From Rufibacter roseolus (GTDB lineage Bacteria > Bacteroidota > Bacteroidia > Cytophagales > Hymenobacteraceae), in NCBI RefSeq assembly GCF_017916365.1, contig NZ_JAFMSU010000003.1:1178001-1242000 (forward strand): a DNA stretch of 64,000 nucleotides, read 5' to 3'. Shown here piece by piece: positions 1 to 64,000 of the stretch. The position numbers and the translations under genes were made by a program. The stretch's first letter is position 1, and each line of letters opens with the position of its first letter. The notes under the pieces are model-generated. The model was not told the origin of the DNA, made no database searches, and saw only the letters and a list, made by a program, of their open reading frames with translations.

Positions 1-102
1 TTGCGCGTCAGTCACTCGTCCTGTTACAGTTCGTGTTTGTGCCCACGCTTGGGTAAGAAGCGTCAGCATAAACACTAAACTAAAGAGTAGTGTTTTCTTC
101 AT
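1..102 (-). CDS. SusC/RagA-type TonB-linked outer membrane protein (N-terminus only)
   Basis: The first 34 codons of a gene that runs off the left edge of the window. The visible part is a signal peptide ending in a WAQ cleavage region, followed by the TRTVTGRVTDAQ start of the carboxypeptidase-like regulatory domain found at the front of SusC proteins. It is a close paralogue of the complete SusC gene starting at 6331: the first residues, the ATG context and the 5' leader are nearly the same. A TTTG-N19-TATATTTG promoter sits just upstream at 147-177. Known family role: TonB-energised outer membrane import of glycans or other oligomers together with a SusD lipoprotein. The substrate and the partner genes lie outside the window. 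Confidence 0.85.
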   Translation of the reverse strand, partial: MKKTLLFSLVFMLTLLTQAWAQTRTVTGRVTDAQ

Positions 103-146
103 GTGTTTTTTGGTTTGTTTGTAGAGATATGATTTTGTTTGATAAC

Positions 147-177
147 CAAATATATACTTATTAGATACTTTAACAAA
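147..177 (-). promoter_or_regulatory. Bacteroidota-type promoter of the left SusC gene
   Basis: On the minus strand TTTG (174-177) is followed by exactly 19 nt and TATATTTG (147-154), a full match to the Bacteroidota -33 TTTG and -7 TAnnTTTG pattern. The context ATGTTAAGAATTTGTTAA is shared with the promoter of the second SusC operon. The expected leader is about 40 nt. Confidence 0.75.
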
Positions 178-1154
178 TTCTTAACATTCTATTTTTCACT
201 AGTTTCCACCCATTTAGCAGCTACTTAACCCTGTTTAAGCAAAGGAATAATCAGGGCTTTTCTTGATTTTATAAATTCGCCTGCTTTGCACCTACAACTT
301 TTAAATAATATCATTTAGACGCCAGATATCTTTAACAAAGTCTTAATCTATTTTTCTCTGAGTTACTATAAATAATTTTCAAATATTTTTTTTCTGAAAG
401 GTCATATGGAAGGGGCTCAAAAGCACCCCTTAATAAATTATGCGTAAGCCTGCAAATAGATCTTTAAGTTTTGGAGTGCCCTATTTCTCACACTATATAT
501 AATAGTGTCCGGCTGGGGCTCTCTAGTATTTTAGAAGTAAAACCCCAGAAGTTTTTATGAGCAAACCCTGATCACAGCGCGGCTTAGGCATAAACATTGA
601 CTCGTTCAGACGGCCAAGGCCCTGCCAAAACAGACAGAGCCTTTATACAGAAAGCCTTCCTTACCTATGCATAACCTTTAAAATGGGTGTTTAAGGGCCG
701 TTTTGCTGGAAATTGAGTAAAATAGCATCAGTCCTGAAACTGAGGTAACCTAGGACACTGCAATAATTAAAGGCAAGCCAAGAATAGCTTTGAAATGATG
801 AATGGCTTAAAAATTACTTACTTCCTCTTCAACCACTATGGCAGAAATCTCTAATGCAAGTGTGGATTATAAATGATACGGGTTTAGAGCACCTCTGTCT
901 GCAATACAAGGTGGGGTATAGTAGAAGATATGAAAGAGTGCATTATAAGAAGCTATTAATCCGTAAAAACTTCAGCCAAAGCTTCTGCCTTTACCAATCT
1001 TCTAAATATTAGAATAGTGGCTTAGGCCTTTTAACTTAAATAAATAAGGAAAATGCTTTTTTTTCCTTTAATAAAAAACACATAAGTTATTACCCATCAG
1101 TAATTTATAAAAATAGGAGAAAATAAAATTCCCAATTAACATGTTATCAAAAGC
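178..1154. other. Long AT-rich intergenic region without genes
   Basis: About 1 kb between the promoter of the left SusC gene and the terminator of the next operon. It is AT-rich, with stops in all frames and no credible ORF or RNA gene that I can recognise. It holds a TTTAACAAAGTCTTAATC stretch at 331-348 resembling the SusC promoter -33 region but without a matching -7 box, and a weak AAGGGG/CCCCTT hairpin at 410-431. A very degenerate copy of the dispersed palindrome described elsewhere may lie near 688-724. Confidence 0.6.
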
Positions 1155-1188
1155 AAAAAAGCCCCGGAATATATTCCGGGGCTTTTTT
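1155..1188 (-). terminator. Rho-independent terminator of the SusCD operon
   Basis: A perfect stem AAGCCCCGGAAT / ATTCCGGGGCTT flanked by A and T tracts, about 20 nt after the stop codon of the lipoprotein gene. It closes the minus-strand operon 6331-1209. The structure is symmetric and would also work on the other strand. Confidence 0.9.
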
Positions 1189-1208
1189 ATAATCTAATTT
1201 CTTATGAA

Positions 1209-1772
1209 TTACAATTGGCTAATGTTAATGCCTATGCGATCATAGTTAGGACTTGGCATCAGCACTTCGTTTCCGCGGAGTTCAAGCACAAGGCGTACTG
1301 CAGTTGGAGCAGTGCCAGTGGCCGGTCCTGGGTTCAGGATCGGAATCTCCACATACCCGAAGCTAGAGTTAGCAGGGATGGTAACAGTACCAGATAACGG
1401 GCCATAATGGGTTCCTTGCACAGCAGTAGTTTCATCCTGAACTACCACATAAGACACCGTCTGGGCTTCGCTTCTCTGGGCTCCTACTAAGTTCACCCGC
1501 AGTCTGAACATGCCGTTGGTAGCTGCCCAGGTTCTGGTGATTACCGTATCTGCCGCAAAGCTGGTAGTAGCAGAAGTCAAGACACTTCTTCCGTACTGTG
1601 GTCTGCGCAGCAACAGCGTGTAATCTTTAACTACTTTGTCTACTGTAGATTTAGCGTTGTATGCCGCAGCATCAAACTCCACCATGCTTTTTTCCCATAG
1701 AACCTCATCGTTCTCTATGCAGGAGTTAAGCAATAGTGTAGCAAAAGCAAAAAAATATAATAATCTCTTCAT
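1209..1772 (-). CDS. SusCD-associated lipoprotein, beta-sandwich type
   Basis: A 187-aa lipoprotein: signal peptide with lipobox LLNSC near residue 18. The rest looks like a beta-sandwich; the stretch with VQGTHYGPLSGTVTIPANSSFGYVEIPI resembles Calx-beta/DUF4843-like folds seen in third genes of SusCD operons. It is the last gene of the operon, 11 bp after the SusD stop, and is followed by a strong terminator. Inferred location: outer membrane surface or periplasm, perhaps as an auxiliary ligand-binding lipoprotein. No enzyme motif is visible. The family assignment is tentative; the lipoprotein and operon assignment is firm. Confidence 0.8.
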   Translation of the reverse strand: MKRLLYFFAFATLLLNSCIENDEVLWEKSMVEFDAAAYNAKSTVDKVVKDYTLLLRRPQYGRSVLTSATTSFAADTVITRTWAATNGMFRLRVNLVGAQRSEAQTVSYVVVQDETTAVQGTHYGPLSGTVTIPANSSFGYVEIPILNPGPATGTAPTAVRLVLELRGNEVLMPSPNYDRIGINISQL

Positions 1773-1783
1773 TTTAATTTCTG

Positions 1784-3289
1784 TTAATATCCGCTGTTTT
1801 GCTTCAGATTAGGATTACCATTCACATCAATGGTTGGGATAGCAGGTAGAATCACGTCCTCAGTAAAGGCAACAGTAGTTCCTAATGCAGGCTTAGAGAT
1901 GTCCATTCCTAAACGCTTAAGATCAAAGAACCTATGACCTTCAAAAGCAAACTCTAACCGGCGCTGCAACAAGATTTCGTTTTTCAATGCCTGATCAACG
2001 GCAACACTTGGCAGTAAGCCTCTGTTTGTTCTAATGGTATTCACGTCAGCTAACGCGTTTACTAATCCACCGGCAGTATTAGCATAAGCCTCAGCACGGT
2101 TCAGGTACATCTCAGAGATGCGCAGCACAGGAACGTTGTCTAAGTTGATAGCGCCGTTTTTACCAATGAATTTGGTGGCTTCAACCCATGGGTTTCCTCT
2201 ACCGGCAGTTCCTACTTCAAACAGAAGATTACGAACATCTTCAGAACGAGCAGTGATTGCAGCAGTGGCGGTACCGTTACCTGCAACAGTGATTCCTAGG
2301 TCAGACAAAAGGGTTGGTGTTGGCACTAAGTCTCCAAAACCACCAGTTTGCGTGCGGTTTCCTCTGGTCACCAGAGTTGTGAAAGCAGTCTGTAATGACT
2401 CATTCACCCCGTTTCCTTCGGCTGCGGTTTGAAACGCAACGTGGAAGATAGTTTCTGGGTTAGTGGCAGCAGTCCACCCAGCCAGGTAGTTAGCAGGAGT
2501 AGTTAAAGTAGCGCCTCTTGCATCAATAACAGCAGTAGACATTTCAATCACCTTAGGATAATCTCTTCTGTAAAGTGCCACTCTAGAGTAAAGAGCCTGA
2601 GCCGCTACTTTAGAAGCTTTCCCTGCGTTTGCAAATGCACCCAGTTTAGCTACCGCCTCATCTAAGTCTGCATAGATGGCATTGTAGGTTTCATCAAGGC
2701 TGGCTCTTGCTGGCAGGAATGCGGCAGCATCCGGTCCTGATTTAAACGTTTGGGTAATGACAGGAACACCTCCAAAGTTCTTTGCATCTACTACCGCACC
2801 TGGGATGTAGGCGTAAGAACGCACCAAGTCAAAGTGGTATAATGCTCTTAAGAACTTCAACTCTCCTATGTAAGCATCTTTACCAGTCTGAGAAACGGTA
2901 GGATCAGCTAACCCAGGGATTGCCTCAAGAACAAGGTTAATTCTTTGAATAGCATTGTAAGAAGTAGCCCAGTGAGTGAAATGATTCGCAACACCTCTTA
3001 TATTAGAAGCCTCGTTGAGCAAACGGCCAGATTTGTTTGTGGCACGTCCGTTGTCAGCCAGAGCTTCTGGCAAAGTGATCAATCTGTTTCCGTAAAGCGG
3101 AAGAGACTTCAAAGGAACATAAGCGGCATTGATCGCTGCCTCAATGGCAGACTTGGAGTTAAGCGCTGTTGCACCATCAATTGCTGTTTCTGGCTTAATC
3201 TCTAACAAGTCCTCGCAGGAGAAAGTAGAGAATACAATACCAGCAGCAAGCACAACTGTATTTATTCTATATAAGAAACTTTTTTTCAT
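1784..3289 (-). CDS. RagB/SusD family nutrient uptake outer membrane lipoprotein
   Basis: A 501-aa lipoprotein with lipobox FSTFSC (Cys25) and the SusD architecture: alpha-helical TPR-like N-terminal half (AALNSKSAIEAAINAAY, NAIQRINLVLEAIPGL, GELKFLRALYHFDLVR) and the C-terminal signature with ISEMYLNRAEAYAN and LLQRRLEFAFEGHRFFDLKR, the hallmark EfexxRffDLkR motif. Known role: surface lid that captures substrate for the partner SusC channel. It starts 12 bp after the SusC stop and is followed at 11 bp by the small lipoprotein gene, so the three are co-transcribed. No glycoside hydrolase, protease or anti-sigma/sigma pair lies next to it, so the substrate cannot be deduced. Confidence 0.95.
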   Translation of the reverse strand: MKKSFLYRINTVVLAAGIVFSTFSCEDLLEIKPETAIDGATALNSKSAIEAAINAAYVPLKSLPLYGNRLITLPEALADNGRATNKSGRLLNEASNIRGVANHFTHWATSYNAIQRINLVLEAIPGLADPTVSQTGKDAYIGELKFLRALYHFDLVRSYAYIPGAVVDAKNFGGVPVITQTFKSGPDAAAFLPARASLDETYNAIYADLDEAVAKLGAFANAGKASKVAAQALYSRVALYRRDYPKVIEMSTAVIDARGATLTTPANYLAGWTAATNPETIFHVAFQTAAEGNGVNESLQTAFTTLVTRGNRTQTGGFGDLVPTPTLLSDLGITVAGNGTATAAITARSEDVRNLLFEVGTAGRGNPWVEATKFIGKNGAINLDNVPVLRISEMYLNRAEAYANTAGGLVNALADVNTIRTNRGLLPSVAVDQALKNEILLQRRLEFAFEGHRFFDLKRLGMDISKPALGTTVAFTEDVILPAIPTIDVNGNPNLKQNSGY

Positions 3290-3301
3290 CTTAAGAGCTA
3301 A

Positions 3302-6300
3302 TTAAAAACCTAACTGAACACCGAATGTCAAATTCTTCGTCTGAGGGATGATACCCAAAGCAGTTCCGTAGAACTCTGGATCATATCCTGGGAAGTCAGA
3401 ATAGGTAAAGAGGTTTGTTCCTTGTACATAAAGCCTGGCACTGGTAAGTACATTAGTTCTTGAAAGAACAGCAGATGGCAGGTTGTAACCAAGCTGAACG
3501 TTTTTCAATCTGATGTAATCAGTTTTCAGGTAGTTGCGGGTTGAGGCAAGAACGTGGTTGTTTCCTTGCAACTCAGCACCACCATGGTAAGGTCTTGGAA
3601 CATCAGTGATTTGGCCTGGAGTTGTCCATCTTCTGTTATACACATCAGCCAGGGTATTTAGAGCCCGGTTTCCGTTTTCCAGCAAGAAAGCATACTGTTG
3701 GTCTAACTGCATTCTGCCGTACTGGTACTGGAACAAGAAGTTGAAGTCAAAACCTTTGTATGAGAAAGAGTTGTCAATACCACCTGTGTGCTTAGGCAGC
3801 GTAGAACCAATTACTTTGGCGTCAGTTGCAGCAGTTACTGTATAGGTAGGGTCTCCATTTCCGTTGTACCACATTGGTCTACCAGTTGCAGGGTTAACAC
3901 CGGCATACTCATAAGACCAGATCACCCCGATATCTTCTCCTACAATCAGAGTATTGTCAGCCAGACGCTGTAATCCATTGTAAAGGCGGGTCAATTCGTT
4001 GTGGATGAAAGTGTAGTTCACGTTGGTTCTCCACTGGAATCCACCGAAATCAAGGTTGATCGTGTTCAACTCAACTTCAATACCTTTCTGCTCCAAAGCA
4101 CCCACGTTGTTCAACACCGTGCTGAAACCTGTGCTAGACTGCAACGGCTGGTTGAACAGCAAGTCATCGTTTTTCTCAAAGAATGCACCCAAAGTACCAG
4201 TGATTCTGTTTCCAAGGAAACCAAAGTCAATACCTAAGTCTAACATGGTACGCACTTCCCACTTAAGGTCTGTGTTTGCCAGGCCAGTTGGCGCAATAGC
4301 TGGAGAACCAAGGTAAACACCAGCGTTACCATAAAGAGAACGAGAAGTAAAGTCACCAATACCATCACGTCCGTTCTGACCCCAGCTAGCTCTCAGTTTC
4401 AATGAGCTTAACCAGTCCACTTCTTTCAGGAAACTTTCTTCTGAGATATTCCAGGCAGCGGCAACTCCAGGGAAGAAACCAAACTGAGTTGAAGTACCAA
4501 AACGTGAAGAACCGTTGTAAGAAACAATACCTCTTAAAGAGTATTTACCGTTGAACACATAGTTAACAGAACCGAACAAACCAGTTCTCTTGTATCCGGT
4601 GAAACCTTCTCCAATAGAAACCGGCGTACTACCAGCACCTAATGTTCTGAATTCTGGCGTAGCGAAACCTCTGGCGTTGGCAGAGAAAGATCTGCGTTGG
4701 TCTGTTCTGTATTCAAAACCTACTTGCGCGTCTACTTTGTGCAATTCAGCGAAAGTTCTGCCGAAGTTCAGCAATTGAACTGTCTGAAAGTTTGTGTTCC
4801 AGTCACTTGCTTTATAGGCATCACCTCTGTTGGCAAATCCGTCTGGCGTTCTTGGGTCATAGTAGAAATCAGCGTTGATGTTACTGTAATCCAAGCTATA
4901 GCTAGACTTGAAAGACAAACCAGGCAGAATTTTGTAAGTAGCAGCAAATGAACCAATGAAAGAGTTGGTCTGCTGATCACCGGTAGAATACTCATTCACA
5001 GAAACGATGTTCTGGTTCAGGATACCACCAAACACCTGGCCGCTTCCTGGCAGACCGTAGTAAGTACCATCTTCGTTTCTAACAGGGTTCTGTGGCAGAA
5101 TTAAGCTGCTGGAGAACGCCGGGTTACCCAAAGATGAACCTGATGTAGAGAAAGGAGCTACCTGGTTAACTGTACTTAAGTTAAAGGAGGTAGTGAAGCT
5201 TAGCTGGTCAGTGGCAGAGTGGTCTAAGTTTAAGCGCAAAGAACCTCTCTTGAAATCTGCAGACGTTAAAACAGCTTCCTGCTCGTTGTAAGCACCAGAC
5301 AGATAGAACGTGGTTTTATCGTTACCACCTCTGGCAGACAATTCATAGTTGTTCACCACACCTCTTCTGAAAGCCTCATCTTGCCAGTTATAAGTAGGCA
5401 AAGCGGCAATCTGAGCATCAGTGATGGTAGAAGGAAGACCCATTTCTGAAATAACAGAAGCTCTAGCAGTGGCCGGAGCGTTGGCATTTCTGTAAGCTTC
5501 TGTTCTTAGAGCATAATATTGTTGTGTGTTCAACACATCAAATCTGCTCAGTTCCTTAGAAGTACCGGTATAGTAGTTAGCAGTGAACTGCGTCTTGCCA
5601 GCCTTACCTTTTTTAGTAGTGATGATTACTACCCCGTTGGCAGCCTGAGAACCGTATACCGCAGCAGTTGCAGCATCTTTAATCACCTCAATTGACTCAA
5701 TGTCATTGGTATTGATAGCAGACAAAGGGTTTGAAGAGGTATAGGCTACGCGCGCAGTAGAAGTGTTGATCTGCACACCGTCTACAATGTATAAAGGCTG
5801 AGTACTAGCGTTCACAGAACCTACCCCCCGGATCTGCACGTTGATAGCACCACCTGGGATACCGCTGTTTGACTGAACCACTACCCCAGCGGCTCTACCT
5901 TGCAAGGCTTTATCCAAAGAAGCAATTGGCTGGTTTTGAATAGAGGCACCGCTAACTCTGGCAATAGCACCGGTTACTTCTCTTTTTTCCTGTACACCGT
6001 AACCGGTTACCACAATCTCTGAGATCTGACGCTCATCAGTTGCTAACCGTGCATTCACGGTTGATTGGCTCCCAATGGCAATTTCTTGGTTAGCGTAACC
6101 AATAAAGGTAAAAACTAAGGTACCACCTGCATTAGGCACTGCAATGGAGTAAGCTCCATTGATGTCCGTTGGCGCGGCGGTTGTACTTCCCTTGAGTTGA
6201 ACTGTCACACCAGGCATTCCCTCTCCTGTTTGTGCGTCAGTCACTCGTCCCGTCACAGTTCTGGTTTGAGCCCACACCTGAGTCACCAGGGCTAAGATCA

Positions 6301-6331
6301 AAGCAAAACTGAGTAGTAAAGCTTTCTTCAT
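3302..6331 (-). CDS. SusC/RagA family TonB-linked outer membrane protein
   Basis: A 1009-aa SusC homologue of normal length. It has a signal peptide ending at about residue 21 (VWAQ), a carboxypeptidase-like regulatory domain at residues 22-105 (GRVTDAQTGEGMPGVTVQLKGS), a TonB plug at about 110-235 (EIVVTGYGVQEKREVTGAIARV; LYIVDGVQIN; IESIEVIKDAATAAVYGSQAANGVVIITTKKG, the classic SusC plug signature), and then a 22-strand-type barrel ending in the aromatic residue F after GVQLG. It imports substrate captured by the SusD partner encoded 12 bp downstream. A perfect Bacteroidota promoter lies at 6370-6400. The N-terminus and leader are close to those of the truncated SusC at 1-102, which suggests recent duplication and shared control. 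Confidence 0.96.
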   Translation of the reverse strand: MKKALLLSFALILALVTQVWAQTRTVTGRVTDAQTGEGMPGVTVQLKGSTTAAPTDINGAYSIAVPNAGGTLVFTFIGYANQEIAIGSQSTVNARLATDERQISEIVVTGYGVQEKREVTGAIARVSGASIQNQPIASLDKALQGRAAGVVVQSNSGIPGGAINVQIRGVGSVNASTQPLYIVDGVQINTSTARVAYTSSNPLSAINTNDIESIEVIKDAATAAVYGSQAANGVVIITTKKGKAGKTQFTANYYTGTSKELSRFDVLNTQQYYALRTEAYRNANAPATARASVISEMGLPSTITDAQIAALPTYNWQDEAFRRGVVNNYELSARGGNDKTTFYLSGAYNEQEAVLTSADFKRGSLRLNLDHSATDQLSFTTSFNLSTVNQVAPFSTSGSSLGNPAFSSSLILPQNPVRNEDGTYYGLPGSGQVFGGILNQNIVSVNEYSTGDQQTNSFIGSFAATYKILPGLSFKSSYSLDYSNINADFYYDPRTPDGFANRGDAYKASDWNTNFQTVQLLNFGRTFAELHKVDAQVGFEYRTDQRRSFSANARGFATPEFRTLGAGSTPVSIGEGFTGYKRTGLFGSVNYVFNGKYSLRGIVSYNGSSRFGTSTQFGFFPGVAAAWNISEESFLKEVDWLSSLKLRASWGQNGRDGIGDFTSRSLYGNAGVYLGSPAIAPTGLANTDLKWEVRTMLDLGIDFGFLGNRITGTLGAFFEKNDDLLFNQPLQSSTGFSTVLNNVGALEQKGIEVELNTINLDFGGFQWRTNVNYTFIHNELTRLYNGLQRLADNTLIVGEDIGVIWSYEYAGVNPATGRPMWYNGNGDPTYTVTAATDAKVIGSTLPKHTGGIDNSFSYKGFDFNFLFQYQYGRMQLDQQYAFLLENGNRALNTLADVYNRRWTTPGQITDVPRPYHGGAELQGNNHVLASTRNYLKTDYIRLKNVQLGYNLPSAVLSRTNVLTSARLYVQGTNLFTYSDFPGYDPEFYGTALGIIPQTKNLTFGVQLGF

Positions 6332-6369
6332 GTGTTTTTGGTTTGTTTGTAAAAATTATTGTTAGAAAT

Positions 6370-6400
6370 CAAATTTAGACCTAAAAGGTATATTAACAAA
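6370..6400 (-). promoter_or_regulatory. Bacteroidota-type promoter of the SusCD operon
   Basis: On the minus strand TTTG (6397-6400), 19 nt spacer, TAAATTTG (6370-6377): a full consensus match. The ATGTTAAGAGTTTGTTAA context upstream and the CAAACAAACC...ACACATG leader are shared with the promoter at 147-177, so the two SusC genes probably respond to the same signals. Confidence 0.78.
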
Positions 6401-7006
6401 CTCTTAACATAACTTTTCCCTAAAATTTGAAACCTATACACTAAAGAAACGTTTAACGACAGCTTCTAAAAGTCATGTAGTTCAACAAACCCCAGATTCT
6501 CAGGCAAAACACATCTACCCTTCTCTAAATCTCTAGTAAAACACGCACCTTCCTTTCTACCTCTTCAATAAAACCCTTTTAACTTTGAAATAAAGGGGGT
6601 TTTCAACAGACACCATCAACCAAATACTTATTATTAAGCATTGGATATCAAATAATTAAGAGGATTGAAATTGATTTATCAGTATAATCAAAACAGTTAC
6701 TTGCTTTATTAATTTATATTTTATAAATAATTAATCATATAAAATGAAATTGTATTTTATTTAACTATTATTAATAAAGAAGGAATTCACCCTCATTGGC
6801 AAGACCTCACCTCTCACCCTTAGGCACTTGAAACAGACGCCCTTTGAATTTGACACTGTCATACACCGCACCGGTCTACAGAATTGATTTTGTCCCTCTT
6901 TGCGCAAAACAGGCTTAAAACAAAACTTAGAGCTACACCTTCTCCCGTTTACATCAAACCAGGGCACAGGCGGAGAGCAACCGCTTGCAAAGACGTCTTA
7001 ATAGCT
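6401..7006. other. Intergenic region, no gene seen
   Basis: About 600 bp upstream of the SusCD promoter and downstream of the next minus-strand gene's terminator. It is AT-rich up to about 6780. A 68-codon reading frame at 6761-6967 has no leader, no family resemblance and an improbable composition, so I do not call it. No RNA gene or repeat was recognised. Confidence 0.55.
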
Positions 7007-7042
7007 AAAAGGCCTCCGTCAAAGTATTGACGGAGGCCTTTT
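7007..7042 (-). terminator. Rho-independent terminator
   Basis: Perfect stem AAAAGGCCTCCGTCAA / TTGACGGAGGCCTTTT with a short loop, 21 bp after the stop codon of the minus-strand gene 7064-8176. Confidence 0.9.
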
Positions 7043-7063
7043 AGTGGGCAATCTATCTTAAGA

Positions 7064-8176
7064 TTAATTAAAACCAATCCCTATACCGGCGGTAGCAGTG
7101 GGGTATTTGGCCAGGGTATATTCTCCGTAAAGTGAGAAAACCAACAATTTCAGGCGAAGTCCGCCGGTAAGCCCCCACTGGCTGTCTTTCATGTTCAGCA
7201 GCACAGGATCAGTGATGTCTTCTACGTACTTGTTAAATGGTACAGTAGTGCGGTAGGCTAATACAGGATATTTGCCTTCCACGTTCAGATCGGTCTCTAC
7301 GTTGCTGTAACGAACTCCGGCGTACCCGGTAAGCACGCTGAAAGTTTTAGAGGCAACCAAACTGGCGGTCCAGGCTTTGGTGTTCAGGGTAAGGGCTTGG
7401 CCGGCATAGTAACCAGCTTCGCGCTGCTGGGCGGTAGCATAAGGCCGGTCTTCTTCCGACAGAGGCACATCTATCCCCGAGTAAGAGCTCTTTAAATTGG
7501 TATATCCCCCGAAAACGGTGATGTCAAACCCAGGAATCATGTTGATAACCGGTATGTACTGCTTAATACCATGCTTCACCCCAAACCCAAGAAGTTGCCC
7601 TTCAAAGTCATCATACTTTACTTTAGGCGAGTATCTCACGGCTATTTCCGTGTCTTGGATCAGGCCCAAGCTTACCTGCGCCATGGGTACGGGTAAGAAT
7701 TTATAGCCAGATCCCTGCGGCGCGTTGATAGAGCCAATCCTTTGGTCTATGCCATTTGATTTGGCATACAGCGAAATCTCAGGGCCTTCTTCATCCTCCC
7801 CGAAGATGGTGGGGGTGATCACTGGTTTGCTGGGATCAAATTTGTTTCCGTTGGCATCCCGCACCATGGTCAGGCCCAGTTTAGACAAGTCAAATGTCCT
7901 GTCTTCTTCTGGGGAGAAGGCGGCAGTGGCGAACACACGCACATCAAAGCGGCCCAACTTCATGGCTTTGCCCGAATTGAACCAACCACCGTTCAGGCCG
8001 TGGCCAAATGCTTTGGAGGCAGGTTCGGCGTAAGCCCGCACCAGTTTGTTTGCGTCTTCTTTGCCCGCTCTAATAAACTCACCTACTTCATCCTGGGCCT
8101 GGGCCGGACTAGCGGCCAGAAACAAGCCCAGTACGGGCATGGCCCAAAAAGAGATCTTCAGTAGATTATTTCTCAT
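7064..8176 (-). CDS. Predicted outer-membrane beta-barrel-like protein of unknown function
   Basis: 370 aa with a clear Sec signal peptide (cleavage after PAQAQ, about residue 28). The mature part has alternating hydrophobic strands, glycine/aromatic turns (VFGGYTNLKSSYSG, GLTGGLRLKLLVFSLYGEY) and ends in ...GIGIGFN, a barrel-like C-terminus. It resembles a conserved Bacteroidota family that I believe is DUF6588; that assignment is from memory and tentative. It is a single-gene unit with its own terminator at 7007-7042. No catalytic motif is visible. Neighbours (SusCD, TauE/SafE permease) do not suggest a pathway. Confidence 0.75.
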   Translation of the reverse strand: MRNNLLKISFWAMPVLGLFLAASPAQAQDEVGEFIRAGKEDANKLVRAYAEPASKAFGHGLNGGWFNSGKAMKLGRFDVRVFATAAFSPEEDRTFDLSKLGLTMVRDANGNKFDPSKPVITPTIFGEDEEGPEISLYAKSNGIDQRIGSINAPQGSGYKFLPVPMAQVSLGLIQDTEIAVRYSPKVKYDDFEGQLLGFGVKHGIKQYIPVINMIPGFDITVFGGYTNLKSSYSGIDVPLSEEDRPYATAQQREAGYYAGQALTLNTKAWTASLVASKTFSVLTGYAGVRYSNVETDLNVEGKYPVLAYRTTVPFNKYVEDITDPVLLNMKDSQWGLTGGLRLKLLVFSLYGEYTLAKYPTATAGIGIGFN

Positions 8177-8297
8177 TTCACTCTATTTTTTTGTTGGTGT
8201 CTGTTGCTGTTGGTACTATCCTTTTCTGTTTGCGAACTTCATTAATAAACAGCAACTTTCAAATAGGACAATCTTATAATACTTAGTTTTAAGTAAA

Positions 8298-8336
8298 CGT
8301 TTTTAAACAGGTTTTCAGAAAGCTGTCCTAAAACGC
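8298..8336. repeat. Dispersed intergenic palindrome, copy 1
   Basis: CGTTTTTAAACAGGTTTTC followed by AGAAAGCTGTCCTAAAACG: an imperfect palindrome of the family found about 26 times in this window. It ends 2 bp before the TauE/SafE stop codon, at its 3' side, where it may serve as terminator. Confidence 0.7.
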
Positions 8337-8338
8337 TT

Positions 8339-9136
8339 TTACTTGAAAGTGTCAAAAGCGAACTTAAGGATGATGCCAGACACCACCACCAGGAAAAGCT
8401 TCCGCACAAAGCCAGAGCCCTTGACCAGCGCAATACGCGTACCCACCACCGAGCCGATCACACTACTAACGGCCATAGGGATGCCTATATGATACAGGAT
8501 GTAGCCTTTGTACCCAAAATACAACAGCGCTGAAAGGTTGGTAGCCACGTTCACCACTTTGGCCGAAGCCGAGGACGTGAGGAAGTTGAAGCCAAAAACG
8601 CCTACGAAGATGAACATGAGAAAAGAGCCTGTCCCAGGCCCGAAGAACCCATCATAGAACCCTATCACCAGCCCTACCCCTATGCCGTACCAGATCTCTT
8701 TAGAAGGAGCCAACCGGGGTGCATGGATCGCGCCGAAGTCCTTTTTAAAGAATGTGTAGATGGCCACCGAGATAAGGAGCACCAAAATCAAGGGACGCAG
8801 CAGATCGGCGTTGAAGTGGCTGAGGGCACGGGCACCCAGGAACGAGAACACAAAGGCGGTAATGGCGGCGGGCAGCAGGGCGTGCCAGTTGATCTCCACG
8901 TTCTTGGCATAACGCCACATAGAAACCGATGTACCCGCAATACTGGACAACTTGCCAGTGCCAAATACCGTGGGGATAGGCACGTGGGGCAGAAACACAA
9001 ACAGCGCCGGCAACTGGATAAGCCCTCCACCACCCACTACAGAATCAATCAAGCCTGCCAGAAAAGCGAACAGGCACAGGTAAACAATATCCAACGTTGA
9101 AGAATTAAGCCCGCTACGCGGCAAATGAAGCCGCAA
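8339..9136 (-). CDS. TauE/SafE (YfcA-type) family permease
   Basis: 265 aa, about eight membrane segments. It carries both repeats of the TauE/SafE fold: GLIDSVVGGGGLIQLPAL near residue 30 and GFYDGFFGPGTGSFLM near residue 155, the pattern of E. coli YfcA. The family exports sulfite, sulfoacetate or other small anions, or is of unknown substrate; the substrate here cannot be told. Start choice is uncertain: the frame has no ATG before the first membrane helix and is closed upstream by TGA. TTG at 9136 is used here, with TTG codons at 9124 and 9091 as alternatives. A GCCGCA/TGCGGC inverted repeat overlaps the proposed start (9130-9156). Monocistronic, divergent context unknown. Confidence 0.88.
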   Translation of the reverse strand: MRLHLPRSGLNSSTLDIVYLCLFAFLAGLIDSVVGGGGLIQLPALFVFLPHVPIPTVFGTGKLSSIAGTSVSMWRYAKNVEINWHALLPAAITAFVFSFLGARALSHFNADLLRPLILVLLISVAIYTFFKKDFGAIHAPRLAPSKEIWYGIGVGLVIGFYDGFFGPGTGSFLMFIFVGVFGFNFLTSSASAKVVNVATNLSALLYFGYKGYILYHIGIPMAVSSVIGSVVGTRIALVKGSGFVRKLFLVVVSGIILKFAFDTFK

Positions 9137-9188
9137 ATATTCTGAAAATGTGCGGCTTAATCAAAGTTAGACTTGTGGCCCAAGCCGA

Positions 9189-9222
9189 TTTTGGCTCATT
9201 TATAAGAAAACAAGCTAAAAAC
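9189..9222. repeat. Dispersed intergenic palindrome, copy 2 (supplies a stop codon)
   Basis: TTTTGGCTCATTTATAAG then AAAACAAGCTAAAAACG. The right arm contains, on the minus strand, the last codons and TAG stop (9215-9217) of the lamin-tail protein gene, so the element overlaps the coding end. Confidence 0.62.
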
Positions 9223-11788
9223 GCCCACCTACCACGGCCGTCTCTTTCAAAACCTCTTTCTTCCCCTGCAGGTTGAACAACTCCACCAGCACCACATAAT
9301 ACCCGATGGCCGCTTTGGAACCAGCATCGGTGAGGCCGTCCCACTGCAGCACGCTCTCAGCACCCAGCAAAGTATTGGCCGAGAGTTTCCGAATGTAGCG
9401 CCCGTGGGCATCGAAGATGGTCACTGAAGCCACAAACCCGGCCTGCGGCAACTTGAACTGCAGCAACAGGGCATCGTCTATCCCGTCTCCGTCCGGCGTG
9501 ATGGTTTTGGGCTGCAGGGTCAGCTTTCCGTTTTGAGCACCGTTTTCCCGAAACTGAGAATTCTCATAACCCGGCGTGGCTTTCACCTGAGTTGCCGCCG
9601 AGTAAAAATTCTCCGCCGTGGAGGGCCCGGCCAGAGAGATGCGCTCAAGGGAAATTCCCTCGGTGTCATGGATAAGCTTGAAATGCTGCTCCTTTTGATA
9701 CACTACCTCGTCCATGATGGTCTCATCTGGTAAGAGCAAGATCACGGTGCCCGCCTCATCTGGGTACGAGGGCAGGGTGGCCATCGCCATAAATCGGTCC
9801 GCGTGCCCAGATGGGTACTCCCTTTGCAGAATGGCAGAATCAGAGGTCAGAACCAGGTACTCGCCGGGTGCTAACAGGAAATTCACCGGAGTGATCACGC
9901 GGGCGCTCGCCACCTCTCCATCAGAAGACCTGTTGGCCAATTTCCAGTTCTGTAGGTCCAGGTACTTGGTAGACCGGTTCACGATCTCCACAAAGTCAAC
10001 ACCGCCGGACCTAGGGTTGAACAGGATCTCATTGATGACTACATCGCCTTTCTTTGGCGCGGCTGGAAGAAGCACGGTTTGCGCCTGAGAATCCGCTCTG
10101 TTCCCGGCGCAATCGGTTAACCCCTGCACCGTGACGGTATAGCGCATGTTTTCCTGCAACGGGGTGGAAAGCATCAATTCCACCTGAGTAAATTCCGGTG
10201 ACAAAACCCGGGCTCGCTGCACAGCAACACCGGAGGAGACGGAGTAATGATTTACTTGGGCAGCTTCCGCGCTATCCAGCGGTTCATCGAAGGTAAGCAG
10301 AATCTTGTCCGGGCTATGGGTTACTATTTGCTTCAAAGCCGGAGGCGTCTGGTCTACTTCCTTTACCGAGTTCAGCTGACCGGGGGTGCCACCTCTCCCA
10401 TCCTTAGAGGCTATCCACTGCGAAGCCCCAGTGCAGCGGGTGTTCACATCCTTCAGCTCCAGACTCCAGCCACCGTTTTTCTTATCTGCGTCTACGTACC
10501 AAGTGGCATTGTAGCGCACCAAATCAATTAATTGGCCGCTGGCGTTGAAAAGCTCCACGTCATCACCGCTGTCATTGAGCGACGGAAAAGTGGTAAGCCC
10601 CACTACAGAACCGTACGGCCGGTAAAGTGCTGTATCGGCCGCGGCACATACAATCAGGTAAGCGCCCGGCTTCAGGAGATAATCGGGGAAGGTGCCTGCC
10701 GTGGCGGTGGCGTCTGACATTTGCCAACTTTTAAGGTTGAAGGTTTTGTCACTGCGGTTGTAGAGCTCAATAAACTCGGCATCCGGTAGATCCTGCAAGG
10801 GGTTCAGGTCGGCGTAAATTTCGGTGACGCGGACCTCGCCTGGCTGGGCCACAGGAGAATAGGAGAATGTTCCGGCGAGGTGCTGCGTGAGGGTGCCATT
10901 AGAGCTCGTGATTTGCAGTACCTCAATCTGATTGCTGCCGGTCTCAAAATCCTGGTTGAACTGCAGTTCCACTAGCTGGGGCGTGGCAGCTTGCCAATCT
11001 GCTTTTGTGGGCACCTCCTTTCCGTTGAGCCGGTAGTTCGCCACGTTTTCGGCATCATTTCCCAAAATTGGCCCGGAAAAAGTCAGCTCAACTGTCTTGC
11101 GTCCGGTAGCCACCGTGCTCACTAGGCTGGTTCCGCCCAGGTCTTTGACCGTGAAGTCATCGAAATAGAAGCGTTGGGCATTGGCCTGTGAATACTTGAA
11201 AAGCACCCCAGCGTAAGCCGAGGTGGTATAGCGCGCATCCTGCACGGCGCCCTGCACCTCGTAGCTTTGCCGGGTGCCGGTTTTGTCCAGTTCCAGGGTC
11301 CAGTCGTGGGTGGCGGTGCGGGTGACCTTTACCCAGAGTTTATTATCTGTGGCCGCTATGGCTTTATCGGGTCCGTTGATGATTTTGGTGACGGTGCTGC
11401 CGTCTTTACGGTATAGGCTCACCTCATCCTCGGTGTCTCCCAGGCGCACAAAGTACCCCTGCAGATTACCTTTGAGATCAGGTGCATCAGAGACCAGGTA
11501 CACTTCCGCCAGGTTACCCGAGGAGGTAGCGAAACCCAGTTGCACGTAGAACTCCCACTGCGTGGCCACGGCCAGACCGTTACCGGTAGCCACATGCAGG
11601 GCGGTACCTGTTACCGCCGGGCCCTGGCTTTGCAGTTGCCCAGCGGAGTTCACCCGGAAAAAACCTGCATCTCCCTGCCAAACTGGGTTCTGGGTGTGGT
11701 CTCCGTCTGAAAAAGATTCCTGAATTTGCGCGTGCGGGGCAGTTAAAAAGGCCCAGTATAAAAGAAAAGCAAGAAAGAATTGCCTCAT
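9215..11788 (-). CDS. Secreted lamin-tail-domain surface protein with C-terminal sorting-like domain
   Basis: 857 aa with a signal peptide (LTAPHAQ). Domains in order: an N-terminal jelly-roll/laminin-G-like region (about 22-215, HVATGNGLAVATQWEFYVQLGFA), an Ig/SbsA-like domain, a first lamin-tail domain (about 314-440, VTEIYADLNP...AEFIELYNRS), another Ig-like domain with TFDEPLDSA, a second lamin-tail domain (about 580-720, VINEILFNPRSGGVDFVEIVNRS), and a C-terminal FlgD/T9SS type B-like domain starting at about 756 (TITPDGDGIDD...GYYVVLVEL). Known for such proteins: export to the cell surface by T9SS, often adhesive or linked to extracellular nucleases or carbohydrate binding; no nuclease domain is present here. 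The last codon and stop lie inside a dispersed palindrome. Monocistronic, divergent from asd. Confidence 0.88.
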   Translation of the reverse strand: MRQFFLAFLLYWAFLTAPHAQIQESFSDGDHTQNPVWQGDAGFFRVNSAGQLQSQGPAVTGTALHVATGNGLAVATQWEFYVQLGFATSSGNLAEVYLVSDAPDLKGNLQGYFVRLGDTEDEVSLYRKDGSTVTKIINGPDKAIAATDNKLWVKVTRTATHDWTLELDKTGTRQSYEVQGAVQDARYTTSAYAGVLFKYSQANAQRFYFDDFTVKDLGGTSLVSTVATGRKTVELTFSGPILGNDAENVANYRLNGKEVPTKADWQAATPQLVELQFNQDFETGSNQIEVLQITSSNGTLTQHLAGTFSYSPVAQPGEVRVTEIYADLNPLQDLPDAEFIELYNRSDKTFNLKSWQMSDATATAGTFPDYLLKPGAYLIVCAAADTALYRPYGSVVGLTTFPSLNDSGDDVELFNASGQLIDLVRYNATWYVDADKKNGGWSLELKDVNTRCTGASQWIASKDGRGGTPGQLNSVKEVDQTPPALKQIVTHSPDKILLTFDEPLDSAEAAQVNHYSVSSGVAVQRARVLSPEFTQVELMLSTPLQENMRYTVTVQGLTDCAGNRADSQAQTVLLPAAPKKGDVVINEILFNPRSGGVDFVEIVNRSTKYLDLQNWKLANRSSDGEVASARVITPVNFLLAPGEYLVLTSDSAILQREYPSGHADRFMAMATLPSYPDEAGTVILLLPDETIMDEVVYQKEQHFKLIHDTEGISLERISLAGPSTAENFYSAATQVKATPGYENSQFRENGAQNGKLTLQPKTITPDGDGIDDALLLQFKLPQAGFVASVTIFDAHGRYIRKLSANTLLGAESVLQWDGLTDAGSKAAIGYYVVLVELFNLQGKKEVLKETAVVGGRF

Positions 11789-11851
11789 AATAAGCCTGTA
11801 CTTTATAATCCGTGAAAAGTTGGCTTACTTTGCAATTGGCCTGTGCGCTTT

Positions 11852-11884
11852 CTGCCTGATTCTCAGAAAACAAGCTTAAAACAC
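11852..11884. repeat. Dispersed intergenic palindrome, copy 3
   Basis: TCTGCCTGATTCTCAGAAAA then CAAGCTTAAAACACC, in the gap between the divergent lamin-tail gene and asd, so it is on the promoter side of both genes and cannot be a terminator for either. Confidence 0.6.
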
Positions 11885-11963
11885 CCAGACCATTGTTTCC
11901 GGAGAAAGCTACCCCACCCGTTCTTCTCCGGTGATTGTTCAAATATTTTTTACAAACCTTTAC

Positions 11964-12953
11964 ATGAAAGTAGCTGTAGTAGGCGCCACCGGCCTAGTGG
12001 GTGGCGAAATGCTGAAGGTCCTGGCGGAGCGTAACTTCCCGGTTGACGAATTGTTGTTGGTAGCCTCTGAAAAATCAGTGGGCCAGAAGATGAATTTTAA
12101 AGGCAAGGAATACACCGTGATCGGGATGGAGGAAGCCATTGCGCTGAAACCAGAGATCGCCATTTTCTCGGCGGGCGGAAGCGTGAGCAAGGAGATGGCC
12201 CCTAAGTTTGCCGCGGCCGGCACAACGGTGGTTGACAACTCCTCGGCCTGGCGCATGGACCCCACCAAGAAACTGGTGGTGCCTGAGATCAACGCCAAAG
12301 AGCTTACCCCCGAGGATAAGATTATCGCCAATCCTAACTGCTCTACCATCCAGATGGTGGTGGCGTTGAATAACCTGCACAAAAACCTCAAGGCCAAACG
12401 CATTGTGGTAAGCACCTACCAGTCTGTGACCGGAACCGGCAAGAAAGCGGTAGACCAGCTCATGAACGAGCGTGCCGGCAAAGAAGGCGAGAAAGCCTAC
12501 GCCTACCCTATTGACCTGAACGTGATTCCGCACATTGACGTGTTTGAAGCCAACGGTTACACCAAAGAAGAAATGAAAATGGTGAACGAGACCAAGAAAA
12601 TCATGGGCGATGACTCCATCAGGGTAACGGCTACTACCGTGCGTATCCCCGTGATGGGCGGTCACTCAGAGTCGGTGAACGTGGAGTTTGAGAACGATTT
12701 CACCTTGGACGAGGTATATCAAATTTTGAACGAAACACCGGGCGTAGTGGTGGTGGATGACGTAGCTAACCTTAAGTACCCCATGCCGATGGATGCCCAC
12801 GGCAAAGACGAGGTACTGGTAGGCCGCATCCGCCGCGATGAGACCCAGGATAAAACCATCAACATGTGGATCGTGGCCGACAACCTGCGCAAAGGTGCCG
12901 CTACCAATGCGGTACAAATCGCCGAGTACCTGGTAGAAAACAAGCTGGTATAA
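11964..12953 (+). CDS. asd: Aspartate-semialdehyde dehydrogenase
   Basis: 329 aa, full length. Converts L-aspartyl-4-phosphate and NADPH to L-aspartate semialdehyde, the branch-point step for lysine/diaminopimelate, threonine and methionine. It has the N-terminal Rossmann motif MKVAVVGATGLVGGEML, SSAWRMD for substrate binding, and the catalytic cysteine at Cys126 in NPNCSTIQM; the second-half motif GGHSESVNVEF is present. The start is set at the ATG of MKVAVVGATG; a longer frame from a GTG at 11931 would add 11 residues that do not fit the family. It stands alone, with a bidirectional terminator downstream. Cytoplasmic. Confidence 0.97.
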   Translation: MKVAVVGATGLVGGEMLKVLAERNFPVDELLLVASEKSVGQKMNFKGKEYTVIGMEEAIALKPEIAIFSAGGSVSKEMAPKFAAAGTTVVDNSSAWRMDPTKKLVVPEINAKELTPEDKIIANPNCSTIQMVVALNNLHKNLKAKRIVVSTYQSVTGTGKKAVDQLMNERAGKEGEKAYAYPIDLNVIPHIDVFEANGYTKEEMKMVNETKKIMGDDSIRVTATTVRIPVMGGHSESVNVEFENDFTLDEVYQILNETPGVVVVDDVANLKYPMPMDAHGKDEVLVGRIRRDETQDKTINMWIVADNLRKGAATNAVQIAEYLVENKLV

Positions 12954-12970
12954 TCGTAGCATTTGATTAT

Positions 12971-13008
12971 AAAAGAAAAGGCCACCTGCAGAGGTGGCCT
13001 TTTCTTTT
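12971..13008. terminator. Bidirectional terminator between asd and a lipoprotein gene
   Basis: Stem AAAAGAAAAGGCCACCT / AGGTGGCCTTTTCTTTT with a 4-nt loop lies between the convergent genes asd (+) and 13035-13382 (-). Confidence 0.92.
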
Positions 13009-13034
13009 ATAAGATTGTCTGGAGGTGGCTTAAC

Positions 13035-13382
13035 CTACTTCCCGTTCGTCCAGATTGGTTTTATGTCTTTCACTTCTTTGGAGAAATCAGGGCAGGTTTC
13101 ATCTCCGCCGTAGCATAGCAGGTTGCCGTCACAATCATACACAGAGCTGATGGAATTGACATTGGGCTCGCAACTTCCCAACACAAAAACGGTCCGGTTT
13201 TTCCACGTGCCGGTCTGCACCACCTGGCAGTACTCAGATGCCTGCAGTTCCTGCACCTTCACCCTCAGCCATTCAATCTCCTGGGTGGGATTAGCGACCA
13301 CGCAGGTCTGGTAAACCTGCTCATCCTCGCAGGAGGTAAGCGCAAGAATGCATAGCAAACACATAGCGTACAGAGTTTTCAT
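13035..13382 (-). CDS. Small cysteine-rich lipoprotein of unknown function
   Basis: 115 aa with a signal peptide and lipobox ALTSC (Cys18). The mature part holds six further cysteines (CVV, YCQ, SCE, DCDG, LLCYG, ETCPD), spaced as if for disulfides in the periplasm or on the surface. The segment VYDCDGNLLCYGG recalls a small Bacteroidota lipoprotein family (possibly DUF6970, uncertain). Monocistronic; convergent with asd across a shared terminator. No function can be assigned. Confidence 0.78.
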   Translation of the reverse strand: MKTLYAMCLLCILALTSCEDEQVYQTCVVANPTQEIEWLRVKVQELQASEYCQVVQTGTWKNRTVFVLGSCEPNVNSISSVYDCDGNLLCYGGDETCPDFSKEVKDIKPIWTNGK

Positions 13383-13493
13383 AGAAGGGGGCTTTAAACA
13401 GAAGATACCTAAAACAAACTGGAGGTTGCATCACCGCTCATTTTCTTTTGAAATCGGCCGGAATGGTCCGGGCCCTTGACTTTCCAAAAGCAG

Positions 13494-13547
13494 AGAACCT
13501 GTGTTCTGCGCCTGATTTTTATAAAACTGGCCCAGAACACAGGTTCT
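13494..13547. terminator. Long hairpin with a dispersed-palindrome core, copy 4
   Basis: Perfect 15-bp arms AGAACCTGTGTTCTG (13494-13508) and CAGAACACAGGTTCT (13533-13547) enclose the core GCCTGATTTTTATAAAACTG-GCC of the dispersed palindrome family. It lies just after the stop codon of the minus-strand gene 13571-14629 and probably ends its transcript. The hairpin at 15425-15484 has the same core with different outer arms. Confidence 0.75.
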
Positions 13548-13570
13548 ATTATTTCAACTGATGCTGCGTT

Positions 13571-14629
13571 CTACTGGTACTGGATGTACATAGGCTTTGG
13601 CGTGAGGGCCAGCACCTCTTTAGGCGTGTACAGCTTGGAGCCCTTTTTCTTGGTATCGTTGTAGTAGAAAATCTTGAACCCGGTATACTGCACCGGCTCT
13701 TTCTTGATGTAAGCCAGGTAGGTACTCTTCTTCAGGACGCGGTCTCCCCAGCCGTCCATGTGCATGACAAACTGCACGTTGGGCCGCAACTTGATGTTCT
13801 TGTAATTGGTCACCATGCGCTGGGTGAAGCGGTGCACCACCAGAATCTTTGGCGGCAAGTTATACTTCACGGCAATATCGTTTAGGAACTGGGTAGCATA
13901 GTTGATTTCACTTGCATCTAGGGTACCTATTTTACGGCCCGGGATGGCGCCGTTCTTCATCGCGAACTCTGGGTCAATGCCTAAATGCACCTGAGGCAAT
14001 TTCAGCCATTGTTCCAGGCGCGGCAATTCAGCTTCCACGGTGCTGCGTCCAATCTGAATGTCAAGGAACACAATGGCGTTTCTTCTGGCAGCCCAGGCAA
14101 TCACGGTATCGGCCAGGTGATCGCTCATGCGCATACGGTAGGTACCGCTTTTTCCGGGAGCACCCTGGGCGGTCACAAACACCAGGTGAAGCGCCGGCTG
14201 TACCGGAATACTGGGGTCTGCCGCTTGCCAAGCTTTTACTTCGCCGTCAAGTCTAGCCAGCATTTGGTCCCGAGGAATTTCGCCCAAGATTCCCATCCGT
14301 TTTGAGAGCGGATTTCCGTAATAAGCCACAATCCGTTTGTGGGGCAGAATGGCACCGGGGTTATCCGCGGCCTCGTCTTTCACTACAAAGGCAGGGGCTG
14401 CTGCCGGAGCCGCCGAAGAATCACCGGCTGCGGTTGAGTCTTTCAGGGCCGTAGCCGTGGCTTTCACTTTTTTGGTAGAATCTGGGGCAGCAACTGCGTC
14501 TTGATGGGGAGCGGCCTGGGCTCCGTTCGCTTCTTTCTGCCCTCCCCCATTACAAGCGGTAAGCAAACCTATACCAAAGGCACACAGCAGTTGCAGGCCG
14601 TTGCCTCTCTTTATCAGATTGAAATTCAT
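13571..14629 (-). CDS. Lipoprotein with a probable TIM-barrel-like domain, function unknown
   Basis: 352 aa. A long N-region leads to lipobox LLTAC (Cys26). Residues 27-90 form an Ala/Ser/Lys-rich low-complexity linker, and from about residue 98 a globular domain starts with HKRIVAYYGNPLSKRMGILGE. Strand-like segments (LHLVFVTA, AIVFLDIQIG, VHLGIDPEFAM, KILVVHRF, VQFVMHMDGWG) succeed one another as in a (beta/alpha) barrel, with acidic residues at their ends (DIQIG, GIDPEF, MDGWG). I recognise it only as a conserved hypothetical lipoprotein family; a glycosidase-like role would be a guess. Monocistronic, with a long hairpin after the stop. Confidence 0.8.
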   Translation of the reverse strand: MNFNLIKRGNGLQLLCAFGIGLLTACNGGGQKEANGAQAAPHQDAVAAPDSTKKVKATATALKDSTAAGDSSAAPAAAPAFVVKDEAADNPGAILPHKRIVAYYGNPLSKRMGILGEIPRDQMLARLDGEVKAWQAADPSIPVQPALHLVFVTAQGAPGKSGTYRMRMSDHLADTVIAWAARRNAIVFLDIQIGRSTVEAELPRLEQWLKLPQVHLGIDPEFAMKNGAIPGRKIGTLDASEINYATQFLNDIAVKYNLPPKILVVHRFTQRMVTNYKNIKLRPNVQFVMHMDGWGDRVLKKSTYLAYIKKEPVQYTGFKIFYYNDTKKKGSKLYTPKEVLALTPKPMYIQYQ

Positions 14630-14937
14630 GTGAGACTAAGTGGATAAATCAAATTTGCGGTTTCCGCCTTTATGGTGTTGAAGATAGCCTTTTTCAACTG
14701 CTTCTCCTCAGAAAAAAGCGCAAAGACTTCAGTTTTGCTCGTAAAAAATTGAATTCTAATGCCTTACAAGCAATCGCCAAACATCTTTTCTATTCTTGAA
14801 AACTGCTTCTCTGCCAAAAGGTTGTCTCTGGGTTAGGCATGTAGGGCAGGAACCTGTCGGCTCAGGATTTATATTCTTTTACCTGACTCCTTATTTTGCG
14901 TATACTGTACCTTTACCGGAAATAAAACGCTCCACCC
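14630..14937. other. Divergent intergenic region
   Basis: 308 bp between the lipoprotein gene (-) and the response regulator gene (+). It must hold both promoters. On the minus strand CAAATTTG near 14651-14658 is one mismatch from a -7 box. A degenerate palindrome (CTTCTCCTCAGAAAAAAGCG, about 14701-14720) is visible. Nothing else was recognised. Confidence 0.5.
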
Positions 14938-15378
14938 ATGGAAAGAATCAACCGGGTCTTGTTAATTGACGACGACGATATCACCAACTATATGAACAAA
15001 CGCGTTCTCAATAAAGCCGAGATCGCGCAGCAGATTGATGTGGTTACCGATGGCCAGGCGGCTCTGAATTACCTGAGCAGCCCCGAGCACCTGGAGGCAG
15101 AAGTCCCCCTGGACCTGATCCTGGTGGATATAAAAATGTCGGTGATGGACGGGTTTGACTTCCTGGAACGGTACCAGCACCTGGCCCCGGAACGGAAAGC
15201 GAAAAAGCTGTTTGCCTTGTCTTCCTCGGCCAGCTTCTATGACCTGCACCGACTCAAGGAGTTCCCCGATGTGGACGGCCACCTTTCCAAGCCCCTCACC
15301 CAAGCCGATGCCCTCCACCTGATCAAAGAGCATTTCGGGCCCAATGGCTCCAGCACTGACACTTTTGCCAGTAGCTAA
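14938..15378 (+). CDS. Single-domain response regulator (CheY-like receiver)
   Basis: 146 aa, one receiver domain and no output domain. The acidic pocket is DDDD at residues 11-14, the phospho-acceptor is Asp64 in LILVDIKMSVMDG, the switch Ser is in FALSSSAS (about 95-97) and the conserved Lys is Lys118 in LSKPLT. The spaced DGFDFLE after the acceptor matches stand-alone Bacteroidota receivers that act in phosphorelays with hybrid kinases. No kinase gene lies nearby, so the partner is unknown. The C-terminus is a short Ser/Thr-rich tail. Monocistronic; terminator at 15425-15484. Confidence 0.93.
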   Translation: MERINRVLLIDDDDITNYMNKRVLNKAEIAQQIDVVTDGQAALNYLSSPEHLEAEVPLDLILVDIKMSVMDGFDFLERYQHLAPERKAKKLFALSSSASFYDLHRLKEFPDVDGHLSKPLTQADALHLIKEHFGPNGSSTDTFASS

Positions 15379-15424
15379 CCACCAGCATAGCGGCTGAAAC
15401 CGCTTACCTAATTCATCTAAAAAG

Positions 15425-15484
15425 AAGAACTTCCGTTTCTGCCCTGCTTTCTATAAAACAGGCCAAGAACGGAAGTTCTTTTTT
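15425..15484. terminator. Convergent terminator with a dispersed-palindrome core, copy 5
   Basis: Arms AAGAACTTCCGTT (15425-15437) and AACGGAAGTTCTT (15468-15480) followed by T residues; the interior GCCCTGCTTTCTATAAAACA-GGCC is the dispersed palindrome core, nearly the same as in the hairpin at 13494-13547. It lies between the convergent response regulator and Asp-box protein genes. Confidence 0.82.
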
Positions 15485-15499
15485 AAGACAGGTCCGGAC

Positions 15500-18433
15500 T
15501 TATTCTCTTCCCCGGCGCTCAGGCGCTTTCAAAGTAAATTCCTGTGAGGTCTTGTTTCCATTGGCTTCAATCTCCACCACGTACTTACCCGGGCGCAGGT
15601 ACAGCTGCTCATTGGCAGACTTGGTCACTTTCACCGGATCACCGCCTTTGCGGCCCTCGTTCAAAGCCTGCTCGTACGCCCCGGTGTTCAAGGGATCAAG
15701 GGTCAAGTCATAAGCCACGTAGTTCAGGCCGCGTTCGCTCTGGTCTTTCAGTTCCTTCAGCACCTGTCCTTTGTCAGTCTTCACGCGCACGGTAGTTGTA
15801 CCAGCGACATTCACGAAGTAAGGGATGGTTAATGATGGGGTCATAGGCTGGTCCCAGGCCCCGAACTTCTGTCCCCAACGCTCTGAGTACTGCGGTGCAA
15901 CAATCTGGAACGCATGCACGCCTTTCTGCTGCACGGCCGGCGTGAGTTGCTGCAGATGCCACACGTTACCGATGTAGATAGAGCGGCCATGCGTGCCCAC
16001 CACCAGGTCATTCTCCCGCGGGTGGATAGCTAAGTCATGCACCGCCACCGCCGGCAGCACATCGCCGCCCATCGCCTGGAAGGTCTGGCCTTTGTCCAGA
16101 GACACGTACAAGCCGTTGTCTGAGCCCACGTACAACAGATTTGGATTGCGCGGGTCTTCCTTCACCACGTTTAGCGGCTCTTTTGGCAAATCCTTGCCAA
16201 TTTGCTTCCAGGTCTTTCCGTAATCATTGGACACAAACAAATAAGGATTGAAGTCATCCCAACGATATCCGTTCAAAGTAGCATAAACAGTTCCCTCGTT
16301 TTCCGCCGAGGCCGCCAGTCCGCTGATCCACATGTCCTGCGGAAGTTTATCAGATATTTTAGTCCAGGTGTAGCCCCCGTCGCGGCTCACGTGGATGAGG
16401 CCATCGTCTGAGCCCGTGTACAGCAAACCAAAGCGCTTAGGCGATTCCTCAATGGTCGTCAAGGTGCCGTAGCCCACATCACCTTTTCGGCCGCCTTTGG
16501 TCAAATCACCAGAGAGGGCTTCCATGTTCTCGCCTTTGTTCAGAGAGCGGTGGAATTTATTGGACCCAAAGTACAGCACATCCTGGTTGTGGCGTGACAG
16601 CAGAATGGGGCTTTCCCAGTTAAAGCGCAGCGGACGCTCTCCTAATTGATGCTTGGGTTGAATGGACAAACGCTGGCCAGTGGCTTTGTTCAGGCGGTAA
16701 TAAGCGCCGTACTGCGAGCCGGTGTACACGGTGTTGTTGTCGCGGTAATCTACCTGCACCATCATGCCGTCGCCGCCGCCTAAGCGCTGGTACGGGTAGC
16801 GGCCGTTGTCGGTCCAGGCAGCGCTGGCCTGGTAAGTGCTGGGACCGCCCCACACGCCATTGTCCTGCAAGCCGCCGTACACGTTGTAAGGCTGCGCCAT
16901 GTCAACAGTCACGGAGTAGAACTGCCCAACGGCCGGTGAGTTCGCTTTGAACCAGGTTTTACCATCGTCATAGGTAATGTTGATGCCGCCGTCATTGCCG
17001 TTCACCAGGTGACCGGGACGCGTTGGGCTCACCCACAAATCCTGGTGGTCTGAGTGCACGTTGTCGCCGCCGATCTCTTTCCAAGTTTTACCCGCATCCT
17101 CAGATTTGAGCAACGGCACGCCCAGAATGTACACGTGGTTCGCGTTCAACGGCGACACCCGAATTACCCCGAAATAGTAGCCGTAAGTGTAGTACAGGTC
17201 ATCGATGTAGCCTTCGTGGGTTTTCTTCCAGGTCTTACCGGCATCGTCTGAGCGGTAGACCTGCGCACCCGTCACAGGCGTTTCAATCATCATGGAGTTA
17301 GCATCTACCAGGAAATCTGACAGCGCCACTGGTCTGATTTTATCCGAACTCACCATCTCCTTCACGGTTTTGGCCGTGTACTGACGCGGGAAGTTGTTTT
17401 CCTCCAAAAACGTGTTGATAGCCGCATCGTCCATCTTCAGGAAATCCTCCTTGGTAAAATCCTTGAATTGTTCTTTGCGCAGCTTGTTGCCCGTGGCCAC
17501 TGCGGGCTTCACGTCTTTGCGCAGGTCCTGGTTGTCTACGCTGGCGTAAATGATGTTTGGGTTCTGCGGGAAAATGCTCAGGCCAATCCGCCCGATACCT
17601 TCCGTAGCCGGGAAGCCGCTGTTGCCGCCTGTGACCCGCTGCCAGGTATTACCACCATCGGTGCTTTTGAACACGCCCGAGGTGCTGCCGCTTTCCACAA
17701 AGTTCCAGGCGCGGCGCTCACGGTGCCACATGCTGGTGTACAATACATTGGGATTAGACGGGTCAATAACTAAATCCACGGCTCCGGTGTTGTCATCGCC
17801 TCCTTTCAAGACGTGCTTCCAGGTGTTACCGCCATCGGTGGTTTTGTAGACGCCGCGCTCGGGGTTAGGAGAGTACAGGTGACCCAATGCCGCTACCCAG
17901 GCCGTGTTGGGGTCTGTAGGGTGCTGAATGATACGCCCAATGTGGTGCGACTCGGGCAAGCCTTTGTACTGCCAGGTTTTACCGCCATCGGTGCTTTTGT
18001 AGATACCCACACCCGAGTAAGAAGAGCGGCTGGAGTTAGCCTCACCGGTACCCAGGTAAATGGTGTTGGTTTTCCAGTCAACGCTGATGTCCCCGATGGT
18101 GATGACAGTCTCATTGCTGAAGAGCGGCTCAAACGAGATGCCGTTGTTGGTGGTGTGCCACAATCCGCCGGAGGCGTAGGCCACGTAAAAGTTGGTAGGG
18201 TCTGCCGGATTCACGTCTACGTCTACCACGCGCCCACTCATCACAGTTGGACCTACGTTGCGGAACGGCAGGTTACTTATCAGGGAGTTCTTCTGCAACT
18301 GGAGCCGTTGATTGTAGCCTTCCATCCGGGATTTGGCCGAAGTGGCGGCGGGTTGCTTTTCTTTCTTCTGGGCCATCGCCGGAAGGCTCAGAAGCCCCAT
18401 CAGCAGAAGTGGGTAAATGGGTTTGCGTAGCAT
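15500..18433 (-). CDS. Sortilin/VPS10-like Asp-box (BNR) repeat protein, secreted
   Basis: 977 aa from the ATG at 18433, which gives a proper signal peptide (MLRKPIYPLLLMGLLSLPAMAQ); the frame is open further upstream to 18562 but that part has no secretory features. At least eight Asp-box motifs of the S-x-D-x-G-x-T-W type are visible (KSTDGGKTW, KTTDGGNTW, KSTDGGNTW, RSDDAGKTW, KSEDAGKTW, VSRDGGYTW, VSNDYGKTW, VSLDKGQTF), with strand pairs such as LYVGSDNGLYVS: a large beta-propeller of the Sortilin-N / glycosyl-hydrolase BNR group. The last 150 residues form an Ig-like domain (TTVRVKTDKGQVLKEL, PGKYVVEIEANG). Such proteins are often labelled glycosyl hydrolase, but no sialidase arginine triad is evident. 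Exported to the periplasm or surface; no T9SS tail. Confidence 0.9.
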   Translation of the reverse strand: MLRKPIYPLLLMGLLSLPAMAQKKEKQPAATSAKSRMEGYNQRLQLQKNSLISNLPFRNVGPTVMSGRVVDVDVNPADPTNFYVAYASGGLWHTTNNGISFEPLFSNETVITIGDISVDWKTNTIYLGTGEANSSRSSYSGVGIYKSTDGGKTWQYKGLPESHHIGRIIQHPTDPNTAWVAALGHLYSPNPERGVYKTTDGGNTWKHVLKGGDDNTGAVDLVIDPSNPNVLYTSMWHRERRAWNFVESGSTSGVFKSTDGGNTWQRVTGGNSGFPATEGIGRIGLSIFPQNPNIIYASVDNQDLRKDVKPAVATGNKLRKEQFKDFTKEDFLKMDDAAINTFLEENNFPRQYTAKTVKEMVSSDKIRPVALSDFLVDANSMMIETPVTGAQVYRSDDAGKTWKKTHEGYIDDLYYTYGYYFGVIRVSPLNANHVYILGVPLLKSEDAGKTWKEIGGDNVHSDHQDLWVSPTRPGHLVNGNDGGINITYDDGKTWFKANSPAVGQFYSVTVDMAQPYNVYGGLQDNGVWGGPSTYQASAAWTDNGRYPYQRLGGGDGMMVQVDYRDNNTVYTGSQYGAYYRLNKATGQRLSIQPKHQLGERPLRFNWESPILLSRHNQDVLYFGSNKFHRSLNKGENMEALSGDLTKGGRKGDVGYGTLTTIEESPKRFGLLYTGSDDGLIHVSRDGGYTWTKISDKLPQDMWISGLAASAENEGTVYATLNGYRWDDFNPYLFVSNDYGKTWKQIGKDLPKEPLNVVKEDPRNPNLLYVGSDNGLYVSLDKGQTFQAMGGDVLPAVAVHDLAIHPRENDLVVGTHGRSIYIGNVWHLQQLTPAVQQKGVHAFQIVAPQYSERWGQKFGAWDQPMTPSLTIPYFVNVAGTTTVRVKTDKGQVLKELKDQSERGLNYVAYDLTLDPLNTGAYEQALNEGRKGGDPVKVTKSANEQLYLRPGKYVVEIEANGNKTSQEFTLKAPERRGRE

Positions 18434-18570
18434 AAAGGGCAAAAAAGTAGATTTGTTCGCGTTAGGTGTAGTTTTAAAATCTGAAAATAGAGGAAAAACT
18501 GCAGTTAACGAAACCGCCGCCGGTATTTGTCTCTCCCCTGCCCTGATTTCTCCTGGCCTCAAAAAAGAAA

Positions 18571-18614
18571 CGCCGTTTAGCAGCTGTTTTTCAGAAAACA
18601 GCCCCTAAACGGCG
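18571..18614. repeat. Dispersed intergenic palindrome, copy 6 (best-paired copy)
   Basis: CGCCGTTTAGCAGCTGTTTT / AAAACAGCCCCTAAACGGCG with a TCAG loop: near-perfect pairing over 20-nt arms. It lies 27 bp after the stop of the alpha/beta hydrolase gene and upstream of the Asp-box protein gene, where it could act as a terminator. Confidence 0.8.
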
Positions 18615-18640
18615 CCCAGGGAAGCACTTTGATTAAGGTC

Positions 18641-19456
18641 TTAGAACGAATTGGCCGCCCGGTATTTCTGGGCATCGGCGGGGTACAGGGTCTCGGCAAA
18701 CTTAAGCAGGGCTTGGCGCGTGAGGGCGGTATTCTCAAACATGCCCATATGGCCCACATGCCCAAGAAAGTAGGTCATGCTGTTCTCAGGCAGGTGGCAT
18801 TGCTGCAGAGTGGCTTCCAGCGGAACCGCCGGGTCTTCCTTGCCCGCCATGAAAAACACGGGCGCGGCGGTGGTCTTCAGGACCTCAGTTCTATCGGGGC
18901 GGTCGCGCATGGCTTGCAGGCAGCCCAGCACCGTTTCCAGCGGCGTGGCTTTCCCGATGGCCTGCATCTTCTCAATGGAAGGTTGGCAGGAAACCCGATT
19001 GCTCTCCGCAAACAGTGGGGCCACAAAAGAATCCATGAACTTGTCAAGGCCGTGTTTCTGCACGAAATCGGCGGTTTTGTTCCGGTTCTCTTTTTTCTCC
19101 TCAGAATCTGGCAAGGCGCTGGAATGGAACAGACATAATCCGTAGAGCAACTCAGGAAATAACTCCGCGATGGCCAGGCTTACGTAACCGCCCATGGAGT
19201 GCCCGATTAAGAGACATTTCTCTACCTGCAGTGCCTGCAAGGTTTCCTGCACCTGCCGGGCCTGGTTCTCCATGGAGAAATCCTGTGTGCCCGGGCTTTC
19301 GCCGTGGCCGGGCAAATCCAGGGCAATCACTCGGAACTGGTGCACGAGCGGTTTGGTGAAATCGGTCCAAACGTCTTTGCTTTCGCAGAAGCCGTGCAGG
19401 AAAACAAGGGCGGGGCCGGTGCCGGCCTCAGTATAGGTAAGTGGGGTATTGGTCAT
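18641..19456 (-). CDS. Alpha/beta hydrolase
   Basis: 271 aa, cytoplasmic, full-length alpha/beta-hydrolase fold. It has the oxyanion loop FLHGF (residues 19-23), VIALDLPGHGES (about 43-54), the nucleophile elbow GHSMGG with Ser87, an acid in AGKEDPAVP (about Asp213) and a C-terminal His in LGHVGHMGMFEN. The pattern is that of small esterases, lactonases or peptidase-like enzymes; the substrate cannot be predicted. It is probably its own unit, with a palindrome at 18571-18614 after the stop. Confidence 0.9.
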   Translation of the reverse strand: MTNTPLTYTEAGTGPALVFLHGFCESKDVWTDFTKPLVHQFRVIALDLPGHGESPGTQDFSMENQARQVQETLQALQVEKCLLIGHSMGGYVSLAIAELFPELLYGLCLFHSSALPDSEEKKENRNKTADFVQKHGLDKFMDSFVAPLFAESNRVSCQPSIEKMQAIGKATPLETVLGCLQAMRDRPDRTEVLKTTAAPVFFMAGKEDPAVPLEATLQQCHLPENSMTYFLGHVGHMGMFENTALTRQALLKFAETLYPADAQKYRAANSF

Positions 19457-19469
19457 GGTGCAAGCGTGA

Positions 19470-19504
19470 TTTTGGCCTGTTTTACGGAAAGGAGAGCAAA
19501 AGAA
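19470..19504. repeat. Dispersed intergenic palindrome, copy 7 (degenerate)
   Basis: TTTTGGCCTGTTTTACGGAA then AGGAGAGCAAAAG: one good half and a decayed half, between the start of the hydrolase gene and the end of the lipoprotein gene. Confidence 0.4.
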
Positions 19505-19513
19505 GCATCCTTA

Positions 19514-20122
19514 TTAATGAATACAACCCATATACATCTCTGTTTTTACCACGAAGGCTCCACCCGCAGCGCTTTTCATTACCCGCAGGGCAGAATCTGC
19601 ACTGGTTTTCTTCTCATAGATTCCGGAAACCAAAGCAATGGTTTTCTTTCCAGCCTTCTTCTGGTACAAATCCAGGTACTCCAGGCTTAGGTGTACGTCC
19701 GGACCTCGTCTTGGAAAGTAATCCCCGGCAAACACCTCATCTTCGTCATCCTCGGGCAGAACAATCATCTTTTTCTTGGCGTCATAATACCGACCCATAG
19801 TGTCAATAGCTAGTGGCAAGGCTTGGGACAGGGCCATCATCTTCTCTCGCAAGGGGTAATAAGACTTTCCGGTATCTGCAATGGTGACGTAGTAAATGGC
19901 ATACTCTTCATAGTCACCGTTATCTCCTTCTATAAATTTACTTTCCGGCTCCGGTAAGCTATTATTGTCTCCAACAGCAGAAGTAGTTACCACCGGTGCA
20001 CTTCCCTCAGAAACCGAGGCTTCTGCGGTGTTCTCTTGAACCGCAACTGGGGCGTCTTGCACTGCTTTAGACCCGCAAGAAAACAAGCAAAAACAAAGAG
20101 AGTAGATGATCAGCTTTTTCAT
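19514..20122 (-). CDS. Lipoprotein of unknown function
   Basis: 202 aa from the ATG at 20122 (MKKLIIYSLCFCLFSCGSK), which gives a lipobox LFSC (Cys16); a longer frame to 20215 lacks a signal peptide and is rejected. Residues 20-70 form a Ser/Glu/Ala-rich linker, followed by a compact domain with EEYAIYYVTIADTGKSYYPLREKM, a charged PEDDEDEVFAGDYFPRRG loop and a C-terminal TIALVSGIYEKKTSADSALRVMKSAAGGAFVV. This last part has the pattern of a SPOR-like peptidoglycan-binding fold (strand, helix ADSALRVMK, strand), which is an inference. Anchored to a membrane. Confidence 0.75.
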   Translation of the reverse strand: MKKLIIYSLCFCLFSCGSKAVQDAPVAVQENTAEASVSEGSAPVVTTSAVGDNNSLPEPESKFIEGDNGDYEEYAIYYVTIADTGKSYYPLREKMMALSQALPLAIDTMGRYYDAKKKMIVLPEDDEDEVFAGDYFPRRGPDVHLSLEYLDLYQKKAGKKTIALVSGIYEKKTSADSALRVMKSAAGGAFVVKTEMYMGCIH

Positions 20123-20254
20123 AGACAGGCAGTTCTGCAGGGAAGATAGCAAATGTATAGAAATAAAAAGCCCACTTTGGTTTTCTCCAAAGGGGCGTAT
20201 CAGTTGAAGGGGCATTCAATGAAATGAATTTACTTCAGTGCTTTGCAAGAACTT

Positions 20255-20509
20255 TCAATGTGCAGCCAGGGCCTTGGTCTTTTTCTTAATGTTGTTCATC
20301 GACATAAGCACCGTAATGGCCACAATGAAAGGCGCTTTCTTGTAAAACTGGAAGTGGGCCACCAACTCAGAAAAGCCCATTTCTTCTCCGGCCAGCAGCT
20401 TTTTAGCAGGCACGTACAGGTCAATGACCAGGTAAATAGCCAAAGTCAACAAAAAGGACAACAGGCAGATTTTAAGTTTCTCCTTTAAAGGCAAGGTAAG
20501 TTCAGACAT
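20255..20509 (-). CDS. Small two-helix membrane protein
   Basis: 84 aa. Two hydrophobic segments (about 13-31 ICLLSFLLTLAIYLVIDLY and 61-72 FIVAITVLMSM) are separated by a polar amphipathic loop; the ends are basic (LKEKLK, NNIKKKTK). I do not recognise the family. It lies 130 bp upstream of the lipoprotein start on the same strand and may be co-transcribed with it. The clean ATG start and membrane-protein composition support a real gene. Confidence 0.6.
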   Translation of the reverse strand: MSELTLPLKEKLKICLLSFLLTLAIYLVIDLYVPAKKLLAGEEMGFSELVAHFQFYKKAPFIVAITVLMSMNNIKKKTKALAAH

Positions 20510-20598
20510 AGAAGACAGGTTCTTTGGCTTAAAGGTAAGGATTTGCTTCTTAGTGGTTTTGGCTCATTGGCTGCACCCCAAGATTCATTGTTACTTTA

Positions 20599-20755
20599 TC
20601 GTTCCCCTTTGAAGGCCCGGGATGACAAGGCGTTTGGAGAACCGCCCAACTTCTGCTAAGCGCAAGGGCAACCACAAGGGATTGCCCCTACCAAATTGGG
20701 AATGGGTGAGATTAACACGAGAAATCATCCCCCTACCCCCTTCAAAGGGGGACGG
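20599..20755. mobile_element. MITE-like element with CCCCTTTGAAGG terminal inverted repeats
   Basis: The left end TCGTTCCCCTTTGAAGG (20599-20615) and right end CCTTCAAAGGGGGACGG (20739-20755) are inverted copies. The right arm also carries the CATCCCCCTACCCCCTTC block known to me as a widespread repeat in Bacteroidota. In the middle lies the hairpin GGGCAA / TTGCCC (20666-20687) with the CCACAAGGGA loop. No ORF is present. It looks like a small non-autonomous element; target-site duplications were not evident. Confidence 0.55.
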
Positions 20756-20787
20756 TATGCGTGCTTAAATCTGTAATCAATTCTCAA

Positions 20788-20825
20788 TTTGAGGCTGTTT
20801 TCCATGAAATAGCCCCAAAACAAAA
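20788..20825. repeat. Dispersed intergenic palindrome, copy 8
   Basis: TTTGAGGCTGTTTTCCATG then AAATAGCCCCAAAACAAAA. It abuts the dxs terminator hairpin. Confidence 0.65.
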
Positions 20826-20858
20826 AGACCTCACAGGTTTTGAAAACCTGTGAGGTCT
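20826..20858 (-). terminator. dxs terminator
   Basis: Perfect stem AGACCTCACAGGTTTT / AAAACCTGTGAGGTCT with a single central base, about 21 bp after the dxs stop codon. Confidence 0.85.
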
Positions 20859-20879
20859 GGTCTTATTATTTGGAGGTTT

Positions 20880-22796
20880 TTACACCCGTACGGTCACGTC
20901 CATCAGTTCGCGCACAGTACGCTCTATTCCGTCTAGGTCGAAGCCGCAGAGGCGGTGCAGTTCCATTTGGGAGCCGTGCTCCACGATCATGTCCGGGATG
21001 CCGAGGCGTTTCACTTGGGCATTATAACCGTGGTCGGCCATGAACTCCAGCACGGCGCTTCCGAAACCGCCTTGCAGGCAGCCGTCTTCTACGGTCAATA
21101 CTTTGTCGTATTTCTGGAAGATGTGGTGCAGCATTTTCTCGTCCAGCGGTTTGGCGAAACGCATGTCATAGTGGCCTGGGCGCAGACCATCCATTCTCAG
21201 GTTCTTGCAGACATCCACGGCATAGTTACCAATGTGCCCGATAGTCAAAATTGCCACTTCCTCGCCTTCCTGGATCACGCGGCCTTTGCCTACCTCAATC
21301 AGTTCCAGCGGGGTGCGCCACTCAGGCATCACACCTTCGCCGCGCGGGTAGCGGATGGTGAAGGGTCCCATACCGTCTTGACTGGCGGTGTACATGAGGT
21401 TACGCAGTTCCTGCTCGTTCATAGGCGATGACACCACCATGTTGGGAATACACCGCATGTAGGCAATGTCATAGGAACCATGGTGGGTCTGACCATCGGC
21501 CCCGGCGAAACCGGCGCGGTCCAGGCAGAACACCACATGCAGGTTCTGCAGACAGACATCGTGAACCACCTGGTCATAACCGCGCTGCATGAAGCTGGAG
21601 TAGATATTGCAGAACGGCACCAGGCCTTGGGTAGCCAAACCGGCGGAGAACGTCACAGCATGCTGCTCTGCGATTCCCACGTCCAGGGCGCGGTCTGGCA
21701 TGGCCGCCATCATGATGTTCATGGAAGAACCGCTCGGCATAGCCGGGGTCACCCCCATGATCTTCTCGTTCTTCTCTGCCATCTCCAGCAGCGTGTGCCC
21801 GAAGACATCCTGGTACTTGGGTGGCTGCGGCGTAGTATGGTGCACCTTGTAGATCTCGCCGGTGACTTTGTCAAACAGACCGGGTGCGTGCCACTTGGTT
21901 TGTTCTTTCTCGGCTAAGGCAAAGCCCTTTCCTTTCACCGTCACGCAGTGCAGGATTTTAGGGCCCGGTATTTTCTTGAGGTCTTTCAACACCAGGGCCA
22001 GATGGTTTACATCATGGCCATCAATTGGGCCGAAATAACGGAAGTTCAGGCTCTCAAACAGGTTACTCTGCTTCAGGAGCGTGGCTTTGATACCGCTTTC
22101 CACCTTGGCCAGAATCTGCTGGGCGTTGGGCCCAAACTTGCTGATCTTGCCCAGGATGTTCCATATCTCGTCGCGCACTTTGTTGTAGGTGCGGGAGGTG
22201 GTAATATCGGTGAGGTATTCTTTGAGCGCGCCCACGTTGGGGTCAATGCTCATGCAGTTATCGTTAAGCACCACCAGCAGATCGGCGTCTGAGGCGCCGC
22301 CGTGGTTCAGGGCCTCAAAGGCCATACCCGCGGTCATAGATCCGTCGCCTATTACGGCGATGTGGTGCCGATCATACTCTTTCTTGTACTGCGAGGCCAC
22401 GGCCATGCCCAGCGCCGCCGAGATGGACGTGCTGGAATGCCCAACCCCGAAGGCATCATACTCGCTCTCTTTTCTCTTGGGGAAACCCGAGATGCCGTTG
22501 AGTTTGCGGTTGGTGTGGAAGTTGTCGCGGCGGCCGGTAAGGATTTTGTGCCCGTAAGCCTGGTGCCCCACGTCCCAGACCAACTGGTCATAAGGTGTGT
22601 TGAACACGTAATGCAGGGCTACCGTCATCTCCACCACGCCCAGACTAGCCCCAAAATGCCCTCCGTAAATAGACACGTTGTCAATGATGAATTGCCTTAA
22701 TTCCTGGCAGACCTGTTGCAGTTGGTCTTCAGAAAGTTGGCGCAAATCTGCGGGCGAGTTTATCTTGGCCAGCAGTTCTCCGGGTTCAATTATCAT
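20880..22796 (-). CDS. dxs: 1-deoxy-D-xylulose-5-phosphate synthase
   Basis: 638 aa from the ATG at 22796 (MIIEPGELLAKINSPADLR); the frame is open to 22868 but the family starts here. It condenses pyruvate and glyceraldehyde 3-phosphate with thiamine diphosphate, the first step of the MEP isoprenoid pathway. Motifs: GGHFGASLG with His47, the TPP/Mg motif GDGSMTAGMAFEAL (150 onward) closing at NDNCMSI (Asn180), the transketolase pyrimidine domain with VGIAEQHAVTFSAGLA, and the C-terminal transketolase domain GGFGSAVLEF. The length is usual. Monocistronic with a strong terminator; divergent from scpA across a repeat-rich gap. Cytoplasmic. Confidence 0.98.
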   Translation of the reverse strand: MIIEPGELLAKINSPADLRQLSEDQLQQVCQELRQFIIDNVSIYGGHFGASLGVVEMTVALHYVFNTPYDQLVWDVGHQAYGHKILTGRRDNFHTNRKLNGISGFPKRKESEYDAFGVGHSSTSISAALGMAVASQYKKEYDRHHIAVIGDGSMTAGMAFEALNHGGASDADLLVVLNDNCMSIDPNVGALKEYLTDITTSRTYNKVRDEIWNILGKISKFGPNAQQILAKVESGIKATLLKQSNLFESLNFRYFGPIDGHDVNHLALVLKDLKKIPGPKILHCVTVKGKGFALAEKEQTKWHAPGLFDKVTGEIYKVHHTTPQPPKYQDVFGHTLLEMAEKNEKIMGVTPAMPSGSSMNIMMAAMPDRALDVGIAEQHAVTFSAGLATQGLVPFCNIYSSFMQRGYDQVVHDVCLQNLHVVFCLDRAGFAGADGQTHHGSYDIAYMRCIPNMVVSSPMNEQELRNLMYTASQDGMGPFTIRYPRGEGVMPEWRTPLELIEVGKGRVIQEGEEVAILTIGHIGNYAVDVCKNLRMDGLRPGHYDMRFAKPLDEKMLHHIFQKYDKVLTVEDGCLQGGFGSAVLEFMADHGYNAQVKRLGIPDMIVEHGSQMELHRLCGFDLDGIERTVRELMDVTVRV

Positions 22797-22930
22797 AGGG
22801 GTGCACTTGGGTGGATATTGATGCAACAGCGTAAGGCTCTGAAAGTTTTCACATATACGTAGCCGCACCCAGTAAAAGGCAAAATTAAGAATTTTTTCTC
22901 AGAGGTCCTTTCCTGCGCAGAACAAGGCAA

Positions 22931-22974
22931 GCGCATTTTTGGCCTTATTCCTGAAAAATAGCCTAAAAACAGCG
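22931..22974. repeat. Dispersed intergenic palindrome, copy 9
   Basis: CGCATTTTTGGCCTTATTC then CTGAAAAATAGCCTAAAAACAGCG. First of three palindromes in the gap between the divergent dxs and scpA genes. Confidence 0.68.
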
Positions 22975-23001
22975 TATCTCCAATTCCTTGCTCGATACTT
23001 C

Positions 23002-23030
23002 CTGTTTAGGGCTTACGCCCGAAGAAACAG
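23002..23030. repeat. Short variant of the dispersed palindrome
   Basis: CTGTTTAGGGCTTACGCCC then GAAGAAACAG: CTGTTT/AAACAG outer pairs and GGGC/GCCC inner pairs. A shortened relative of the family in the dxs-scpA gap. Confidence 0.45.
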
Positions 23031-23072
23031 TCTGTTAAACGCTGTTTAGGTCCGCAAATTACCTGCCAAAGC

Positions 23073-23113
23073 TTTGTTTAGGGCTTTATTTTCAGAAAAC
23101 GTCTCAAAAACAG
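23073..23113. repeat. Dispersed intergenic palindrome, copy 10
   Basis: TTTGTTTAGGGCTTTATTTT then CAGAAAACGTCTCAAAAACAGG, 18 bp upstream of the scpA promoter. Confidence 0.65.
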
Positions 23114-23131
23114 GTTCTTCTGGCTTAAACG

Positions 23132-23163
23132 TTGGCACATGGCAATACTTATACGTAATTTTG
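23132..23163 (+). promoter_or_regulatory. Promoter of scpA
   Basis: TTG at 23132-23134, 21 nt, then TAATTTTG at 23156-23163 (a full TAnnTTTG -7 box). The start codon of scpA follows about 28 nt later. Confidence 0.6.
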
Positions 23164-23191
23164 CAAGTACACCATTTCTGTACCGCCACAC

Positions 23192-23968
23192 GTGAGTTTC
23201 GAAATAAAGCTGTCGCTCTTTGAGGGTCCGTTTGACCTGTTGCTCTTCTTCATTGAGCGCGATGAGTTGGACATCCATGATATTCCCATCTTCAAGATCA
23301 CCAATGATTTTGTGGGCTACATCCGGCAGCTGGAAACCATGAACATGGAGGTGGCCAGCGAGTTTATTCTCACGGCCGCCACGCTCATGCGCATAAAGGC
23401 CAAGATGCTGCTGCCCCGCTTTGAGAAAGACGAGCAGGGCAACGAGATTGACCCGCGCCAGGAACTGGTGCAGCACCTGCTGGAGTACAAACGGTTTAAA
23501 GAGGTACTGGGCGACCTGAGCCTTCTGGAAGACGTGCGCCTGCAGCAGGAGGAACGCGGCAACACCGATGAGGAACTGAGCAAGATAGCGGCCAAGCACC
23601 AACTGGAGTACGAGCTCAAGGACCTGAACCTGTACAGCCTCATGCATGCGTTCCACAAAGCCATGCAGCGCTACGAAGACGAGCAGAACCGTCCCAAGCA
23701 CACGGTGGTCACTTACCCCTACACCATTGAACAGCAGCGCAATTACATCAAGCACCGGGTAAACGCCCAGGGTGTGGTGCAGTTTGCCGACCTGGTAGAG
23801 GCTTTCCCCGACAAGATTGGGTTGATTTTCAACTTCCTGGCCATCCTTGATTTGCTCCAGCTAAACGAAATTGGCTTGGAGATTGCGGAAGGGTTCAATA
23901 ATTTCCGTATAGTGCCTTATTCTGAACACCAGCACCTGACCCTCACTGACCATGGATCTGAATCGTAA
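23192..23968 (+). CDS. scpA: Segregation and condensation protein A (kleisin)
   Basis: 258 aa. ScpA is the kleisin subunit that links Smc heads to ScpB in chromosome condensation and segregation. The N-terminal signature FEGPFDLLLFFIERDELDIHDIPI (residues 10-33) and the helix ASEFILTAATLMRIKAKMLLPR are typical, and the C-terminal winged helix (VVQFADLVEAFPDKIGLIFNFLAILDLLQL) is present. The start is GTG at 23192; the family motif begins so close to it that a later start is excluded. It overlaps the next gene by 17 bp, so they are translationally linked. scpB is not in the window. Confidence 0.96.
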   Translation: MSFEIKLSLFEGPFDLLLFFIERDELDIHDIPIFKITNDFVGYIRQLETMNMEVASEFILTAATLMRIKAKMLLPRFEKDEQGNEIDPRQELVQHLLEYKRFKEVLGDLSLLEDVRLQQEERGNTDEELSKIAAKHQLEYELKDLNLYSLMHAFHKAMQRYEDEQNRPKHTVVTYPYTIEQQRNYIKHRVNAQGVVQFADLVEAFPDKIGLIFNFLAILDLLQLNEIGLEIAEGFNNFRIVPYSEHQHLTLTDHGSES

Positions 23969-25070
23969 GAAACTGCTCTCGTACTTCACGCCGCAACGCA
24001 TTCTCATTCCAGTGGTGATTGGGTTGGGCGTGATAGGATACATGTTCTACCGGGACAGTGCCCAGATGGACTTCTCGCCGCTCTACAACGCCAAGCCGTT
24101 CTGGATCTTCATGACCTTTGCGGTGCTGGTGGTGCGTGACTTCGGGTACATTTACCGCATCAGGTACGTGACGGAGAAATTCCTGAGCTGGCGCAAAAGC
24201 GTGGACGTGATCATGCTCTGGGAGTTCGCGTCTTGCGTGATGCCCTCGGTGGTGGGCGGGTCTACGGTAGCGGCCTTTATGCTGAACAAAGAAGGCCTGA
24301 GTTTGGGCAAGTCCCTGGCGTACGTGATGGTGACCGCCATGATGGACAACCTGTACTTCATCATCGCCGTGCCCCTCGTTTTCCTGATTACCGCCGGCAA
24401 TATCTTCCCCGAGGTCTCGGCGATGGAGTTCTCGGTGACACAGAGCCTGGAGATCGCTTTTGCGGTCAGTTACATCCTCATTGCTTTCTACGCCTTTCTG
24501 ATGGCGTACGGCCTCCTTATTAACCCCACGGCCGTGAAACGCCTCTTCCTGCGGGCTACTTCTTTCAAGCTGACGCGCCGCTGGAGACCTGCCGCCTATA
24601 AGAACGGAAACGAACTGGTGTGGGCTTCGCAGCAACTCAAAGGCAGTACCTTCGGGTACTGGGCCAACGCCGCCCTGAGCACCGCCTTTGTCTGGACCGC
24701 CCGCTATTTTGTGATCAACTGCCTTATTGCCGCCTTCACCGATATCAGTTTCCATGACCACGTGCTCATTTTCTCGCGCAACATGGTTTACAAGATTGTG
24801 CTGCTGGTGGCCGTGACGCCGGGCGGGGCCGGTATTGCCGAGGTGGCTTTCCCCACGTTCTTCGGGCAGTTCCTGGGCCGCTTCACTACGGTGATCATTT
24901 TGCTGTATCGCGTAGTGACCTATTACCTGTACCTGATCCTGGGCTCTTTCTTCCTGCCCCGCTGGGTTCTCCGTGTTTTCGGTGAACATCCTGAGGACGA
25001 AGAAGAAAACGAACTGCGTTTAAGGCCTGTTTCTGAGGAACCAGACGTAAAACGAAAATATAGAGGTTAG
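23952..25070 (+). CDS. Flippase-like / lysylphosphatidylglycerol synthase TM-region family membrane protein
   Basis: 372 aa with about eight membrane segments. It matches the UPF0104/LPG_synthase_TM family: FASCVMPSVVGGSTVAAFMLNKEGLSLGKSLA and the later VAVTPGGAGIAEVAFPTFFG are the two family signatures. Members include the flippase half of MprF and stand-alone proteins thought to move lipids across the inner membrane; the lipid here is unknown. The catalytic MprF domain is absent. The start ATG lies inside the end of scpA. The last 18 codons (LRLRPVSEEPDVKRK) coincide with a copy of the dispersed palindrome, so the C-terminal tail seems to be element-derived. Confidence 0.9.
   Translation: MDLNRKKLLSYFTPQRILIPVVIGLGVIGYMFYRDSAQMDFSPLYNAKPFWIFMTFAVLVVRDFGYIYRIRYVTEKFLSWRKSVDVIMLWEFASCVMPSVVGGSTVAAFMLNKEGLSLGKSLAYVMVTAMMDNLYFIIAVPLVFLITAGNIFPEVSAMEFSVTQSLEIAFAVSYILIAFYAFLMAYGLLINPTAVKRLFLRATSFKLTRRWRPAAYKNGNELVWASQQLKGSTFGYWANAALSTAFVWTARYFVINCLIAAFTDISFHDHVLIFSRNMVYKIVLLVAVTPGGAGIAEVAFPTFFGQFLGRFTTVIILLYRVVTYYLYLILGSFFLPRWVLRVFGEHPEDEEENELRLRPVSEEPDVKRKYRG
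25017..25054. repeat. Dispersed palindrome, copy 11, inside a coding sequence
   Basis: CGTTTAAGGCCTGTTTCTG then AGGAACCAGACGTAAAACG lies wholly within the last codons of the flippase-like gene; the stop codon follows 14 bp later. Confidence 0.6.
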
Positions 25071-25091
25071 ACCTCGGATTAAACAAAATAG

Positions 25092-25126
25092 AAAAGCCCC
25101 GGATCATTGATAATCCGGGGCTTTTC
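25092..25126. terminator. Bidirectional terminator
   Basis: AAAAGCCCCGGAT / ATCCGGGGCTTTT with an 8-nt loop, between the convergent flippase-like gene (+) and the DUF1684-TonB gene (-). Confidence 0.92.
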
Positions 25127-25156
25127 AGTTAAAAGGACTTTATATTCTGCCTTTTC

Positions 25157-26116
25157 TTACCTCTGGGTAATACGAAAAGGTATTGTGTATTTGACCGTCA
25201 CAGCTTCGTCATTATGCCTGCCTGGCTTCCATTTTGGCATCTTACTCACAACCCGTGACGCTTCTGCGAAAAGATCAGGGTGAAGGGATTTCACACTTTC
25301 TATGTTTCCAATGGAACCATCTTCATTTATAATCACCGCAATAACTTCTGTTCCCGTTAACCCCGCTCTTCGAACAGAATTGGGAACCCTGAACTCCTGC
25401 GATATAAAAGCAAACATGGCTTTGTCCCCTCCCGGGAACTCCGGTATTACTTCCACAGGAACTTCATTCACTCCTTTTTCCTTGTTTCTCTCTTTCTCAT
25501 AGTTCTTCACCCCCGCCTCAATCCTTACCGGCAGCTTATTCTCCTTAGGTGGAATGGGACAGGAGTAGCCATCGCCGTAGGCGCAGTACGGGTTATAGGC
25601 TTTGTTGAAGTCCAGCCAGACGCTATCTGCGCCCATGGGAATGGTGAAGTCAAGGTAGCGGCCGGTGGCATAGGTCTCCTGGCCGGTGGTGGCATCGGTG
25701 AAGGGGATGAACAGGTAGGCCATGTACTTGGGCTGCTTCTTGAGCTCTTGGTTCTGGTACACGCTCAGTTTGAGAGGCTGGCCCTGTAGTTTGAAATGCA
25801 ACTCGCCGTACTTCATGTATTCCGGGGTGCGGGTGCCGGTGGTGGGCATGATGAAGACTGTTTCCTGCGTGTTTCTGACAAACTTCGCCTTAACGCGGTA
25901 GACCTCGTTCACCGGGAAGTACTCCAAGCCTTTGAAAATGGTCTTTGCCTCGGCTTTCAGGGGAGAGTGCTCATCAAACTTGAACACGCTGTCTTCATGA
26001 GCGCGGTGCCGGGCTATTTCTGCTCTGTAATCGGTGACCGGGACTTGTTGTGCTATGCTAAGCAGGGGAAGTAAGAGAAAAGCCAGCAAAGAGGTGGCAA
26101 ATATTTTTGGCAACAT
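25157..26116 (-). CDS. DUF1684 domain fused to a TonB C-terminal domain
   Basis: 319 aa from the ATG at 26116 (a GTG three codons upstream is possible). Signal peptide to about residue 22 (LLSIAQQ). Residues about 25-210 match DUF1684: KLSVYQNQELKKQPKYMAYLFIPFTDATTG, YATGRYLDF, and the diagnostic NPYCAYGDGYSCPIPPKENKLPVRIEAG. Residues about 225-319 are a TonB_C domain: PEFPGGDKAMFAFISQEF, GTEVIAVIINEDGSIGNIESVKS, and MPKWKPGRHNDEAVTVKYTIPFRI. There is no N-terminal membrane anchor, so it is probably periplasmic rather than a classic ExbBD-coupled TonB. The combination is unusual. It lies 33 bp downstream of the next TonB_C gene on the same strand, so the two form an operon. Confidence 0.9.
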   Translation of the reverse strand: MLPKIFATSLLAFLLLPLLSIAQQVPVTDYRAEIARHRAHEDSVFKFDEHSPLKAEAKTIFKGLEYFPVNEVYRVKAKFVRNTQETVFIMPTTGTRTPEYMKYGELHFKLQGQPLKLSVYQNQELKKQPKYMAYLFIPFTDATTGQETYATGRYLDFTIPMGADSVWLDFNKAYNPYCAYGDGYSCPIPPKENKLPVRIEAGVKNYEKERNKEKGVNEVPVEVIPEFPGGDKAMFAFISQEFRVPNSVRRAGLTGTEVIAVIINEDGSIGNIESVKSLHPDLFAEASRVVSKMPKWKPGRHNDEAVTVKYTIPFRITQR

Positions 26117-26149
26117 ATAAAACACTTTCTTATTGATAGGCCAATCGGC

Positions 26150-27277
26150 TTACCCGTTTCCGAACATAATTTTGTAAGGAACGGTCATAGTATAAGGCAC
26201 TGGTTTTCCGTTACTAATGGCAGGTTTCCACCTGGGCATCAATTTAAGGACCCTTAGCGCTTCTGCATCAAGCCCCTTAGACAGTGATTTCACCACTTTG
26301 AAATCAGACAGGGTTCCATCCACACCCACCACAAATGAAACCAGCACGGTCCCAGATACTCTGCTTCTTGCATCAACAGGGGATATTCTAAAGTTATTAC
26401 CCAAAAACCGCATAAAAGCCTCCTGGCCGCCCGGAAACTCGGGCTCCTTTTCAACCTTCGCGTTTGCCGCCAGGTTGAGGGAATCTAAGGGTAACAGATG
26501 CTCTTTCCTTAAGATGTACTGCAGGGCCCGTTCTTTACTCCCGAATACCGCCGGATCAAAACGCAACTGCTCCATATCGTCCAGGGATATCAGGAAAGGC
26601 CAGAGTTCGTCTTCCTGATGCAGTTTGGTTTCCACCGCTCTCCCGCTTTGCAGGTCATACAACTTCCTTTTCTTAACGATGCCGTTTTCATACTCTTTCA
26701 CCAGTACTTTCTTCCCGTCGGGCTTCAGGAACTGCCACTGACCGGTTTTTACCCCGTCCTTCCACTGCCCTTCCAACAGCAAGTCATAGAAGGTTAATCC
26801 CACCCTGATTCTGCTGGTGGTTTCCCAGGTACCCGTACCGTCTTTGACCATTTGCTGCCCCAGGAAGTTGTAGGACTCCAGAACCTTGTAGTCCTGGTTT
26901 GGCAGAAACTCCACGGTCTGCATCGGCTTGCCGTCTGGGTAATAGAACCGCCATTGCCCCACAGGCTGGTTCTCTTTGAAAAAGCCTTCCCGGTCTAACT
27001 TCTTGTTTGGGTGCAGAAGCTGGAATATCCCTTCTTTCCCGGCCTCACCGTAGGTAAACTGCTGAAATGCCTGCCCGTTGGCAAAATAGTCAGTGACTTT
27101 CCCTTTGAACTTGAAGGAGACAGTGTCTAAAGACGCTACCCGTATGAAAGCGGACTTCTGCTTGGTAGTGACAATTTTGTTAAGGTCATAGTAGATGGTC
27201 ACCGGTACCACCTGCGCACCGGCATGCTGGAGCAGGAAAACCAACAGACACAAAGAAAGGAGAATACGAAATCGCAT
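26150..27277 (-). CDS. MORN-like repeat protein with a TonB C-terminal domain
   Basis: 375 aa with a signal peptide (LLQHAGAQ). Residues about 60-235 contain toxin-antitoxin/MORN-like repeats of the form G-x-W-x-F-Y-x-x-x-G-K (GFFKENQPVGQWRFYYPDGK, GQWKDGVKTGQWQFLKPDGK). Residues about 280-375 are a TonB_C domain (PEFPGGQEAFMRFLGNNF, GTVLVSFVVGVDGTLSDFKVVKS, LMPRWKPAISNGKPV). No membrane anchor besides the signal peptide. Paralogous in its C-terminal third to the gene just downstream. Known in Bacteroidota: many such TonB_C proteins of unknown role, perhaps periplasmic partners of TonB receptors or peptidase sensors. Confidence 0.88.
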   Translation of the reverse strand: MRFRILLSLCLLVFLLQHAGAQVVPVTIYYDLNKIVTTKQKSAFIRVASLDTVSFKFKGKVTDYFANGQAFQQFTYGEAGKEGIFQLLHPNKKLDREGFFKENQPVGQWRFYYPDGKPMQTVEFLPNQDYKVLESYNFLGQQMVKDGTGTWETTSRIRVGLTFYDLLLEGQWKDGVKTGQWQFLKPDGKKVLVKEYENGIVKKRKLYDLQSGRAVETKLHQEDELWPFLISLDDMEQLRFDPAVFGSKERALQYILRKEHLLPLDSLNLAANAKVEKEPEFPGGQEAFMRFLGNNFRISPVDARSRVSGTVLVSFVVGVDGTLSDFKVVKSLSKGLDAEALRVLKLMPRWKPAISNGKPVPYTMTVPYKIMFGNG

Positions 27278-27722
27278 GGCGGTGAAGCAGGATAGTTAAC
27301 GGATAAATGATTTGATCTGATTTTTGATATACTTTTTGTAAAAGAGGCTTTAAACTACTGCCTAAAATAAAGCAAATCTCTTGCACCGTGTTCAAGCGGA
27401 GAAATGAAACGCAGTAAATCCATTTTAAGGCCGATTTTATGAAAGTAGGCTGAAAACGGAATTGTTCTTTTTTTTGGAAAAGATAAGGCTGTTCCTTCAG
27501 AAAAGAGGAGGTGTTACGGAGAATTTTTTTTCACCTAAACATTTCAGAAAAGTGGTGGTTACAAGAATAGATTTCCGAGGAAGTCTCCTGTTTTATCAAG
27601 TGTAATTGACGAAATACAGATTTTTACGTATCAATTACTGCCCATCGTACTTTTTCGCCTCTCAGAAAAAGCGCCCGTTCAGCTCCTTTGGTATTTGCAA
27701 ACTCCAACATAAGAATGGAACA
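27278..27722. other. Divergent intergenic region with palindromes
   Basis: 445 bp between the MORN/TonB_C gene (-) and the DUF4199-like gene (+). It holds one clear dispersed palindrome (27421-27459) and two decayed ones (near 27486-27513 and 27650-27682). The reading frame of the right-hand gene is open leftward to 27606 but this part is not coding-like. No RNA gene was recognised. Confidence 0.5.
27421..27459. repeat. Dispersed intergenic palindrome, copy 12
   Basis: CATTTTAAGGCCGATTTTATG then AAAGTAGGCTGAAAACGG, between two divergent genes and hence not a terminator. Confidence 0.66.
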
Positions 27723-28199
27723 ATGGCAACAAATTCAGCCCAACGCATAGGCTTTTATTATGGCACCATGTCCGCCGTTGCGATGATCGTCTATTACTTG
27801 TTTATTAACTTCGTTGGCTTACAAAACAGCGAAATCATTCGTTTTGCCAGCAATATCTTCATCCTGATAGCCGTCATCATGGCTATTAACACCTTCAGGA
27901 GAAACTATGACGCCCTGCACAGACATCCGCCTTACCTCTCTGGGTTGTCCATTGGGTTTCTGGTAGGCCTGGTAGGCGCCGCGCTCTACGCAGCCTTTAT
28001 TCTTTTCCATGCGATCTTCCTCAATCCTGGGTATGCCGGCGTACTCCATAACCAGGACTATTTTGGCTTCCGGTTGCCGCTGTTGATGGTGCTGGGCTCC
28101 GTGGTGATTCTAGGTACTGCCGTGGGTGCCATGACAAGCTACATCCTTATGATGGCTTTTGACCATTCCGGCGGCCAACCTGAAAAAGCAGAATACTAG
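27723..28199 (+). CDS. DUF4199-like four-helix membrane protein
   Basis: 158 aa from the ATG at 27723; a longer frame from 27606 is rejected because the added residues are not coding-like. Four hydrophobic helices (about 12-30, 38-55, 73-95, 120-145) with the conserved-looking NTFRRNYDALHRHPPYLSGLSIGFLVGLVGAALYAAF. This arrangement matches small DUF4199 proteins of Bacteroidota, often found near glycosyltransferases, which is not the case here. Function unknown. Inner membrane. Confidence 0.75.
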   Translation: MATNSAQRIGFYYGTMSAVAMIVYYLFINFVGLQNSEIIRFASNIFILIAVIMAINTFRRNYDALHRHPPYLSGLSIGFLVGLVGAALYAAFILFHAIFLNPGYAGVLHNQDYFGFRLPLLMVLGSVVILGTAVGAMTSYILMMAFDHSGGQPEKAEY

Positions 28200-28240
28200 T
28201 TCTTGGGGTATAAGGTAAGCGCTAAGAGTACAACTGGGGA

Positions 28241-28276
28241 TTACAGCTTGTTTTCACCAAAACGGGGCAAAAACAG
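28241..28276. repeat. Dispersed intergenic palindrome, copy 13
   Basis: TTACAGCTTGTTTTCACC then AAAACGGGGCAAAAACAG, just before the terminator shared with ndk. Confidence 0.55.
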
Positions 28277-28287
28277 AAGCCCACAAA

Positions 28288-28316
28288 AAAACGCCTGGCT
28301 TGCGGCCAGGCGTTTT
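28288..28316. terminator. Bidirectional terminator
   Basis: AAAACGCCTGGC / GCCAGGCGTTTT with a 5-nt loop, between the convergent DUF4199-like gene and ndk. Confidence 0.9.
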
Positions 28317-28339
28317 CATTATCTTTTCTCTAAAAGAGC

Positions 28340-28759
28340 TTAGAAACGCTCGTCAGCTGTGAAGAAGAAATCGCCTTCAATCTGGGCGTTCTCGTCAGAG
28401 TCAGAACCGTGCACGGCGTTGGCTTCTACAGACTTGGCGTAGATCTTCCGGATGGTTCCTTCCTCAGCCTGGGCTGGGTTGGTGGCGCCAATAAGGGTAC
28501 GGAAATCAAGCACGGCGTTGTCTTTCTCCAGAATCATGGCCACGATTGGTCCAGAGCTCATGTATTTCACCAGGTCGCCGTAGAAAGGACGCTCCTTGTG
28601 CACCTCGTAGAACTGACCGGCACGCTCCTCGGTAAGACGGGTCTTTTTCAGGGCCACTACTCTAAAGCCAGCCTCTTCCATCATTTTGGTGATACCGCCA
28701 ATGTGGTTATCCTTCACGGCATCTGGTTTAATCATGGTGAACGTTACGTTTCCAGCCAT
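28340..28759 (-). CDS. ndk: Nucleoside-diphosphate kinase
   Basis: 139 aa, the usual length. It transfers the gamma-phosphate of ATP to NDPs through a phosphohistidine. The phospho-acceptor is His117 in NAVHGSDS, part of the family signature N-x-x-H-G-S-D; MIKPDAV (residues 9-15) and Lys11 are in place, as are [11 protein letters not shown] and GPIVAMILE. Cytoplasmic. Monocistronic; convergent with the upstream membrane protein gene over a shared terminator; divergent from nrnA. Confidence 0.98.
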
Positions 28760-28876
28760 TTTTCTTCTTTCGTTATCGGTTTAAATAGAATTTGCCCGGC
28801 AAAATTAATACTCTTTGGGCCAAAACCCATTCTGTACGGCAAAAATACTGGGGCGTTGGCCAGTTGATTGATTTTA

Positions 28877-28908
28877 TTTGGTTTGTACTTTAATTCTTTA
28901 GAATTTTG
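28877..28908 (+). promoter_or_regulatory. Probable promoter of nrnA
   Basis: TTTG at 28877-28880, 20-nt spacer, then GAATTTTG at 28901-28908 (first position of the -7 box deviates). The start codon follows 45 nt later. Confidence 0.45.
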
Positions 28909-28952
28909 CAGCTTGTATCCGCTATTTTTTCACAGCGGACTGTGAGTATACA

Positions 28953-29963
28953 ATGCAGCAAATCAACGCGCTAAAGGAGCTTTTAGAGTCTCCTAAGAAG
29001 ATCATGATCACCACGCACCATAAACCGGATGCGGATGCTTTGGGGTCTTCACTAGGATTGGCCGGCTACCTTAAGAAAAAAGGGCACCAGGTACAGGTGA
29101 TCACCCCGTCTGACTACCCCTCTTTCCTTAACTGGATGAGCGGCAACGAAGACGTTTTGGTGTACAGCCCTAAAACCGATGCCCAGGCCCAGGCCATCAT
29201 CAAAGACGCTGAAGCCATCTTCTGTCTGGATTTCAGTGCCCTCAGCCGCATCAACGAGCTGGGCGCCTACATTCAGCAGGCCACGGGCACCAAGGTGCTC
29301 ATTGACCACCACCTCCAGCCCGAAGACTTCGCTGACATCATGTTCTCTGACACCAACGCCGCCGCCACCGCGGAGATCGTGTACGAGGTGATCAGGGAAA
29401 TGGGCGATGAGTCGCTCGTGGATGTAGCCATTGGCGAATGCCTCTACGCCGGTATCATGACCGATACGGGCTCTTTCCGGCACTCCAGCACCACCCGCAA
29501 CGTGCACATGATCATTGCAGACCTGCTCCACAACGGCATTGACATCTGCAAGGTGCACCGCAACATCTATGACAGCTACTCAGAGACCCGGCTGCGGTTC
29601 CTGGGCTATGTGCTCAAAGACAAGCTCACGGTGGTACGGGAATTCAACACCGCCTTTATTGCGGTGACTGCTGAGGAACTGAAGGCCTATAACTCCCAGA
29701 CCGGCGACACCGAAGGACTGGTGAATTTTGCCCTCTCTATTGAAGGCGTACGCTTTGCCGCCCTGTTCATTGAACGCCAGGAGGCCGTGAAAATCTCCTT
29801 CCGCTCTGTGGGAGACATCTCGGTGAATGAGTTTGCGCGGGCGCACTTCAACGGCGGCGGGCACAAGAACGCCGCAGGCGGGATCTCCCCTCTCCCCCTG
29901 AACGAAACCGTAGAGAAATTTGTGAGTCTATTACCGCAGTACGCGGAACAACTGGTAAACTAA
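28953..29963 (+). CDS. nrnA: Bifunctional oligoribonuclease / PAP phosphatase (DHH family)
   Basis: 336 aa. NrnA-type DHH/DHHA1 phosphoesterase that degrades short RNA oligomers (nanoRNA, pGpG) and 3'-phosphoadenosine 5'-phosphate. Metal ligands: THHKPDADALGSS (residues 21-33), Asp93 in CLDFS, DHH at 118-120, and Asp near 173 in MTDTGSFRHSS. The DHHA1 motif GGGHKNAAGG is at about 306-315. Cytoplasmic. It is followed at 33 bp by an FKBP lipoprotein gene on the same strand; the three genes to 31534 share one terminator. Confidence 0.95.
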   Translation: MQQINALKELLESPKKIMITTHHKPDADALGSSLGLAGYLKKKGHQVQVITPSDYPSFLNWMSGNEDVLVYSPKTDAQAQAIIKDAEAIFCLDFSALSRINELGAYIQQATGTKVLIDHHLQPEDFADIMFSDTNAAATAEIVYEVIREMGDESLVDVAIGECLYAGIMTDTGSFRHSSTTRNVHMIIADLLHNGIDICKVHRNIYDSYSETRLRFLGYVLKDKLTVVREFNTAFIAVTAEELKAYNSQTGDTEGLVNFALSIEGVRFAALFIERQEAVKISFRSVGDISVNEFARAHFNGGGHKNAAGGISPLPLNETVEKFVSLLPQYAEQLVN

Positions 29964-29996
29964 ACCCTTAAAAGACGCTTAATTAAACTAAAACCA

Positions 29997-31004
29997 ATGT
30001 TCAAAAAATCAATTTACCTGCTGCCTGCTCTGGCGGCGGCCTTGTTTACTTCTTCTTGCAAGAACCTGGGCGAGGATAAGTTTATGAAAACCCCTTCTGG
30101 TCTAGAGTACAAACTGTACACCCAGAAAGACGGAAAATATGAGGTAAAAGAAGCGAAAGTTGATTCCGCCGCCTACAAAGCCAAACTTGACAAAGTAATG
30201 AGCTTTGAGATGGAGTACCGCAACGCCAAAGACTCTTTGCTGTTCAGCACCAAAGACAACGCAATGCCTATCCAGATCAAAATGGTGGCGTCTCCAAACA
30301 AAGGCAGCATTGAAGAAGCGTTCCTGATGTTAGACAAAGGCGATAGCGCCGTGTTCAGAATCAACGCAGATACTCTATTCGCCAAAACTTTCAGAAGCCC
30401 GCTTCCTCCCTTCATTGAGAAAGGCAGTTTCCTTACTTTCTTCGTGAAAGCCATCAACCTGCAGACTGAGCAGGAGGCCATGGCCGACTATCCTAAGATG
30501 ATGGAGCGTCAGCAGAAAGAGATGGAAGCCCGCGCCGCCAAACAAGCTCCAATTGATGACAAACTCATCCAGGAGTACGTGAAGAAAAACAACCTACAAG
30601 TGCAGAAAACCGCTTCCGGCGTGTACTACGTGATCACCCAGCCAGGCAGCGGTCCTAACGCCACAGACGGCAAAGTAGTGAGCGTGAAATACAAAGGCAC
30701 CCTGTTGAACGGCAAAGAGTTTGACTCTTCTGACAAATCAAACGGCGGTAACCCAATTGAATTCCCGCTGGGTCAGAACCAGGTGATCAAAGGCTGGGAA
30801 GAAGGCATCAAGCAATTCAACAAAGGCAGCAAAGGCACCTTGTTGATTCCTTCTCCTCAGGGATACGGCTCTATGGCACGCGGTGCCGAGTTACCAGCTA
30901 ACTCTATCCTGCGTTTTGATGTGGAACTGGTAGACATTAAAGATGCTCCGGCAGCCCCTGCTGGTCCAGCTGGCGGTCCTGCCGGCCCAGGCGCAGGTTT
31001 ATAA
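29997..31004 (+). CDS. FKBP-type peptidyl-prolyl isomerase lipoprotein
   Basis: 335 aa with lipobox FTSSC (Cys21). N-terminal region (about 30-190) is a divergent FKBP-like domain; the C-terminal canonical FKBP domain runs from about 205 to 315: GVYYVITQPGSGPNATDGKVVSVKYKGTLLNGKEFDSS, then QVIKGWEEGIKQFNKGSKGTLLIPSPQGYGS. The last 20 residues are Pro/Ala/Gly-rich. It resembles the GldI/FKBP lipoproteins that assist folding of exported proteins in Bacteroidota; calling it gldI would be too strong. Second gene of the nrnA group, 11 bp before the next FKBP gene. Confidence 0.93.
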   Translation: MFKKSIYLLPALAAALFTSSCKNLGEDKFMKTPSGLEYKLYTQKDGKYEVKEAKVDSAAYKAKLDKVMSFEMEYRNAKDSLLFSTKDNAMPIQIKMVASPNKGSIEEAFLMLDKGDSAVFRINADTLFAKTFRSPLPPFIEKGSFLTFFVKAINLQTEQEAMADYPKMMERQQKEMEARAAKQAPIDDKLIQEYVKKNNLQVQKTASGVYYVITQPGSGPNATDGKVVSVKYKGTLLNGKEFDSSDKSNGGNPIEFPLGQNQVIKGWEEGIKQFNKGSKGTLLIPSPQGYGSMARGAELPANSILRFDVELVDIKDAPAAPAGPAGGPAGPGAGL

Positions 31005-31015
31005 TCTAACGTTAT

Positions 31016-31534
31016 ATGCAACAATTAATAAGAAGAAAAGCCTGGCAGTGGCTACTGGCGATTGGGGTACTTTTCGTCTTTAACGCCTGCAATGACAAGG
31101 ATCCTTATGATCCGTATGCAAACTTTGACCATGCGGCCCAGGCGGCATTGGAAGATGCGTTGATTCAGAAATACCTCACGGATAACAACATCACCGATTT
31201 CACCAAGACAGCCTCAGGGCTTTATTACGTGAAAAAGGATGCGGGTACCGGAGATAAACCAACTGCCGGAGCCACAGTAGAAGTGAACTACATAGGCCGT
31301 TTCTTACAGAACGGTCAGAAGTTTGACTCCTCCTATGACCGGGCGCAGACCTTCAAGTTTGTTTTGGGTCAGAAGAAAGTGATTGCGGGCTGGGATGAAG
31401 GCGTGGCCATGATGCAAAAAGGCGAGAAAGCCTTATTGCTGATTCCGTCCCGCCTGGCTTACGGTCTCTACGGGTCAGGCAGCATTCCGCCTAACACCCC
31501 GCTTATGTTTGAGATTCACCTCATCAACTTCTAA
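31016..31534 (+). CDS. FKBP-type peptidyl-prolyl isomerase lipoprotein, short form
   Basis: 172 aa with a signal peptide and lipobox FNAC (Cys26). A single FKBP domain: GLYYVKKDAGTGDKPTAGATVEVNYIGRFLQNGQKFDSSYDR, KVIAGWDEGVAMMQKGEKALLLIPSRLAYG, SIPPNTPLMFEIHLINF. The length is that of a one-domain periplasmic FKBP. Paralogous to the C-terminal domain of the preceding gene and almost certainly co-transcribed with it; a strong terminator follows at 15 bp. Confidence 0.95.
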   Translation: MQQLIRRKAWQWLLAIGVLFVFNACNDKDPYDPYANFDHAAQAALEDALIQKYLTDNNITDFTKTASGLYYVKKDAGTGDKPTAGATVEVNYIGRFLQNGQKFDSSYDRAQTFKFVLGQKKVIAGWDEGVAMMQKGEKALLLIPSRLAYGLYGSGSIPPNTPLMFEIHLINF

Positions 31535-31548
31535 TTGTTGTAAGCATT

Positions 31549-31588
31549 AAAAAAGAAGGGCCTCCTGCACAGGAGGCCCTTCTTTTTT
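31549..31588 (+). terminator. Terminator of the nrnA-FKBP-FKBP group
   Basis: AAAAAAGAAGGGCCTCCTG / CAGGAGGCCCTTCTTTTTT around a short loop, 14 bp after the FKBP stop codon. It can also serve recO from the other strand. Confidence 0.93.
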
Positions 31589-31622
31589 GCCTTGTTTTAT
31601 GAAAATAGCCGCTAAACCCGGC
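31584..31622. repeat. Dispersed intergenic palindrome, copy 14
   Basis: TTTTTTGCCTTGTTTTATG then AAAATAGCCGCTAAACCCGG. Overlaps the T tract of the preceding terminator and lies just past the recO stop codon. Confidence 0.6.
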
Positions 31623-31630
31623 TAAGCTAT

Positions 31631-32338
31631 TTACTCACTCAGCACCTCAGACAGTACCGGCAGTGACTTGATCTCGCCCAACTGATCTACGTGCAGCTGG
31701 AAGTAGCGCACCAACAGTTGCAGCAGTTCACGCCGGACTTTCCCATTGGGGAGCTTGGCATTCTCCGCATCTTTGATCACCTCGGCCAGGTAAGGCTCCA
31801 GTTGCTGCAGCTGCATGAGGCTGTTGCCCAGCGCCGAGGCACCACCCATCTCAAAGGCCACCTGCGTGATCACCTCATCAGCGGAGGGCACCCCGAAACC
31901 CAGGTAATTAGCCAACTGGATGAGGAAAGCCAAGTGGAAATTCTCGAAGCCGGTCTCCATCTGGTCAAAAAGCAGGATGGCATTGTGCAGGAACGAGAAA
32001 AGTTGCCGGTTCTCCTCCTCTTCCCGCACCGTTCTGGATACCATCTCAGACAGAAACAGCAGGATGCTGCTCTTCCGGATGTCATAAGGCACGGTCATGA
32101 ACGGATGGCTGCATTTGTACTCAGAGATGCGCGTCAAACCGCCTTTGCCCGGGTACACCACCATGTCCAGCAGCGTAAAAGGTTGAAACAAGGCAATGCG
32201 TGAGGCACTCCCCTTCTTCCGGACACTGTTCACAATGTAGCTCTGCAGGCCCAGTTCCTCGGTGTAGATGCGCACAATAATGGAAGACTCTTTGAACTTG
32301 ATGTAGTTCAGGACAATGCCCCGGGTTTTTACCAGCAT
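31631..32338 (-). CDS. recO: DNA repair protein RecO
   Basis: 235 aa. RecO loads RecA on SSB-coated DNA together with RecR in gap repair. The N-terminal OB-fold (MLVKTRGIVLNYIKFKESSIIVRIYTEELGLQSYIVNSVRKKGS, residues 1-44) is clear, followed by the helical domain (FHLAFLIQLANYLGFGVP). The zinc-finger cysteines present in some RecO proteins are missing, as is common in this phylum. Located 93 bp downstream of porZ on the same strand; I recall this recO-porZ neighbourhood in other Bacteroidota. Confidence 0.95.
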   Translation of the reverse strand: MLVKTRGIVLNYIKFKESSIIVRIYTEELGLQSYIVNSVRKKGSASRIALFQPFTLLDMVVYPGKGGLTRISEYKCSHPFMTVPYDIRKSSILLFLSEMVSRTVREEEENRQLFSFLHNAILLFDQMETGFENFHLAFLIQLANYLGFGVPSADEVITQVAFEMGGASALGNSLMQLQQLEPYLAEVIKDAENAKLPNGKVRRELLQLLVRYFQLHVDQLGEIKSLPVLSEVLSE

Positions 32339-32431
32339 AAAAGGATTCTGATTTCTGATTACCCATACGTAGGCGCGTGGGTCATGGTACTACAAGGGCG
32401 CAGCTCCGGGAGAATATGGCAGGGCTTGCCC

Positions 32432-34747
32432 CTATTGAATGGCGATTTTGGTGTTACACGTCTGCGAGCCATCCTGCGAAGAGGCCAGGACCACGTATAC
32501 CCCAGGCTTGGCTTTGCGGCCGTTGTAGTCACGCCCGTGCCAGGCAAATGTGCCACCAGCCGCCTTGCCCTCAAACACCAGAAAACCGGCAACATCCGTG
32601 ATCTTCACCCACCCGTTCTCCGGCACTCCGGAGATCCCGATGTTACCCGTGAAACCTGTTCTCACCGGGTTAGGGAAAACCTGCAGACAGTTCTTGTTCA
32701 CAGTCTCATTGCGGGTGGCACTACCCCTGAAAACCGCAATGCCGCCCTCGGTACCAATAAGCACCTCGCCAGTAGATGGGTCCACGGAGATATCCCGTAT
32801 CTTATCTGAGGGCAAAGGACTGTTCCTGGTGGTGAAGTTATGGATCATCTGCTCGCCGGTTTCATTGAAGAGCCAAAGCCCGGTATCCGTCCCGATCCAT
32901 TTGCGGTTGCCGCCGTCCACGGCAATGCTCCTGATCACCTGCCCCTGCAACAGTGGACGGCGCTCATAAATTGGTAAATAAGCCCCGCTGTAAGCCGAAG
33001 TGAAAATATCCGGCGTACTGGAAAATACGGCTATCCCGTTGTTCGTGCCGGCCCAGACTTCACCCTGCTGGTCTACCGCCAGCGCAAAGACCTGCTTGCC
33101 CGGCAAACCGCCCTGCCCGGCACCGCCGATGTACGCGTACTGCCCGGTGAGGTCATCGTAAACTATAATGCCGGCATCGGTACCGTTGGTGCTGATGGTG
33201 ACCCACTTGTAGCCGCTTTCATCCACCACCACCTTATCAAGACCACTGCCTAAGCCATAGCCGTTAAAAGGGTGCGATTTCCAGGTGCCGTCCAGCTTCA
33301 GCTCATACAAACCAGGTGAGTTGGCGAACTGGTTTCGGTTGGTGACCCACACGCTTCCGGCCGCATCAATGGCAATACCAGGCACCCTGATGTAGTTGCG
33401 GTCATTGGCATCTATGGCGCTGAGCAGTGGGCTGTTGGTATTGTTGTACAGTTTCACGTTGTCAAGGCCGTCCCATTCCAGCAAACCGGCGCCGTAGCTG
33501 GCAATGTACAGTTTGCCATTCACCGGGTTGCGGCGCGCCATGACCAGGTCGCGGGCATTGGTAGGAAACTGGCCCCCGCTGGCGAAATTGTAGCTCGTCC
33601 ACTGGCCGTTCTGGTACTGGTAAAACCCGGCCCCGGAGGAGCGTTGCAGGTATCCCTGGCTGTAGCCACCGCCCAGCACCGTGAATAACCCGGGTTCGGC
33701 GTATACACCAAACACATCCACATAAGCGGGCCCGTTGGGCACCAGCGCGATGGCTCCGGCAGACGTCACCTGCACCAATCCTTTCTCATAACTCGCGGCC
33801 CAAATGCCACCCTCTCTGGCGGGAATGGCCATGCGCAAATCCTGAAACAAAGGATCAACGAAGCGGGAGGCCTGCCCTGAGGCAAGAACTTGCAGCACTT
33901 CCTGCGTGCCCGTTACCAGAAGCCTTCTGCCGTTGGTTTCTATGGACCTGTATTGATTGTCTGCCGTGGAGAAAGCTGCTTTACTCCAGGAACTTCCGTT
34001 GAACCGGAAAAGGCCAACACCGTTAATGCCGGCGTAAACCCCACCCTCAAAAGCCGAAATGGTCCGGAAAGCATCGGAGGCAATCCCGAAGGGAATTCCC
34101 TCGGCGGAGCCGAAGCGGCGCCAGCTCCGAAAATCAAGCAGGTTGGCGTTGTTGAGGCTGGCAGCCATCAGCCCGCCCGAGGAAGCGATATAGAGACTGT
34201 CTTTCCAAACCGCCGAGGAATAGACCTGCACGGCCTCGCCCTGCGCGCCCAGGTTACTGTAGGTGTCTTTGATTTCCAGCTTCACCAGGTCCACCACCAC
34301 CAGCCCGAAGGAAGTGGAAACGTAAGCCTTTTTGTTGTGAGTAGCCAGATGGTGGATGATCTTGGCGCCCGTCATGGACTTGCGCAGCAGCTCAGTTAGG
34401 TTCTGCACCTTGCCGTCTTTCAACAAATCCAGGTTGGTGTTTTCATAGGCCACTACCAGCGTAGCCGAGGCCGAATCATAGCTAACGGCGCTTAGGTTCA
34501 CGTCACTGAAGCCATCGGTGCGGGAGAGTTTCTGGAGGGTGTGCTCTTCTTTGATGTACCGGAAGAAGCCATCCTCGGTGGCGCAGTAGACCGAAGAAGG
34601 AGTCTCGGCGATGGATTTGGCGCGGTGGTTAGGCACGTGCACCTGCCATCCGCCCAGCGGCAACTGGCTTGTTTGGGCACTGGAAGCCAGGCTCCAGACC
34701 AGAGCAATCAGAAACGTTACCCACCTAAATAAACCTGAAGGCGTCAT
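32432..34747 (-). CDS. porZ: PorZ-type T9SS two-propeller protein
   Basis: 771 aa from the ATG at 34747 (the in-frame TTG two codons earlier is less likely). Signal peptide to about residue 24 (LASSAQ). Two seven-bladed-type propeller halves start with LPLGGWQVHVPNHRAKSIAETPSSVYCATEDGFFRY, which matches the PorZ N-terminal beta-propeller, and carry later two-component-regulator-propeller blades (GEVWAGTNNGIAVF, RKWIGTDTGLWLFNE, GEVLIGTEGGIAVF). The C-terminus is a FlgD/T9SS-type Ig-like domain (VFPNPVRTG...KPGVYVVLAS). Known role in P. gingivalis: part of the attachment complex with PorU/PorV that couples A-LPS to T9SS cargo. This fits the several T9SS cargo proteins in the window. Confidence 0.85.
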   Translation of the reverse strand: MTPSGLFRWVTFLIALVWSLASSAQTSQLPLGGWQVHVPNHRAKSIAETPSSVYCATEDGFFRYIKEEHTLQKLSRTDGFSDVNLSAVSYDSASATLVVAYENTNLDLLKDGKVQNLTELLRKSMTGAKIIHHLATHNKKAYVSTSFGLVVVDLVKLEIKDTYSNLGAQGEAVQVYSSAVWKDSLYIASSGGLMAASLNNANLLDFRSWRRFGSAEGIPFGIASDAFRTISAFEGGVYAGINGVGLFRFNGSSWSKAAFSTADNQYRSIETNGRRLLVTGTQEVLQVLASGQASRFVDPLFQDLRMAIPAREGGIWAASYEKGLVQVTSAGAIALVPNGPAYVDVFGVYAEPGLFTVLGGGYSQGYLQRSSGAGFYQYQNGQWTSYNFASGGQFPTNARDLVMARRNPVNGKLYIASYGAGLLEWDGLDNVKLYNNTNSPLLSAIDANDRNYIRVPGIAIDAAGSVWVTNRNQFANSPGLYELKLDGTWKSHPFNGYGLGSGLDKVVVDESGYKWVTISTNGTDAGIIVYDDLTGQYAYIGGAGQGGLPGKQVFALAVDQQGEVWAGTNNGIAVFSSTPDIFTSAYSGAYLPIYERRPLLQGQVIRSIAVDGGNRKWIGTDTGLWLFNETGEQMIHNFTTRNSPLPSDKIRDISVDPSTGEVLIGTEGGIAVFRGSATRNETVNKNCLQVFPNPVRTGFTGNIGISGVPENGWVKITDVAGFLVFEGKAAGGTFAWHGRDYNGRKAKPGVYVVLASSQDGSQTCNTKIAIQ

Positions 34748-34772
34748 ATCCAAAGTTACACAGAATCAAGGT

Positions 34773-34810
34773 TGTTTTGGGCCTTATTTACCTAAAACAG
34801 AGTTAAAACG
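34773..34810. repeat. Dispersed intergenic palindrome, copy 15
   Basis: TGTTTTGGGCCTTATTTACC then TAAAACAGAGTTAAAACG, between the UbiA-family stop and the porZ start. Confidence 0.66.
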
Positions 34811-34847
34811 CATCGCACCGGTTTTCATTTTAGTCAGTACCCGGGCT

Positions 34848-35693
34848 TTAACGCAGCACCATCATGGAACAGATGCCGGCTACCATGATCATTTTACAAA
34901 GCCAGCTCAGCCGGGCATATTCCTTTTTTCGGTCGGCGTGGAAGATCTGCCGCAACAGCAGAAAAGTGGGCACCACCACCCCCAGGAAAAGATAGGCCAC
35001 AAACAAAGGTTCGTGCCACCGGTGCGCCATGATAAATCCCGTATACAGCAGGAAAAAGCCCACCAGCAGGTACAAAACCCATTTGGTTTGCGGCAGCCCC
35101 AGTACAATGGGCAAAGTACGGCACCGGAAAGAGGCATCGCCCTGCACGTCTTCCATGTCTTTGATGATTTCCCGCACGAGAGAAATCATAAAGGCGAACA
35201 CGCCATAGGCCCAGGCTGCCAAGGAGGGCTGTCCGGCCTGCAGCGGCACCACCAGCACCATCACCGCCGACAGCAGGGCAATAGTGAAGTTCCCCACAAA
35301 GGGCCGTTTCTTGAACTGCGCCGAGTAGCCCCACAGCAGAAAAGCCACGCCCAGCAAAACCCCGCCTATGCGCCAGCCCAACAAAAGCCCCAGCAAAACC
35401 CCAGCCGCCGACAAATACAGGTGAATCATCATGGCTTTGCGCCGGGTAAGGAACTTACCCACCACCACCCGGTCTGGCTTATTGATACGGTCTATCTTAA
35501 TGTCATAGTAATCATTGATGATGTAGCCCGCGGCCGCAATGCAGATGGTGGCCACCATGAGAATGGCGAAAGGCCAGGAAAGCGCCTCCTGGAAAGAGCG
35601 CTCCGGGAAAACCAGGAACTTCCGCACCATGAGCTGTGCCAACAGCATGATGAGGAGGTTGGGAAACCGAACAAGGGCCAGAAATTGCTTCAC
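34848..35693 (-). CDS. UbiA-family prenyltransferase (geranylgeranylglycerol-phosphate geranylgeranyltransferase-like)
   Basis: 281 aa, about eight or nine membrane helices. It carries both Asp-rich motifs of the UbiA superfamily: NDYYDIKIDRINKPDR (Asn60, Asp61, Asp64, Asp68) and the second one at KDMEDVQGD (Asp179, Asp182, Asp186). This Bacteroidota subgroup is usually named after the archaeal DGGGP synthase; the acceptor in this organism is not known. The start is GTG at 35693, the only in-frame start before an upstream stop. A terminator-like hairpin (35741-35769) lies upstream, belonging to the cold-shock gene. Inner membrane. Confidence 0.9.
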   Translation of the reverse strand: MKQFLALVRFPNLLIMLLAQLMVRKFLVFPERSFQEALSWPFAILMVATICIAAAGYIINDYYDIKIDRINKPDRVVVGKFLTRRKAMMIHLYLSAAGVLLGLLLGWRIGGVLLGVAFLLWGYSAQFKKRPFVGNFTIALLSAVMVLVVPLQAGQPSLAAWAYGVFAFMISLVREIIKDMEDVQGDASFRCRTLPIVLGLPQTKWVLYLLVGFFLLYTGFIMAHRWHEPLFVAYLFLGVVVPTFLLLRQIFHADRKKEYARLSWLCKMIMVAGICSMMVLR

Positions 35694-35740
35694 AGGTGCT
35701 GGAAAGGAAAACGTAAGTTACGGTATAAAATCCACCTATG

Positions 35741-35769
35741 AAAAAAGCCCCTGGGACCAGGGGCTTTTT
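35741..35769 (-). terminator. Terminator of the cold-shock gene
   Basis: AAAAAAGCCCCTGG / CCAGGGGCTTTTT, 37 bp after the cold-shock protein stop codon. Confidence 0.88.
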
Positions 35770-35805
35770 GTTGAGAATGCAAAATGAGTATGAATCGTAG
35801 AAGTG

Positions 35806-36000
35806 TTAGATTTTCTTCACGTTAACCGCGTTGATGCCTTTTTTACCTTCTTTGGTGTCGAACTCTACTTTGTCGTGCTGTTGGATTTGGATACCGTTGA
35901 GGCCTGTAATGTGAACAAAGAAATCCTCGTTAGTGGCTTCCTCTGTAATGAAACCGTAGCCTTTGGACTCGTTGAAAAATTTAACAGTTCCTGTTTTCAT
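35806..36000 (-). CDS. Cold-shock domain protein
   Basis: 64 aa, one cold-shock domain. RNP1 is KGYGFIT (residues 13-19) and RNP2 is DFFVHI (26-31); GTVKFFNESKG is the usual first strand. Single-strand RNA/DNA-binding chaperone of the CspA/CspC type, cytoplasmic. A good promoter is seen at 36035-36064 and a terminator after the gene, so it is a single-gene unit. The leader is only about 30-35 nt, short for a thermosensing csp mRNA. Confidence 0.97.
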   Translation of the reverse strand: MKTGTVKFFNESKGYGFITEEATNEDFFVHITGLNGIQIQQHDKVEFDTKEGKKGINAVNVKKI

Positions 36001-36034
36001 AAAAATTTAAAAATTGAAATAATGAATGATTCTG

Positions 36035-36064
36035 TAAATATATGATTATTATACAAAAAGCAAA
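36035..36064 (-). promoter_or_regulatory. Promoter of the cold-shock gene
   Basis: On the minus strand TTTG (36061-36064), 18 nt, TATATTTA (36035-36042), one mismatch from TAnnTTTG. Confidence 0.55.
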
Positions 36065-36110
36065 CTTTATTTATAAAAATTTGAAAACCAAGGAAAACGG
36101 TTAACGTAGG

Positions 36111-36605
36111 CTACCATTTCTTCTGCAGCTTCATGACCATTTCAATGAGTTCGCGCACCGCGCCTTTGCCACCCTCGGCGGTAGCCACGTACTGCGAGAT
36201 GTCACAGATGTCAATGGCCGCATCGGCGGGGCAGGCCGAGATGCCGCAGTGCTGCATCACTTCCAGATCAGGCATGTCATCACCCATAAACACCACGGTC
36301 TCTGGGTCAATGCCATAGTAATATACGTAATTCTGGAAGGTATCCAGCTTATTCTCTGAGCCCAGGTAAATATCCTTCACATCCAGTGACTCCAGCCGCT
36401 TGCGCACCCCAGGCTCATTGCGCCCTGAGATGATGGCCACGCGGTAGCCTTTCCGGAGGGCATGCCTGATGGCGTAGCCGTCTTTGATGTTGAACGCCCG
36501 CGCCTGCTCTCCGGTAGAGAAACACAACAGGTTGCCGTCTGTCAAAACGCCATCCACGTCAAAAATGAAGGTGGTGATATTCTTGAAATCAGGAAGTGCT
36601 TGCAT
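36111..36605 (-). CDS. kdsC: KdsC-like HAD phosphatase (3-deoxy-D-manno-octulosonate 8-phosphate phosphatase)
   Basis: 164 aa, the short cap-less HAD form typical of KdsC. It removes phosphate from KDO-8-P in lipopolysaccharide inner-core synthesis. Motif I DVDGVLTDG has nucleophile Asp16 and Asp18; motif II is ISGR (59-62); the Lys of motif III is in SENKLD; motif IV is MGDDMPDLEVM (Asp109, Asp110). KDGYAIRHAL is typical of the family. It could act on a related sugar-acid phosphate, but the match is good. No kdsA/kdsD next to it. Cytoplasmic tetramer in known members. Confidence 0.92.
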   Translation of the reverse strand: MQALPDFKNITTFIFDVDGVLTDGNLLCFSTGEQARAFNIKDGYAIRHALRKGYRVAIISGRNEPGVRKRLESLDVKDIYLGSENKLDTFQNYVYYYGIDPETVVFMGDDMPDLEVMQHCGISACPADAAIDICDISQYVATAEGGKGAVRELIEMVMKLQKKW

Positions 36606-36638
36606 GGTTAGGACATCAGGGATAGGAACTGCAATTTA

Positions 36639-36676
36639 CGTTTGGGGCCTGTTTTGGTGAAAACAAGCTCCAAACG
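36639..36676. repeat. Dispersed intergenic palindrome, copy 16
   Basis: CGTTTGGGGCCTGTTTTGG then TGAAAACAAGCTCCAAACG: one of the best copies. It lies between the iscX stop and the kdsC start. Confidence 0.78.
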
Positions 36677-36684
36677 GAGAAAGA

Positions 36685-36924
36685 CTATTGGTTATCGCGC
36701 CACTCGTACACCCACTTGGCCTGGATCTGCTCCAGGTGGCCCTCAGTGGCCTGCTCGCGGGTACCTTCAAAGTTAGGTAAACTTAAAACCCACTCCAGCA
36801 AATCGGTGAACCGGATGCGATAGATCTTGTTCTCGGTGAAATCATCGCCAAACTTCTCATAGAGGGCCATGGCAATGTCTTCATGGTCGCTCCACTTCAT
36901 GGGTGGCTCATACAAATTACTCAT
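36685..36924 (-). CDS. iscX: Fe-S cluster assembly protein IscX
   Basis: 79 aa. The fold and sequence match IscX/YfhJ: MKWSDHEDIAMALYEKFGD, RIRFTDLLEWVLSLPNFEG, and the acidic surface that binds IscS in E. coli. It modulates IscS-dependent sulfur and iron transfer. A [2Fe-2S] ferredoxin gene lies 147 bp upstream on the same strand, as in isc operons, although iscS, iscU, hscA and hscB are not in the window. Cytoplasmic. Confidence 0.92.
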   Translation of the reverse strand: MSNLYEPPMKWSDHEDIAMALYEKFGDDFTENKIYRIRFTDLLEWVLSLPNFEGTREQATEGHLEQIQAKWVYEWRDNQ

Positions 36925-36930
36925 ATCTTG

Positions 36931-36966
36931 CTTAGTTGATAGTGTTTAGTTGATGGTTGTTAGTTT
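36931..36966. repeat. Short direct repeats
   Basis: Three imperfect copies of TTAGTTGATGGTG lie in tandem in the gap between ferredoxin and iscX. Role unknown; it may be simple-sequence slippage. Confidence 0.55.
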
Positions 36967-37071
36967 TCTGGGTTCGGTCAGGGAATAAAGCAGGGAATCA
37001 AACCTTGCATAAGGCCTGTTATGGTGGTTTACACCTGCCCTAATCTCTCACAACAAACCACTGATAACTAA

Positions 37072-37401
37072 TTAGTGACCCAGGAAATCCTGCTTGGGAA
37101 TAGTGATCACCAGGTCCTGGCCGCCTTGCACCACGCACTGGCAGGCCAGTCTTGAGTTGATGCGGGGGTTCACCGCGCGGTCAATGTAATCTTCCTCTTT
37201 GTCGGTGATTTCCGGCAGATCATCCATGCCGGTCTCTACGTAAACATGGCACGTACTGCAGCCACAAACACCACCGCAGTTGTGCTGCAGCTGAATCCCG
37301 TTGTTAAGGGCGACGTCCAGAACAGACTCTCCTTCGGCTCCCAAATGGGTTTCGTCGGGCTTTCCGTCCTCGAACTTATAAGTAATATTAACGACTTTCA
37401 T
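37072..37401 (-). CDS. fdx: [2Fe-2S] ferredoxin, adrenodoxin/ISC type
   Basis: 109 aa. Cluster ligands are Cys42, Cys48, Cys51 (HNCGGVCGCSTCHVYV) and Cys87 (SRLACQC), the C-x5-C-x2-C-x35-C spacing of ISC ferredoxins. Electron donor for Fe-S cluster assembly and other redox partners, cytoplasmic. Placed upstream of iscX, which supports an ISC role. Ends two codons after FLGH. Preceded by the DUF2520 gene's 3' end. Confidence 0.95.
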   Translation of the reverse strand: MKVVNITYKFEDGKPDETHLGAEGESVLDVALNNGIQLQHNCGGVCGCSTCHVYVETGMDDLPEITDKEEDYIDRAVNPRINSRLACQCVVQGGQDLVITIPKQDFLGH

Positions 37402-37492
37402 TCCTGTGGATTAATAAAGGTGCAAAGGTAGGCATACAGCCGCCCTAATCAAAACCATTGCCGCTTGGCGGGGTTACCGAGAAGACACCAGT

Positions 37493-37529
37493 CGTTTTAC
37501 GCCTGTTTCCCAAAAAACGGCTCATTTTC
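37493..37529. repeat. Dispersed palindrome, copy 17, overlapping a coding end
   Basis: CGTTTTACGCCTGTTTCCC then AAAAAACGGCTCATTTTC. On the minus strand it contains the last codons (NEPFFGKQA) and the TAA stop of the DUF2520 gene. Confidence 0.66.
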
Positions 37530-38300
37530 TGCCGCCCTTTGAATACTTTCTGTGAGTACCTGATATAAATGTTGGTAGTGGGGCTGGGTTTGCAATAGTT
37601 GCAGATGCGCCTGCAACGTGTTAGCGTCTCCGCGGCGGGCTGGCCCTGTCTGCACCGTGAACGGCGGAAACTGAAAAGCTTTCTGCACCGTCTCTAGCAC
37701 CAGCGGCTCCAAAAGATTCACCGGCAGTTCTGCTTTCTGTAACAGTTCCTGCGCCACGCCCCACAGATGGTTGGTGAAGTTGCAGGCAAACACCGCCGCC
37801 ACGTGTAGCTGCTTTCTGGCCTGCCCATGCATCAGAACCACCTGATCGCTGAGCAGCTTCCCCAGATTCAATAGAGTTTCTTCTGCCTTTGGGGAAGCAC
37901 CTTCCACACAGATGGGAATTCTGCGCCAGTCCAGCTCCTTTTCCTTGCTGAAAGTCTGCACCGGATAGAAGACGCCGGTTTCTACCCCTGCCAGTGAGGT
38001 CAGCAGTTCCATCGGCTGCGCCCCGGACGTATGGGCCACCAAGGCACCCTCCGGGAAAACAGCGTTTTGCACGTACTGCGGCAGCGCTCCGTCCGGAATA
38101 GCCAAAAGATAGACCTGGGCATTCGGCAATTGCCGGAAGTCTGTGGCGTCAGTGGCTACGGCACCCGGAACTTCTTCTGCTAATTTCTGCGCCGAGGCCA
38201 GCGTACGGCTGTAGATGACGGGTATCTCTATACCTGCCTCCTGGAGACCCTTCACCAAGTGCGTGGCCACGTTACCGGCCCCTATAATTGCAACCTTCAT
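37497..38300 (-). CDS. Rossmann/DUF2520 domain oxidoreductase-like protein
   Basis: 267 aa from the ATG at 38300; the frame extends to 38417 but MKVAIIGAGNVATHLVKGL is the expected family start. N-terminal NADP-binding Rossmann domain (GAGNVATHL, residues 7-15; IYSRTLASAQKLAEEV; VYLLAIPDGALPQYV; AHTSGAQP) followed by the helical DUF2520 domain (HVAAVFACNFTNHLWGVAQELL). It resembles 6-phosphogluconate dehydrogenase-like or ketopantoate reductase-like enzymes; the substrate is unknown. The C-terminal codons fall in a dispersed palindrome. Confidence 0.9.
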   Translation of the reverse strand: MKVAIIGAGNVATHLVKGLQEAGIEIPVIYSRTLASAQKLAEEVPGAVATDATDFRQLPNAQVYLLAIPDGALPQYVQNAVFPEGALVAHTSGAQPMELLTSLAGVETGVFYPVQTFSKEKELDWRRIPICVEGASPKAEETLLNLGKLLSDQVVLMHGQARKQLHVAAVFACNFTNHLWGVAQELLQKAELPVNLLEPLVLETVQKAFQFPPFTVQTGPARRGDANTLQAHLQLLQTQPHYQHLYQVLTESIQRAAENEPFFGKQA

Positions 38301-38379
38301 TTTTTTCACCTGTTTGGAGAGGGCGAAGTTAGCAGCTTTCCGCTTTAACATCTCGGTAGACCGATCATCCAGCAAAACC

Positions 38380-38415
38380 CTTTTCGGGCCCTTTTTACCC
38401 AAACAGCCTATAAAC
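38380..38415. repeat. Dispersed intergenic palindrome, copy 18
   Basis: TTTTCGGGCCCTTTTTACCC then AAACAGCCTATAAAC, upstream of the DUF2520 gene and just before the ccmF terminator. Confidence 0.55.
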
Positions 38416-38454
38416 AAAAAAGCCGCGGAAGAAAATGAATTCTTCCGCGGCTTT
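38416..38454 (-). terminator. Terminator of the ccm cluster
   Basis: AAAGCCGCGGAAGAA / TTCTTCCGCGGCTTT with a 6-nt loop, 15 bp after the ccmF stop. Confidence 0.93.
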
Positions 38455-38469
38455 AAATGGTTCTGGAAT

Positions 38470-41076
38470 TTAGGCCATTTGCTTTCTGCGTTTTACGGCT
38501 TCTTTTCCGGCCGGGCCCTTTGGCGAAGCGGCGTTCCCGCGTTTGCCGTCGTTGTAATGGCGCACAATGGCCATCACAAAGCCCAAACTCATGATGATGG
38601 TACCAATCCAGAGAATGCTGATGAAAGGTTTCTCCATCGCTTTCAGGATGATGTAGTCTTTCTGGGTGGTGTTGATGCCAATGGTGAACTCGCCTTTGTC
38701 TGGGTCAATGCTCATGAGCATAATCCGGAGACCCAGGTCTTCAATCTCCTCCGGCACGCGGCCCACCATGCGGTCTCTGATGGCGTAGATCGGGTGCGCG
38801 TGGTAAGTCCGGCGCTCACCCAATACCTGCATGTCGGCTTGTACGGCCACATCACCGGGCTTCAGGTTCAGCATGAGGGTGTCTTTGGCGGGCTCAATCC
38901 CGTGCAGCACGGCTACATAGTCATTGAGATACAGCGTATCCCCGATTTTCACCTGGTATTCTTTCAACTCGCCCCACTCCTTCTCCTCGTTAGGATCTGG
39001 AATAGTGGAAACGTGCGTGTAAAGGTCTTTGGTGCCAAACATTTTGATGTCTGGTGAGGCCAGTAATCCCATCTGCGGGTTCACTTGCGCTCTTGGGTAC
39101 AGTGTGAAAGATTTGCCAGACTCACGATTCTTGAACTCCACCTCGTAATAGGTATTCTCGGGGTAGATGTCCACCGTATCGCCGGCTTTGTACTTGATCT
39201 GGTCTCCGTCTTTCAGCGGCCCGCGGGCTACGGCTCTGAACTCATCTTCCAGGCGGAAAAGCTGCTGCTTGTTCACGTAATCCGGCAGGTCTTTCACTTC
39301 CAGGTACTGACCTTTGTAGGTCACCTTGTAAGGTCCCATATCAGTCCCGGCGTTGCGCCACAGCAGCACGTTGTCGCGGTTGATGTCATCGCCAAACTCA
39401 CGGGCGTACACCATACCAGACATGTTCTTGGAGATAATGTTGGAGTAACCAGAGGAGAACAGAATCCCGATGAGCATCAAGGCCACCCCAATGTGTGACA
39501 CCGCCCCACCGGCAATAGAGACTTTCTTTTTGAGCAGACCGAACACAATGGCCAGGTTACTGAACACCGCGTACAGAGACGCCAGCAGCAACAAAATATA
39601 AGACGGGTTGTCAATACGCTCAATGTAACCCATTTTGCTTACCAGCAAGATAAGGGCGGCAAACAAAGCGGTAAAGATGAGCGGCAGCATGAACACTTCA
39701 GACAGCTTGGTACCGTCGTTCTGCTTCCGCCACCACAGCAACTGCCCGGTACCAGACAGCATGGCAATGGCAATCCCCATCCACATCTGGAACTTGGTAT
39801 AGTGGGCAATCTGGTCGGCAGGCAGGGCCACATTGGTTTTCACCCCAATGAAGCCCATAAACGCATTGTACACCGGAATGGACGTAGTCACCAACACCTG
39901 GAAAGCACCCAGACAAAGCACCGCGGCGCCAATGAACACCCAGAACTCCCCGGAGTAAGTGGCAATCTCTTTGGCCGTGGCCGGGATATGTTTCCAGCGG
40001 TACACCAGCAAACCAATAGCCAGCACCACAAAGGCCGCCAGGTAGGTGAACAACTGACCAGACAAGCCAAGGTCAGTAAAAGAGTGTACGGAGGCGTTAC
40101 CCAGGATACCACTTCTGGTTAAGAAGGTAGCGTACAGCACAAGCAGGAAAGAGGTGATGAACAGGATGAAAGTAGCGCGCAAAGCGGTTTTGCTTTTGCG
40201 GAAGGCCAGCAAGGTATGGATAGCGCCCACCAGCACAAGCCACGGGATATACACGGCATTCTCTACAGGGTCCCAGTTCCAGTAACCACCAAAGTTCAAA
40301 GTTTCATAGGCCCAGTAGGCCCCCATCATGATACCAACTCCTAACACCACGGCAGCGAACAAGCCCCAAGGCAAAGCGGGTTTGGTCCAGGAAGCGAACT
40401 CTCTTTTCCAGAGACCGGCAATTGCAAAGGCAAACGGCACCAGGGTAGCGGCAAAGCCCAGGAACAGCACCGGCGGGTGAATCACCATCCAGTAATTCTG
40501 CAACAACGGGTTCAGACCGGTACCATCCTTCGGCACGAAGTTAGGGTCCATCTGGAACACCGGCGCATCGGTCATGAAGTCGCGCATCAGGATGAACGGA
40601 GAGGAACCGATTTTCAGATCACCGATCACTACACCCAGAATCATGGACGTCAAAAACAGCTGCACGAAGGAGAAAACCGCCATTACTGGGCTTTCCCACT
40701 TCTTACCGGCAAACTTGATGAGCACCAGACCCAGCAGCGCATGCCAGAAAATCCAGAGCAGGAATGACCCTTCCTGACCTTCCCAGAAACAGGAGATCAT
40801 GTAATGCACCGGCAGGTGGTTACTAGAGTGGCTCCACGCGTAATGGTACTCGTAGCGGTGCGCGTAAATGATGTTGAAAAGACAGAAGATGATACCGAAA
40901 ACCGCCGCAACGTGCACAAAGAAGGCACCTCTGGCCAGTTTCTTCCAGTCTTTCTGCTCAGGGGTAAGCTCTTTGGCATTGGAGGCAAACGCAAACGCGA
41001 TCGCTGAAACCAGCGCCGTCACGAAAGCGAGGATGACACTGTAATGACCTAAATCACCAATTAAAGTATTAACCAT
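38470..41076 (-). CDS. ccmF: Cytochrome c maturation protein CcmF (heme lyase subunit)
   Basis: 868 aa, many membrane helices. Part of the heme lyase that attaches heme from CcmE to apocytochrome c in the periplasm. It has WEGQEGSFLLW (99-109), HPPVLFLGF (His200), the WWD heme-handling motif GAYWAYETLNFGGYWNWDPVENA (252-274), and in the second half the large periplasmic segment and a C-terminal membrane anchor (PFISILWIGTIIMSLGFVMAIVRHY). It is longer than E. coli CcmF (about 650 aa) because of an extended soluble region (about 560-780). Last gene of the cluster, 149 bp from ccmE, the gap holding an inverted repeat. Confidence 0.95.
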   Translation of the reverse strand: MVNTLIGDLGHYSVILAFVTALVSAIAFAFASNAKELTPEQKDWKKLARGAFFVHVAAVFGIIFCLFNIIYAHRYEYHYAWSHSSNHLPVHYMISCFWEGQEGSFLLWIFWHALLGLVLIKFAGKKWESPVMAVFSFVQLFLTSMILGVVIGDLKIGSSPFILMRDFMTDAPVFQMDPNFVPKDGTGLNPLLQNYWMVIHPPVLFLGFAATLVPFAFAIAGLWKREFASWTKPALPWGLFAAVVLGVGIMMGAYWAYETLNFGGYWNWDPVENAVYIPWLVLVGAIHTLLAFRKSKTALRATFILFITSFLLVLYATFLTRSGILGNASVHSFTDLGLSGQLFTYLAAFVVLAIGLLVYRWKHIPATAKEIATYSGEFWVFIGAAVLCLGAFQVLVTTSIPVYNAFMGFIGVKTNVALPADQIAHYTKFQMWMGIAIAMLSGTGQLLWWRKQNDGTKLSEVFMLPLIFTALFAALILLVSKMGYIERIDNPSYILLLLASLYAVFSNLAIVFGLLKKKVSIAGGAVSHIGVALMLIGILFSSGYSNIISKNMSGMVYAREFGDDINRDNVLLWRNAGTDMGPYKVTYKGQYLEVKDLPDYVNKQQLFRLEDEFRAVARGPLKDGDQIKYKAGDTVDIYPENTYYEVEFKNRESGKSFTLYPRAQVNPQMGLLASPDIKMFGTKDLYTHVSTIPDPNEEKEWGELKEYQVKIGDTLYLNDYVAVLHGIEPAKDTLMLNLKPGDVAVQADMQVLGERRTYHAHPIYAIRDRMVGRVPEEIEDLGLRIMLMSIDPDKGEFTIGINTTQKDYIILKAMEKPFISILWIGTIIMSLGFVMAIVRHYNDGKRGNAASPKGPAGKEAVKRRKQMA

Positions 41077-41083
41077 TTCTAGT

Positions 41084-41223
41084 AGTTATGAGTCCTGAGT
41101 CTTGAGTTCTGAGTCAAAAACTCAAAACACGCCCCAAAACTCTTATAAATGATAACAACCATGAGAGACTTGGCTTCGCCTTAAGTAATTAACTCAGGAC
41201 TCAGAACTCAAGACTCAGAACTA
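41084..41223. repeat. Inverted repeat of GAGTCTTGAGTTCT units between ccmE and ccmF
   Basis: The left arm (41084-41115) and right arm (41191-41223) are inverted copies built of GAGTCYTGAGTTCTGAGTC units. They flank about 75 bp. The arms could pair in the ccm transcript or represent an inserted simple repeat. Confidence 0.65.
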
Positions 41224-41225
41224 AT

Positions 41226-41651
41226 TTATAGGCTTGCCGTTTCTACCTTCACCTCGTTCTCGGTGTACTTAGAAGGACATTTGAGCAAAATCTTGTCGGC
41301 CACGAAGACGTTCTCTTTCATGTTGCCGGTAATTACCACCTGCTCAGAGCGGTCAAAATCCTGGGGTTTGGGGCTGTAGTACACCACTTGCTGCTCTACG
41401 CGGTTGGTGTCTACCAGCACAAATGAGAAGTAATTGGGGTCCAGTGTCGGATCATACTTCATGCCTACAATGTGGCCCCGGGCGTCTTTTTTCAGGCGGC
41501 CTACCACGTGCACCTTGGTGTCATCCCCTTCTTTAGCGCGGGCCTGCGCTTCAGAGAACGGCACGTAAACACTCGCGTCTGAAGCCGTTGACATGATGAT
41601 CATGATGGCCACCGCAATAACTAAAATCCCGATGATGTGTATTCTTTTCAT
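41226..41651 (-). CDS. ccmE: Cytochrome c maturation protein CcmE, Cys-type heme chaperone
   Basis: 141 aa. One N-terminal membrane anchor (IIGILVIAVAIMIIM) and a periplasmic OB-fold (DTKVHVVGRLKKDA, SFVLVDTNRVEQQVVYYS, VVITGNMKENVFVADKILLKC). In most CcmE the heme is bound by His in the motif H-x-x-x-Y; here the site reads LLKCPSKY, so Cys125 replaces the His and Tyr129 is kept. This is the C-x-x-x-Y variant known from archaea and some sulfate reducers. It passes heme from CcmABC(D) to CcmF. Same strand as ccmB, C, D and F; separated from the ccmD-like gene by about 140 bp with a dispersed palindrome. Confidence 0.95.
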   Translation of the reverse strand: MKRIHIIGILVIAVAIMIIMSTASDASVYVPFSEAQARAKEGDDTKVHVVGRLKKDARGHIVGMKYDPTLDPNYFSFVLVDTNRVEQQVVYYSPKPQDFDRSEQVVITGNMKENVFVADKILLKCPSKYTENEVKVETASL

Positions 41652-41750
41652 GGTTATTCAAGATTAGGCGAGTTCTGCCCGCCTCTTTAACAACACTTAT
41701 TTAAAATTAAATCCGCACCAGGCGCTTTTCTGCATGGAACGAACACTTTG

Positions 41751-41788
41751 CGTTTAGGACCTGCTTAAGGTAAAACAGCCCCGAAACG
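41751..41788. repeat. Dispersed intergenic palindrome, copy 19
   Basis: CGTTTAGGACCTGCTTAAGG then TAAAACAGCCCCGAAACGG, inside the ccm cluster between the ccmD-like stop and the ccmE start. Confidence 0.75.
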
Positions 41789-41791
41789 GTT

Positions 41792-42070
41792 TTATTGCCG
41801 AAGCTCGCGCTCCAACTTGCCAATCTTTCTATCCAGGCTGATGAGGTAAAACAGGACGCCCAGCAAAATGCTCACCAGTACCGCCACCACAATATAAATC
41901 TTGCCGTCCTGGCGCATGACATCTGCCATCTCCGGGTCTGAGGCCGCTTTGTCCTGTGAGGTATATTCAATGGTGGAGCCTCCTTCCGTAGCGTTTTGCG
42001 CCGAGGCAGGAATTGAGAAACCAGCCGCCCACGTCAGGAGCAGCACCAAGAGCCACTTATGCATTTTCAT
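41792..42070 (-). CDS. CcmD-like small membrane protein
   Basis: 92 aa. A signal peptide (WAAGFSIPASAQ), a short polar periplasmic stretch, then one membrane helix (IYIVVAVLVSILLGVLFYLISL) and a basic tail DRKIGKLERELRQ. The C-terminal half has the CcmD pattern; classical CcmD is about 60 aa and has no signal peptide. It overlaps the end of ccmC by 14 bp, the usual place of ccmD. Role by position: stabilises the CcmABC heme export complex. Membrane topology N-out/C-in. Confidence 0.85.
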   Translation of the reverse strand: MKMHKWLLVLLLTWAAGFSIPASAQNATEGGSTIEYTSQDKAASDPEMADVMRQDGKIYIVVAVLVSILLGVLFYLISLDRKIGKLERELRQ

Positions 42071-42722
42071 AGAATCGTTGCTTTAAAACTTCTAAACGGG
42101 TGCGAAGGTGCACCACCCAAACCCCTAACAGCGTCCAGCCAATCACGGCCGGGTAGAACACGGCGCGCAGGCGGCTGTCCAGGTCATAGGAGTTGAAACC
42201 GGGGTTCCCGCCATTGCCCGGGTGCAGGGAATCTGTGAGGCGCGGCAGAATAAACAAAAGCGGGATAAGCGCCGCAAACGCGAAGACATTGTACACCGCG
42301 CTGATGCGGGCGCGCTGCTGATGGTCCTGGAAAGAACCGCGCAGAATAAGGTAAGCGAAGTAAATGAGTAGGCCAATGGCCGAAGCGTTCTGCTTGGGAT
42401 CGTTGCTCCAGAATTCGCCCCACGTGAAACGTGCCCACTCCATGCCCGTGATAATGCCCAGCACCCCAAACAGGATGCCTACTTTGGCAGACTCGTAGGC
42501 AATGATATCGTTTCTGGTAAGTGGGTTTCTGAGGTATTTTATGGAATACACCACTGAAACGAGCAAAATCAGGATCATGCCAAACCACATAGGCACGTGG
42601 AAGTACAGGTTCCGGATGGTTTCATTGAGAATAGCCAGACGGGGCACCTCGCTCAGCATGCCCATCACCACTGTGTACAGCAGCAGGGCAATCGTCAGCC
42701 ATTTCCACCAGGTTAGTTTCAT
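42057..42722 (-). CDS. ccmC: Cytochrome c maturation protein CcmC
   Basis: 221 aa from the ATG at 42722 (a GTG 15 codons upstream is possible but would run into ccmB). Six membrane helices; FHVPMWFGM near the N-terminus supplies a heme-ligand His, and the WWD motif is WARFTWGEFWSNDPKQNAS (tryptophan-rich, followed by GLLIYFAYL). It loads heme on CcmE. It lies between ccmB and the ccmD-like gene, overlapping the latter by 14 bp. Also matches the CcsA superfamily. Confidence 0.94.
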   Translation of the reverse strand: MKLTWWKWLTIALLLYTVVMGMLSEVPRLAILNETIRNLYFHVPMWFGMILILLVSVVYSIKYLRNPLTRNDIIAYESAKVGILFGVLGIITGMEWARFTWGEFWSNDPKQNASAIGLLIYFAYLILRGSFQDHQQRARISAVYNVFAFAALIPLLFILPRLTDSLHPGNGGNPGFNSYDLDSRLRAVFYPAVIGWTLLGVWVVHLRTRLEVLKQRFYENA

Positions 42723-42754
42723 TCGTTTTTGACTTTGTTTTTTATTTCCGGGCC

Positions 42755-43423
42755 TTAACTGCGCCACAAATAAGGGAACAGGATGTAGGACACGGTCACC
42801 ACAATCATATTAATTGCCAGCAGCACCAGCGCCTCGTCAAGGCTCACCGAGGGGTCCAGCCCGTCAATGGCGTTCTTGGACATCTTCATGAGCATGAGCA
42901 GCATGGGCACCATCACCGGGAAACTGAGCACCGCCATGAGAGTACCGGTATTCGCCGCCTTGGCTGCGATGCCCGAGATCATGGTCAGCGACGAGGCAAA
43001 CCCAATCGCTCCTAAGACAATCGTTACCAGGAACATGCCCACGTCCTGCACCGGGTTCCCGATCACAATGGCATAGAACCCGAAGCAAAGCAGGGACAGC
43101 ACCAGCATGAGCGCCGCGTTGTACACCATCTTAGCCAGAATCACTCCCTGCGGACTCACCACACTATAATAATAGAGCAGCCGTCCGCGGCTTTCCTGGG
43201 CAAATCCCTTGGCGATGGCGTTCACGGCAGTGAACAGCAGAATGATCCAGTACAAGGCATTCCAGACTGGCACCTCCAGCCCTCCAAAGCGCAGACTGAA
43301 ACTGAGGTAGCAAATGAAAACCGTACTTCCCACGTACAGCAGCATGCCGTTGAACGCATACTTCTGCCGCCATTCCAGCACAAAATCCTTTTGCATCAGG
43401 TAAACAACCTCTTTCAGCAGCAC
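42755..43423 (-). CDS. ccmB: Heme exporter protein CcmB
   Basis: 222 aa, six membrane helices. N-terminus VVYLMQKDFVLEWRQKYAFNGMLLY and the block AKGFAQESRGRLLYYYSVVSP match CcmB, the permease partner of CcmA in delivering heme to CcmE. The start is GTG at 43423; an ATG nine codons later (43396) would also keep the motif. First gene of the ccmB-C-D-E-F series. The ATPase CcmA is not adjacent and must be encoded elsewhere or be missing. Confidence 0.93.
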   Translation of the reverse strand: MLLKEVVYLMQKDFVLEWRQKYAFNGMLLYVGSTVFICYLSFSLRFGGLEVPVWNALYWIILLFTAVNAIAKGFAQESRGRLLYYYSVVSPQGVILAKMVYNAALMLVLSLLCFGFYAIVIGNPVQDVGMFLVTIVLGAIGFASSLTMISGIAAKAANTGTLMAVLSFPVMVPMLLMLMKMSKNAIDGLDPSVSLDEALVLLAINMIVVTVSYILFPYLWRS

Positions 43424-43503
43424 TTCTTCTTAACTTTTCCACAAAGGTACAACACAAATGAATGCTGACGGATGATTTCCGTCATTATTCACGCGCGCAG
43501 GAG

Positions 43504-43543
43504 CTTGTTTTGGAGTTACTTTCAGGAAATCAGACCTGAAACG
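43504..43543. repeat. Dispersed intergenic palindrome, copy 20
   Basis: CTTGTTTTGGAGTTACTTTC then AGGAAATCAGACCTGAAACG; the second half is well kept. Confidence 0.52.
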
Positions 43544-43699
43544 GACACCATTACATCCTTTCCCAGAACGATACCAAACCTCCGTTCCGTTGCCTCTCCC
43601 CTTCTGTAAATCTTACCCCTTTTCAACCAGGCACCCTGCACCGGGCCAGGGCTATGCAGGTTCAGTTTGAAGGCTGTTTTGTTGTGGAAGAAGGCCGTC

Positions 43700-43740
43700 C
43701 CATTTAGCCTCTGTTTTTCAGAAAAGAGGCTAGAAACAGC
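43700..43740. repeat. Dispersed intergenic palindrome, copy 21
   Basis: CCATTTAGCCTCTGTTTTTC then AGAAAAGAGGCTAGAAACAGC; TAGCCTCT/AGAGGCTA pair exactly. Preceded by a half copy. Confidence 0.72.
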
Positions 43741-43784
43741 TATCCGGCTTCTGCAGGCCTGTTTGGAAACAGGAAACAAGACGT

Positions 43785-43872
43785 GTTAACCTCCGCTTAA
43801 CATTCACTATTCCAACTTAACGATAGGGTAATATCGGGTTAATCATGGGGTAAAGTGACCGCTCTAGTTTTG
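43785..43872 (+). promoter_or_regulatory. TTAAC direct repeats and -7 box before the TonB receptor operon
   Basis: GTTAACCT (43785), CTTAACAT (43796), CTTAACGA (43816) and GTTAATCA (43838) are direct repeats roughly one, two and two helical turns apart, followed by the -7 box TAGTTTTG (43865-43872) 22 nt before the ATG. There is no TTTG -33 box; the last repeat lies near its place, as expected for an activator-dependent promoter. The layout is like that of OmpR/PhoB-type operators. The regulator is inferred, not shown. Confidence 0.5.
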
Positions 43873-43894
43873 CAGCGAGACTAATACTAACCAC

Positions 43895-46708
43895 ATGAGA
43901 TCGTTTTTACTCACCCTCTCTTTTATCTGCACGGCCTTAACAGGCTTTGCGCAAACAGGAACCCTCACCGGCAAAGTAAAAGACAAGAAAACCGGCGAAG
44001 CCATTATCGGCGCCACCGTATCGGCTACCAGCTCCAGCGTAGCCGCCACCGACCTGGAAGGTAACTACTCCCTTTCATTGGCCCCGGGCACCTACAAAGT
44101 CACCATCACCTATGTTTCCTATAAACCGCTCACGCTTGAGGGCGTGACCATAGAAGCGGGCAAGACCACTAACCTGAACTCTTCCTTGGAAGACGATGCC
44201 CACAGCCTGGGCGAAGTGACCGTGGTAGCCGAGCGCCAGGTAAACAATGACATTTCGCTTATCAAAGACATCAAGCAGAGCAACATTGTAGTGAGCGGGA
44301 TGTCTAACGAGCAGATTGTGAAAGCGCAGGACCGCGATGCGGCCGAGGCGGTGCGCAGAATCCCGGGCGTTACCATCCAGGACAACCGCTTTATTATTGT
44401 GCGGGGCTTGAGCGAGCGCTACAACTCCGTAATGCTGAACAACGTGCTCACGCCCAGCTCTGAAGTGGACGTACGCGCCTTTTCTTTTGATGTCTTGCCC
44501 ACCAGCGTTATAGACAGAATCCTGATCTATAAGTCACCGGCCCCCGAATTACCCGGAGATTTCGCTGGTGGGGCCATCAAAGTCACCACTAGAAACGCAG
44601 TGACGGAGAACAGCGCCACCTTCAGCATAGGTACGGGCTACCGCACGGGCACCACGTTCAACAACAACTACTATTCCTACAAAGGCAGCAAAACGGATTT
44701 CCTGGGGTTTGACAGCGGAACCCGCCAACTGCCCGGCAACTTCCCTTCCACCGCCAGATTCCAGAACCTGAGCTACGCCGAGCGCGCCCAGTACGGTCAG
44801 AACCTGGACCTGCCCAACACCTGGAAACCAGAGAAAGCCACCGCCTCGCCAGATATGAGATTGAATTTTGGGCTGAACCGCGTTTTTGACGTAGCCGGCA
44901 ACCGGATTTCCAGCATCACGGCCGTCACTTACTCTAATTCCCGGCTGCGCCAGAACACTTTCCGCAGCGATTACCAGCAACAGCAGGCCGACGGCAAAGT
45001 AGACACCAACTGGAACTACACAGACCAACTCTCGGGCAATACCATCCGGGTGGGTTTGCTGCAGAACTTCTCGCTCCGCCTGAACGAGAACAACAAGATA
45101 GAATTCCGGAACCTGTTCAACCAGATAGGCATTTCCCAGACCACGGTGCGCCAGGGCTTCAACTATGAGACCGGGGGCGTGAAAGAAGAGCAGAACTACG
45201 CCCTGCGTTACGAAAGCCGCAGCATTTACACCGGTCAGTTGCAGGGTACGCACTCTTCCCCAGACCAAAAGAACACCTTCACCTGGTCAGCGGGCTACAA
45301 CTTCATCAACCGCCAGGAACCGGATTTAAGAAGAGTGCGCACCCAACGCGATGCCGGATCTGAAGGCCCGTTCAGGGTACAGGTTTCCACTTTGTCTACG
45401 CCTTATGATGCCGCCCGCTTCTTCTCAGACCTGAACGAGAGCGCCTACATCGCCGAAGGCCAGTGGCAGCACCTCTTCAACGCCGCAGATTCAGCTGATG
45501 TGGAGAACGCCCCCAAATTGAACATCGGGTTCTACGCCGAGAGAAAGGACCGCGACTTCAACGCCCGCACCCTCAACTACAAGCGCAACGCTGGCATTGG
45601 CGGCAGAACCGATGAAAACATCCTGAACCTGCCCTTGGACCAGATCTTCGCCCCGCAGAACATCTCTTTCCCTAACGGATTGATCTTTGACGAAGGAACC
45701 ACCATTGCCGATAAGTATGATGCCTCCAACACTTTGGGAGCCGCTTACGCTGGTATCGCGAAGAAATTCTTCCAAAAGGTTAACTTCTACGGCGGGGTTA
45801 GAGCTGAGTACAACTGGCGCCAGGTGACCACCGCTGACCAATCTGGTACTTACGAGGTAGACGAGAAGAAACTTTACCTGCTACCATCGGTGAACGTGGC
45901 CTACAACTTCAGCCTCCGTTCCCTGCTGCGCGTGGCCTACGGCATGACCGTGAACCGCCCCGAGTTCAGAGAGCAGGCCCGCTTCAGCTTCTATGACTTC
46001 AATGAGAACGCCTCGGTACGCGGTAACAACGAACTCAAAACCGCTACCATCCACAACGTGGACATGCGCTATGAATTCTACCCCTCCTCCGCTGAGCTTC
46101 TTTCTCTGGGAGTTTTCTACAAACGGTTCATAAACCCCATTGAGACCAAACTGGAGGCCGGTACCGGTACCAACTACACCTTCGTGAACGGAGATTATGC
46201 CAACAGCATCGGGATTGAGGCAGAGGCCCGCAAGTCTTTCAGAGAGCTTTCCGGCAGCAAATTCATTCAAAACCACTCTCTGGTCTTGAACGCTTCCTTG
46301 ATCCACAGCCGAGTGAGCCTAAAGGGTACATCTTCAGAAGAGGCTTTGGAGCGTCCTATGATGGGTCAATCGCCTTACATCGTGAACACGGGCCTCTACT
46401 ACCAGGATGAAGAGACCGGCTGGCAGTACTCCATCATGTACAACGTACTGGGCACCAGAATCTACCGCGTGGGCGATGAACAGAACCCGTCAATCTATGA
46501 ATTACCCCGCCACGTGGTGGATGTGACCCTCACCAAGAACTTCAAGAACAGAATGCAGCTAAAAGCCGGCGTGACCGACCTGTTCAACCAGAAATTCCGC
46601 TTCAAGGAAGACACCAACCTAGACAGCGAGATCGGGTCAGCAGACCTGCCCATCTACCTCTTCAACCGGGGCATGTACAGCACTATCACCTTAGGGTACA
46701 CTTTCTAA
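43895..46708 (+). CDS. TonB-dependent receptor with carboxypeptidase-like regulatory domain
   Basis: 937 aa with a signal peptide (LTGFAQTG). Residues 22-105 form the regulatory-like beta-sandwich (LTGKVKDKKTGEAIIGATVSA), 120-235 the plug (AAEAVRRIPGVTIQDNRFIIVRGLSERYNSVMLNNV, then VIDRILIYKSPAPELPGDFAGGAIKVTTR), and the rest the barrel, ending in TLGYTF. This is the non-SusC class of TonB receptors (no SusD gene follows). It is followed at 59 bp by a beta-helix lipoprotein, which is probably its surface partner. Substrate unknown; repeats in the promoter suggest two-component control, perhaps phosphate. Confidence 0.93.
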   Translation: MRSFLLTLSFICTALTGFAQTGTLTGKVKDKKTGEAIIGATVSATSSSVAATDLEGNYSLSLAPGTYKVTITYVSYKPLTLEGVTIEAGKTTNLNSSLEDDAHSLGEVTVVAERQVNNDISLIKDIKQSNIVVSGMSNEQIVKAQDRDAAEAVRRIPGVTIQDNRFIIVRGLSERYNSVMLNNVLTPSSEVDVRAFSFDVLPTSVIDRILIYKSPAPELPGDFAGGAIKVTTRNAVTENSATFSIGTGYRTGTTFNNNYYSYKGSKTDFLGFDSGTRQLPGNFPSTARFQNLSYAERAQYGQNLDLPNTWKPEKATASPDMRLNFGLNRVFDVAGNRISSITAVTYSNSRLRQNTFRSDYQQQQADGKVDTNWNYTDQLSGNTIRVGLLQNFSLRLNENNKIEFRNLFNQIGISQTTVRQGFNYETGGVKEEQNYALRYESRSIYTGQLQGTHSSPDQKNTFTWSAGYNFINRQEPDLRRVRTQRDAGSEGPFRVQVSTLSTPYDAARFFSDLNESAYIAEGQWQHLFNAADSADVENAPKLNIGFYAERKDRDFNARTLNYKRNAGIGGRTDENILNLPLDQIFAPQNISFPNGLIFDEGTTIADKYDASNTLGAAYAGIAKKFFQKVNFYGGVRAEYNWRQVTTADQSGTYEVDEKKLYLLPSVNVAYNFSLRSLLRVAYGMTVNRPEFREQARFSFYDFNENASVRGNNELKTATIHNVDMRYEFYPSSAELLSLGVFYKRFINPIETKLEAGTGTNYTFVNGDYANSIGIEAEARKSFRELSGSKFIQNHSLVLNASLIHSRVSLKGTSSEEALERPMMGQSPYIVNTGLYYQDEETGWQYSIMYNVLGTRIYRVGDEQNPSIYELPRHVVDVTLTKNFKNRMQLKAGVTDLFNQKFRFKEDTNLDSEIGSADLPIYLFNRGMYSTITLGYTF

Positions 46709-46767
46709 AAACGGACTTAAAACAGACCTACATATCAATTAAACTAAACCATTTCTTAAAAAAGAGT

Positions 46768-48102
46768 ATGAAAGACTTAGGTAAATTATCACTGATGCTT
46801 TTAGCCGGCCTGGCCCTGGGCTTCACCTCCTGCTCAGACAGCGAGGACGATGACACCCCTACGCCAACCGTGAAAGGCAACGCGAACCTGCAAGGCTCCA
46901 TTACCGCCAACAGAACGCTGGATGCCGATACCGTGTACACCCTGAAAGGCTTTGTATATGTAGACAACAACGCCACCTTAACCATAGAACCCGGCACCAT
47001 CATCAAAGGCGAGAAAGCTACCCAAGGCACGCTTCTGATCCAGCGTGGAGCCAAGATCATGGCTCAGGGCACAGCCGAGAAACCAATTGTATTCACCTCC
47101 AACCAAGCCAAAGGCAGCCGCGCTCCAGGAGACTGGGGTGGGGTAGTGATCTTAGGGAAAGCAAAAAACAACCAATCACAGAACGTACAAGTAGAAGGTG
47201 GTCCGTTAGCCTACTACGGAGGGGAAAATGACGCCGATAACTCTGGGGTATTCAGTTATGTACGCATTGAATATGCCGGTTATCCTTTGCAGCCAAACAA
47301 AGAATTGAACGGTCTTACCTTGGGTTCTGTAGGATCAGGCACCAAGATTGACCACGTGCAGGTTTCTTTTGGCGGGGACGATGCGTTTGAGTGGTTTGGC
47401 GGCACCGTGAATGCGACGCACCTGGTAGCCTACAGAAACACCGATGATATGTTTGACACTGACTTTGGCTACAGCGGAAGAGTGCAGTACGCTTTAGGCA
47501 TCAGCGACCCCAACATGTGGGACGTGGCTACCGGCGGTGCCTCTAACGGCTTTGAGTCAGACAACGACGGCAACGGCTCCACTTTAACTCCCCTGACCAC
47601 CGCTACTTTCTCCAACGTGACCATTGTAGGTCCGGGCAGCAACTTGCCAACCGGCGCCCAGTTCGGTCAGGGGGCACACCTGAAAAAAGGAACCAGCCTT
47701 TCTATCCGCAACTCTATCATCAGCGGCTATAACAAAGGCATTACTTTGGACGGATCAGTGGTGGAAGGCTACGCCCAGAACGGCGGCATCAAGATCATGA
47801 ACACCGTAGTAGCGGGTGCCGGCGAGAACACCGCCATCAACAAAGCCTCTTCTTCTACGTCAGAGTTCAATGCCACCACTTGGTTTAACGCCAGCGGCAA
47901 CGGCAACAGCATCAAAGCCCTGAACCAACTGGGTCTGGCCACTACTGCCCCTTACTTGCCACAGACGGGTTCCATGGTTTTGAGCGGCGCGTCTTTTGCG
48001 GGAATCAACGGGTTTGAGACCACTACCTACATTGGCGCCTTCGGTACTACAGACTGGACCGCCGGCTGGACCAACTGGGACCCACAGAACACAGATTATT
48101 AA
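46768..48102 (+). CDS. Beta-helix lipoprotein partner of a TonB receptor
   Basis: 444 aa with lipobox FTSC (Cys22) and an acidic SDSEDDDTPTP linker. The mature part is a right-handed beta-helix-like repeat: TVYTLKGFVYVDNNATLTIEPGTIIKG, GTLLIQRGAKIMAQGTAEKPIVFTSNQAKGSRAPGDWGGVVILG, FSYVRIEYAGYP, IDHVQVSFGGDDAFEWFGG. This family of Bacteroidota lipoproteins often sits beside a TonB receptor; its function is unknown. Predicted surface or periplasmic location. Same transcription unit as the receptor; two terminators follow. Confidence 0.88.
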   Translation: MKDLGKLSLMLLAGLALGFTSCSDSEDDDTPTPTVKGNANLQGSITANRTLDADTVYTLKGFVYVDNNATLTIEPGTIIKGEKATQGTLLIQRGAKIMAQGTAEKPIVFTSNQAKGSRAPGDWGGVVILGKAKNNQSQNVQVEGGPLAYYGGENDADNSGVFSYVRIEYAGYPLQPNKELNGLTLGSVGSGTKIDHVQVSFGGDDAFEWFGGTVNATHLVAYRNTDDMFDTDFGYSGRVQYALGISDPNMWDVATGGASNGFESDNDGNGSTLTPLTTATFSNVTIVGPGSNLPTGAQFGQGAHLKKGTSLSIRNSIISGYNKGITLDGSVVEGYAQNGGIKIMNTVVAGAGENTAINKASSSTSEFNATTWFNASGNGNSIKALNQLGLATTAPYLPQTGSMVLSGASFAGINGFETTTYIGAFGTTDWTAGWTNWDPQNTDY

Positions 48103-48198
48103 TCAAAGATTTTAAAGACAAGATTGGCCATCAATATGGGTGAGAAATAGAGGTGGTACAATCACTTTGCGCGTGGCTTAGTCTCCCAGGCGCAGGGG

Positions 48199-48222
48199 GC
48201 CCGCCAGAGATGGCGGGCTTTA
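48199..48222 (+). terminator. Terminator-like hairpin
   Basis: GCCCGCCA / TGGCGGGC with a GAGA loop followed by TTTATCTTT, about 100 bp after the beta-helix lipoprotein stop. Confidence 0.72.
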
Positions 48223-48249
48223 TCTTTCATGAGAGAAAGAGCAGAAACA

Positions 48250-48281
48250 GAACGGGCCTCCACTGGAGGCCCGTTCGTTTT
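48250..48281. terminator. Second terminator-like hairpin
   Basis: GAACGGGCCTCCA / TGGAGGCCCGTTC followed by GTTTT, placed between convergent genes. Confidence 0.82.
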
Positions 48282-48335
48282 GTTTGTTAATAAAGAGCGA
48301 GGTGCCGATCAATAAAGGGTGAGGTAGTAAAAGCT

Positions 48336-48677
48336 TTAGTTTCTTTTGGTAATGCCTTTGTATTTGTAAACAAGGTATTTCTTCTGTTGCAACGGGGTCA
48401 GGTGCTGCAGCACGGCGTCTTCATGACGGCTGTTGATTTCAGCATTCAGCTCCTCCAGCCGGGTACCCGAAGCGATGTTCTGTACTTCTCCTATTTCGCG
48501 CAGCCTTTCCTTTTCCAGTGCTTTGAGCTTCACAAACTGCGTCTCGCTTAACTTGAGTTTGGTGTGTAGCGCACGCATTCCTGTTTTAAGCGCGTTTTTC
48601 TTGGTTGTGAATGAATCTGCCGATGCCATGGCAGAGAAAGAGAGGATAAAGGCGAAGATGAGTACTAAATTTTTCAC
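48336..48677 (-). CDS. Small periplasmic helical protein (Spy/CpxP-like)
   Basis: 113 aa, GTG start at 48677. Signal peptide (AFILSFSAMASA), then a basic, largely helical mature part: KLKLSETQFVKLKALEKERLREIGEVQNI and LTPLQQKKYLVYKYK. The repeated L-S/T-x-x-Q pattern (LSETQ, LTPLQ) recalls the LTxxQ motif of Spy/CpxP-type chaperones and their Bacteroidota relatives. This is an inference from a short motif. Transcribed toward the terminator hairpins at 48199-48281. Confidence 0.7.
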   Translation of the reverse strand: MKNLVLIFAFILSFSAMASADSFTTKKNALKTGMRALHTKLKLSETQFVKLKALEKERLREIGEVQNIASGTRLEELNAEINSRHEDAVLQHLTPLQQKKYLVYKYKGITKRN

Positions 48678-48867
48678 TGGTAAAAGACTGCTGTTTGTAT
48701 TTCTGATTCAAAGGTAGCGGTCTTAACCAGGCCGGATTCTTAAATTAGGCCAACCTCCTCAAACCAGAGTTTAAAGGGTAAATTCTCCCGATTAGCAGGC
48801 TTCGCTCTTCCTGGAAATCGCGAAGTACAGGTTGAATACCCTGATCAGCCGGACAAAAGAGTTCAGA

Positions 48868-48908
48868 GCTGTTTTAAAGCCGATTTTCCTAAATTAGACC
48901 TAAAACAG
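48868..48908. repeat. Dispersed intergenic palindrome, copy 22
   Basis: GCTGTTTTAAAGCCGATTTTC then CTAAATTAGACCTAAAACAG, between the Spy-like gene start and the MoxR stop. A more decayed relative is at about 48726-48757. Confidence 0.62.
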
Positions 48909-48959
48909 AAAAGGCAATCTTTTCAGACTGCCTTCCTTTATTCTTATACCATTTCCTTC

Positions 48960-49952
48960 TTAACTGATCGGCACCTTCCGGAGGATGGCCTCCACGAAAT
49001 CCTTCGTCTGCACGTTGTCAGCCTCGGCCTCGTAGTTCAGGATCACGCGGTGGCTCAAGACGTCTGAGGCGATTTCTTTGATATCCTCGGGCAGTACGTA
49101 GTCGCGCTCGTCAAAGAAGGCCACGGCTTTGGCCGCCAGGTTCAGGGCAATACTAGCCCGCGGTGATACCCCGAACTGCAGGTACTGGGCGAAATCATTG
49201 AGGTCATAATCGGCGGGACGGCGGGTGGCAAAGACCAGCTCAATGATGTAACGCTCCAGGGTCTCGGAGATCTGCACCTGGTTTATCTCGTTCCGGATGT
49301 CGAAGATGTCCTGCTTGGTGAGGATGGTGTTGACCGTGCTGCTGTAAGACAGGTTAGACATGCGGCGCATCACCTCCAGTTCATCGGCCTTGGAAAGGTA
49401 GTCCACGTAGACTTTCATCATGAAACGGTCTACCTGAGCCTCGGGTAGCGGGTAGGTTCCCTCCTGCTCCACCGGGTTCTGGGTGGCCAGCACCAGGAAA
49501 GGCAGATCCAGCCGATAGGTCTTCTCGCCGATGGTCACCTGCTTCTCCTGCATAGCCTCCAGCAGCGCCGACTGCACCTTGGCCGGCGAGCGATTCACCT
49601 CATCAGCTAAGATCAGGTTGGCGAAAATGGGACCTTTCTTTACCTCAAATGCTGAGGAACTCTGGTTATAGATCATGGTGCCCACCAGGTCTGAGGGCAA
49701 TAAGTCTGGGGTAAACTGGATGCGCTGGAAGTTCAGGTGCAGCACTTTGGCCAGCGTATTGATGGTCAAAGTCTTGGCCAGGCCCGGTACGCCCTCTAGC
49801 AAGATGTGCCCGTTCGTGAACAGGCCAATGAGCAGTCGGTTCACCATGTATTGCTGGCCCACTACCACTTTGCTCATCTCCCTGAAGACCTGCTTTATCT
49901 TCAGCTGGTGTTCGCGAATCTTTTCCTGGTATGAGAGTTCTTCGGTCTGCAT
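48960..49952 (-). CDS. MoxR-family AAA+ ATPase
   Basis: 330 aa, full length. Walker A is GVPGLAKT (54-61), Walker B LILADE (113-118), sensor 1 LVLATQNP, Arg finger region QVDRFMMKV, sensor 2 and the MoxR lid (SPRASIALNLAAKAVAFFDERDYVLPEDI). MoxR proteins act as chaperones that mature partner proteins, often with DUF58 and von Willebrand A domain genes (BatA/B). None of these partners follow here, which is unusual. Cytoplasmic. Starts 55 bp downstream of the DUF486 gene on the same strand. Confidence 0.94.
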   Translation of the reverse strand: MQTEELSYQEKIREHQLKIKQVFREMSKVVVGQQYMVNRLLIGLFTNGHILLEGVPGLAKTLTINTLAKVLHLNFQRIQFTPDLLPSDLVGTMIYNQSSSAFEVKKGPIFANLILADEVNRSPAKVQSALLEAMQEKQVTIGEKTYRLDLPFLVLATQNPVEQEGTYPLPEAQVDRFMMKVYVDYLSKADELEVMRRMSNLSYSSTVNTILTKQDIFDIRNEINQVQISETLERYIIELVFATRRPADYDLNDFAQYLQFGVSPRASIALNLAAKAVAFFDERDYVLPEDIKEIASDVLSHRVILNYEAEADNVQTKDFVEAILRKVPIS

Positions 49953-50007
49953 CTACTCTTTTAATTACTAATCGGCTAAGGTAACCATTCTGTTGGATAC
50001 TCTTGGT

Positions 50008-50379
50008 CTACCACTTCTTAAAGACAAAGAAAACCGCCAGTACCAACAGGGCAAAACCCACCAAATGGTTCCATGCCAGCTTCTCTGATTTAAACACATA
50101 CACCGTCACCAGCGTGAAAACAGACAGGGAAATGACTTCCTGCAGGGTCTTGAGTTCAAAGAGGGAGAAAGGTCCTCCGTTCTCACGATACCCCAGTTTG
50201 TTGGCCGGCACCTGGAATATGTACTCAAAGAACGCCAATCCCCAGCTGATGAGTATAACGCTCACCAAACCCAGTTTCTGCAGCGCCGTGAATCTTTTGA
50301 AGTACAGGTGCCCATACCACGCAAAGGTCATAAAGAGGTTAGACAGACACAGCAGAAAAATGGTATAGAATGCTTTCAT
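50008..50379 (-). CDS. DUF486 (DMT-like) membrane protein
   Basis: 123 aa with four membrane helices and no large loops. The blocks FMTFAWYGHLYF, LISWGLAFFEYIFQVPANKLGY and LKTLQEVISLSVFTLVTVYVFK are characteristic of the DUF486 family of the drug/metabolite transporter superfamily. Function unknown; small DMT proteins dimerise. Inner membrane. Upstream of moxR on the same strand, perhaps co-transcribed. Confidence 0.93.
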   Translation of the reverse strand: MKAFYTIFLLCLSNLFMTFAWYGHLYFKRFTALQKLGLVSVILISWGLAFFEYIFQVPANKLGYRENGGPFSLFELKTLQEVISLSVFTLVTVYVFKSEKLAWNHLVGFALLVLAVFFVFKKW

Positions 50380-51018
50380 GTGATTTTACTTAAAACAACC
50401 AATAAGCGCCTGGAGCGCCAATTCTGATCTGCGGTTAACCAGGATACAGCAGCCTGCAAACTATTGCTGGCCCTGCTCCAGGACGAATGGTTTAGCGCCT
50501 GTTTTCCTAAAAACGGCCCGAAAACAAAGTTGCTATCTGTCTGCCTCAATACAATACTAATCTGGACAAATTTCCACTTCCATTATCAAAAGCTTCTTAC
50601 GGGATTAACCATAAATTACATTATATAAGAACAATATACCTTTCAAGATATATAATTAATTACATTAAAGCATTTTCATAATTAAATATAATTATTTCAA
50701 TTCACTAAAAGACTACCCATAAACACACATCCAAATCAATGAATAAACACCCTCTAAAAAGATACAAATTCAACAAGCTAAACCTGTTTAAAAAGCTCAA
50801 TAAACGCCAATAAACCCATTCACAACTAATTCAGGATCAATTCATCGGTTAAAACAGGCATTTTATCGAAATCAAGAACAACCTGGATAAAATTGCATAA
50901 TTTTGAAGCAAAATTCACAACAAGAAAAGCAGAAGCTTATAGCAATATTGATTTCGTCAAGTTTTCAATAAAGTATTAGCAGAATAACGCTCCAGATTAT
51001 TCCATTTCATTCCCCTAT
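50380..51018. other. Intergenic region before the DUF11 gene
   Basis: 639 bp between divergent genes. A dispersed palindrome is at 50488-50528. From about 50570 it is strongly AT-rich. A -7 box TAATTTTG at 50898-50905 could start the DUF11 transcript with a leader of about 110 nt; I find no good -33 box. No ORF or RNA gene was recognised. Confidence 0.5.
50488..50528. repeat. Dispersed intergenic palindrome, copy 23
   Basis: GGTTTAGCGCCTGTTTTCC then TAAAAACGGCCCGAAAACAAAG, between divergent genes. Confidence 0.7.
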
Positions 51019-54000
51019 ATGGCACAAGTTTTACGCCTTCTGGTTTTTGCCTTTGCTTTCTTCCCGCTCACCTTGTTTGCCGAAGGATCAAAGCAGCTTA
51101 CCCCCAACAAATCTTCTTCAGCCCTCACCAGTCCCCTCAACGACAAGGTCGGGTATCTGGCACATGACGCCAACTTACCCAGCGCCTCTGGGGTGGCCAT
51201 CACCTCGCTCAGTTTCCTGAAACCGGCCGGATTCAGCCGCAACGGCGCCACGTACTCCAAAGACCACCGCCTGTATATAAGATTAAAGGCCGGCGAAACG
51301 CTTTACTATGGCGTGCACCGCGCCATCCATGACCAAACCTCTGCCAACCAGGCGGATTTAACTCTTACCCTGCGGCGCACCAATGTAGCCACTGGCATAG
51401 ATGATGCATCCTGGTCGCAAGCCAACACCTTAGAGGCCAACACAAAATCTACCAGAGACATGCTGCTGGTGGCCAACCAGAACGGGGTGATTGATGATGC
51501 CACCGAGGCGGAGAACGGCCCTAACAGACCCGCCCTTGGCGGAAAAGCGGCCGTCACCAATGGTTATACACCTCTGTCTATCACCAATAACACCGGAACT
51601 GACTACGATTATTACGTAGAATTCACCCAAGCCGGGGAAAGCACCTGGACCGATGACGGACGGCGCTTTTCGGTGTATGATCTTTGGGACTTCACCGTGA
51701 TAGATGCCACGGGCACCGAAAGACAAGGCCGCATGCGCAGCAAGCTGTGGTCTTTCTCTGCGGGCGGCACGGCCAACGTTTTCTCCAAGGACTTCAACTT
51801 GTTCCCACTTGTCCCCAGCGAAGACCAACCGGGGAAATTCTTCGTGAAGAAAATAGAACTGGCTGGCATTGCGCCCCAGAACTTTTTCCGGTTCGTGACC
51901 AACAGTTTCGGGTCCAACACTACGGCCGGAGCCACTGCCAGCGAGAGACGGAAAAGCCAGACAAGCCAAACCGATTACCCAGAGTACTTCAACTTTGTGA
52001 ATGACCCAGACCCTGCCATCTGGCCCAGCGCTACGGCTCCCACCTTCTCCGTGAGCCTGGCCTCTAGTTGCAACACCACCACCGGCGGCGGCAAGACCTT
52101 ATTCAACCTCAACACCTCAGAGCGCAGCACCTTCCTGGTGCTCATCAACCTGGACGGCACCCCCGGTTACCAAACCAATGGTGCCGACGTACTACTGGAA
52201 TCTTCCGGCGACAAAGGAACCCGGTCGGTGGAATGGAACGGCTTGAACGGCTTAGGACAGCCTGTGGCCAAAAATACCACCCTCAATTACATGTTCCGGA
52301 ACGGTAGCATGCCGGTGAACTTCCCGGTATGGGATGCGGAATGGAACGATGGCTTCAGGGTGATGGATGTACGCCCGCTTGCTCCCGGCACAACGTCTCC
52401 TGAGTATTCATTGCTTTACTGGGATGACAACAACCTTCCCACTAGCTCCTTCCCTTCCCGCTCTGAGCTCTTCGGGGCTGTTTCCAGTACCGGCGTACAC
52501 ACCTGGGGCTCTGCCACTACTACAGCCGGAGACTTGAAGACCGTGAACACCTGGACGTACGGCTACACTTCCTCCAGCCAGCAGTCCTCCACCTTTACCT
52601 ATGACTGCAGCGCAGATGTAGCGGTTACCAACATAGCCTCCACTGCCCCCTTTGGCGTGGGTAAAGAATTCACTTATACCGTTACGGCAACCAACAACGG
52701 TCCGCTACCAGCTACCAACGTGATCGTGACAGACAAACTGGACGCTTCGCTTCTTCAGTTCATTAGCGCGTCAGATGCGGGTTACAACAGCAGTACCGGC
52801 GCCTGGAACGTGGGTACTTTGGCGGTAGGCGCCTCCAAGACCCTCACCATTACGGTTAAACCACTGGCGGCAGGCACCATTTCCACAACTGCTTCCCAAA
52901 CCCACACCGAGTCCGATAACGTCACCTCTAACAACAGCGCCACTGCCACTATTCAGGTACAGCCTTCTGCAGACATCCAGGTGCTGAATTCCTCAGACAA
53001 ATCAACCTACAGCAATGGCGAGATTGTCTCCTATACTCTGACTGCCAAAAACCTGGGCCCTAATGCGGCTACCGGGGTAACGGTCTCCACAAACCTGCCC
53101 GATGGCTTTGTGCCTCTTAATGCTACTACCACCCCCGGTTTCGATGCCTCTACCGGTACCTGGAATGTTGGGAATCTGGCCTTGAATGAAACCAAAACCA
53201 TCACGCTTCAGGCGCAGGTTACCAAAATTGGCACATATACCAGTACGGCCATCTTGGGTAGCCGCACCGGCTATGAACTTGATAATAACGGCAGCAACAA
53301 CACTTCCTCTAACACTGTCACGGTGGCACCGGCCGCAGATATCGCGGTAACCAATGTGGTATCCAATCTTACTCCTGCCCAGGGCGAAACGGTTACGTAC
53401 ACCATCAAGGCAGTGAACAACGGACCTAACAACGCCACCAACGTTTCGGTAGCGAACCAGTTACCGGCCGGATTGACTATCATTGGATCTTCCGCAAGCT
53501 CCGGCACCTTTGATGCGGCTTCTGGCACCTGGTCGGTGGGAACAATCGTAACGAACGGCTCTCAGACGCTGACCATCACGGCAAAACCTACGGCAACGGG
53601 TGCCTTGACTCTTTCCTCTACCCAGTCACACTCAGAATTTGACGGGCAGAGCAGCAACAACACGGCCAGCAGCACCATCACTGTTAGGGCAACCGCTGAT
53701 GTAGCCGTGACCAACGTGATCACCTCCCCAGTGAAGACCACCTATGCCAATGGCGATGAAGTAACCTACACGGTAACGGCAACCAACATCGGACCAAGCG
53801 CCGCCACCATTGTAGTAGTAACAGACAAGCTTCCTACCGCCCTGACGTTTGTGAGCGCCACCAACTCCAGCGGCACCGGAGCCTATGATGCCTCAGCAGG
53901 CACCTGGTCGGTGGGCACTTTAGCCAACGGCGCCTCTGCCACGCTTACGTTAGTAGCCAAGGTAAACCAAAGCGCGATCATCACTACTACGGCTACCCAA

Positions 54001-57000
54001 ACCCATACCGAGTACGACAACACCAACGGCAACAACAGCGCCTCTAACTCCATTACCTCTGGTACCGGCACCATCACAGCCGACATCAAAGTAACTACGG
54101 GAATGTCTGCAGGTCCATATTACACAGGCAAACAACTTACCTTGGGCGTAAGGGTAGACAACACCGGCCCTGATGCCGCTACCGGAGTTTCTATTAACGC
54201 ATTGGTGCCCGCCGGTTTCACCTTGGTAAGCGCCTCTCCTAAGGCAGGCACTTATGATGCGGCTACCGGCATCTGGAACCTGGGCAACTTGGCCGCGGGC
54301 AGTTACACCGGCATGAATCTGGTGGTAGTGCCCAACGTGGATAATTCAACAAATGGCAACAAAGACTACACCTTCACCGTTGCCAAACGGACAGAAAACG
54401 AATACGACGGCAACCCAGGCAACAACACTGCCTCTACCACCTTTACGGTACAAAAGGCAGCCGATGCTGCCGTAAGCATATCCGTTACAGGAGATGTGAA
54501 TAGCGTTTACTACAAAGGCGTGACGGAAGCTACTTTCACCCTGAAAGTCACCAACAATGGTCCCGATAGAATCACTAACTTATTAGGAAGCGATACTCGT
54601 ACCGGCACCATCAAATTCACCTACGCCGAACCAGGCAAAGGCTACAATCCGGACACTGGCGAATGGATCATTGATGCCTTAGAACCTGGTCAATCTATAA
54701 CATTGGTAGTGAAAGGCATTCCTAACACCACCGGACGCCTGAACCTGGGCGGCGAAATTATTTCTGCTGACCAGAAGGACCTGAACCCGGAAAACAACAA
54801 AGCGGTAGCCCTGATCAACGTGGTGCCTGCGGTGGATTTACAGGTTACCAACACCGCTGCTGCCGGACCTTACTACAACGGTGAGAATACTACCTTCAAC
54901 GTTTCTGTCAAGAACAACAGCACAGATGCCGCTACCGGAGTGAAGATTGAAGATGTGCTGCCCGCAGGCCTTACATTGGTGAGCGTGGCTCCTTCAGTAG
55001 GTACTTATGATGCTACTTCTGGCATCTGGACTTTGGGCACCGACTTACTGGCTGGCTCCACCGAGACCCTGGTTTTAACCGTGAAGCCAACCTCCGGCAG
55101 CACTTTCACAACTACAGCTTTTGTGAAAGCTGTGAATGAGTACGAAAGCAATTCAACCAACAATTCTGCTACCACCCAGATAACCGTACAGAAAACCGCT
55201 GACATTGTGGTAGGTAGTTCTATTGCAGCAGGTCCTTACTATGTAGGAGGACAATACCAGGTAACCATTACGGCTACCAACGCAGGCCCCGACCCTGCTA
55301 CAGGCGTAGCGGTTTCCGCAAGTGGAGGAGCCGGTTTAAGACCAATAGCAGGCAGCGGAAAAGCAGACCCTGGCACAAGCTATGCCCAGGGTGTTTGGAC
55401 CGTTGGCGACCTTGGAGTTGGTGAAACAAAGACATTCACCTTCCTGGTGGAGCCTCTTACCACGGGTACCCTCAACAGTTTGGGTTACAAATCAGCCCAA
55501 ACCGAATTTGACCCTAACGGCGGCAGTACTCCTAACGGCAACAACAGTACCGTGGTAAGCTTTAATGTAGAAGACCGGCCAGCGATTGCAAAGGTGGTCA
55601 ACACAGACAAGCACATGTTCCTGTTCAAAACCGGTGACCATATTGTAGAGTTCACAGACCCAGATGGCCTTATTGAAAACGCCAGGATCCTGAACGGCAC
55701 CTTACCGGCCGGAACGCGCCTAGAGCATGACGGAACCCTGGAAGTAGACTATAGATTTCATCTGGTACCAGGCACGTACACCCTCACCATTGAGACAACC
55801 GACGCCCAAGGTGATATCTCAGTGAACACCTTCACCTACAAAATTTCCGGTGACTGGGATAAAGACGGGATAGACGATATCTATGATTTAGACGACAACA
55901 ATGATGGGGTGATCACGGAACCAGGCGCGGTAGACCCAACTGGTGACGACAATAAAGATGGTATCCCCAACTACCTGGACAAAACCTTTGTGCACCCGGT
56001 GTATGGCGCCTTCCAGGACAAAAACCATGACGATATTAATGACGCCTTTGACCTGGATCTGGATGGTTTGATCAGAGGATTTGACATTGACATTGACGGA
56101 GACGGCATCACCAATGCCATTGAGGCAAACGGGGGCACCGCACCAGCTGGCTACAATCCATCCACCGGAACCTTTACTGGTGGGGTGAATGCACAGGGTA
56201 TTCCGCTGGCTATCTTAGACACCAATGGCAAGAACATCCTGCCCAACCCCGATACTGATAAAGACGGATTCCGTGACATCGAGGACATCGACTCAGACGA
56301 TGACGGCATCCTGGATGTGTACGAGGCCCAGGCTACCCAGGCTTTTGCGAACGGCTTGGGAACAGACAGCGACTTTGACGGCTTAAAAGATGGGCATGAT
56401 CCTGAATCAGGCGGCAAGGCCATTACTCCGGTAGACACTGACAAAGACAGCAAGCCCGATTACCTTGACAGAGACAGCGACGGTGATTTCACCCCAGACT
56501 ATGTAGAGGCCTTTGATGACAATAATGATGGTACCTCCATGGATGACTTACTGGAGCGCGCCCGGATCTTTGAAGAAGTGAACCAGAAAGGCTGGTACGT
56601 AAACTCAGACAAAGACGCTACTGGCACTCCTAAATGGATGGCCTCTAACAATGGCTCTCCGGCTTATCTCACACCAAGTAGTGCATATTACCATGATACA
56701 GACCAGGATGGTATGGTAGACCTTTTTGACACGGAAAACGGTGGACGCGCCGCCTCCTTACAAACCACCAATGGGGAATACTCTTACCGTTCAGCCTCTA
56801 TGGTAACCCCACTGCCGGTAACCCTGACCAGTTTCACGGCCAAAGCGCAGAAAGAGGACGTGCTGTTGAACTGGACCACGGCCGCCGAGAAGGACAACGA
56901 CTTCTTCCAGGTGGAGCGCAGTATGGACGGCAAGAACTTCAGCGCCATCGGGCAGGTGAAGGGTAACGGCAACAGCAACGTGCGGGTGGACTACAGCTTC

Positions 57001-57360
57001 CTGGACGGCAAAGCCCCTAGCGGCACCGCCTACTACCGCCTCAAGCAGGTGGATTATGACGGCAAGCATGAGTACAGCAAGATCGTAGTCGTGCAGACCA
57101 AAGCAGTAGCTGCCACTCAGGTGACAATGAAAGCTTACCCGAACCCAACCGCCGATATGGTGTCCCTTGACCTGACTTCCTTGTCAAGTTCAACAGTAAC
57201 CATTAGTGTATATGCTTTGGATGGTCACTTGGTGAAAACCCAGCAAGTGGAAGGCGGAGTTGTGCAAATACTTGATCTGACGAAGTTCGCAGCGGGCACT
57301 TACCTCCTCAAAATCAAGGGAGCAGAAGTAGACGTAGTCACTAGAGTAGTGAAGCGGTAA
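51019..57360 (+). CDS. Giant T9SS-secreted DUF11-repeat protein with calcium-binding repeats
   Basis: 2113 aa with a signal peptide (MAQVLRLLVFAFAFFPLTLFA). Residues about 30-530 are a unique N-terminal region. From about 532 to 1520 there are eight DUF11 Ig-like repeats of about 120 aa, each starting A-D-I/V-x-V-T-N and holding Y-T-V-T-x-x-N-x-G-P and W-x-V-G-x-L. An Ig-like domain follows, then (about 1613-1910) many thrombospondin type 3-like acidic loops (DWDKDGIDDIYDLDDNNDG, DTDKDGFRDIEDIDSDDDG) that would bind calcium. The C-terminus has a fibronectin-like module (about 1932-2032) and a T9SS type A sorting domain (AYPNPTADMVSLDL...TRVVKR). Inferred role: long surface adhesin or matrix protein. 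It shares its C-terminal cassette with the next large gene. Confidence 0.93.
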   Translation: MAQVLRLLVFAFAFFPLTLFAEGSKQLTPNKSSSALTSPLNDKVGYLAHDANLPSASGVAITSLSFLKPAGFSRNGATYSKDHRLYIRLKAGETLYYGVHRAIHDQTSANQADLTLTLRRTNVATGIDDASWSQANTLEANTKSTRDMLLVANQNGVIDDATEAENGPNRPALGGKAAVTNGYTPLSITNNTGTDYDYYVEFTQAGESTWTDDGRRFSVYDLWDFTVIDATGTERQGRMRSKLWSFSAGGTANVFSKDFNLFPLVPSEDQPGKFFVKKIELAGIAPQNFFRFVTNSFGSNTTAGATASERRKSQTSQTDYPEYFNFVNDPDPAIWPSATAPTFSVSLASSCNTTTGGGKTLFNLNTSERSTFLVLINLDGTPGYQTNGADVLLESSGDKGTRSVEWNGLNGLGQPVAKNTTLNYMFRNGSMPVNFPVWDAEWNDGFRVMDVRPLAPGTTSPEYSLLYWDDNNLPTSSFPSRSELFGAVSSTGVHTWGSATTTAGDLKTVNTWTYGYTSSSQQSSTFTYDCSADVAVTNIASTAPFGVGKEFTYTVTATNNGPLPATNVIVTDKLDASLLQFISASDAGYNSSTGAWNVGTLAVGASKTLTITVKPLAAGTISTTASQTHTESDNVTSNNSATATIQVQPSADIQVLNSSDKSTYSNGEIVSYTLTAKNLGPNAATGVTVSTNLPDGFVPLNATTTPGFDASTGTWNVGNLALNETKTITLQAQVTKIGTYTSTAILGSRTGYELDNNGSNNTSSNTVTVAPAADIAVTNVVSNLTPAQGETVTYTIKAVNNGPNNATNVSVANQLPAGLTIIGSSASSGTFDAASGTWSVGTIVTNGSQTLTITAKPTATGALTLSSTQSHSEFDGQSSNNTASSTITVRATADVAVTNVITSPVKTTYANGDEVTYTVTATNIGPSAATIVVVTDKLPTALTFVSATNSSGTGAYDASAGTWSVGTLANGASATLTLVAKVNQSAIITTTATQTHTEYDNTNGNNSASNSITSGTGTITADIKVTTGMSAGPYYTGKQLTLGVRVDNTGPDAATGVSINALVPAGFTLVSASPKAGTYDAATGIWNLGNLAAGSYTGMNLVVVPNVDNSTNGNKDYTFTVAKRTENEYDGNPGNNTASTTFTVQKAADAAVSISVTGDVNSVYYKGVTEATFTLKVTNNGPDRITNLLGSDTRTGTIKFTYAEPGKGYNPDTGEWIIDALEPGQSITLVVKGIPNTTGRLNLGGEIISADQKDLNPENNKAVALINVVPAVDLQVTNTAAAGPYYNGENTTFNVSVKNNSTDAATGVKIEDVLPAGLTLVSVAPSVGTYDATSGIWTLGTDLLAGSTETLVLTVKPTSGSTFTTTAFVKAVNEYESNSTNNSATTQITVQKTADIVVGSSIAAGPYYVGGQYQVTITATNAGPDPATGVAVSASGGAGLRPIAGSGKADPGTSYAQGVWTVGDLGVGETKTFTFLVEPLTTGTLNSLGYKSAQTEFDPNGGSTPNGNNSTVVSFNVEDRPAIAKVVNTDKHMFLFKTGDHIVEFTDPDGLIENARILNGTLPAGTRLEHDGTLEVDYRFHLVPGTYTLTIETTDAQGDISVNTFTYKISGDWDKDGIDDIYDLDDNNDGVITEPGAVDPTGDDNKDGIPNYLDKTFVHPVYGAFQDKNHDDINDAFDLDLDGLIRGFDIDIDGDGITNAIEANGGTAPAGYNPSTGTFTGGVNAQGIPLAILDTNGKNILPNPDTDKDGFRDIEDIDSDDDGILDVYEAQATQAFANGLGTDSDFDGLKDGHDPESGGKAITPVDTDKDSKPDYLDRDSDGDFTPDYVEAFDDNNDGTSMDDLLERARIFEEVNQKGWYVNSDKDATGTPKWMASNNGSPAYLTPSSAYYHDTDQDGMVDLFDTENGGRAASLQTTNGEYSYRSASMVTPLPVTLTSFTAKAQKEDVLLNWTTAAEKDNDFFQVERSMDGKNFSAIGQVKGNGNSNVRVDYSFLDGKAPSGTAYYRLKQVDYDGKHEYSKIVVVQTKAVAATQVTMKAYPNPTADMVSLDLTSLSSSTVTISVYALDGHLVKTQQVEGGVVQILDLTKFAAGTYLLKIKGAEVDVVTRVVKR

Positions 57361-57385
57361 GCAAACTTTTCAGACCAGTTACCTT

Positions 57386-57419
57386 AAGAAGCGGCCCAAC
57401 AGGAGCCGCTTCTTTTCTT
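57386..57419 (+). terminator. Terminator of the DUF11 gene
   Basis: AAGAAGCGGC / GCCGCTTCTT followed by TTCTTT, 26 bp after the stop codon. Confidence 0.85.
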
Positions 57420-57460
57420 TAGTAGTTTATGGATTACCTTTTCGTTTCAGGGCTTCTTTC

Positions 57461-57520
57461 CCTACAGCAAGACAAAACGGGAAGCCTCTTAAGAGGCTTC
57501 CCGTTTTGTCTTGCTGTAGG
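57461..57520. repeat. Perfect 60-bp palindrome
   Basis: Bases 57461-57490 (starting CCTACAGCAAGACAAAACGG) and 57491-57520 (ending CCGTTTTGTCTTGCTGTAGG) are exact reverse complements with no loop and no mismatch. The flanks do not continue the symmetry. It lies 42 bp after a normal terminator. Confidence 0.93.
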
Positions 57521-58171
57521 CCCAGCAGTTCTTTACCCTACTTTCTCAATTAGTACTTGACCCTATCTTTTTTGACTCTACAATGGAGTGACTTGCTTCA
57601 TAAGGTTGACCGTAATATTAGTATCCGCCCCGTTCGTTTGATTAGACTGGAACTACTGTTACTGGTTCTTTCTTCTGCTTGCGATTGCCTAGCCATACAT
57701 AAGGAGCTTACCACAAAGTGTGTTTGACAGCTTCGAGAAAATCTGGGCTTAAAACTTGGTTCACCTTCCCTGTATCTGCGCCTCTGTACATTGCGCTACA
57801 GGCGAGACCATCTCTAAAAATTCTCACAATCAACAACATACGCCTAAAAAATACTTTTCTAAGCACATTTAATTTCATTATTTATTCATATATGAATTTA
57901 TTAACCTAAAATTTACCTATACTTAATTATAATATAATTATTTACTTGGAAACTTTAATTTAAAATTCTAAGTTTGTTATTCATTAGCAAACATTTATAA
58001 AATATATAAACAGGATACTATCAAAGCCTCCCCTAGGCTTAGTTTTTAGATAGCAATCTAAGTAAACCTTATTAGTTGAGTTACAACCTTGGTTCTACCC
58101 TATAACCAAGCTTATTATATATAACATTTACAATAAAAAATTATAATTAACACCATTTTATAAGCACAGGT
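57521..58171. other. AT-rich intergenic region before the YDG gene
   Basis: 650 bp, very AT-rich from 57830 on. A frame at 57718-57909 has no family likeness and is not called. No clear promoter, RNA gene or dispersed palindrome was recognised; the leader of the YDG gene must start here. Confidence 0.5.
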
Positions 58172-61100
58172 ATGGGAAACTCTCTACACCCCGGCAAAAG
58201 CTTTTGGCTTTTCTTCTTCTTACTTATCACAAGCTTTTCAGCCGAAGCACAATCTATCCTAGTTAAAACTGTTACAAATCCTATTTGCACGGGATCAACT
58301 GCAACAATCACATTTGATGCAATAAATGGGACTGGCAGTAACAGTAGATACAGTTCATCCTCTGGATTTACAGTGTATATAAGCACTATTGGTGGAGCAA
58401 CGCCTTACACTCCTATAAATGGCACAATCAACAACAGTAGCCTAACTCTAAGTGCATCAAACAGTTTTAATAATTCTAATGGAGGCACATCTAACCTAAC
58501 AGGAACTATCATCATTCCTAGCAGTTTACCAACTGGTACATATAAAATCTCGCTAAGCTCCTCAAGTCCTGCATTCAACGGGAGTACCGGAGCAGGTGCC
58601 TCCCCAAGCTTCACAATCAATGCCTCTCCGACTTCTCCTACTAGCGGAGGTAATAAGACCATTACTTACGGTGGTGACCGCAGTCTATCTGCAACAGTAC
58701 CTTCAGGACAAACAATTGACTGGTATACTGCTTCAACCGGTGGAACAAAAGTGGCGACAGGCGTTACCACTTATACACCCTCCCAAACAGCTGTAGGTGG
58801 TCCTTACACTTATTATGCAGAGGCTAGGAATACCACGACGGGTTGCACGAGCGCATCCAGAACAGCTGTGTCCCTTACCATAACTAAGAAAAACCTCACG
58901 GTTTCAGCAATAGGCCAAGACAAAGTATATAATGGTACAACAGCCGCTACCGTTACCTTAACAACAGATAAATTAACGAATGACAACGTAACAGCTACTT
59001 ACACTTCCGCTACTTTTGCTGATAAAAACATTGGAACGAAGACCATAACAGTAAGTGGGATTACTATCAGCGGAACAGATGCAGGAAATTACAATCTATT
59101 AAATACTACTGCCACTACATCTGCCACTATCACAGCAAGACCACTAACTGTTACCGCAACTGCCCAGAACAAAGTTTACGATGGTACTGCCAATGCTTCT
59201 GTGACTTTGACTACGGATAAGATTGGCAGTGACATTGTAACACCTTCTTTTACCTCTGCTACCTTCGCCGACAAAAACGCAGGAACTAAAACTGTTACGG
59301 TTAGTGGAATCACCATTAGTGGAACCGATGCAGGCAACTATACTTTAGCAAATACAAATGCTACTGCAACTACTACCGCCACCATTACAGCCAAACCACT
59401 TACCATAACGGATGCTACGGCAACAAGTAGAGTGTACGATGGCACCAATGTGGTTGACGTTACAGGCTCTTTAAACGGGATAGTTTCTCCAGACAACGTC
59501 TTTCTAACCGGTAAAGGTACGTTGGCTTCCCAAAACGTAGGTACGCATGCAGTAACTTCTATCGGCTTGACAGGAGATGATGCTGGCAATTACATCGTCA
59601 TAGTACCTTCAGGTCTTAACGCCACCATTTCAGCCAAAGCACTTACCCTCTCAAGCGCAAGTGCAAAGGATAAGGAGTATGACGGCACAGCTAATGTCGT
59701 AATTACAGGAAATTTGGAGGGGATTATCTCACCGGATGCGGTTACATTAGGCTCCGGCATCTTGGCCTCTAAAAACGTGGGCACTCACGCCGTAACCTCT
59801 ATCTCCCTAACAGGAGCAGGAGCCGGCAATTACACACTTACTATACCAGATGGCCTCTCCGCCACAATATCTGCCAGAACACTTACCGTTTCTGCCACCG
59901 GTCAGGACAAAACATACGATGGTAATGCAACTGCTACCGTTACATTAACCACCAACAAGATTTCTAGTGATGATGTAGTGGCAACATATACCTCCGCTAC
60001 ATTCGCAGACAAGAATGTAGGCACAGGTAAAACAGTAACTGTAACCGGTATCTCCTTTAGTGGAACTGATATAGGCAACTATAACCTACCAGATGCAACC
60101 TCCCTCACCACAACGGCTTCCATCACCAAGAAAGCTCTCACCATCGCAAACGCCTCTGCAAGTGACAAGGTTTACGATAGAACAAACACTGCCACTGTGA
60201 ATGGCACCTTGGCAGGTATCGAAGGAGAAGATGTCGTTACATTAACTACATCAGGAACTTTTGCCTCAGCAAATGCAGGAATCAATATTGCAGTTACCTC
60301 CACAAGCACAATATCCGGAGCAGATGCAGTGAACTATACGCTAACTCAGCCCACGGGATTGAGAGCCACCATTAAACCCAAAGAACTGACTGTAGCAAAT
60401 GCACGGGCAAATGATAAAGAATATGATGGCTCAAGAGACGCGACCATCACCGGAGATCTGGTTGGAGTTTTGGGCAATGACAATGTTACATTAACTAGAA
60501 GCGGCACCTTCGCATCTCGTGATGTAGGTACACACACCGTTACCTCCACTAGTTTCTTAGATGGAACCGCCAAAAATAATTACACCCTTACCCAACCCAC
60601 AGGCTTGACTGCAACCATTACAGCCAAAGCACTTACTATTGCTAATGCTGCAGCAAACAGCAAGGTTTATGATGGAAATGATGCCGCAACCATTACTGGC
60701 ACCCTGAGTGGAGTTATCTCTAATGACATAGGCAACGTCACATTTACCAGAACGGGCATCTTCGCTACCAAGAATGTGGGCACCAACATTGCCGTGACAT
60801 CCACCAGCACATTGAGCGGGACCGCAGCCGGCAACTACACCCTCATCCAACCAACAGGGCTCAGAGCGAACATCACAGCCAGAGCCTTAACCCTTAGCAA
60901 TATTGCCGCAAACGACAAAGTTTATGATGGCAACAGAAACGCTACAATTGATGGCACCTTGAATGGCATAATATCTGGGGATGTAGTTACTTGGAACGGC
61001 TTGGGCACATTTGCCTCTGAAGATGTGAATCGGCAAAATGGAACACGTACAGTGTTACCAATTAGTGTCACTTACAATGGTAGCGCTTTAGCAGGAGCAA

Positions 61101-62470
61101 ATGCTGGAAACTATACCTTTACTCTACCCAGCCCCATGCCTGCACTTTCTGCTAAAATCACCCCTAAAACGCTTACTCCAGTTATTGCAACCTCTTACAC
61201 AAAAGAATATGATGGCACTACCACATTTCTGGTAACATCAGGCGGGTTGCAGGGGATTGTTCCGCCAGATCACGTAGAACTATATATTAATGGTGCATCA
61301 AATGCTGGAGTTTATGAGAACGCAACTTTAACGCTATCCATAGGTGCTACAGATAAAGACAACTATGAACTTGCCTTTACCACTGCTACTTCCAAAATCA
61401 CCATTACTCCCAAAGCACTTAGTATCAACCCTGCCACTGCAAACAAAGTCTATGATGGTACTACAAGTGCTACCGTGTCTTTGACTGGAGTGATTGGCTC
61501 TGACAACGTTACCCTTAAAGGAACATACAACTTCACGGACAAAAACGTTGGCACAAACAAAATCATCAACTTCTCTCAAACAGGTCTGGATGGTACGGCT
61601 GCTGCCAACTATACCCTAAACCAGCCAACAGAGCTTCGGGCCAGCATCACTCCTAAATCTATTGTTGGAGAGTTCAGAGCAGAAAACAAAAAGTATGATG
61701 GCACAACAGATGCAACCATAACACCAAACAGCCGTGCTGTAATCGGGAAAATAGATGGAGATGATTTAACTTTAACAGGAGTCACAGCTACTTTTGACAA
61801 CCCTAATCCCGGAACTAACAAAAAAGTAACTTTGCGGGACGCTAGTTTGGCAGGCACCGACCGTAACAATTACTTATTACCGGTACTTCCATTCACTTTC
61901 GCTAACATTGATGAGCAACCTCTCCCTGTCAGCCTGACCAGCTTCACGGCCAAGGCGCAGAAAGAGGGTGTGCAACTGAACTGGACCACGGCCGCAGAGA
62001 AAGACAACGACTACTTCCAAATAGAGCGCAGCATGGACGGCAGGAACTTCAGCGCCATCGGGCAGGTGAAGGGCAACGGCAACAGCAACGTGCGGGTGGA
62101 ATACAGCTTCTTAGACGGCAAGGCCCCAGTGGGCACCGCCTACTACCGCCTCAAGCAGGTGGACTATGACGGCAAGTTCGAGTACAGCAAGACCGTAGCG
62201 GTTCAGACTAAGGCCTCTTCCGCCGCACAAGTAACGGTGAATGCTTACCCCAACCCAACTCCTGATGAGGTGAACCTGGATCTGACGCAAGTTACTTCAT
62301 CTGAGGTGAAAGTAGCAGTGTTTGCCCTGAATGGCCGGTTGGTGAAAACGTTGACCCTCACAGGAGGCAAGCTGCAGCGTCTGGACCTTACCGATGTAGC
62401 GGTAGGCACGTACCTAGTGAAGGTAGCCGGAGATAATATCGAGACCGTTATTCGGGTGGTGAGACAGTAA
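58172..62470 (+). CDS. T9SS-secreted YDG-repeat surface protein
   Basis: 1432 aa with a signal peptide (ITSFSAEAQ). After an N-terminal beta-rich region and an Ig-like domain (ending near 240) come twelve YDG-domain repeats of about 80 aa, each marked by a K-x-Y-D-G-x-x-x-A-x-V motif (the first reads YNG, the sixth YDR) and ending with G-x-x-x-G-N-Y-T/N-L. Then follow the same fibronectin-like module (about 1252-1350) and T9SS type A sorting domain (AYPNPTPDEVNLDL...IRVVRQ) as in the DUF11 protein. The repeats are written in AT-rich codons while the C-terminal cassette is clearly GC-richer. Inferred role: repetitive adhesin or filament on the cell surface. Confidence 0.92.
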   Translation: MGNSLHPGKSFWLFFFLLITSFSAEAQSILVKTVTNPICTGSTATITFDAINGTGSNSRYSSSSGFTVYISTIGGATPYTPINGTINNSSLTLSASNSFNNSNGGTSNLTGTIIIPSSLPTGTYKISLSSSSPAFNGSTGAGASPSFTINASPTSPTSGGNKTITYGGDRSLSATVPSGQTIDWYTASTGGTKVATGVTTYTPSQTAVGGPYTYYAEARNTTTGCTSASRTAVSLTITKKNLTVSAIGQDKVYNGTTAATVTLTTDKLTNDNVTATYTSATFADKNIGTKTITVSGITISGTDAGNYNLLNTTATTSATITARPLTVTATAQNKVYDGTANASVTLTTDKIGSDIVTPSFTSATFADKNAGTKTVTVSGITISGTDAGNYTLANTNATATTTATITAKPLTITDATATSRVYDGTNVVDVTGSLNGIVSPDNVFLTGKGTLASQNVGTHAVTSIGLTGDDAGNYIVIVPSGLNATISAKALTLSSASAKDKEYDGTANVVITGNLEGIISPDAVTLGSGILASKNVGTHAVTSISLTGAGAGNYTLTIPDGLSATISARTLTVSATGQDKTYDGNATATVTLTTNKISSDDVVATYTSATFADKNVGTGKTVTVTGISFSGTDIGNYNLPDATSLTTTASITKKALTIANASASDKVYDRTNTATVNGTLAGIEGEDVVTLTTSGTFASANAGINIAVTSTSTISGADAVNYTLTQPTGLRATIKPKELTVANARANDKEYDGSRDATITGDLVGVLGNDNVTLTRSGTFASRDVGTHTVTSTSFLDGTAKNNYTLTQPTGLTATITAKALTIANAAANSKVYDGNDAATITGTLSGVISNDIGNVTFTRTGIFATKNVGTNIAVTSTSTLSGTAAGNYTLIQPTGLRANITARALTLSNIAANDKVYDGNRNATIDGTLNGIISGDVVTWNGLGTFASEDVNRQNGTRTVLPISVTYNGSALAGANAGNYTFTLPSPMPALSAKITPKTLTPVIATSYTKEYDGTTTFLVTSGGLQGIVPPDHVELYINGASNAGVYENATLTLSIGATDKDNYELAFTTATSKITITPKALSINPATANKVYDGTTSATVSLTGVIGSDNVTLKGTYNFTDKNVGTNKIINFSQTGLDGTAAANYTLNQPTELRASITPKSIVGEFRAENKKYDGTTDATITPNSRAVIGKIDGDDLTLTGVTATFDNPNPGTNKKVTLRDASLAGTDRNNYLLPVLPFTFANIDEQPLPVSLTSFTAKAQKEGVQLNWTTAAEKDNDYFQIERSMDGRNFSAIGQVKGNGNSNVRVEYSFLDGKAPVGTAYYRLKQVDYDGKFEYSKTVAVQTKASSAAQVTVNAYPNPTPDEVNLDLTQVTSSEVKVAVFALNGRLVKTLTLTGGKLQRLDLTDVAVGTYLVKVAGDNIETVIRVVRQ

Positions 62471-62491
62471 CCTGGACGAACACAACAAGCA

Positions 62492-62525
62492 AAAGAAAGG
62501 GCGCCCACGAAGCGCCCTTTCTTTT
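62492..62525 (+). terminator. Terminator of the YDG gene
   Basis: AAAGAAAGGGCGC / GCGCCCTTTCTTT with a T-rich tail, 21 bp after the stop codon. Confidence 0.9.
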
Positions 62526-62556
62526 TAAGGCCGTTTTCTGCAAAACCGCCCTAATT
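62521..62556. repeat. Dispersed intergenic palindrome, copy 24
   Basis: CTTTTTAAGGCCGTTTTCTG then CAAAACCGCCCTAATT, adjoining the T tract of the YDG terminator. Confidence 0.6.
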
Positions 62557-62627
62557 CAGATTGATGCTTTAGAAACATAGCTTTACTTCTCTTAACATAA
62601 AAGGCTTGCACACTTCCAGCAATAAAT

Positions 62628-62668
62628 AAAAAAAGGTGGCTCCTAACGCCAGGAGCCACCTTTTTTTT
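62628..62668 (-). terminator. Terminator of the acidic protein gene
   Basis: AAAAAAAGGTGGCTCCT / AGGAGCCACCTTTTTTTT with a 6-nt loop, 26 bp past the stop of the minus-strand gene. Confidence 0.93.
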
Positions 62669-62694
62669 ATAATGCAACCGTTAAGCAATGGTTT

Positions 62695-63171
62695 TTACTC
62701 CTCGTCATCCAGGTAGTAATCGCCTACGTGGCCCTCGGCCGAGTCGTCGCTGAAACGGGTGATGTCTTTCATAAAGTTGTCGTGGATCTGCTTGATCTTG
62801 GGTGACTCGCCCACGTGCTTTTTCAGGATTTTGGCAATGTTGCTGGCTTCTTCCAGGTAGAACATGTCATCAGTGGCGGTACCCAGTTTGTCGGCGTCCA
62901 CCTGCAGCAGTTCGGTCTGGAGATCCATCAGTTTGGGGTCGTCCTCGCCGTACATGATGAGCGTACCGTGCAGTTTGCTCAGCATCTCGTTGAAAAGCTC
63001 ACCCTCGTACGGAAGGTTCACTTCCTCGTCATCATCTGCGCCAAAGCCGCCTCTGCCCCCTAAAACGTCATCATCGTCGTCGTCAAAGGAGAACTCATCA
63101 TCAAAATGGCTGTTGTTGAAATCCTCGTCATCGTAGCCATACTCGTCATCGTAACTGCCGCGTGGTGCCAT
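62695..63171 (-). CDS. Highly acidic protein of unknown function
   Basis: 158 aa without signal peptide or membrane helix. Residues 7-52 are extremely rich in Asp and Glu (DDEYGYDDEDF, SFDDDDDDVLGG, ADDDEEV) with Gly/aromatic residues and should be disordered. From about 55 on a helical part follows (GELFNEMLSKLHGTLIMYGEDDPKLMDLQTELLQVDADKL, EEASNIAKILKKHVGESPKIKQIHDNFMKDI). I do not recognise the family; the ordered half looks conserved-type. Cytoplasmic. Own terminator; divergent from the ALDH gene. Confidence 0.8.
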   Translation of the reverse strand: MAPRGSYDDEYGYDDEDFNNSHFDDEFSFDDDDDDVLGGRGGFGADDDEEVNLPYEGELFNEMLSKLHGTLIMYGEDDPKLMDLQTELLQVDADKLGTATDDMFYLEEASNIAKILKKHVGESPKIKQIHDNFMKDITRFSDDSAEGHVGDYYLDDEE

Positions 63172-63287
63172 ATCAGTTTGTTTTAAATGCTGTCAAAAAT
63201 GTTGTTTGCCTGTTTTGGGTTGGTCTCCTTTTTACGAGTGCGTTTTAAAAAGTATCCGCCAATTGGGTAAAACTTTCTTTATTATTT

Positions 63288-63326
63288 GCGTTTTGGAGCC
63301 GCTTCCGCAAAAATAGCCCAAAATCG
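63288..63326. repeat. Dispersed intergenic palindrome, copy 25
   Basis: GCGTTTTGGAGCCGCTTCC then GCAAAAATAGCCCAAAATCG, between the divergent acidic protein and ALDH genes. Confidence 0.62.
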
Positions 63327-63452
63327 TATTTATGCTATTTTTTGCCTTGGACCTGCGGCTATGGCCTAAATTTTTATTTTCACTTCCTGTACCGTCTGCA
63401 GCCATTTTGCGGGGAGCAGAGTATATGCAGGTAATCCCAAGGACTTAAAACT

Positions 63453-64000
63453 ATGACCTCGCCACAGGAACCGGAGACGCTGGTGCAACGCCAGAAGGAA
63501 TTTTTCAACAGCGGGCAGACCCGCCCGCTCGCTTTCCGGACAAAGATGCTGCGCCGTCTGCAGAAAGCCATCCAGAAAGAAGAAAAAGCCATCATCGCGG
63601 CACTTTCCGCCGATTTCAGGAAGCCGCCTTTTGAGACTTTCGCCACGGAGATTGCCATTCTGGAGGCCGAGATCAAGTTCCTGCTCAAGCACCTGCGCCG
63701 CTGGATACAGCCGTACCGGGTGAAATCCAGCTTTCTGAATTTCCCGTCCAAAGACTATATCTACCCCGAGCCCTACGGCGTTTCGCTGGTCATTGGCGCC
63801 TGGAACTATCCGTTCCAACTCACCCTGTCGCCGGTGTTGGGGGCCATTGCCGCAGGTTGCTGCGCCATCCTGAAACCCTCAGAACTCACACCCGCCACAA
63901 GCCAACTCCTGGCCCGCCTGATCAAAGAGCATTTTCCGCCGGAGTATCTGACGGTGGTGCAGGGCGGCCCCGAGGTAAGCCAGGCCTTGCTGGAGCAGCC
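63453..64000 (+). CDS. ALDH3-type aldehyde dehydrogenase (N-terminal part)
   Basis: 182 codons visible; the gene continues past the right edge. The N-terminus fits class 3 aldehyde dehydrogenases: FRTKMLRRLQKAIQKEEKAIIAALSADFRKPPFET, then the coenzyme-binding start EPYGVSLVIGAWNYPFQLTLSPVLGAIAAG, and ILKPSELTPATSQLLARLI. The usual Asn of AAGN is Cys here (AAGCCAILKPSE). The catalytic Cys and Glu are beyond the window. It oxidises medium or long-chain aldehydes with NAD(P). Start chosen at the ATG at 63453, the first with family likeness. Confidence 0.92.
   Translation, partial: MTSPQEPETLVQRQKEFFNSGQTRPLAFRTKMLRRLQKAIQKEEKAIIAALSADFRKPPFETFATEIAILEAEIKFLLKHLRRWIQPYRVKSSFLNFPSKDYIYPEPYGVSLVIGAWNYPFQLTLSPVLGAIAAGCCAILKPSELTPATSQLLARLIKEHFPPEYLTVVQGGPEVSQALLEQ

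Follow-up and report, generated by a model that had tools for sequence, protein, structure and literature searches.

The bacterial genus Rufibacter carries a family of short intergenic palindromes that are inherited at nearly fixed places, while their sequence differs from species to species. The family was traced from a window, the whole analyzed stretch of 64,000 nt of Rufibacter roseolus (GCF_017916365.1, contig NZ_JAFMSU010000003.1, positions 1,178,001 to 1,242,000), which lies in a Rufibacter genome of 5.5 Mb; R. hautae was the closest named relative found (96% in one protein of 868 aa). As the best explanation we propose a REP-like family that is recognized as DNA by a putative trans factor and would be rewritten copy to copy, a reading to which we give a probability of roughly 0.4; a genome-wide DNA-level signal forms part of it.

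Form and Copy Number of the Palindrome

The unit is 38 bp long and consists of two 18-bp arms and a 2-nt center; the iterated half-site matrix reads yGTTTtnrGsCTGTTTTy. The original prediction described a palindrome of about 38 bp, which holds for the length, with the center corrected to a sharply preferred 2 nt. When both half-sites are scored (out of 34 identities), the window (Table 1) contains 23 sites at 23/34 or more versus 0-1 in three Markov shuffles, and 32 sites at 22/34 or more versus 0-2; this excess at both cut-offs confirms the predicted family. A matrix trained on the R. roseolus genome identifies 34 sites in the window at 16 bits or more, and a closely similar matrix, also at 16 bits, gave 264 sites in 451 kb of that genome (window included) versus one in a shuffle. 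The family is not confined to the window: 20 other stretches of the genome (387 kb) hold 131 sites, with none in one shuffle of each. The density of approximately 5 per 10 kb corresponds to 2,500-3,000 copies, a total extrapolated from the sampled stretches. A 102-kb contig of the same genome has only two sites in the 100 kb read; restriction and repair genes were among the ten proteins looked at there. Rfam models at gathering scores had no match in the window. Pairing beyond column make-up is modest within the R. roseolus genome; in a mixed-species alignment there were 153 double-changed cells versus 94.8 (0 of 500 shuffles as high), a covariation that is probably in part an effect of mixing species dialects.

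Table 1. Palindrome sites in the window (positions from the first base of the window; identities of 34; bits from the matrix).
Feature	Position	Strand	Evidence
Weak palindrome copy	688		matrix match
Palindrome copy, inside first 8 kb	6885..6922	.	24/34; matrix match
Palindrome copy	8298..8335	.	23/34; matrix match
Palindrome copy	9186..9223	.	24/34; matrix match
Palindrome copy	11044..11081	.	24/34; matrix match
Palindrome copy	11846..11883	.	24/34; matrix match
Palindrome copy, copy-specific inverted flanks	13502..13539	.	25/34; extension score 8
Palindrome copy, tip of terminator-like hairpin, convergent gap	15434..15471	.	28/34
Palindrome copy	18574..18611	.	29/34
Weak palindrome copy	19467..19504	.	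22/34; matrix match
Palindrome copy	20785..20822	.	25/34
Palindrome copy	22934..22971	.	23/34
Palindrome copy	23075..23112	.	23/34
Palindrome copy	25017..25054	.	26/34
Palindrome copy, matrix only	27319..27356	.	22.8 bits
Palindrome copy	27421..27458	.	24/34; 34.5 bits
Palindrome copy	28238..28275	.	24/34
Palindrome copy	28311..28348	.	22/34; 27.4 bits
Palindrome copy (site F), beside, not inside, terminator hairpin	31582..31618	.	25/34
Palindrome copy (site A)	34773..34810	.	cross-species placing; column conservation
Palindrome copy (site B)	36639..36676	.	31/34; 33-37 bp from neighboring gene in 9/16 species
Half-decayed copy (site G), overlaps neighboring ORF 3' end	37493..37530	.	counterpart in 13/16 species
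Palindrome copy (site C)	38379..38416	.	counterpart in 16/16 species, weak in G008 and G012
Palindrome copy (site D)	41751..41788	.	counterpart in 16/16 species; column conservation
Site inside called gene, probably chance	42524
Palindrome copy (site E), divergent gap	43506..43543	.	14/16 species, 80-85 bp from gene
Palindrome copy	43701..43738	.	25/34
Weak copy, gene 3' end	46688..46724	.	20.2 bits
Palindrome copy, adjoins separate terminator-like hairpin	48870..48907	.	34.3 bits
Weak copy	50371..50408	.	19.0 bits; matrix match
Palindrome copy	50489..50526	.	27/34; 37.7 bits
Weak copy	57443..57480	.	22/34; matrix match
Weak palindrome copy	62521..62558	.	22/34; matrix match
Palindrome copy	63289..63326	.	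24/34; matrix match

Some details of the original prediction need correction. Copies were said to occupy nearly every gap of more than 60 bp, which is too strong, given that 21 of 32 gaps after the first 8 kb are filled (gene calls came from our own simple script, and all gap and placing counts are accordingly approximate); the first 8 kb, described as lacking copies apart from one very weak candidate, contains a fair copy at 6885 (24/34) as well as a weak one at 688; and the site at 42524, which falls within a called gene, is probably a chance match. The statement that the copies cannot all be terminators was right, because convergent, tandem, and divergent gaps all hold them, although some appear to be terminators (e.g., the copy at 15434).

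Range and Genomic Placing

A covariance model (R1) returned 149-150 matches per 150 scored candidates in each of 16 Rufibacter genomes (16/16; lower bounds), and the palindromes are nearly absent from the rest of the bacterial family, of which 104 other genomes, searched under stricter filters than Rufibacter and with the two strands counted apart, gave no match in 85 and 1-7 matches in 19. Among 80 loci around one conserved gene, the four from named Rufibacter have 3.1-5.4 sites per 10 kb, whereas 73 of the 76 non-Rufibacter loci have no site and three have one; across Rufibacter species the density is 3.4-6.2 per 10 kb. The matrix at 20 bits had no match in 245 kb of one neighboring genus (g2) or 80 kb of another (g3), and one match in 60 kb of a third (g4). 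Genera g2-g4 have other long palindromes, without a visible common motif. Stray copies in one g3 genome (loci L262 and L263; the genus is probably Pontibacter) likely arrived by transfer, because the surrounding DNA matches gene-cassette-like arrays of Rufibacter.

Based on 786 sites from the 16 species, and counting gaps of 50 bp or more, 385 palindromes lie in 627 tandem gaps, 110 in 134 divergent gaps, and 171 in 162 convergent gaps, with 65 in called genes and 55 elsewhere. The median distance in tandem gaps is 44 bp from the stop codon and 123 bp from the start codon, and in divergent gaps it is 156 bp from the start; copies are mostly more than 60 bp from gene starts and near gene ends.

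Inheritance of Places

In a block compared across the 16 species, sites D and C were each found in 16, A in 15, E in 14, G in 13, and B and F in 9. Site A has the same offset (18-31 bp beyond the neighboring ORF end) in 15/16 species, the exception being G014, in which the nearest palindrome is 178 bp away; site D is 99-105 bp from the neighboring gene in 15 of its 16 species. Among 1,552 orthologous gap pairs, the probability of a copy was 0.87 given a copy in the other species versus 0.15 given none, but these pairs are non-independent and a safer figure comes from one random pair for each of 119 orthologous gap clusters: 61 both filled, 36 both empty, and 22 discordant, with a mean concordance of 0.810 versus 0.610 (sd 0.029) when shuffled within gap type and length. 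Where both gaps of a pair held a single copy (530 pairs), the offset was the same within 5 bp in 58% versus 13% under random placing. The palindromes are thus inherited at nearly fixed places. Recent duplication to new places is rare in the closest pairs, in which 1/22 (G000-G002) and 1/18 (G008-G012) filled gaps are discordant; further pairs gave 1/15 (G000-G004), 0/7 (G004-G011), 3/8 (G013-G015), and 5/17 (G010-G014). This rarity of recent new places may be compatible with an ancient spreading of a REP-like family.

Species Dialects and Concerted Evolution

The consensus differs among species, being CGTTTTcGGgCTCATTTC in G014, CGTTTAGgGGCTgTTTTT in G003, and CGTTTTTGGCCTGTTTTC in both G008 and G012. 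When a uniform species is part of the pair, copies at orthologous places score higher with the matrix of their own species than with that of the other: the mean advantage is 15-30 bits in the seven G014 pairs listed, and for G010 against G014 the own matrix is better in 10/10 cases on both sides (mean 16.5 and 21.2 bits). In the clade whose copies have drifted apart (e.g., G000 versus G002 or G004), the advantage is absent. The mean distances to the nearest paralogue and the nearest positional counterpart, of 38 bases, are 2.2 and 11.3 in G014 (n=31), 3.2 and 9.9 in G003 (n=15), and 3.7 and 10.9 in G010 (n=21), and in all 67 copies testable in these three species a paralogue is closer than any positional counterpart; the uniformity of G010 and G003 is inflated, because 5/6 loci of G010 and 12/21 of G003 (L225-L236) were picked in or next to high-scoring stretches, whereas no such selection applied to the loci of G014 or to syntenic ones. 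The paralogue is closer in 92% of copies in G006 (n=26), 85% in G008 (n=27), and 71% in G012 (n=24), compared to 47% in G000 (n=36), 30% in G002 (n=27), and 30% in G004 (n=23), and the picture was unchanged for six species rerun with paralogue pools cut to 40. Fixed places together with copies that are closer to their paralogues (67/67) indicate concerted evolution at fixed positions.

In a nine-protein tree all nine drifting species group together (support 1.0), with the uniform species outside, so that uniformity is probably ancestral and homogenization was probably lost in the nine-species clade that includes the window; drift is established for G000, G002, and G004, and for the other six it is a low likeness within small samples. 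G007, which is not one of the nine, has only seven sites.

Linkage Between Bases and Between Arms

The G014 sites include exact duplicates, with 44 of 231 falling in 12 groups of identical 38-mers. Linkage within an arm at 3 bases or more was found in 5/14 tests in G014 (p down to 7e-22) and 1/10 in G010; it was absent from 50 tests in G000 and from 10 in G008, even though G008 is uniform, and in G003 it appeared in 0/17 tests of unbiased loci and 8/17 with the biased loci. Linkage between left and right arms at non-partner positions was found in none of 28 tests in G014, none of 20 in G010, and one of 40 in G003. Unlinked arms speak against whole-element copying, because such copying should link the arms, and the commonest G014 duplicate is about as numerous as independent arms would give, by rough arithmetic on arm counts. 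A proposed G014 subfamily (CT at positions 10-11 linked to T at 18) failed (p=0.15). Polarity exceeded that of symmetric controls in G003 and G014 in a test that takes account of orientation (an earlier version treated sites as symmetric; the G003 set includes biased loci). Strong half-site matches (3 mismatches or fewer, three 20-kb loci) belong to palindromes in 46/46 cases, including six that seemed single and all had a partner arm. The information per site is 31-52 bits, compared with approximately 11 sufficient to mark the sites by a yardstick reportedly due to Schneider. Copying may proceed arm by arm, or selection may account for some of the pattern.

Probable Conservation as DNA and Hairpin Extensions

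Across 15 species, site A is invariant at G2, T3-5, T15-17, A23-24, A34-35, and C37, and site D at T4-5, C11, T15, A22-24, A34-35, and C37, with a variable middle in both; this conservation is in part an effect of ascertainment, because the matrix used to find the counterparts favors T tracts. Across 457 ungapped alignments between species, the likeness is 0.78 in the core and 0.79 in the flanks. Mismatches on the coding strand of 362 tandem sites comprise 495 G.U versus 478 A.C, and this equality gives no sign of pairing kept in a transcript, which tells against the RNA-processing signal raised in the original prediction; the object of conservation is likely to be the DNA rather than the transcript.

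Inverted complementarity extends 3-4 bases past the core in G003, G014, and G010; in some copies it reaches well beyond this (extension score 8-17). With window sites left out, outer stems (score 6 or more) occur at 41/219 convergent, 28/538 tandem, and 1/131 divergent sites, and 818/888 copies have no outer arms. Where present, these arms are copy-specific, mostly in convergent gaps, and often end in T-runs (22 of the 41 convergent sites with an outer stem versus 28 of the 178 without). At 15434, the outer arms AAGAACTTC/GAAGTTCTT and a T-run form a hairpin (predicted RNA fold -32.9 kcal/mol, z -5.5); in several species the counterpart has outer arms of changed sequence that still pair, and in G008 and G012 they are unpaired. 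Site F adjoins a terminator hairpin that is found in 16/16 species, with a palindrome near the hairpin in 9/16. A minority of copies, most of them in convergent gaps, thus sit at the tips of terminator-like hairpins and could contribute to termination.

Alternative Explanations

The original prediction of a REP-like family holds with respect to size, copy number, and intergenic placing, the palindromes being of the high-copy, 20-50 nt intergenic class; its suggested mobilization by a RAYT transposase, or as a MITE, is not supported. As classical REPs they would be moved by a RAYT (TnpA-REP) transposase and owe their species-specific sequence to fresh insertions, which their persistence and the presence of Y1-transposase genes in 15/16 Rufibacter would allow. 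The REP literature (PMC8049555, PMC8266576; also PMC3733652 and PMC3116915 for comparison with known families) describes a conserved tetranucleotide beside REP palindromes (PMC8266576), but no base exceeds 0.38 in any of 25 pooled flank columns of the R. roseolus genome, so that no GTAG-type tetranucleotide is evident there; the first four flank bases in G014 have a modest bias (pairwise identity 0.45, 0.35, 0.42, and 0.34 among near-identical copies). RAYT-like genes have a palindrome on both sides in 7/31 cases (23%) versus 15% of 457 like-sized genes, and on at least one side in 21/31 versus 72% of controls, which is no clear enrichment. The two also occur separately: G012 has no Y1-transposase gene yet keeps its palindromes, and 38/46 sampled non-Rufibacter genomes of the bacterial family have Y1-transposase (PF01797) genes with three or fewer palindrome-model matches each. 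Repeats of another kind flank the three full-length Y1 loci read, with window-type copies also nearby. Dialects differ while places are shared, and only one poor case of a clean empty site was found among 222 flank pairs, in a search sensitive only where the flanks could be aligned; a core indel was present in 747 alignments between species, of which none loses 30 or more core bases and two lose 28. A RAYT-mobilized REP is quite improbable, since neither the tetranucleotide nor a tie to the transposase nor recent mobility is borne out. The palindromes resemble REP/REPIN elements in being short, intergenic, persistent, and present in hundreds to thousands of copies, and differ from them in a fixed place with a rewritten sequence and in the 38-bp form with a 2-nt center. 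They likewise resemble MITEs and IS-derived inverted repeats in being dispersed and without coding capacity, but lack a clean empty site and a target-site duplication (mean direct-flank identity 0.08-0.33 for lengths 2-9 in seven species, chance approximately 0.25).

The main rival is a genus-specific DNA-binding protein (chromosome organizer, insulator, or global regulator) whose drifting specificity the sites follow one by one, with weak selection at thousands of sites and no present-day copying. It would account for the T/A framework kept at two loci in species that include the drifting clade, the sharp center, the lack of strand preference, the unlinked arms of G014 and unlinked bases of G008, the placing near gene ends, and the partner arm of every seemingly single half-site. 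It sits uneasily with the surplus of information per site, the exact 38-mer groups of G014, and the within-arm linkage in G014 and G010, and no candidate protein was identified; we regard it as somewhat less probable than copy-to-copy overwriting. An RNA signal at transcript ends (terminator, 3'-end stabilizer, or processing site) would fit the closeness to stop codons in tandem gaps, the outer stems and T-runs of convergent sites, and the arms at 15434 that pair despite differing between species, and is improbable given the large majority of copies without outer arms, the 110 sites in divergent gaps, the parity of G.U and A.C, and the separate terminator hairpins adjoining some copies. The palindromes resemble bidirectional intrinsic terminators insofar as a minority, mostly at convergent sites, tip a stem whose ends are A-rich and T-rich; they differ in that an outer stem is lacking from most copies and in a core sequence common to the whole genome. 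If instead natural transformation favored DNA carrying the motif, a consensus could spread at fixed places and differ by species. The DNA uptake sequences (DUS) of Neisseriaceae have thousands of sites, species dialects, and an association with terminators as inverted pairs (PMC3630211), to which the thousands of copies (from sampled stretches), dialects, fixed places, and partial tie to terminators in Rufibacter are similar, and the 102-kb contig with two sites would also fit. However, DUS are commonly intragenic (same source), unlike the palindromes, of which 65/786 are in called genes; none of the 46 strong half-site matches in 60 kb is single, and the unit is a 38-bp palindrome, so uptake is very unlikely to be the explanation.

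Proposed Explanation and Significance

The reading that we prefer, a REP-like family rewritten by overwriting, is supported by the genus-wide range, fixed places, dialects, exact 38-mer groups, and linkage within G014 arms, and also by the 31-52 versus approximately 11 bits, the T/A framework, and the absence of a coding-strand preference; it is weakened by the unlinked arms, the uniformity of G008 without linkage, and a core no more alike than its flanks. The palindromes would have spread between genes in an ancestor of Rufibacter, and their places have since been inherited. A putative factor would recognize their DNA, in double-stranded or cruciform form, by means of a T/A-tract dyad with the approximate pattern GTTT-N9-TTT ... 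AAA-N9-AAAC, which is the framework kept at the two loci; no partner protein was found for the palindromes. In the uniform lineages, with their dialects at fixed places, the remaining sequence would be overwritten copy to copy, probably beginning with nicking or breakage at the palindrome, and in the nine-species clade that includes the window overwriting would have stopped or slowed, leaving the copies to drift apart. Some copies, mainly in convergent gaps, form terminator-like hairpin tips and may act as such. More tentatively, the palindromes could constitute a self-homogenizing network of thousands of fixed sites at transcription-unit boundaries, in which one factor both recognizes the sites and drives their overwriting.

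Among the papers listed by searches of one open-access library, none was by its title an account of this family. The likeness of short bacterial repeats is usually explained by transposition or uptake bias, and ordinary jumping repeats do not readily explain species-wide rewriting at fixed places; in Rufibacter, position (inherited) is uncoupled from sequence (rewritten per species). Because one clade seems to lack rewriting, the basal species and the nine-species crown clade offer a natural with/without comparison, through which the trans factor and the overwriting mechanism should be findable by comparing gene content and by experiment on named type strains. If the proposed network is real, the punctuation of a whole genome would shift its dialect together, and Rufibacter would provide a third route to concerted repeat evolution in bacteria, beside transposition and uptake drive.

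Stop codons and repeats around the palindrome

Among the reading frames that border the palindrome, stop codons ending exactly 9 bases within it were counted 18 times, against 1 over the eight adjoining offsets, and stop codons 3–4 bases ahead of it were counted 43 times, against 7 and 8 at adjoining offsets; because these counts pool species, a few ancestral sites may explain both peaks. The full-length Y1 transposase ORFs at three loci (L104, L105, and L106) are flanked by inverted repeats, ATGGGTTnnAACCCAT and GGCTAAAGCC, that are unlike the palindrome, and these repeats are a separate REP-like set. Genomes of neighboring genera carry long, often perfect palindromes at about one per 10 kb (G017, loci L258–L261; G016 and G021, loci L242–L252), which vary in sequence and not all of which have terminator-like ends.

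Cassette-like arrays

Arrays of small genes were observed in two Rufibacter genomes, G014 and G006 (L161:8000–20000, L162, and L171), and in G082, a genome from another genus of the family (L262 and L263). The array genes are separated by repeated elements of 60–100 nt with the center GGCCGTCGGCC and the ends TAAC...GTTAGC, an arrangement resembling a chromosomal gene-cassette (integron-like) array, the gene layout having been examined at L161. Palindrome pairs occur at L161 at a spacing of 74–75 bp, and the foreign loci L262 and L263 each hold a pair, spaced 74–86 bp.

Palindrome-poor DNA

Palindromes are nearly missing from a 102-kb contig of the Rufibacter roseolus genome itself (C4; L022 and L237–L240), at 2 in 100 kb; the contig also encodes McrBC and a type I methylase. 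Scarcity of the palindrome, as on this contig, might serve as a marker of foreign or extrachromosomal DNA. Positions 1–8000 of the window, labeled a SusCD block in the original prediction and described there as lacking palindromes apart from one very weak candidate, are poor in them, with two sites (688 and 6885); such scarcity is as would be shown by a transferred or operonic block.
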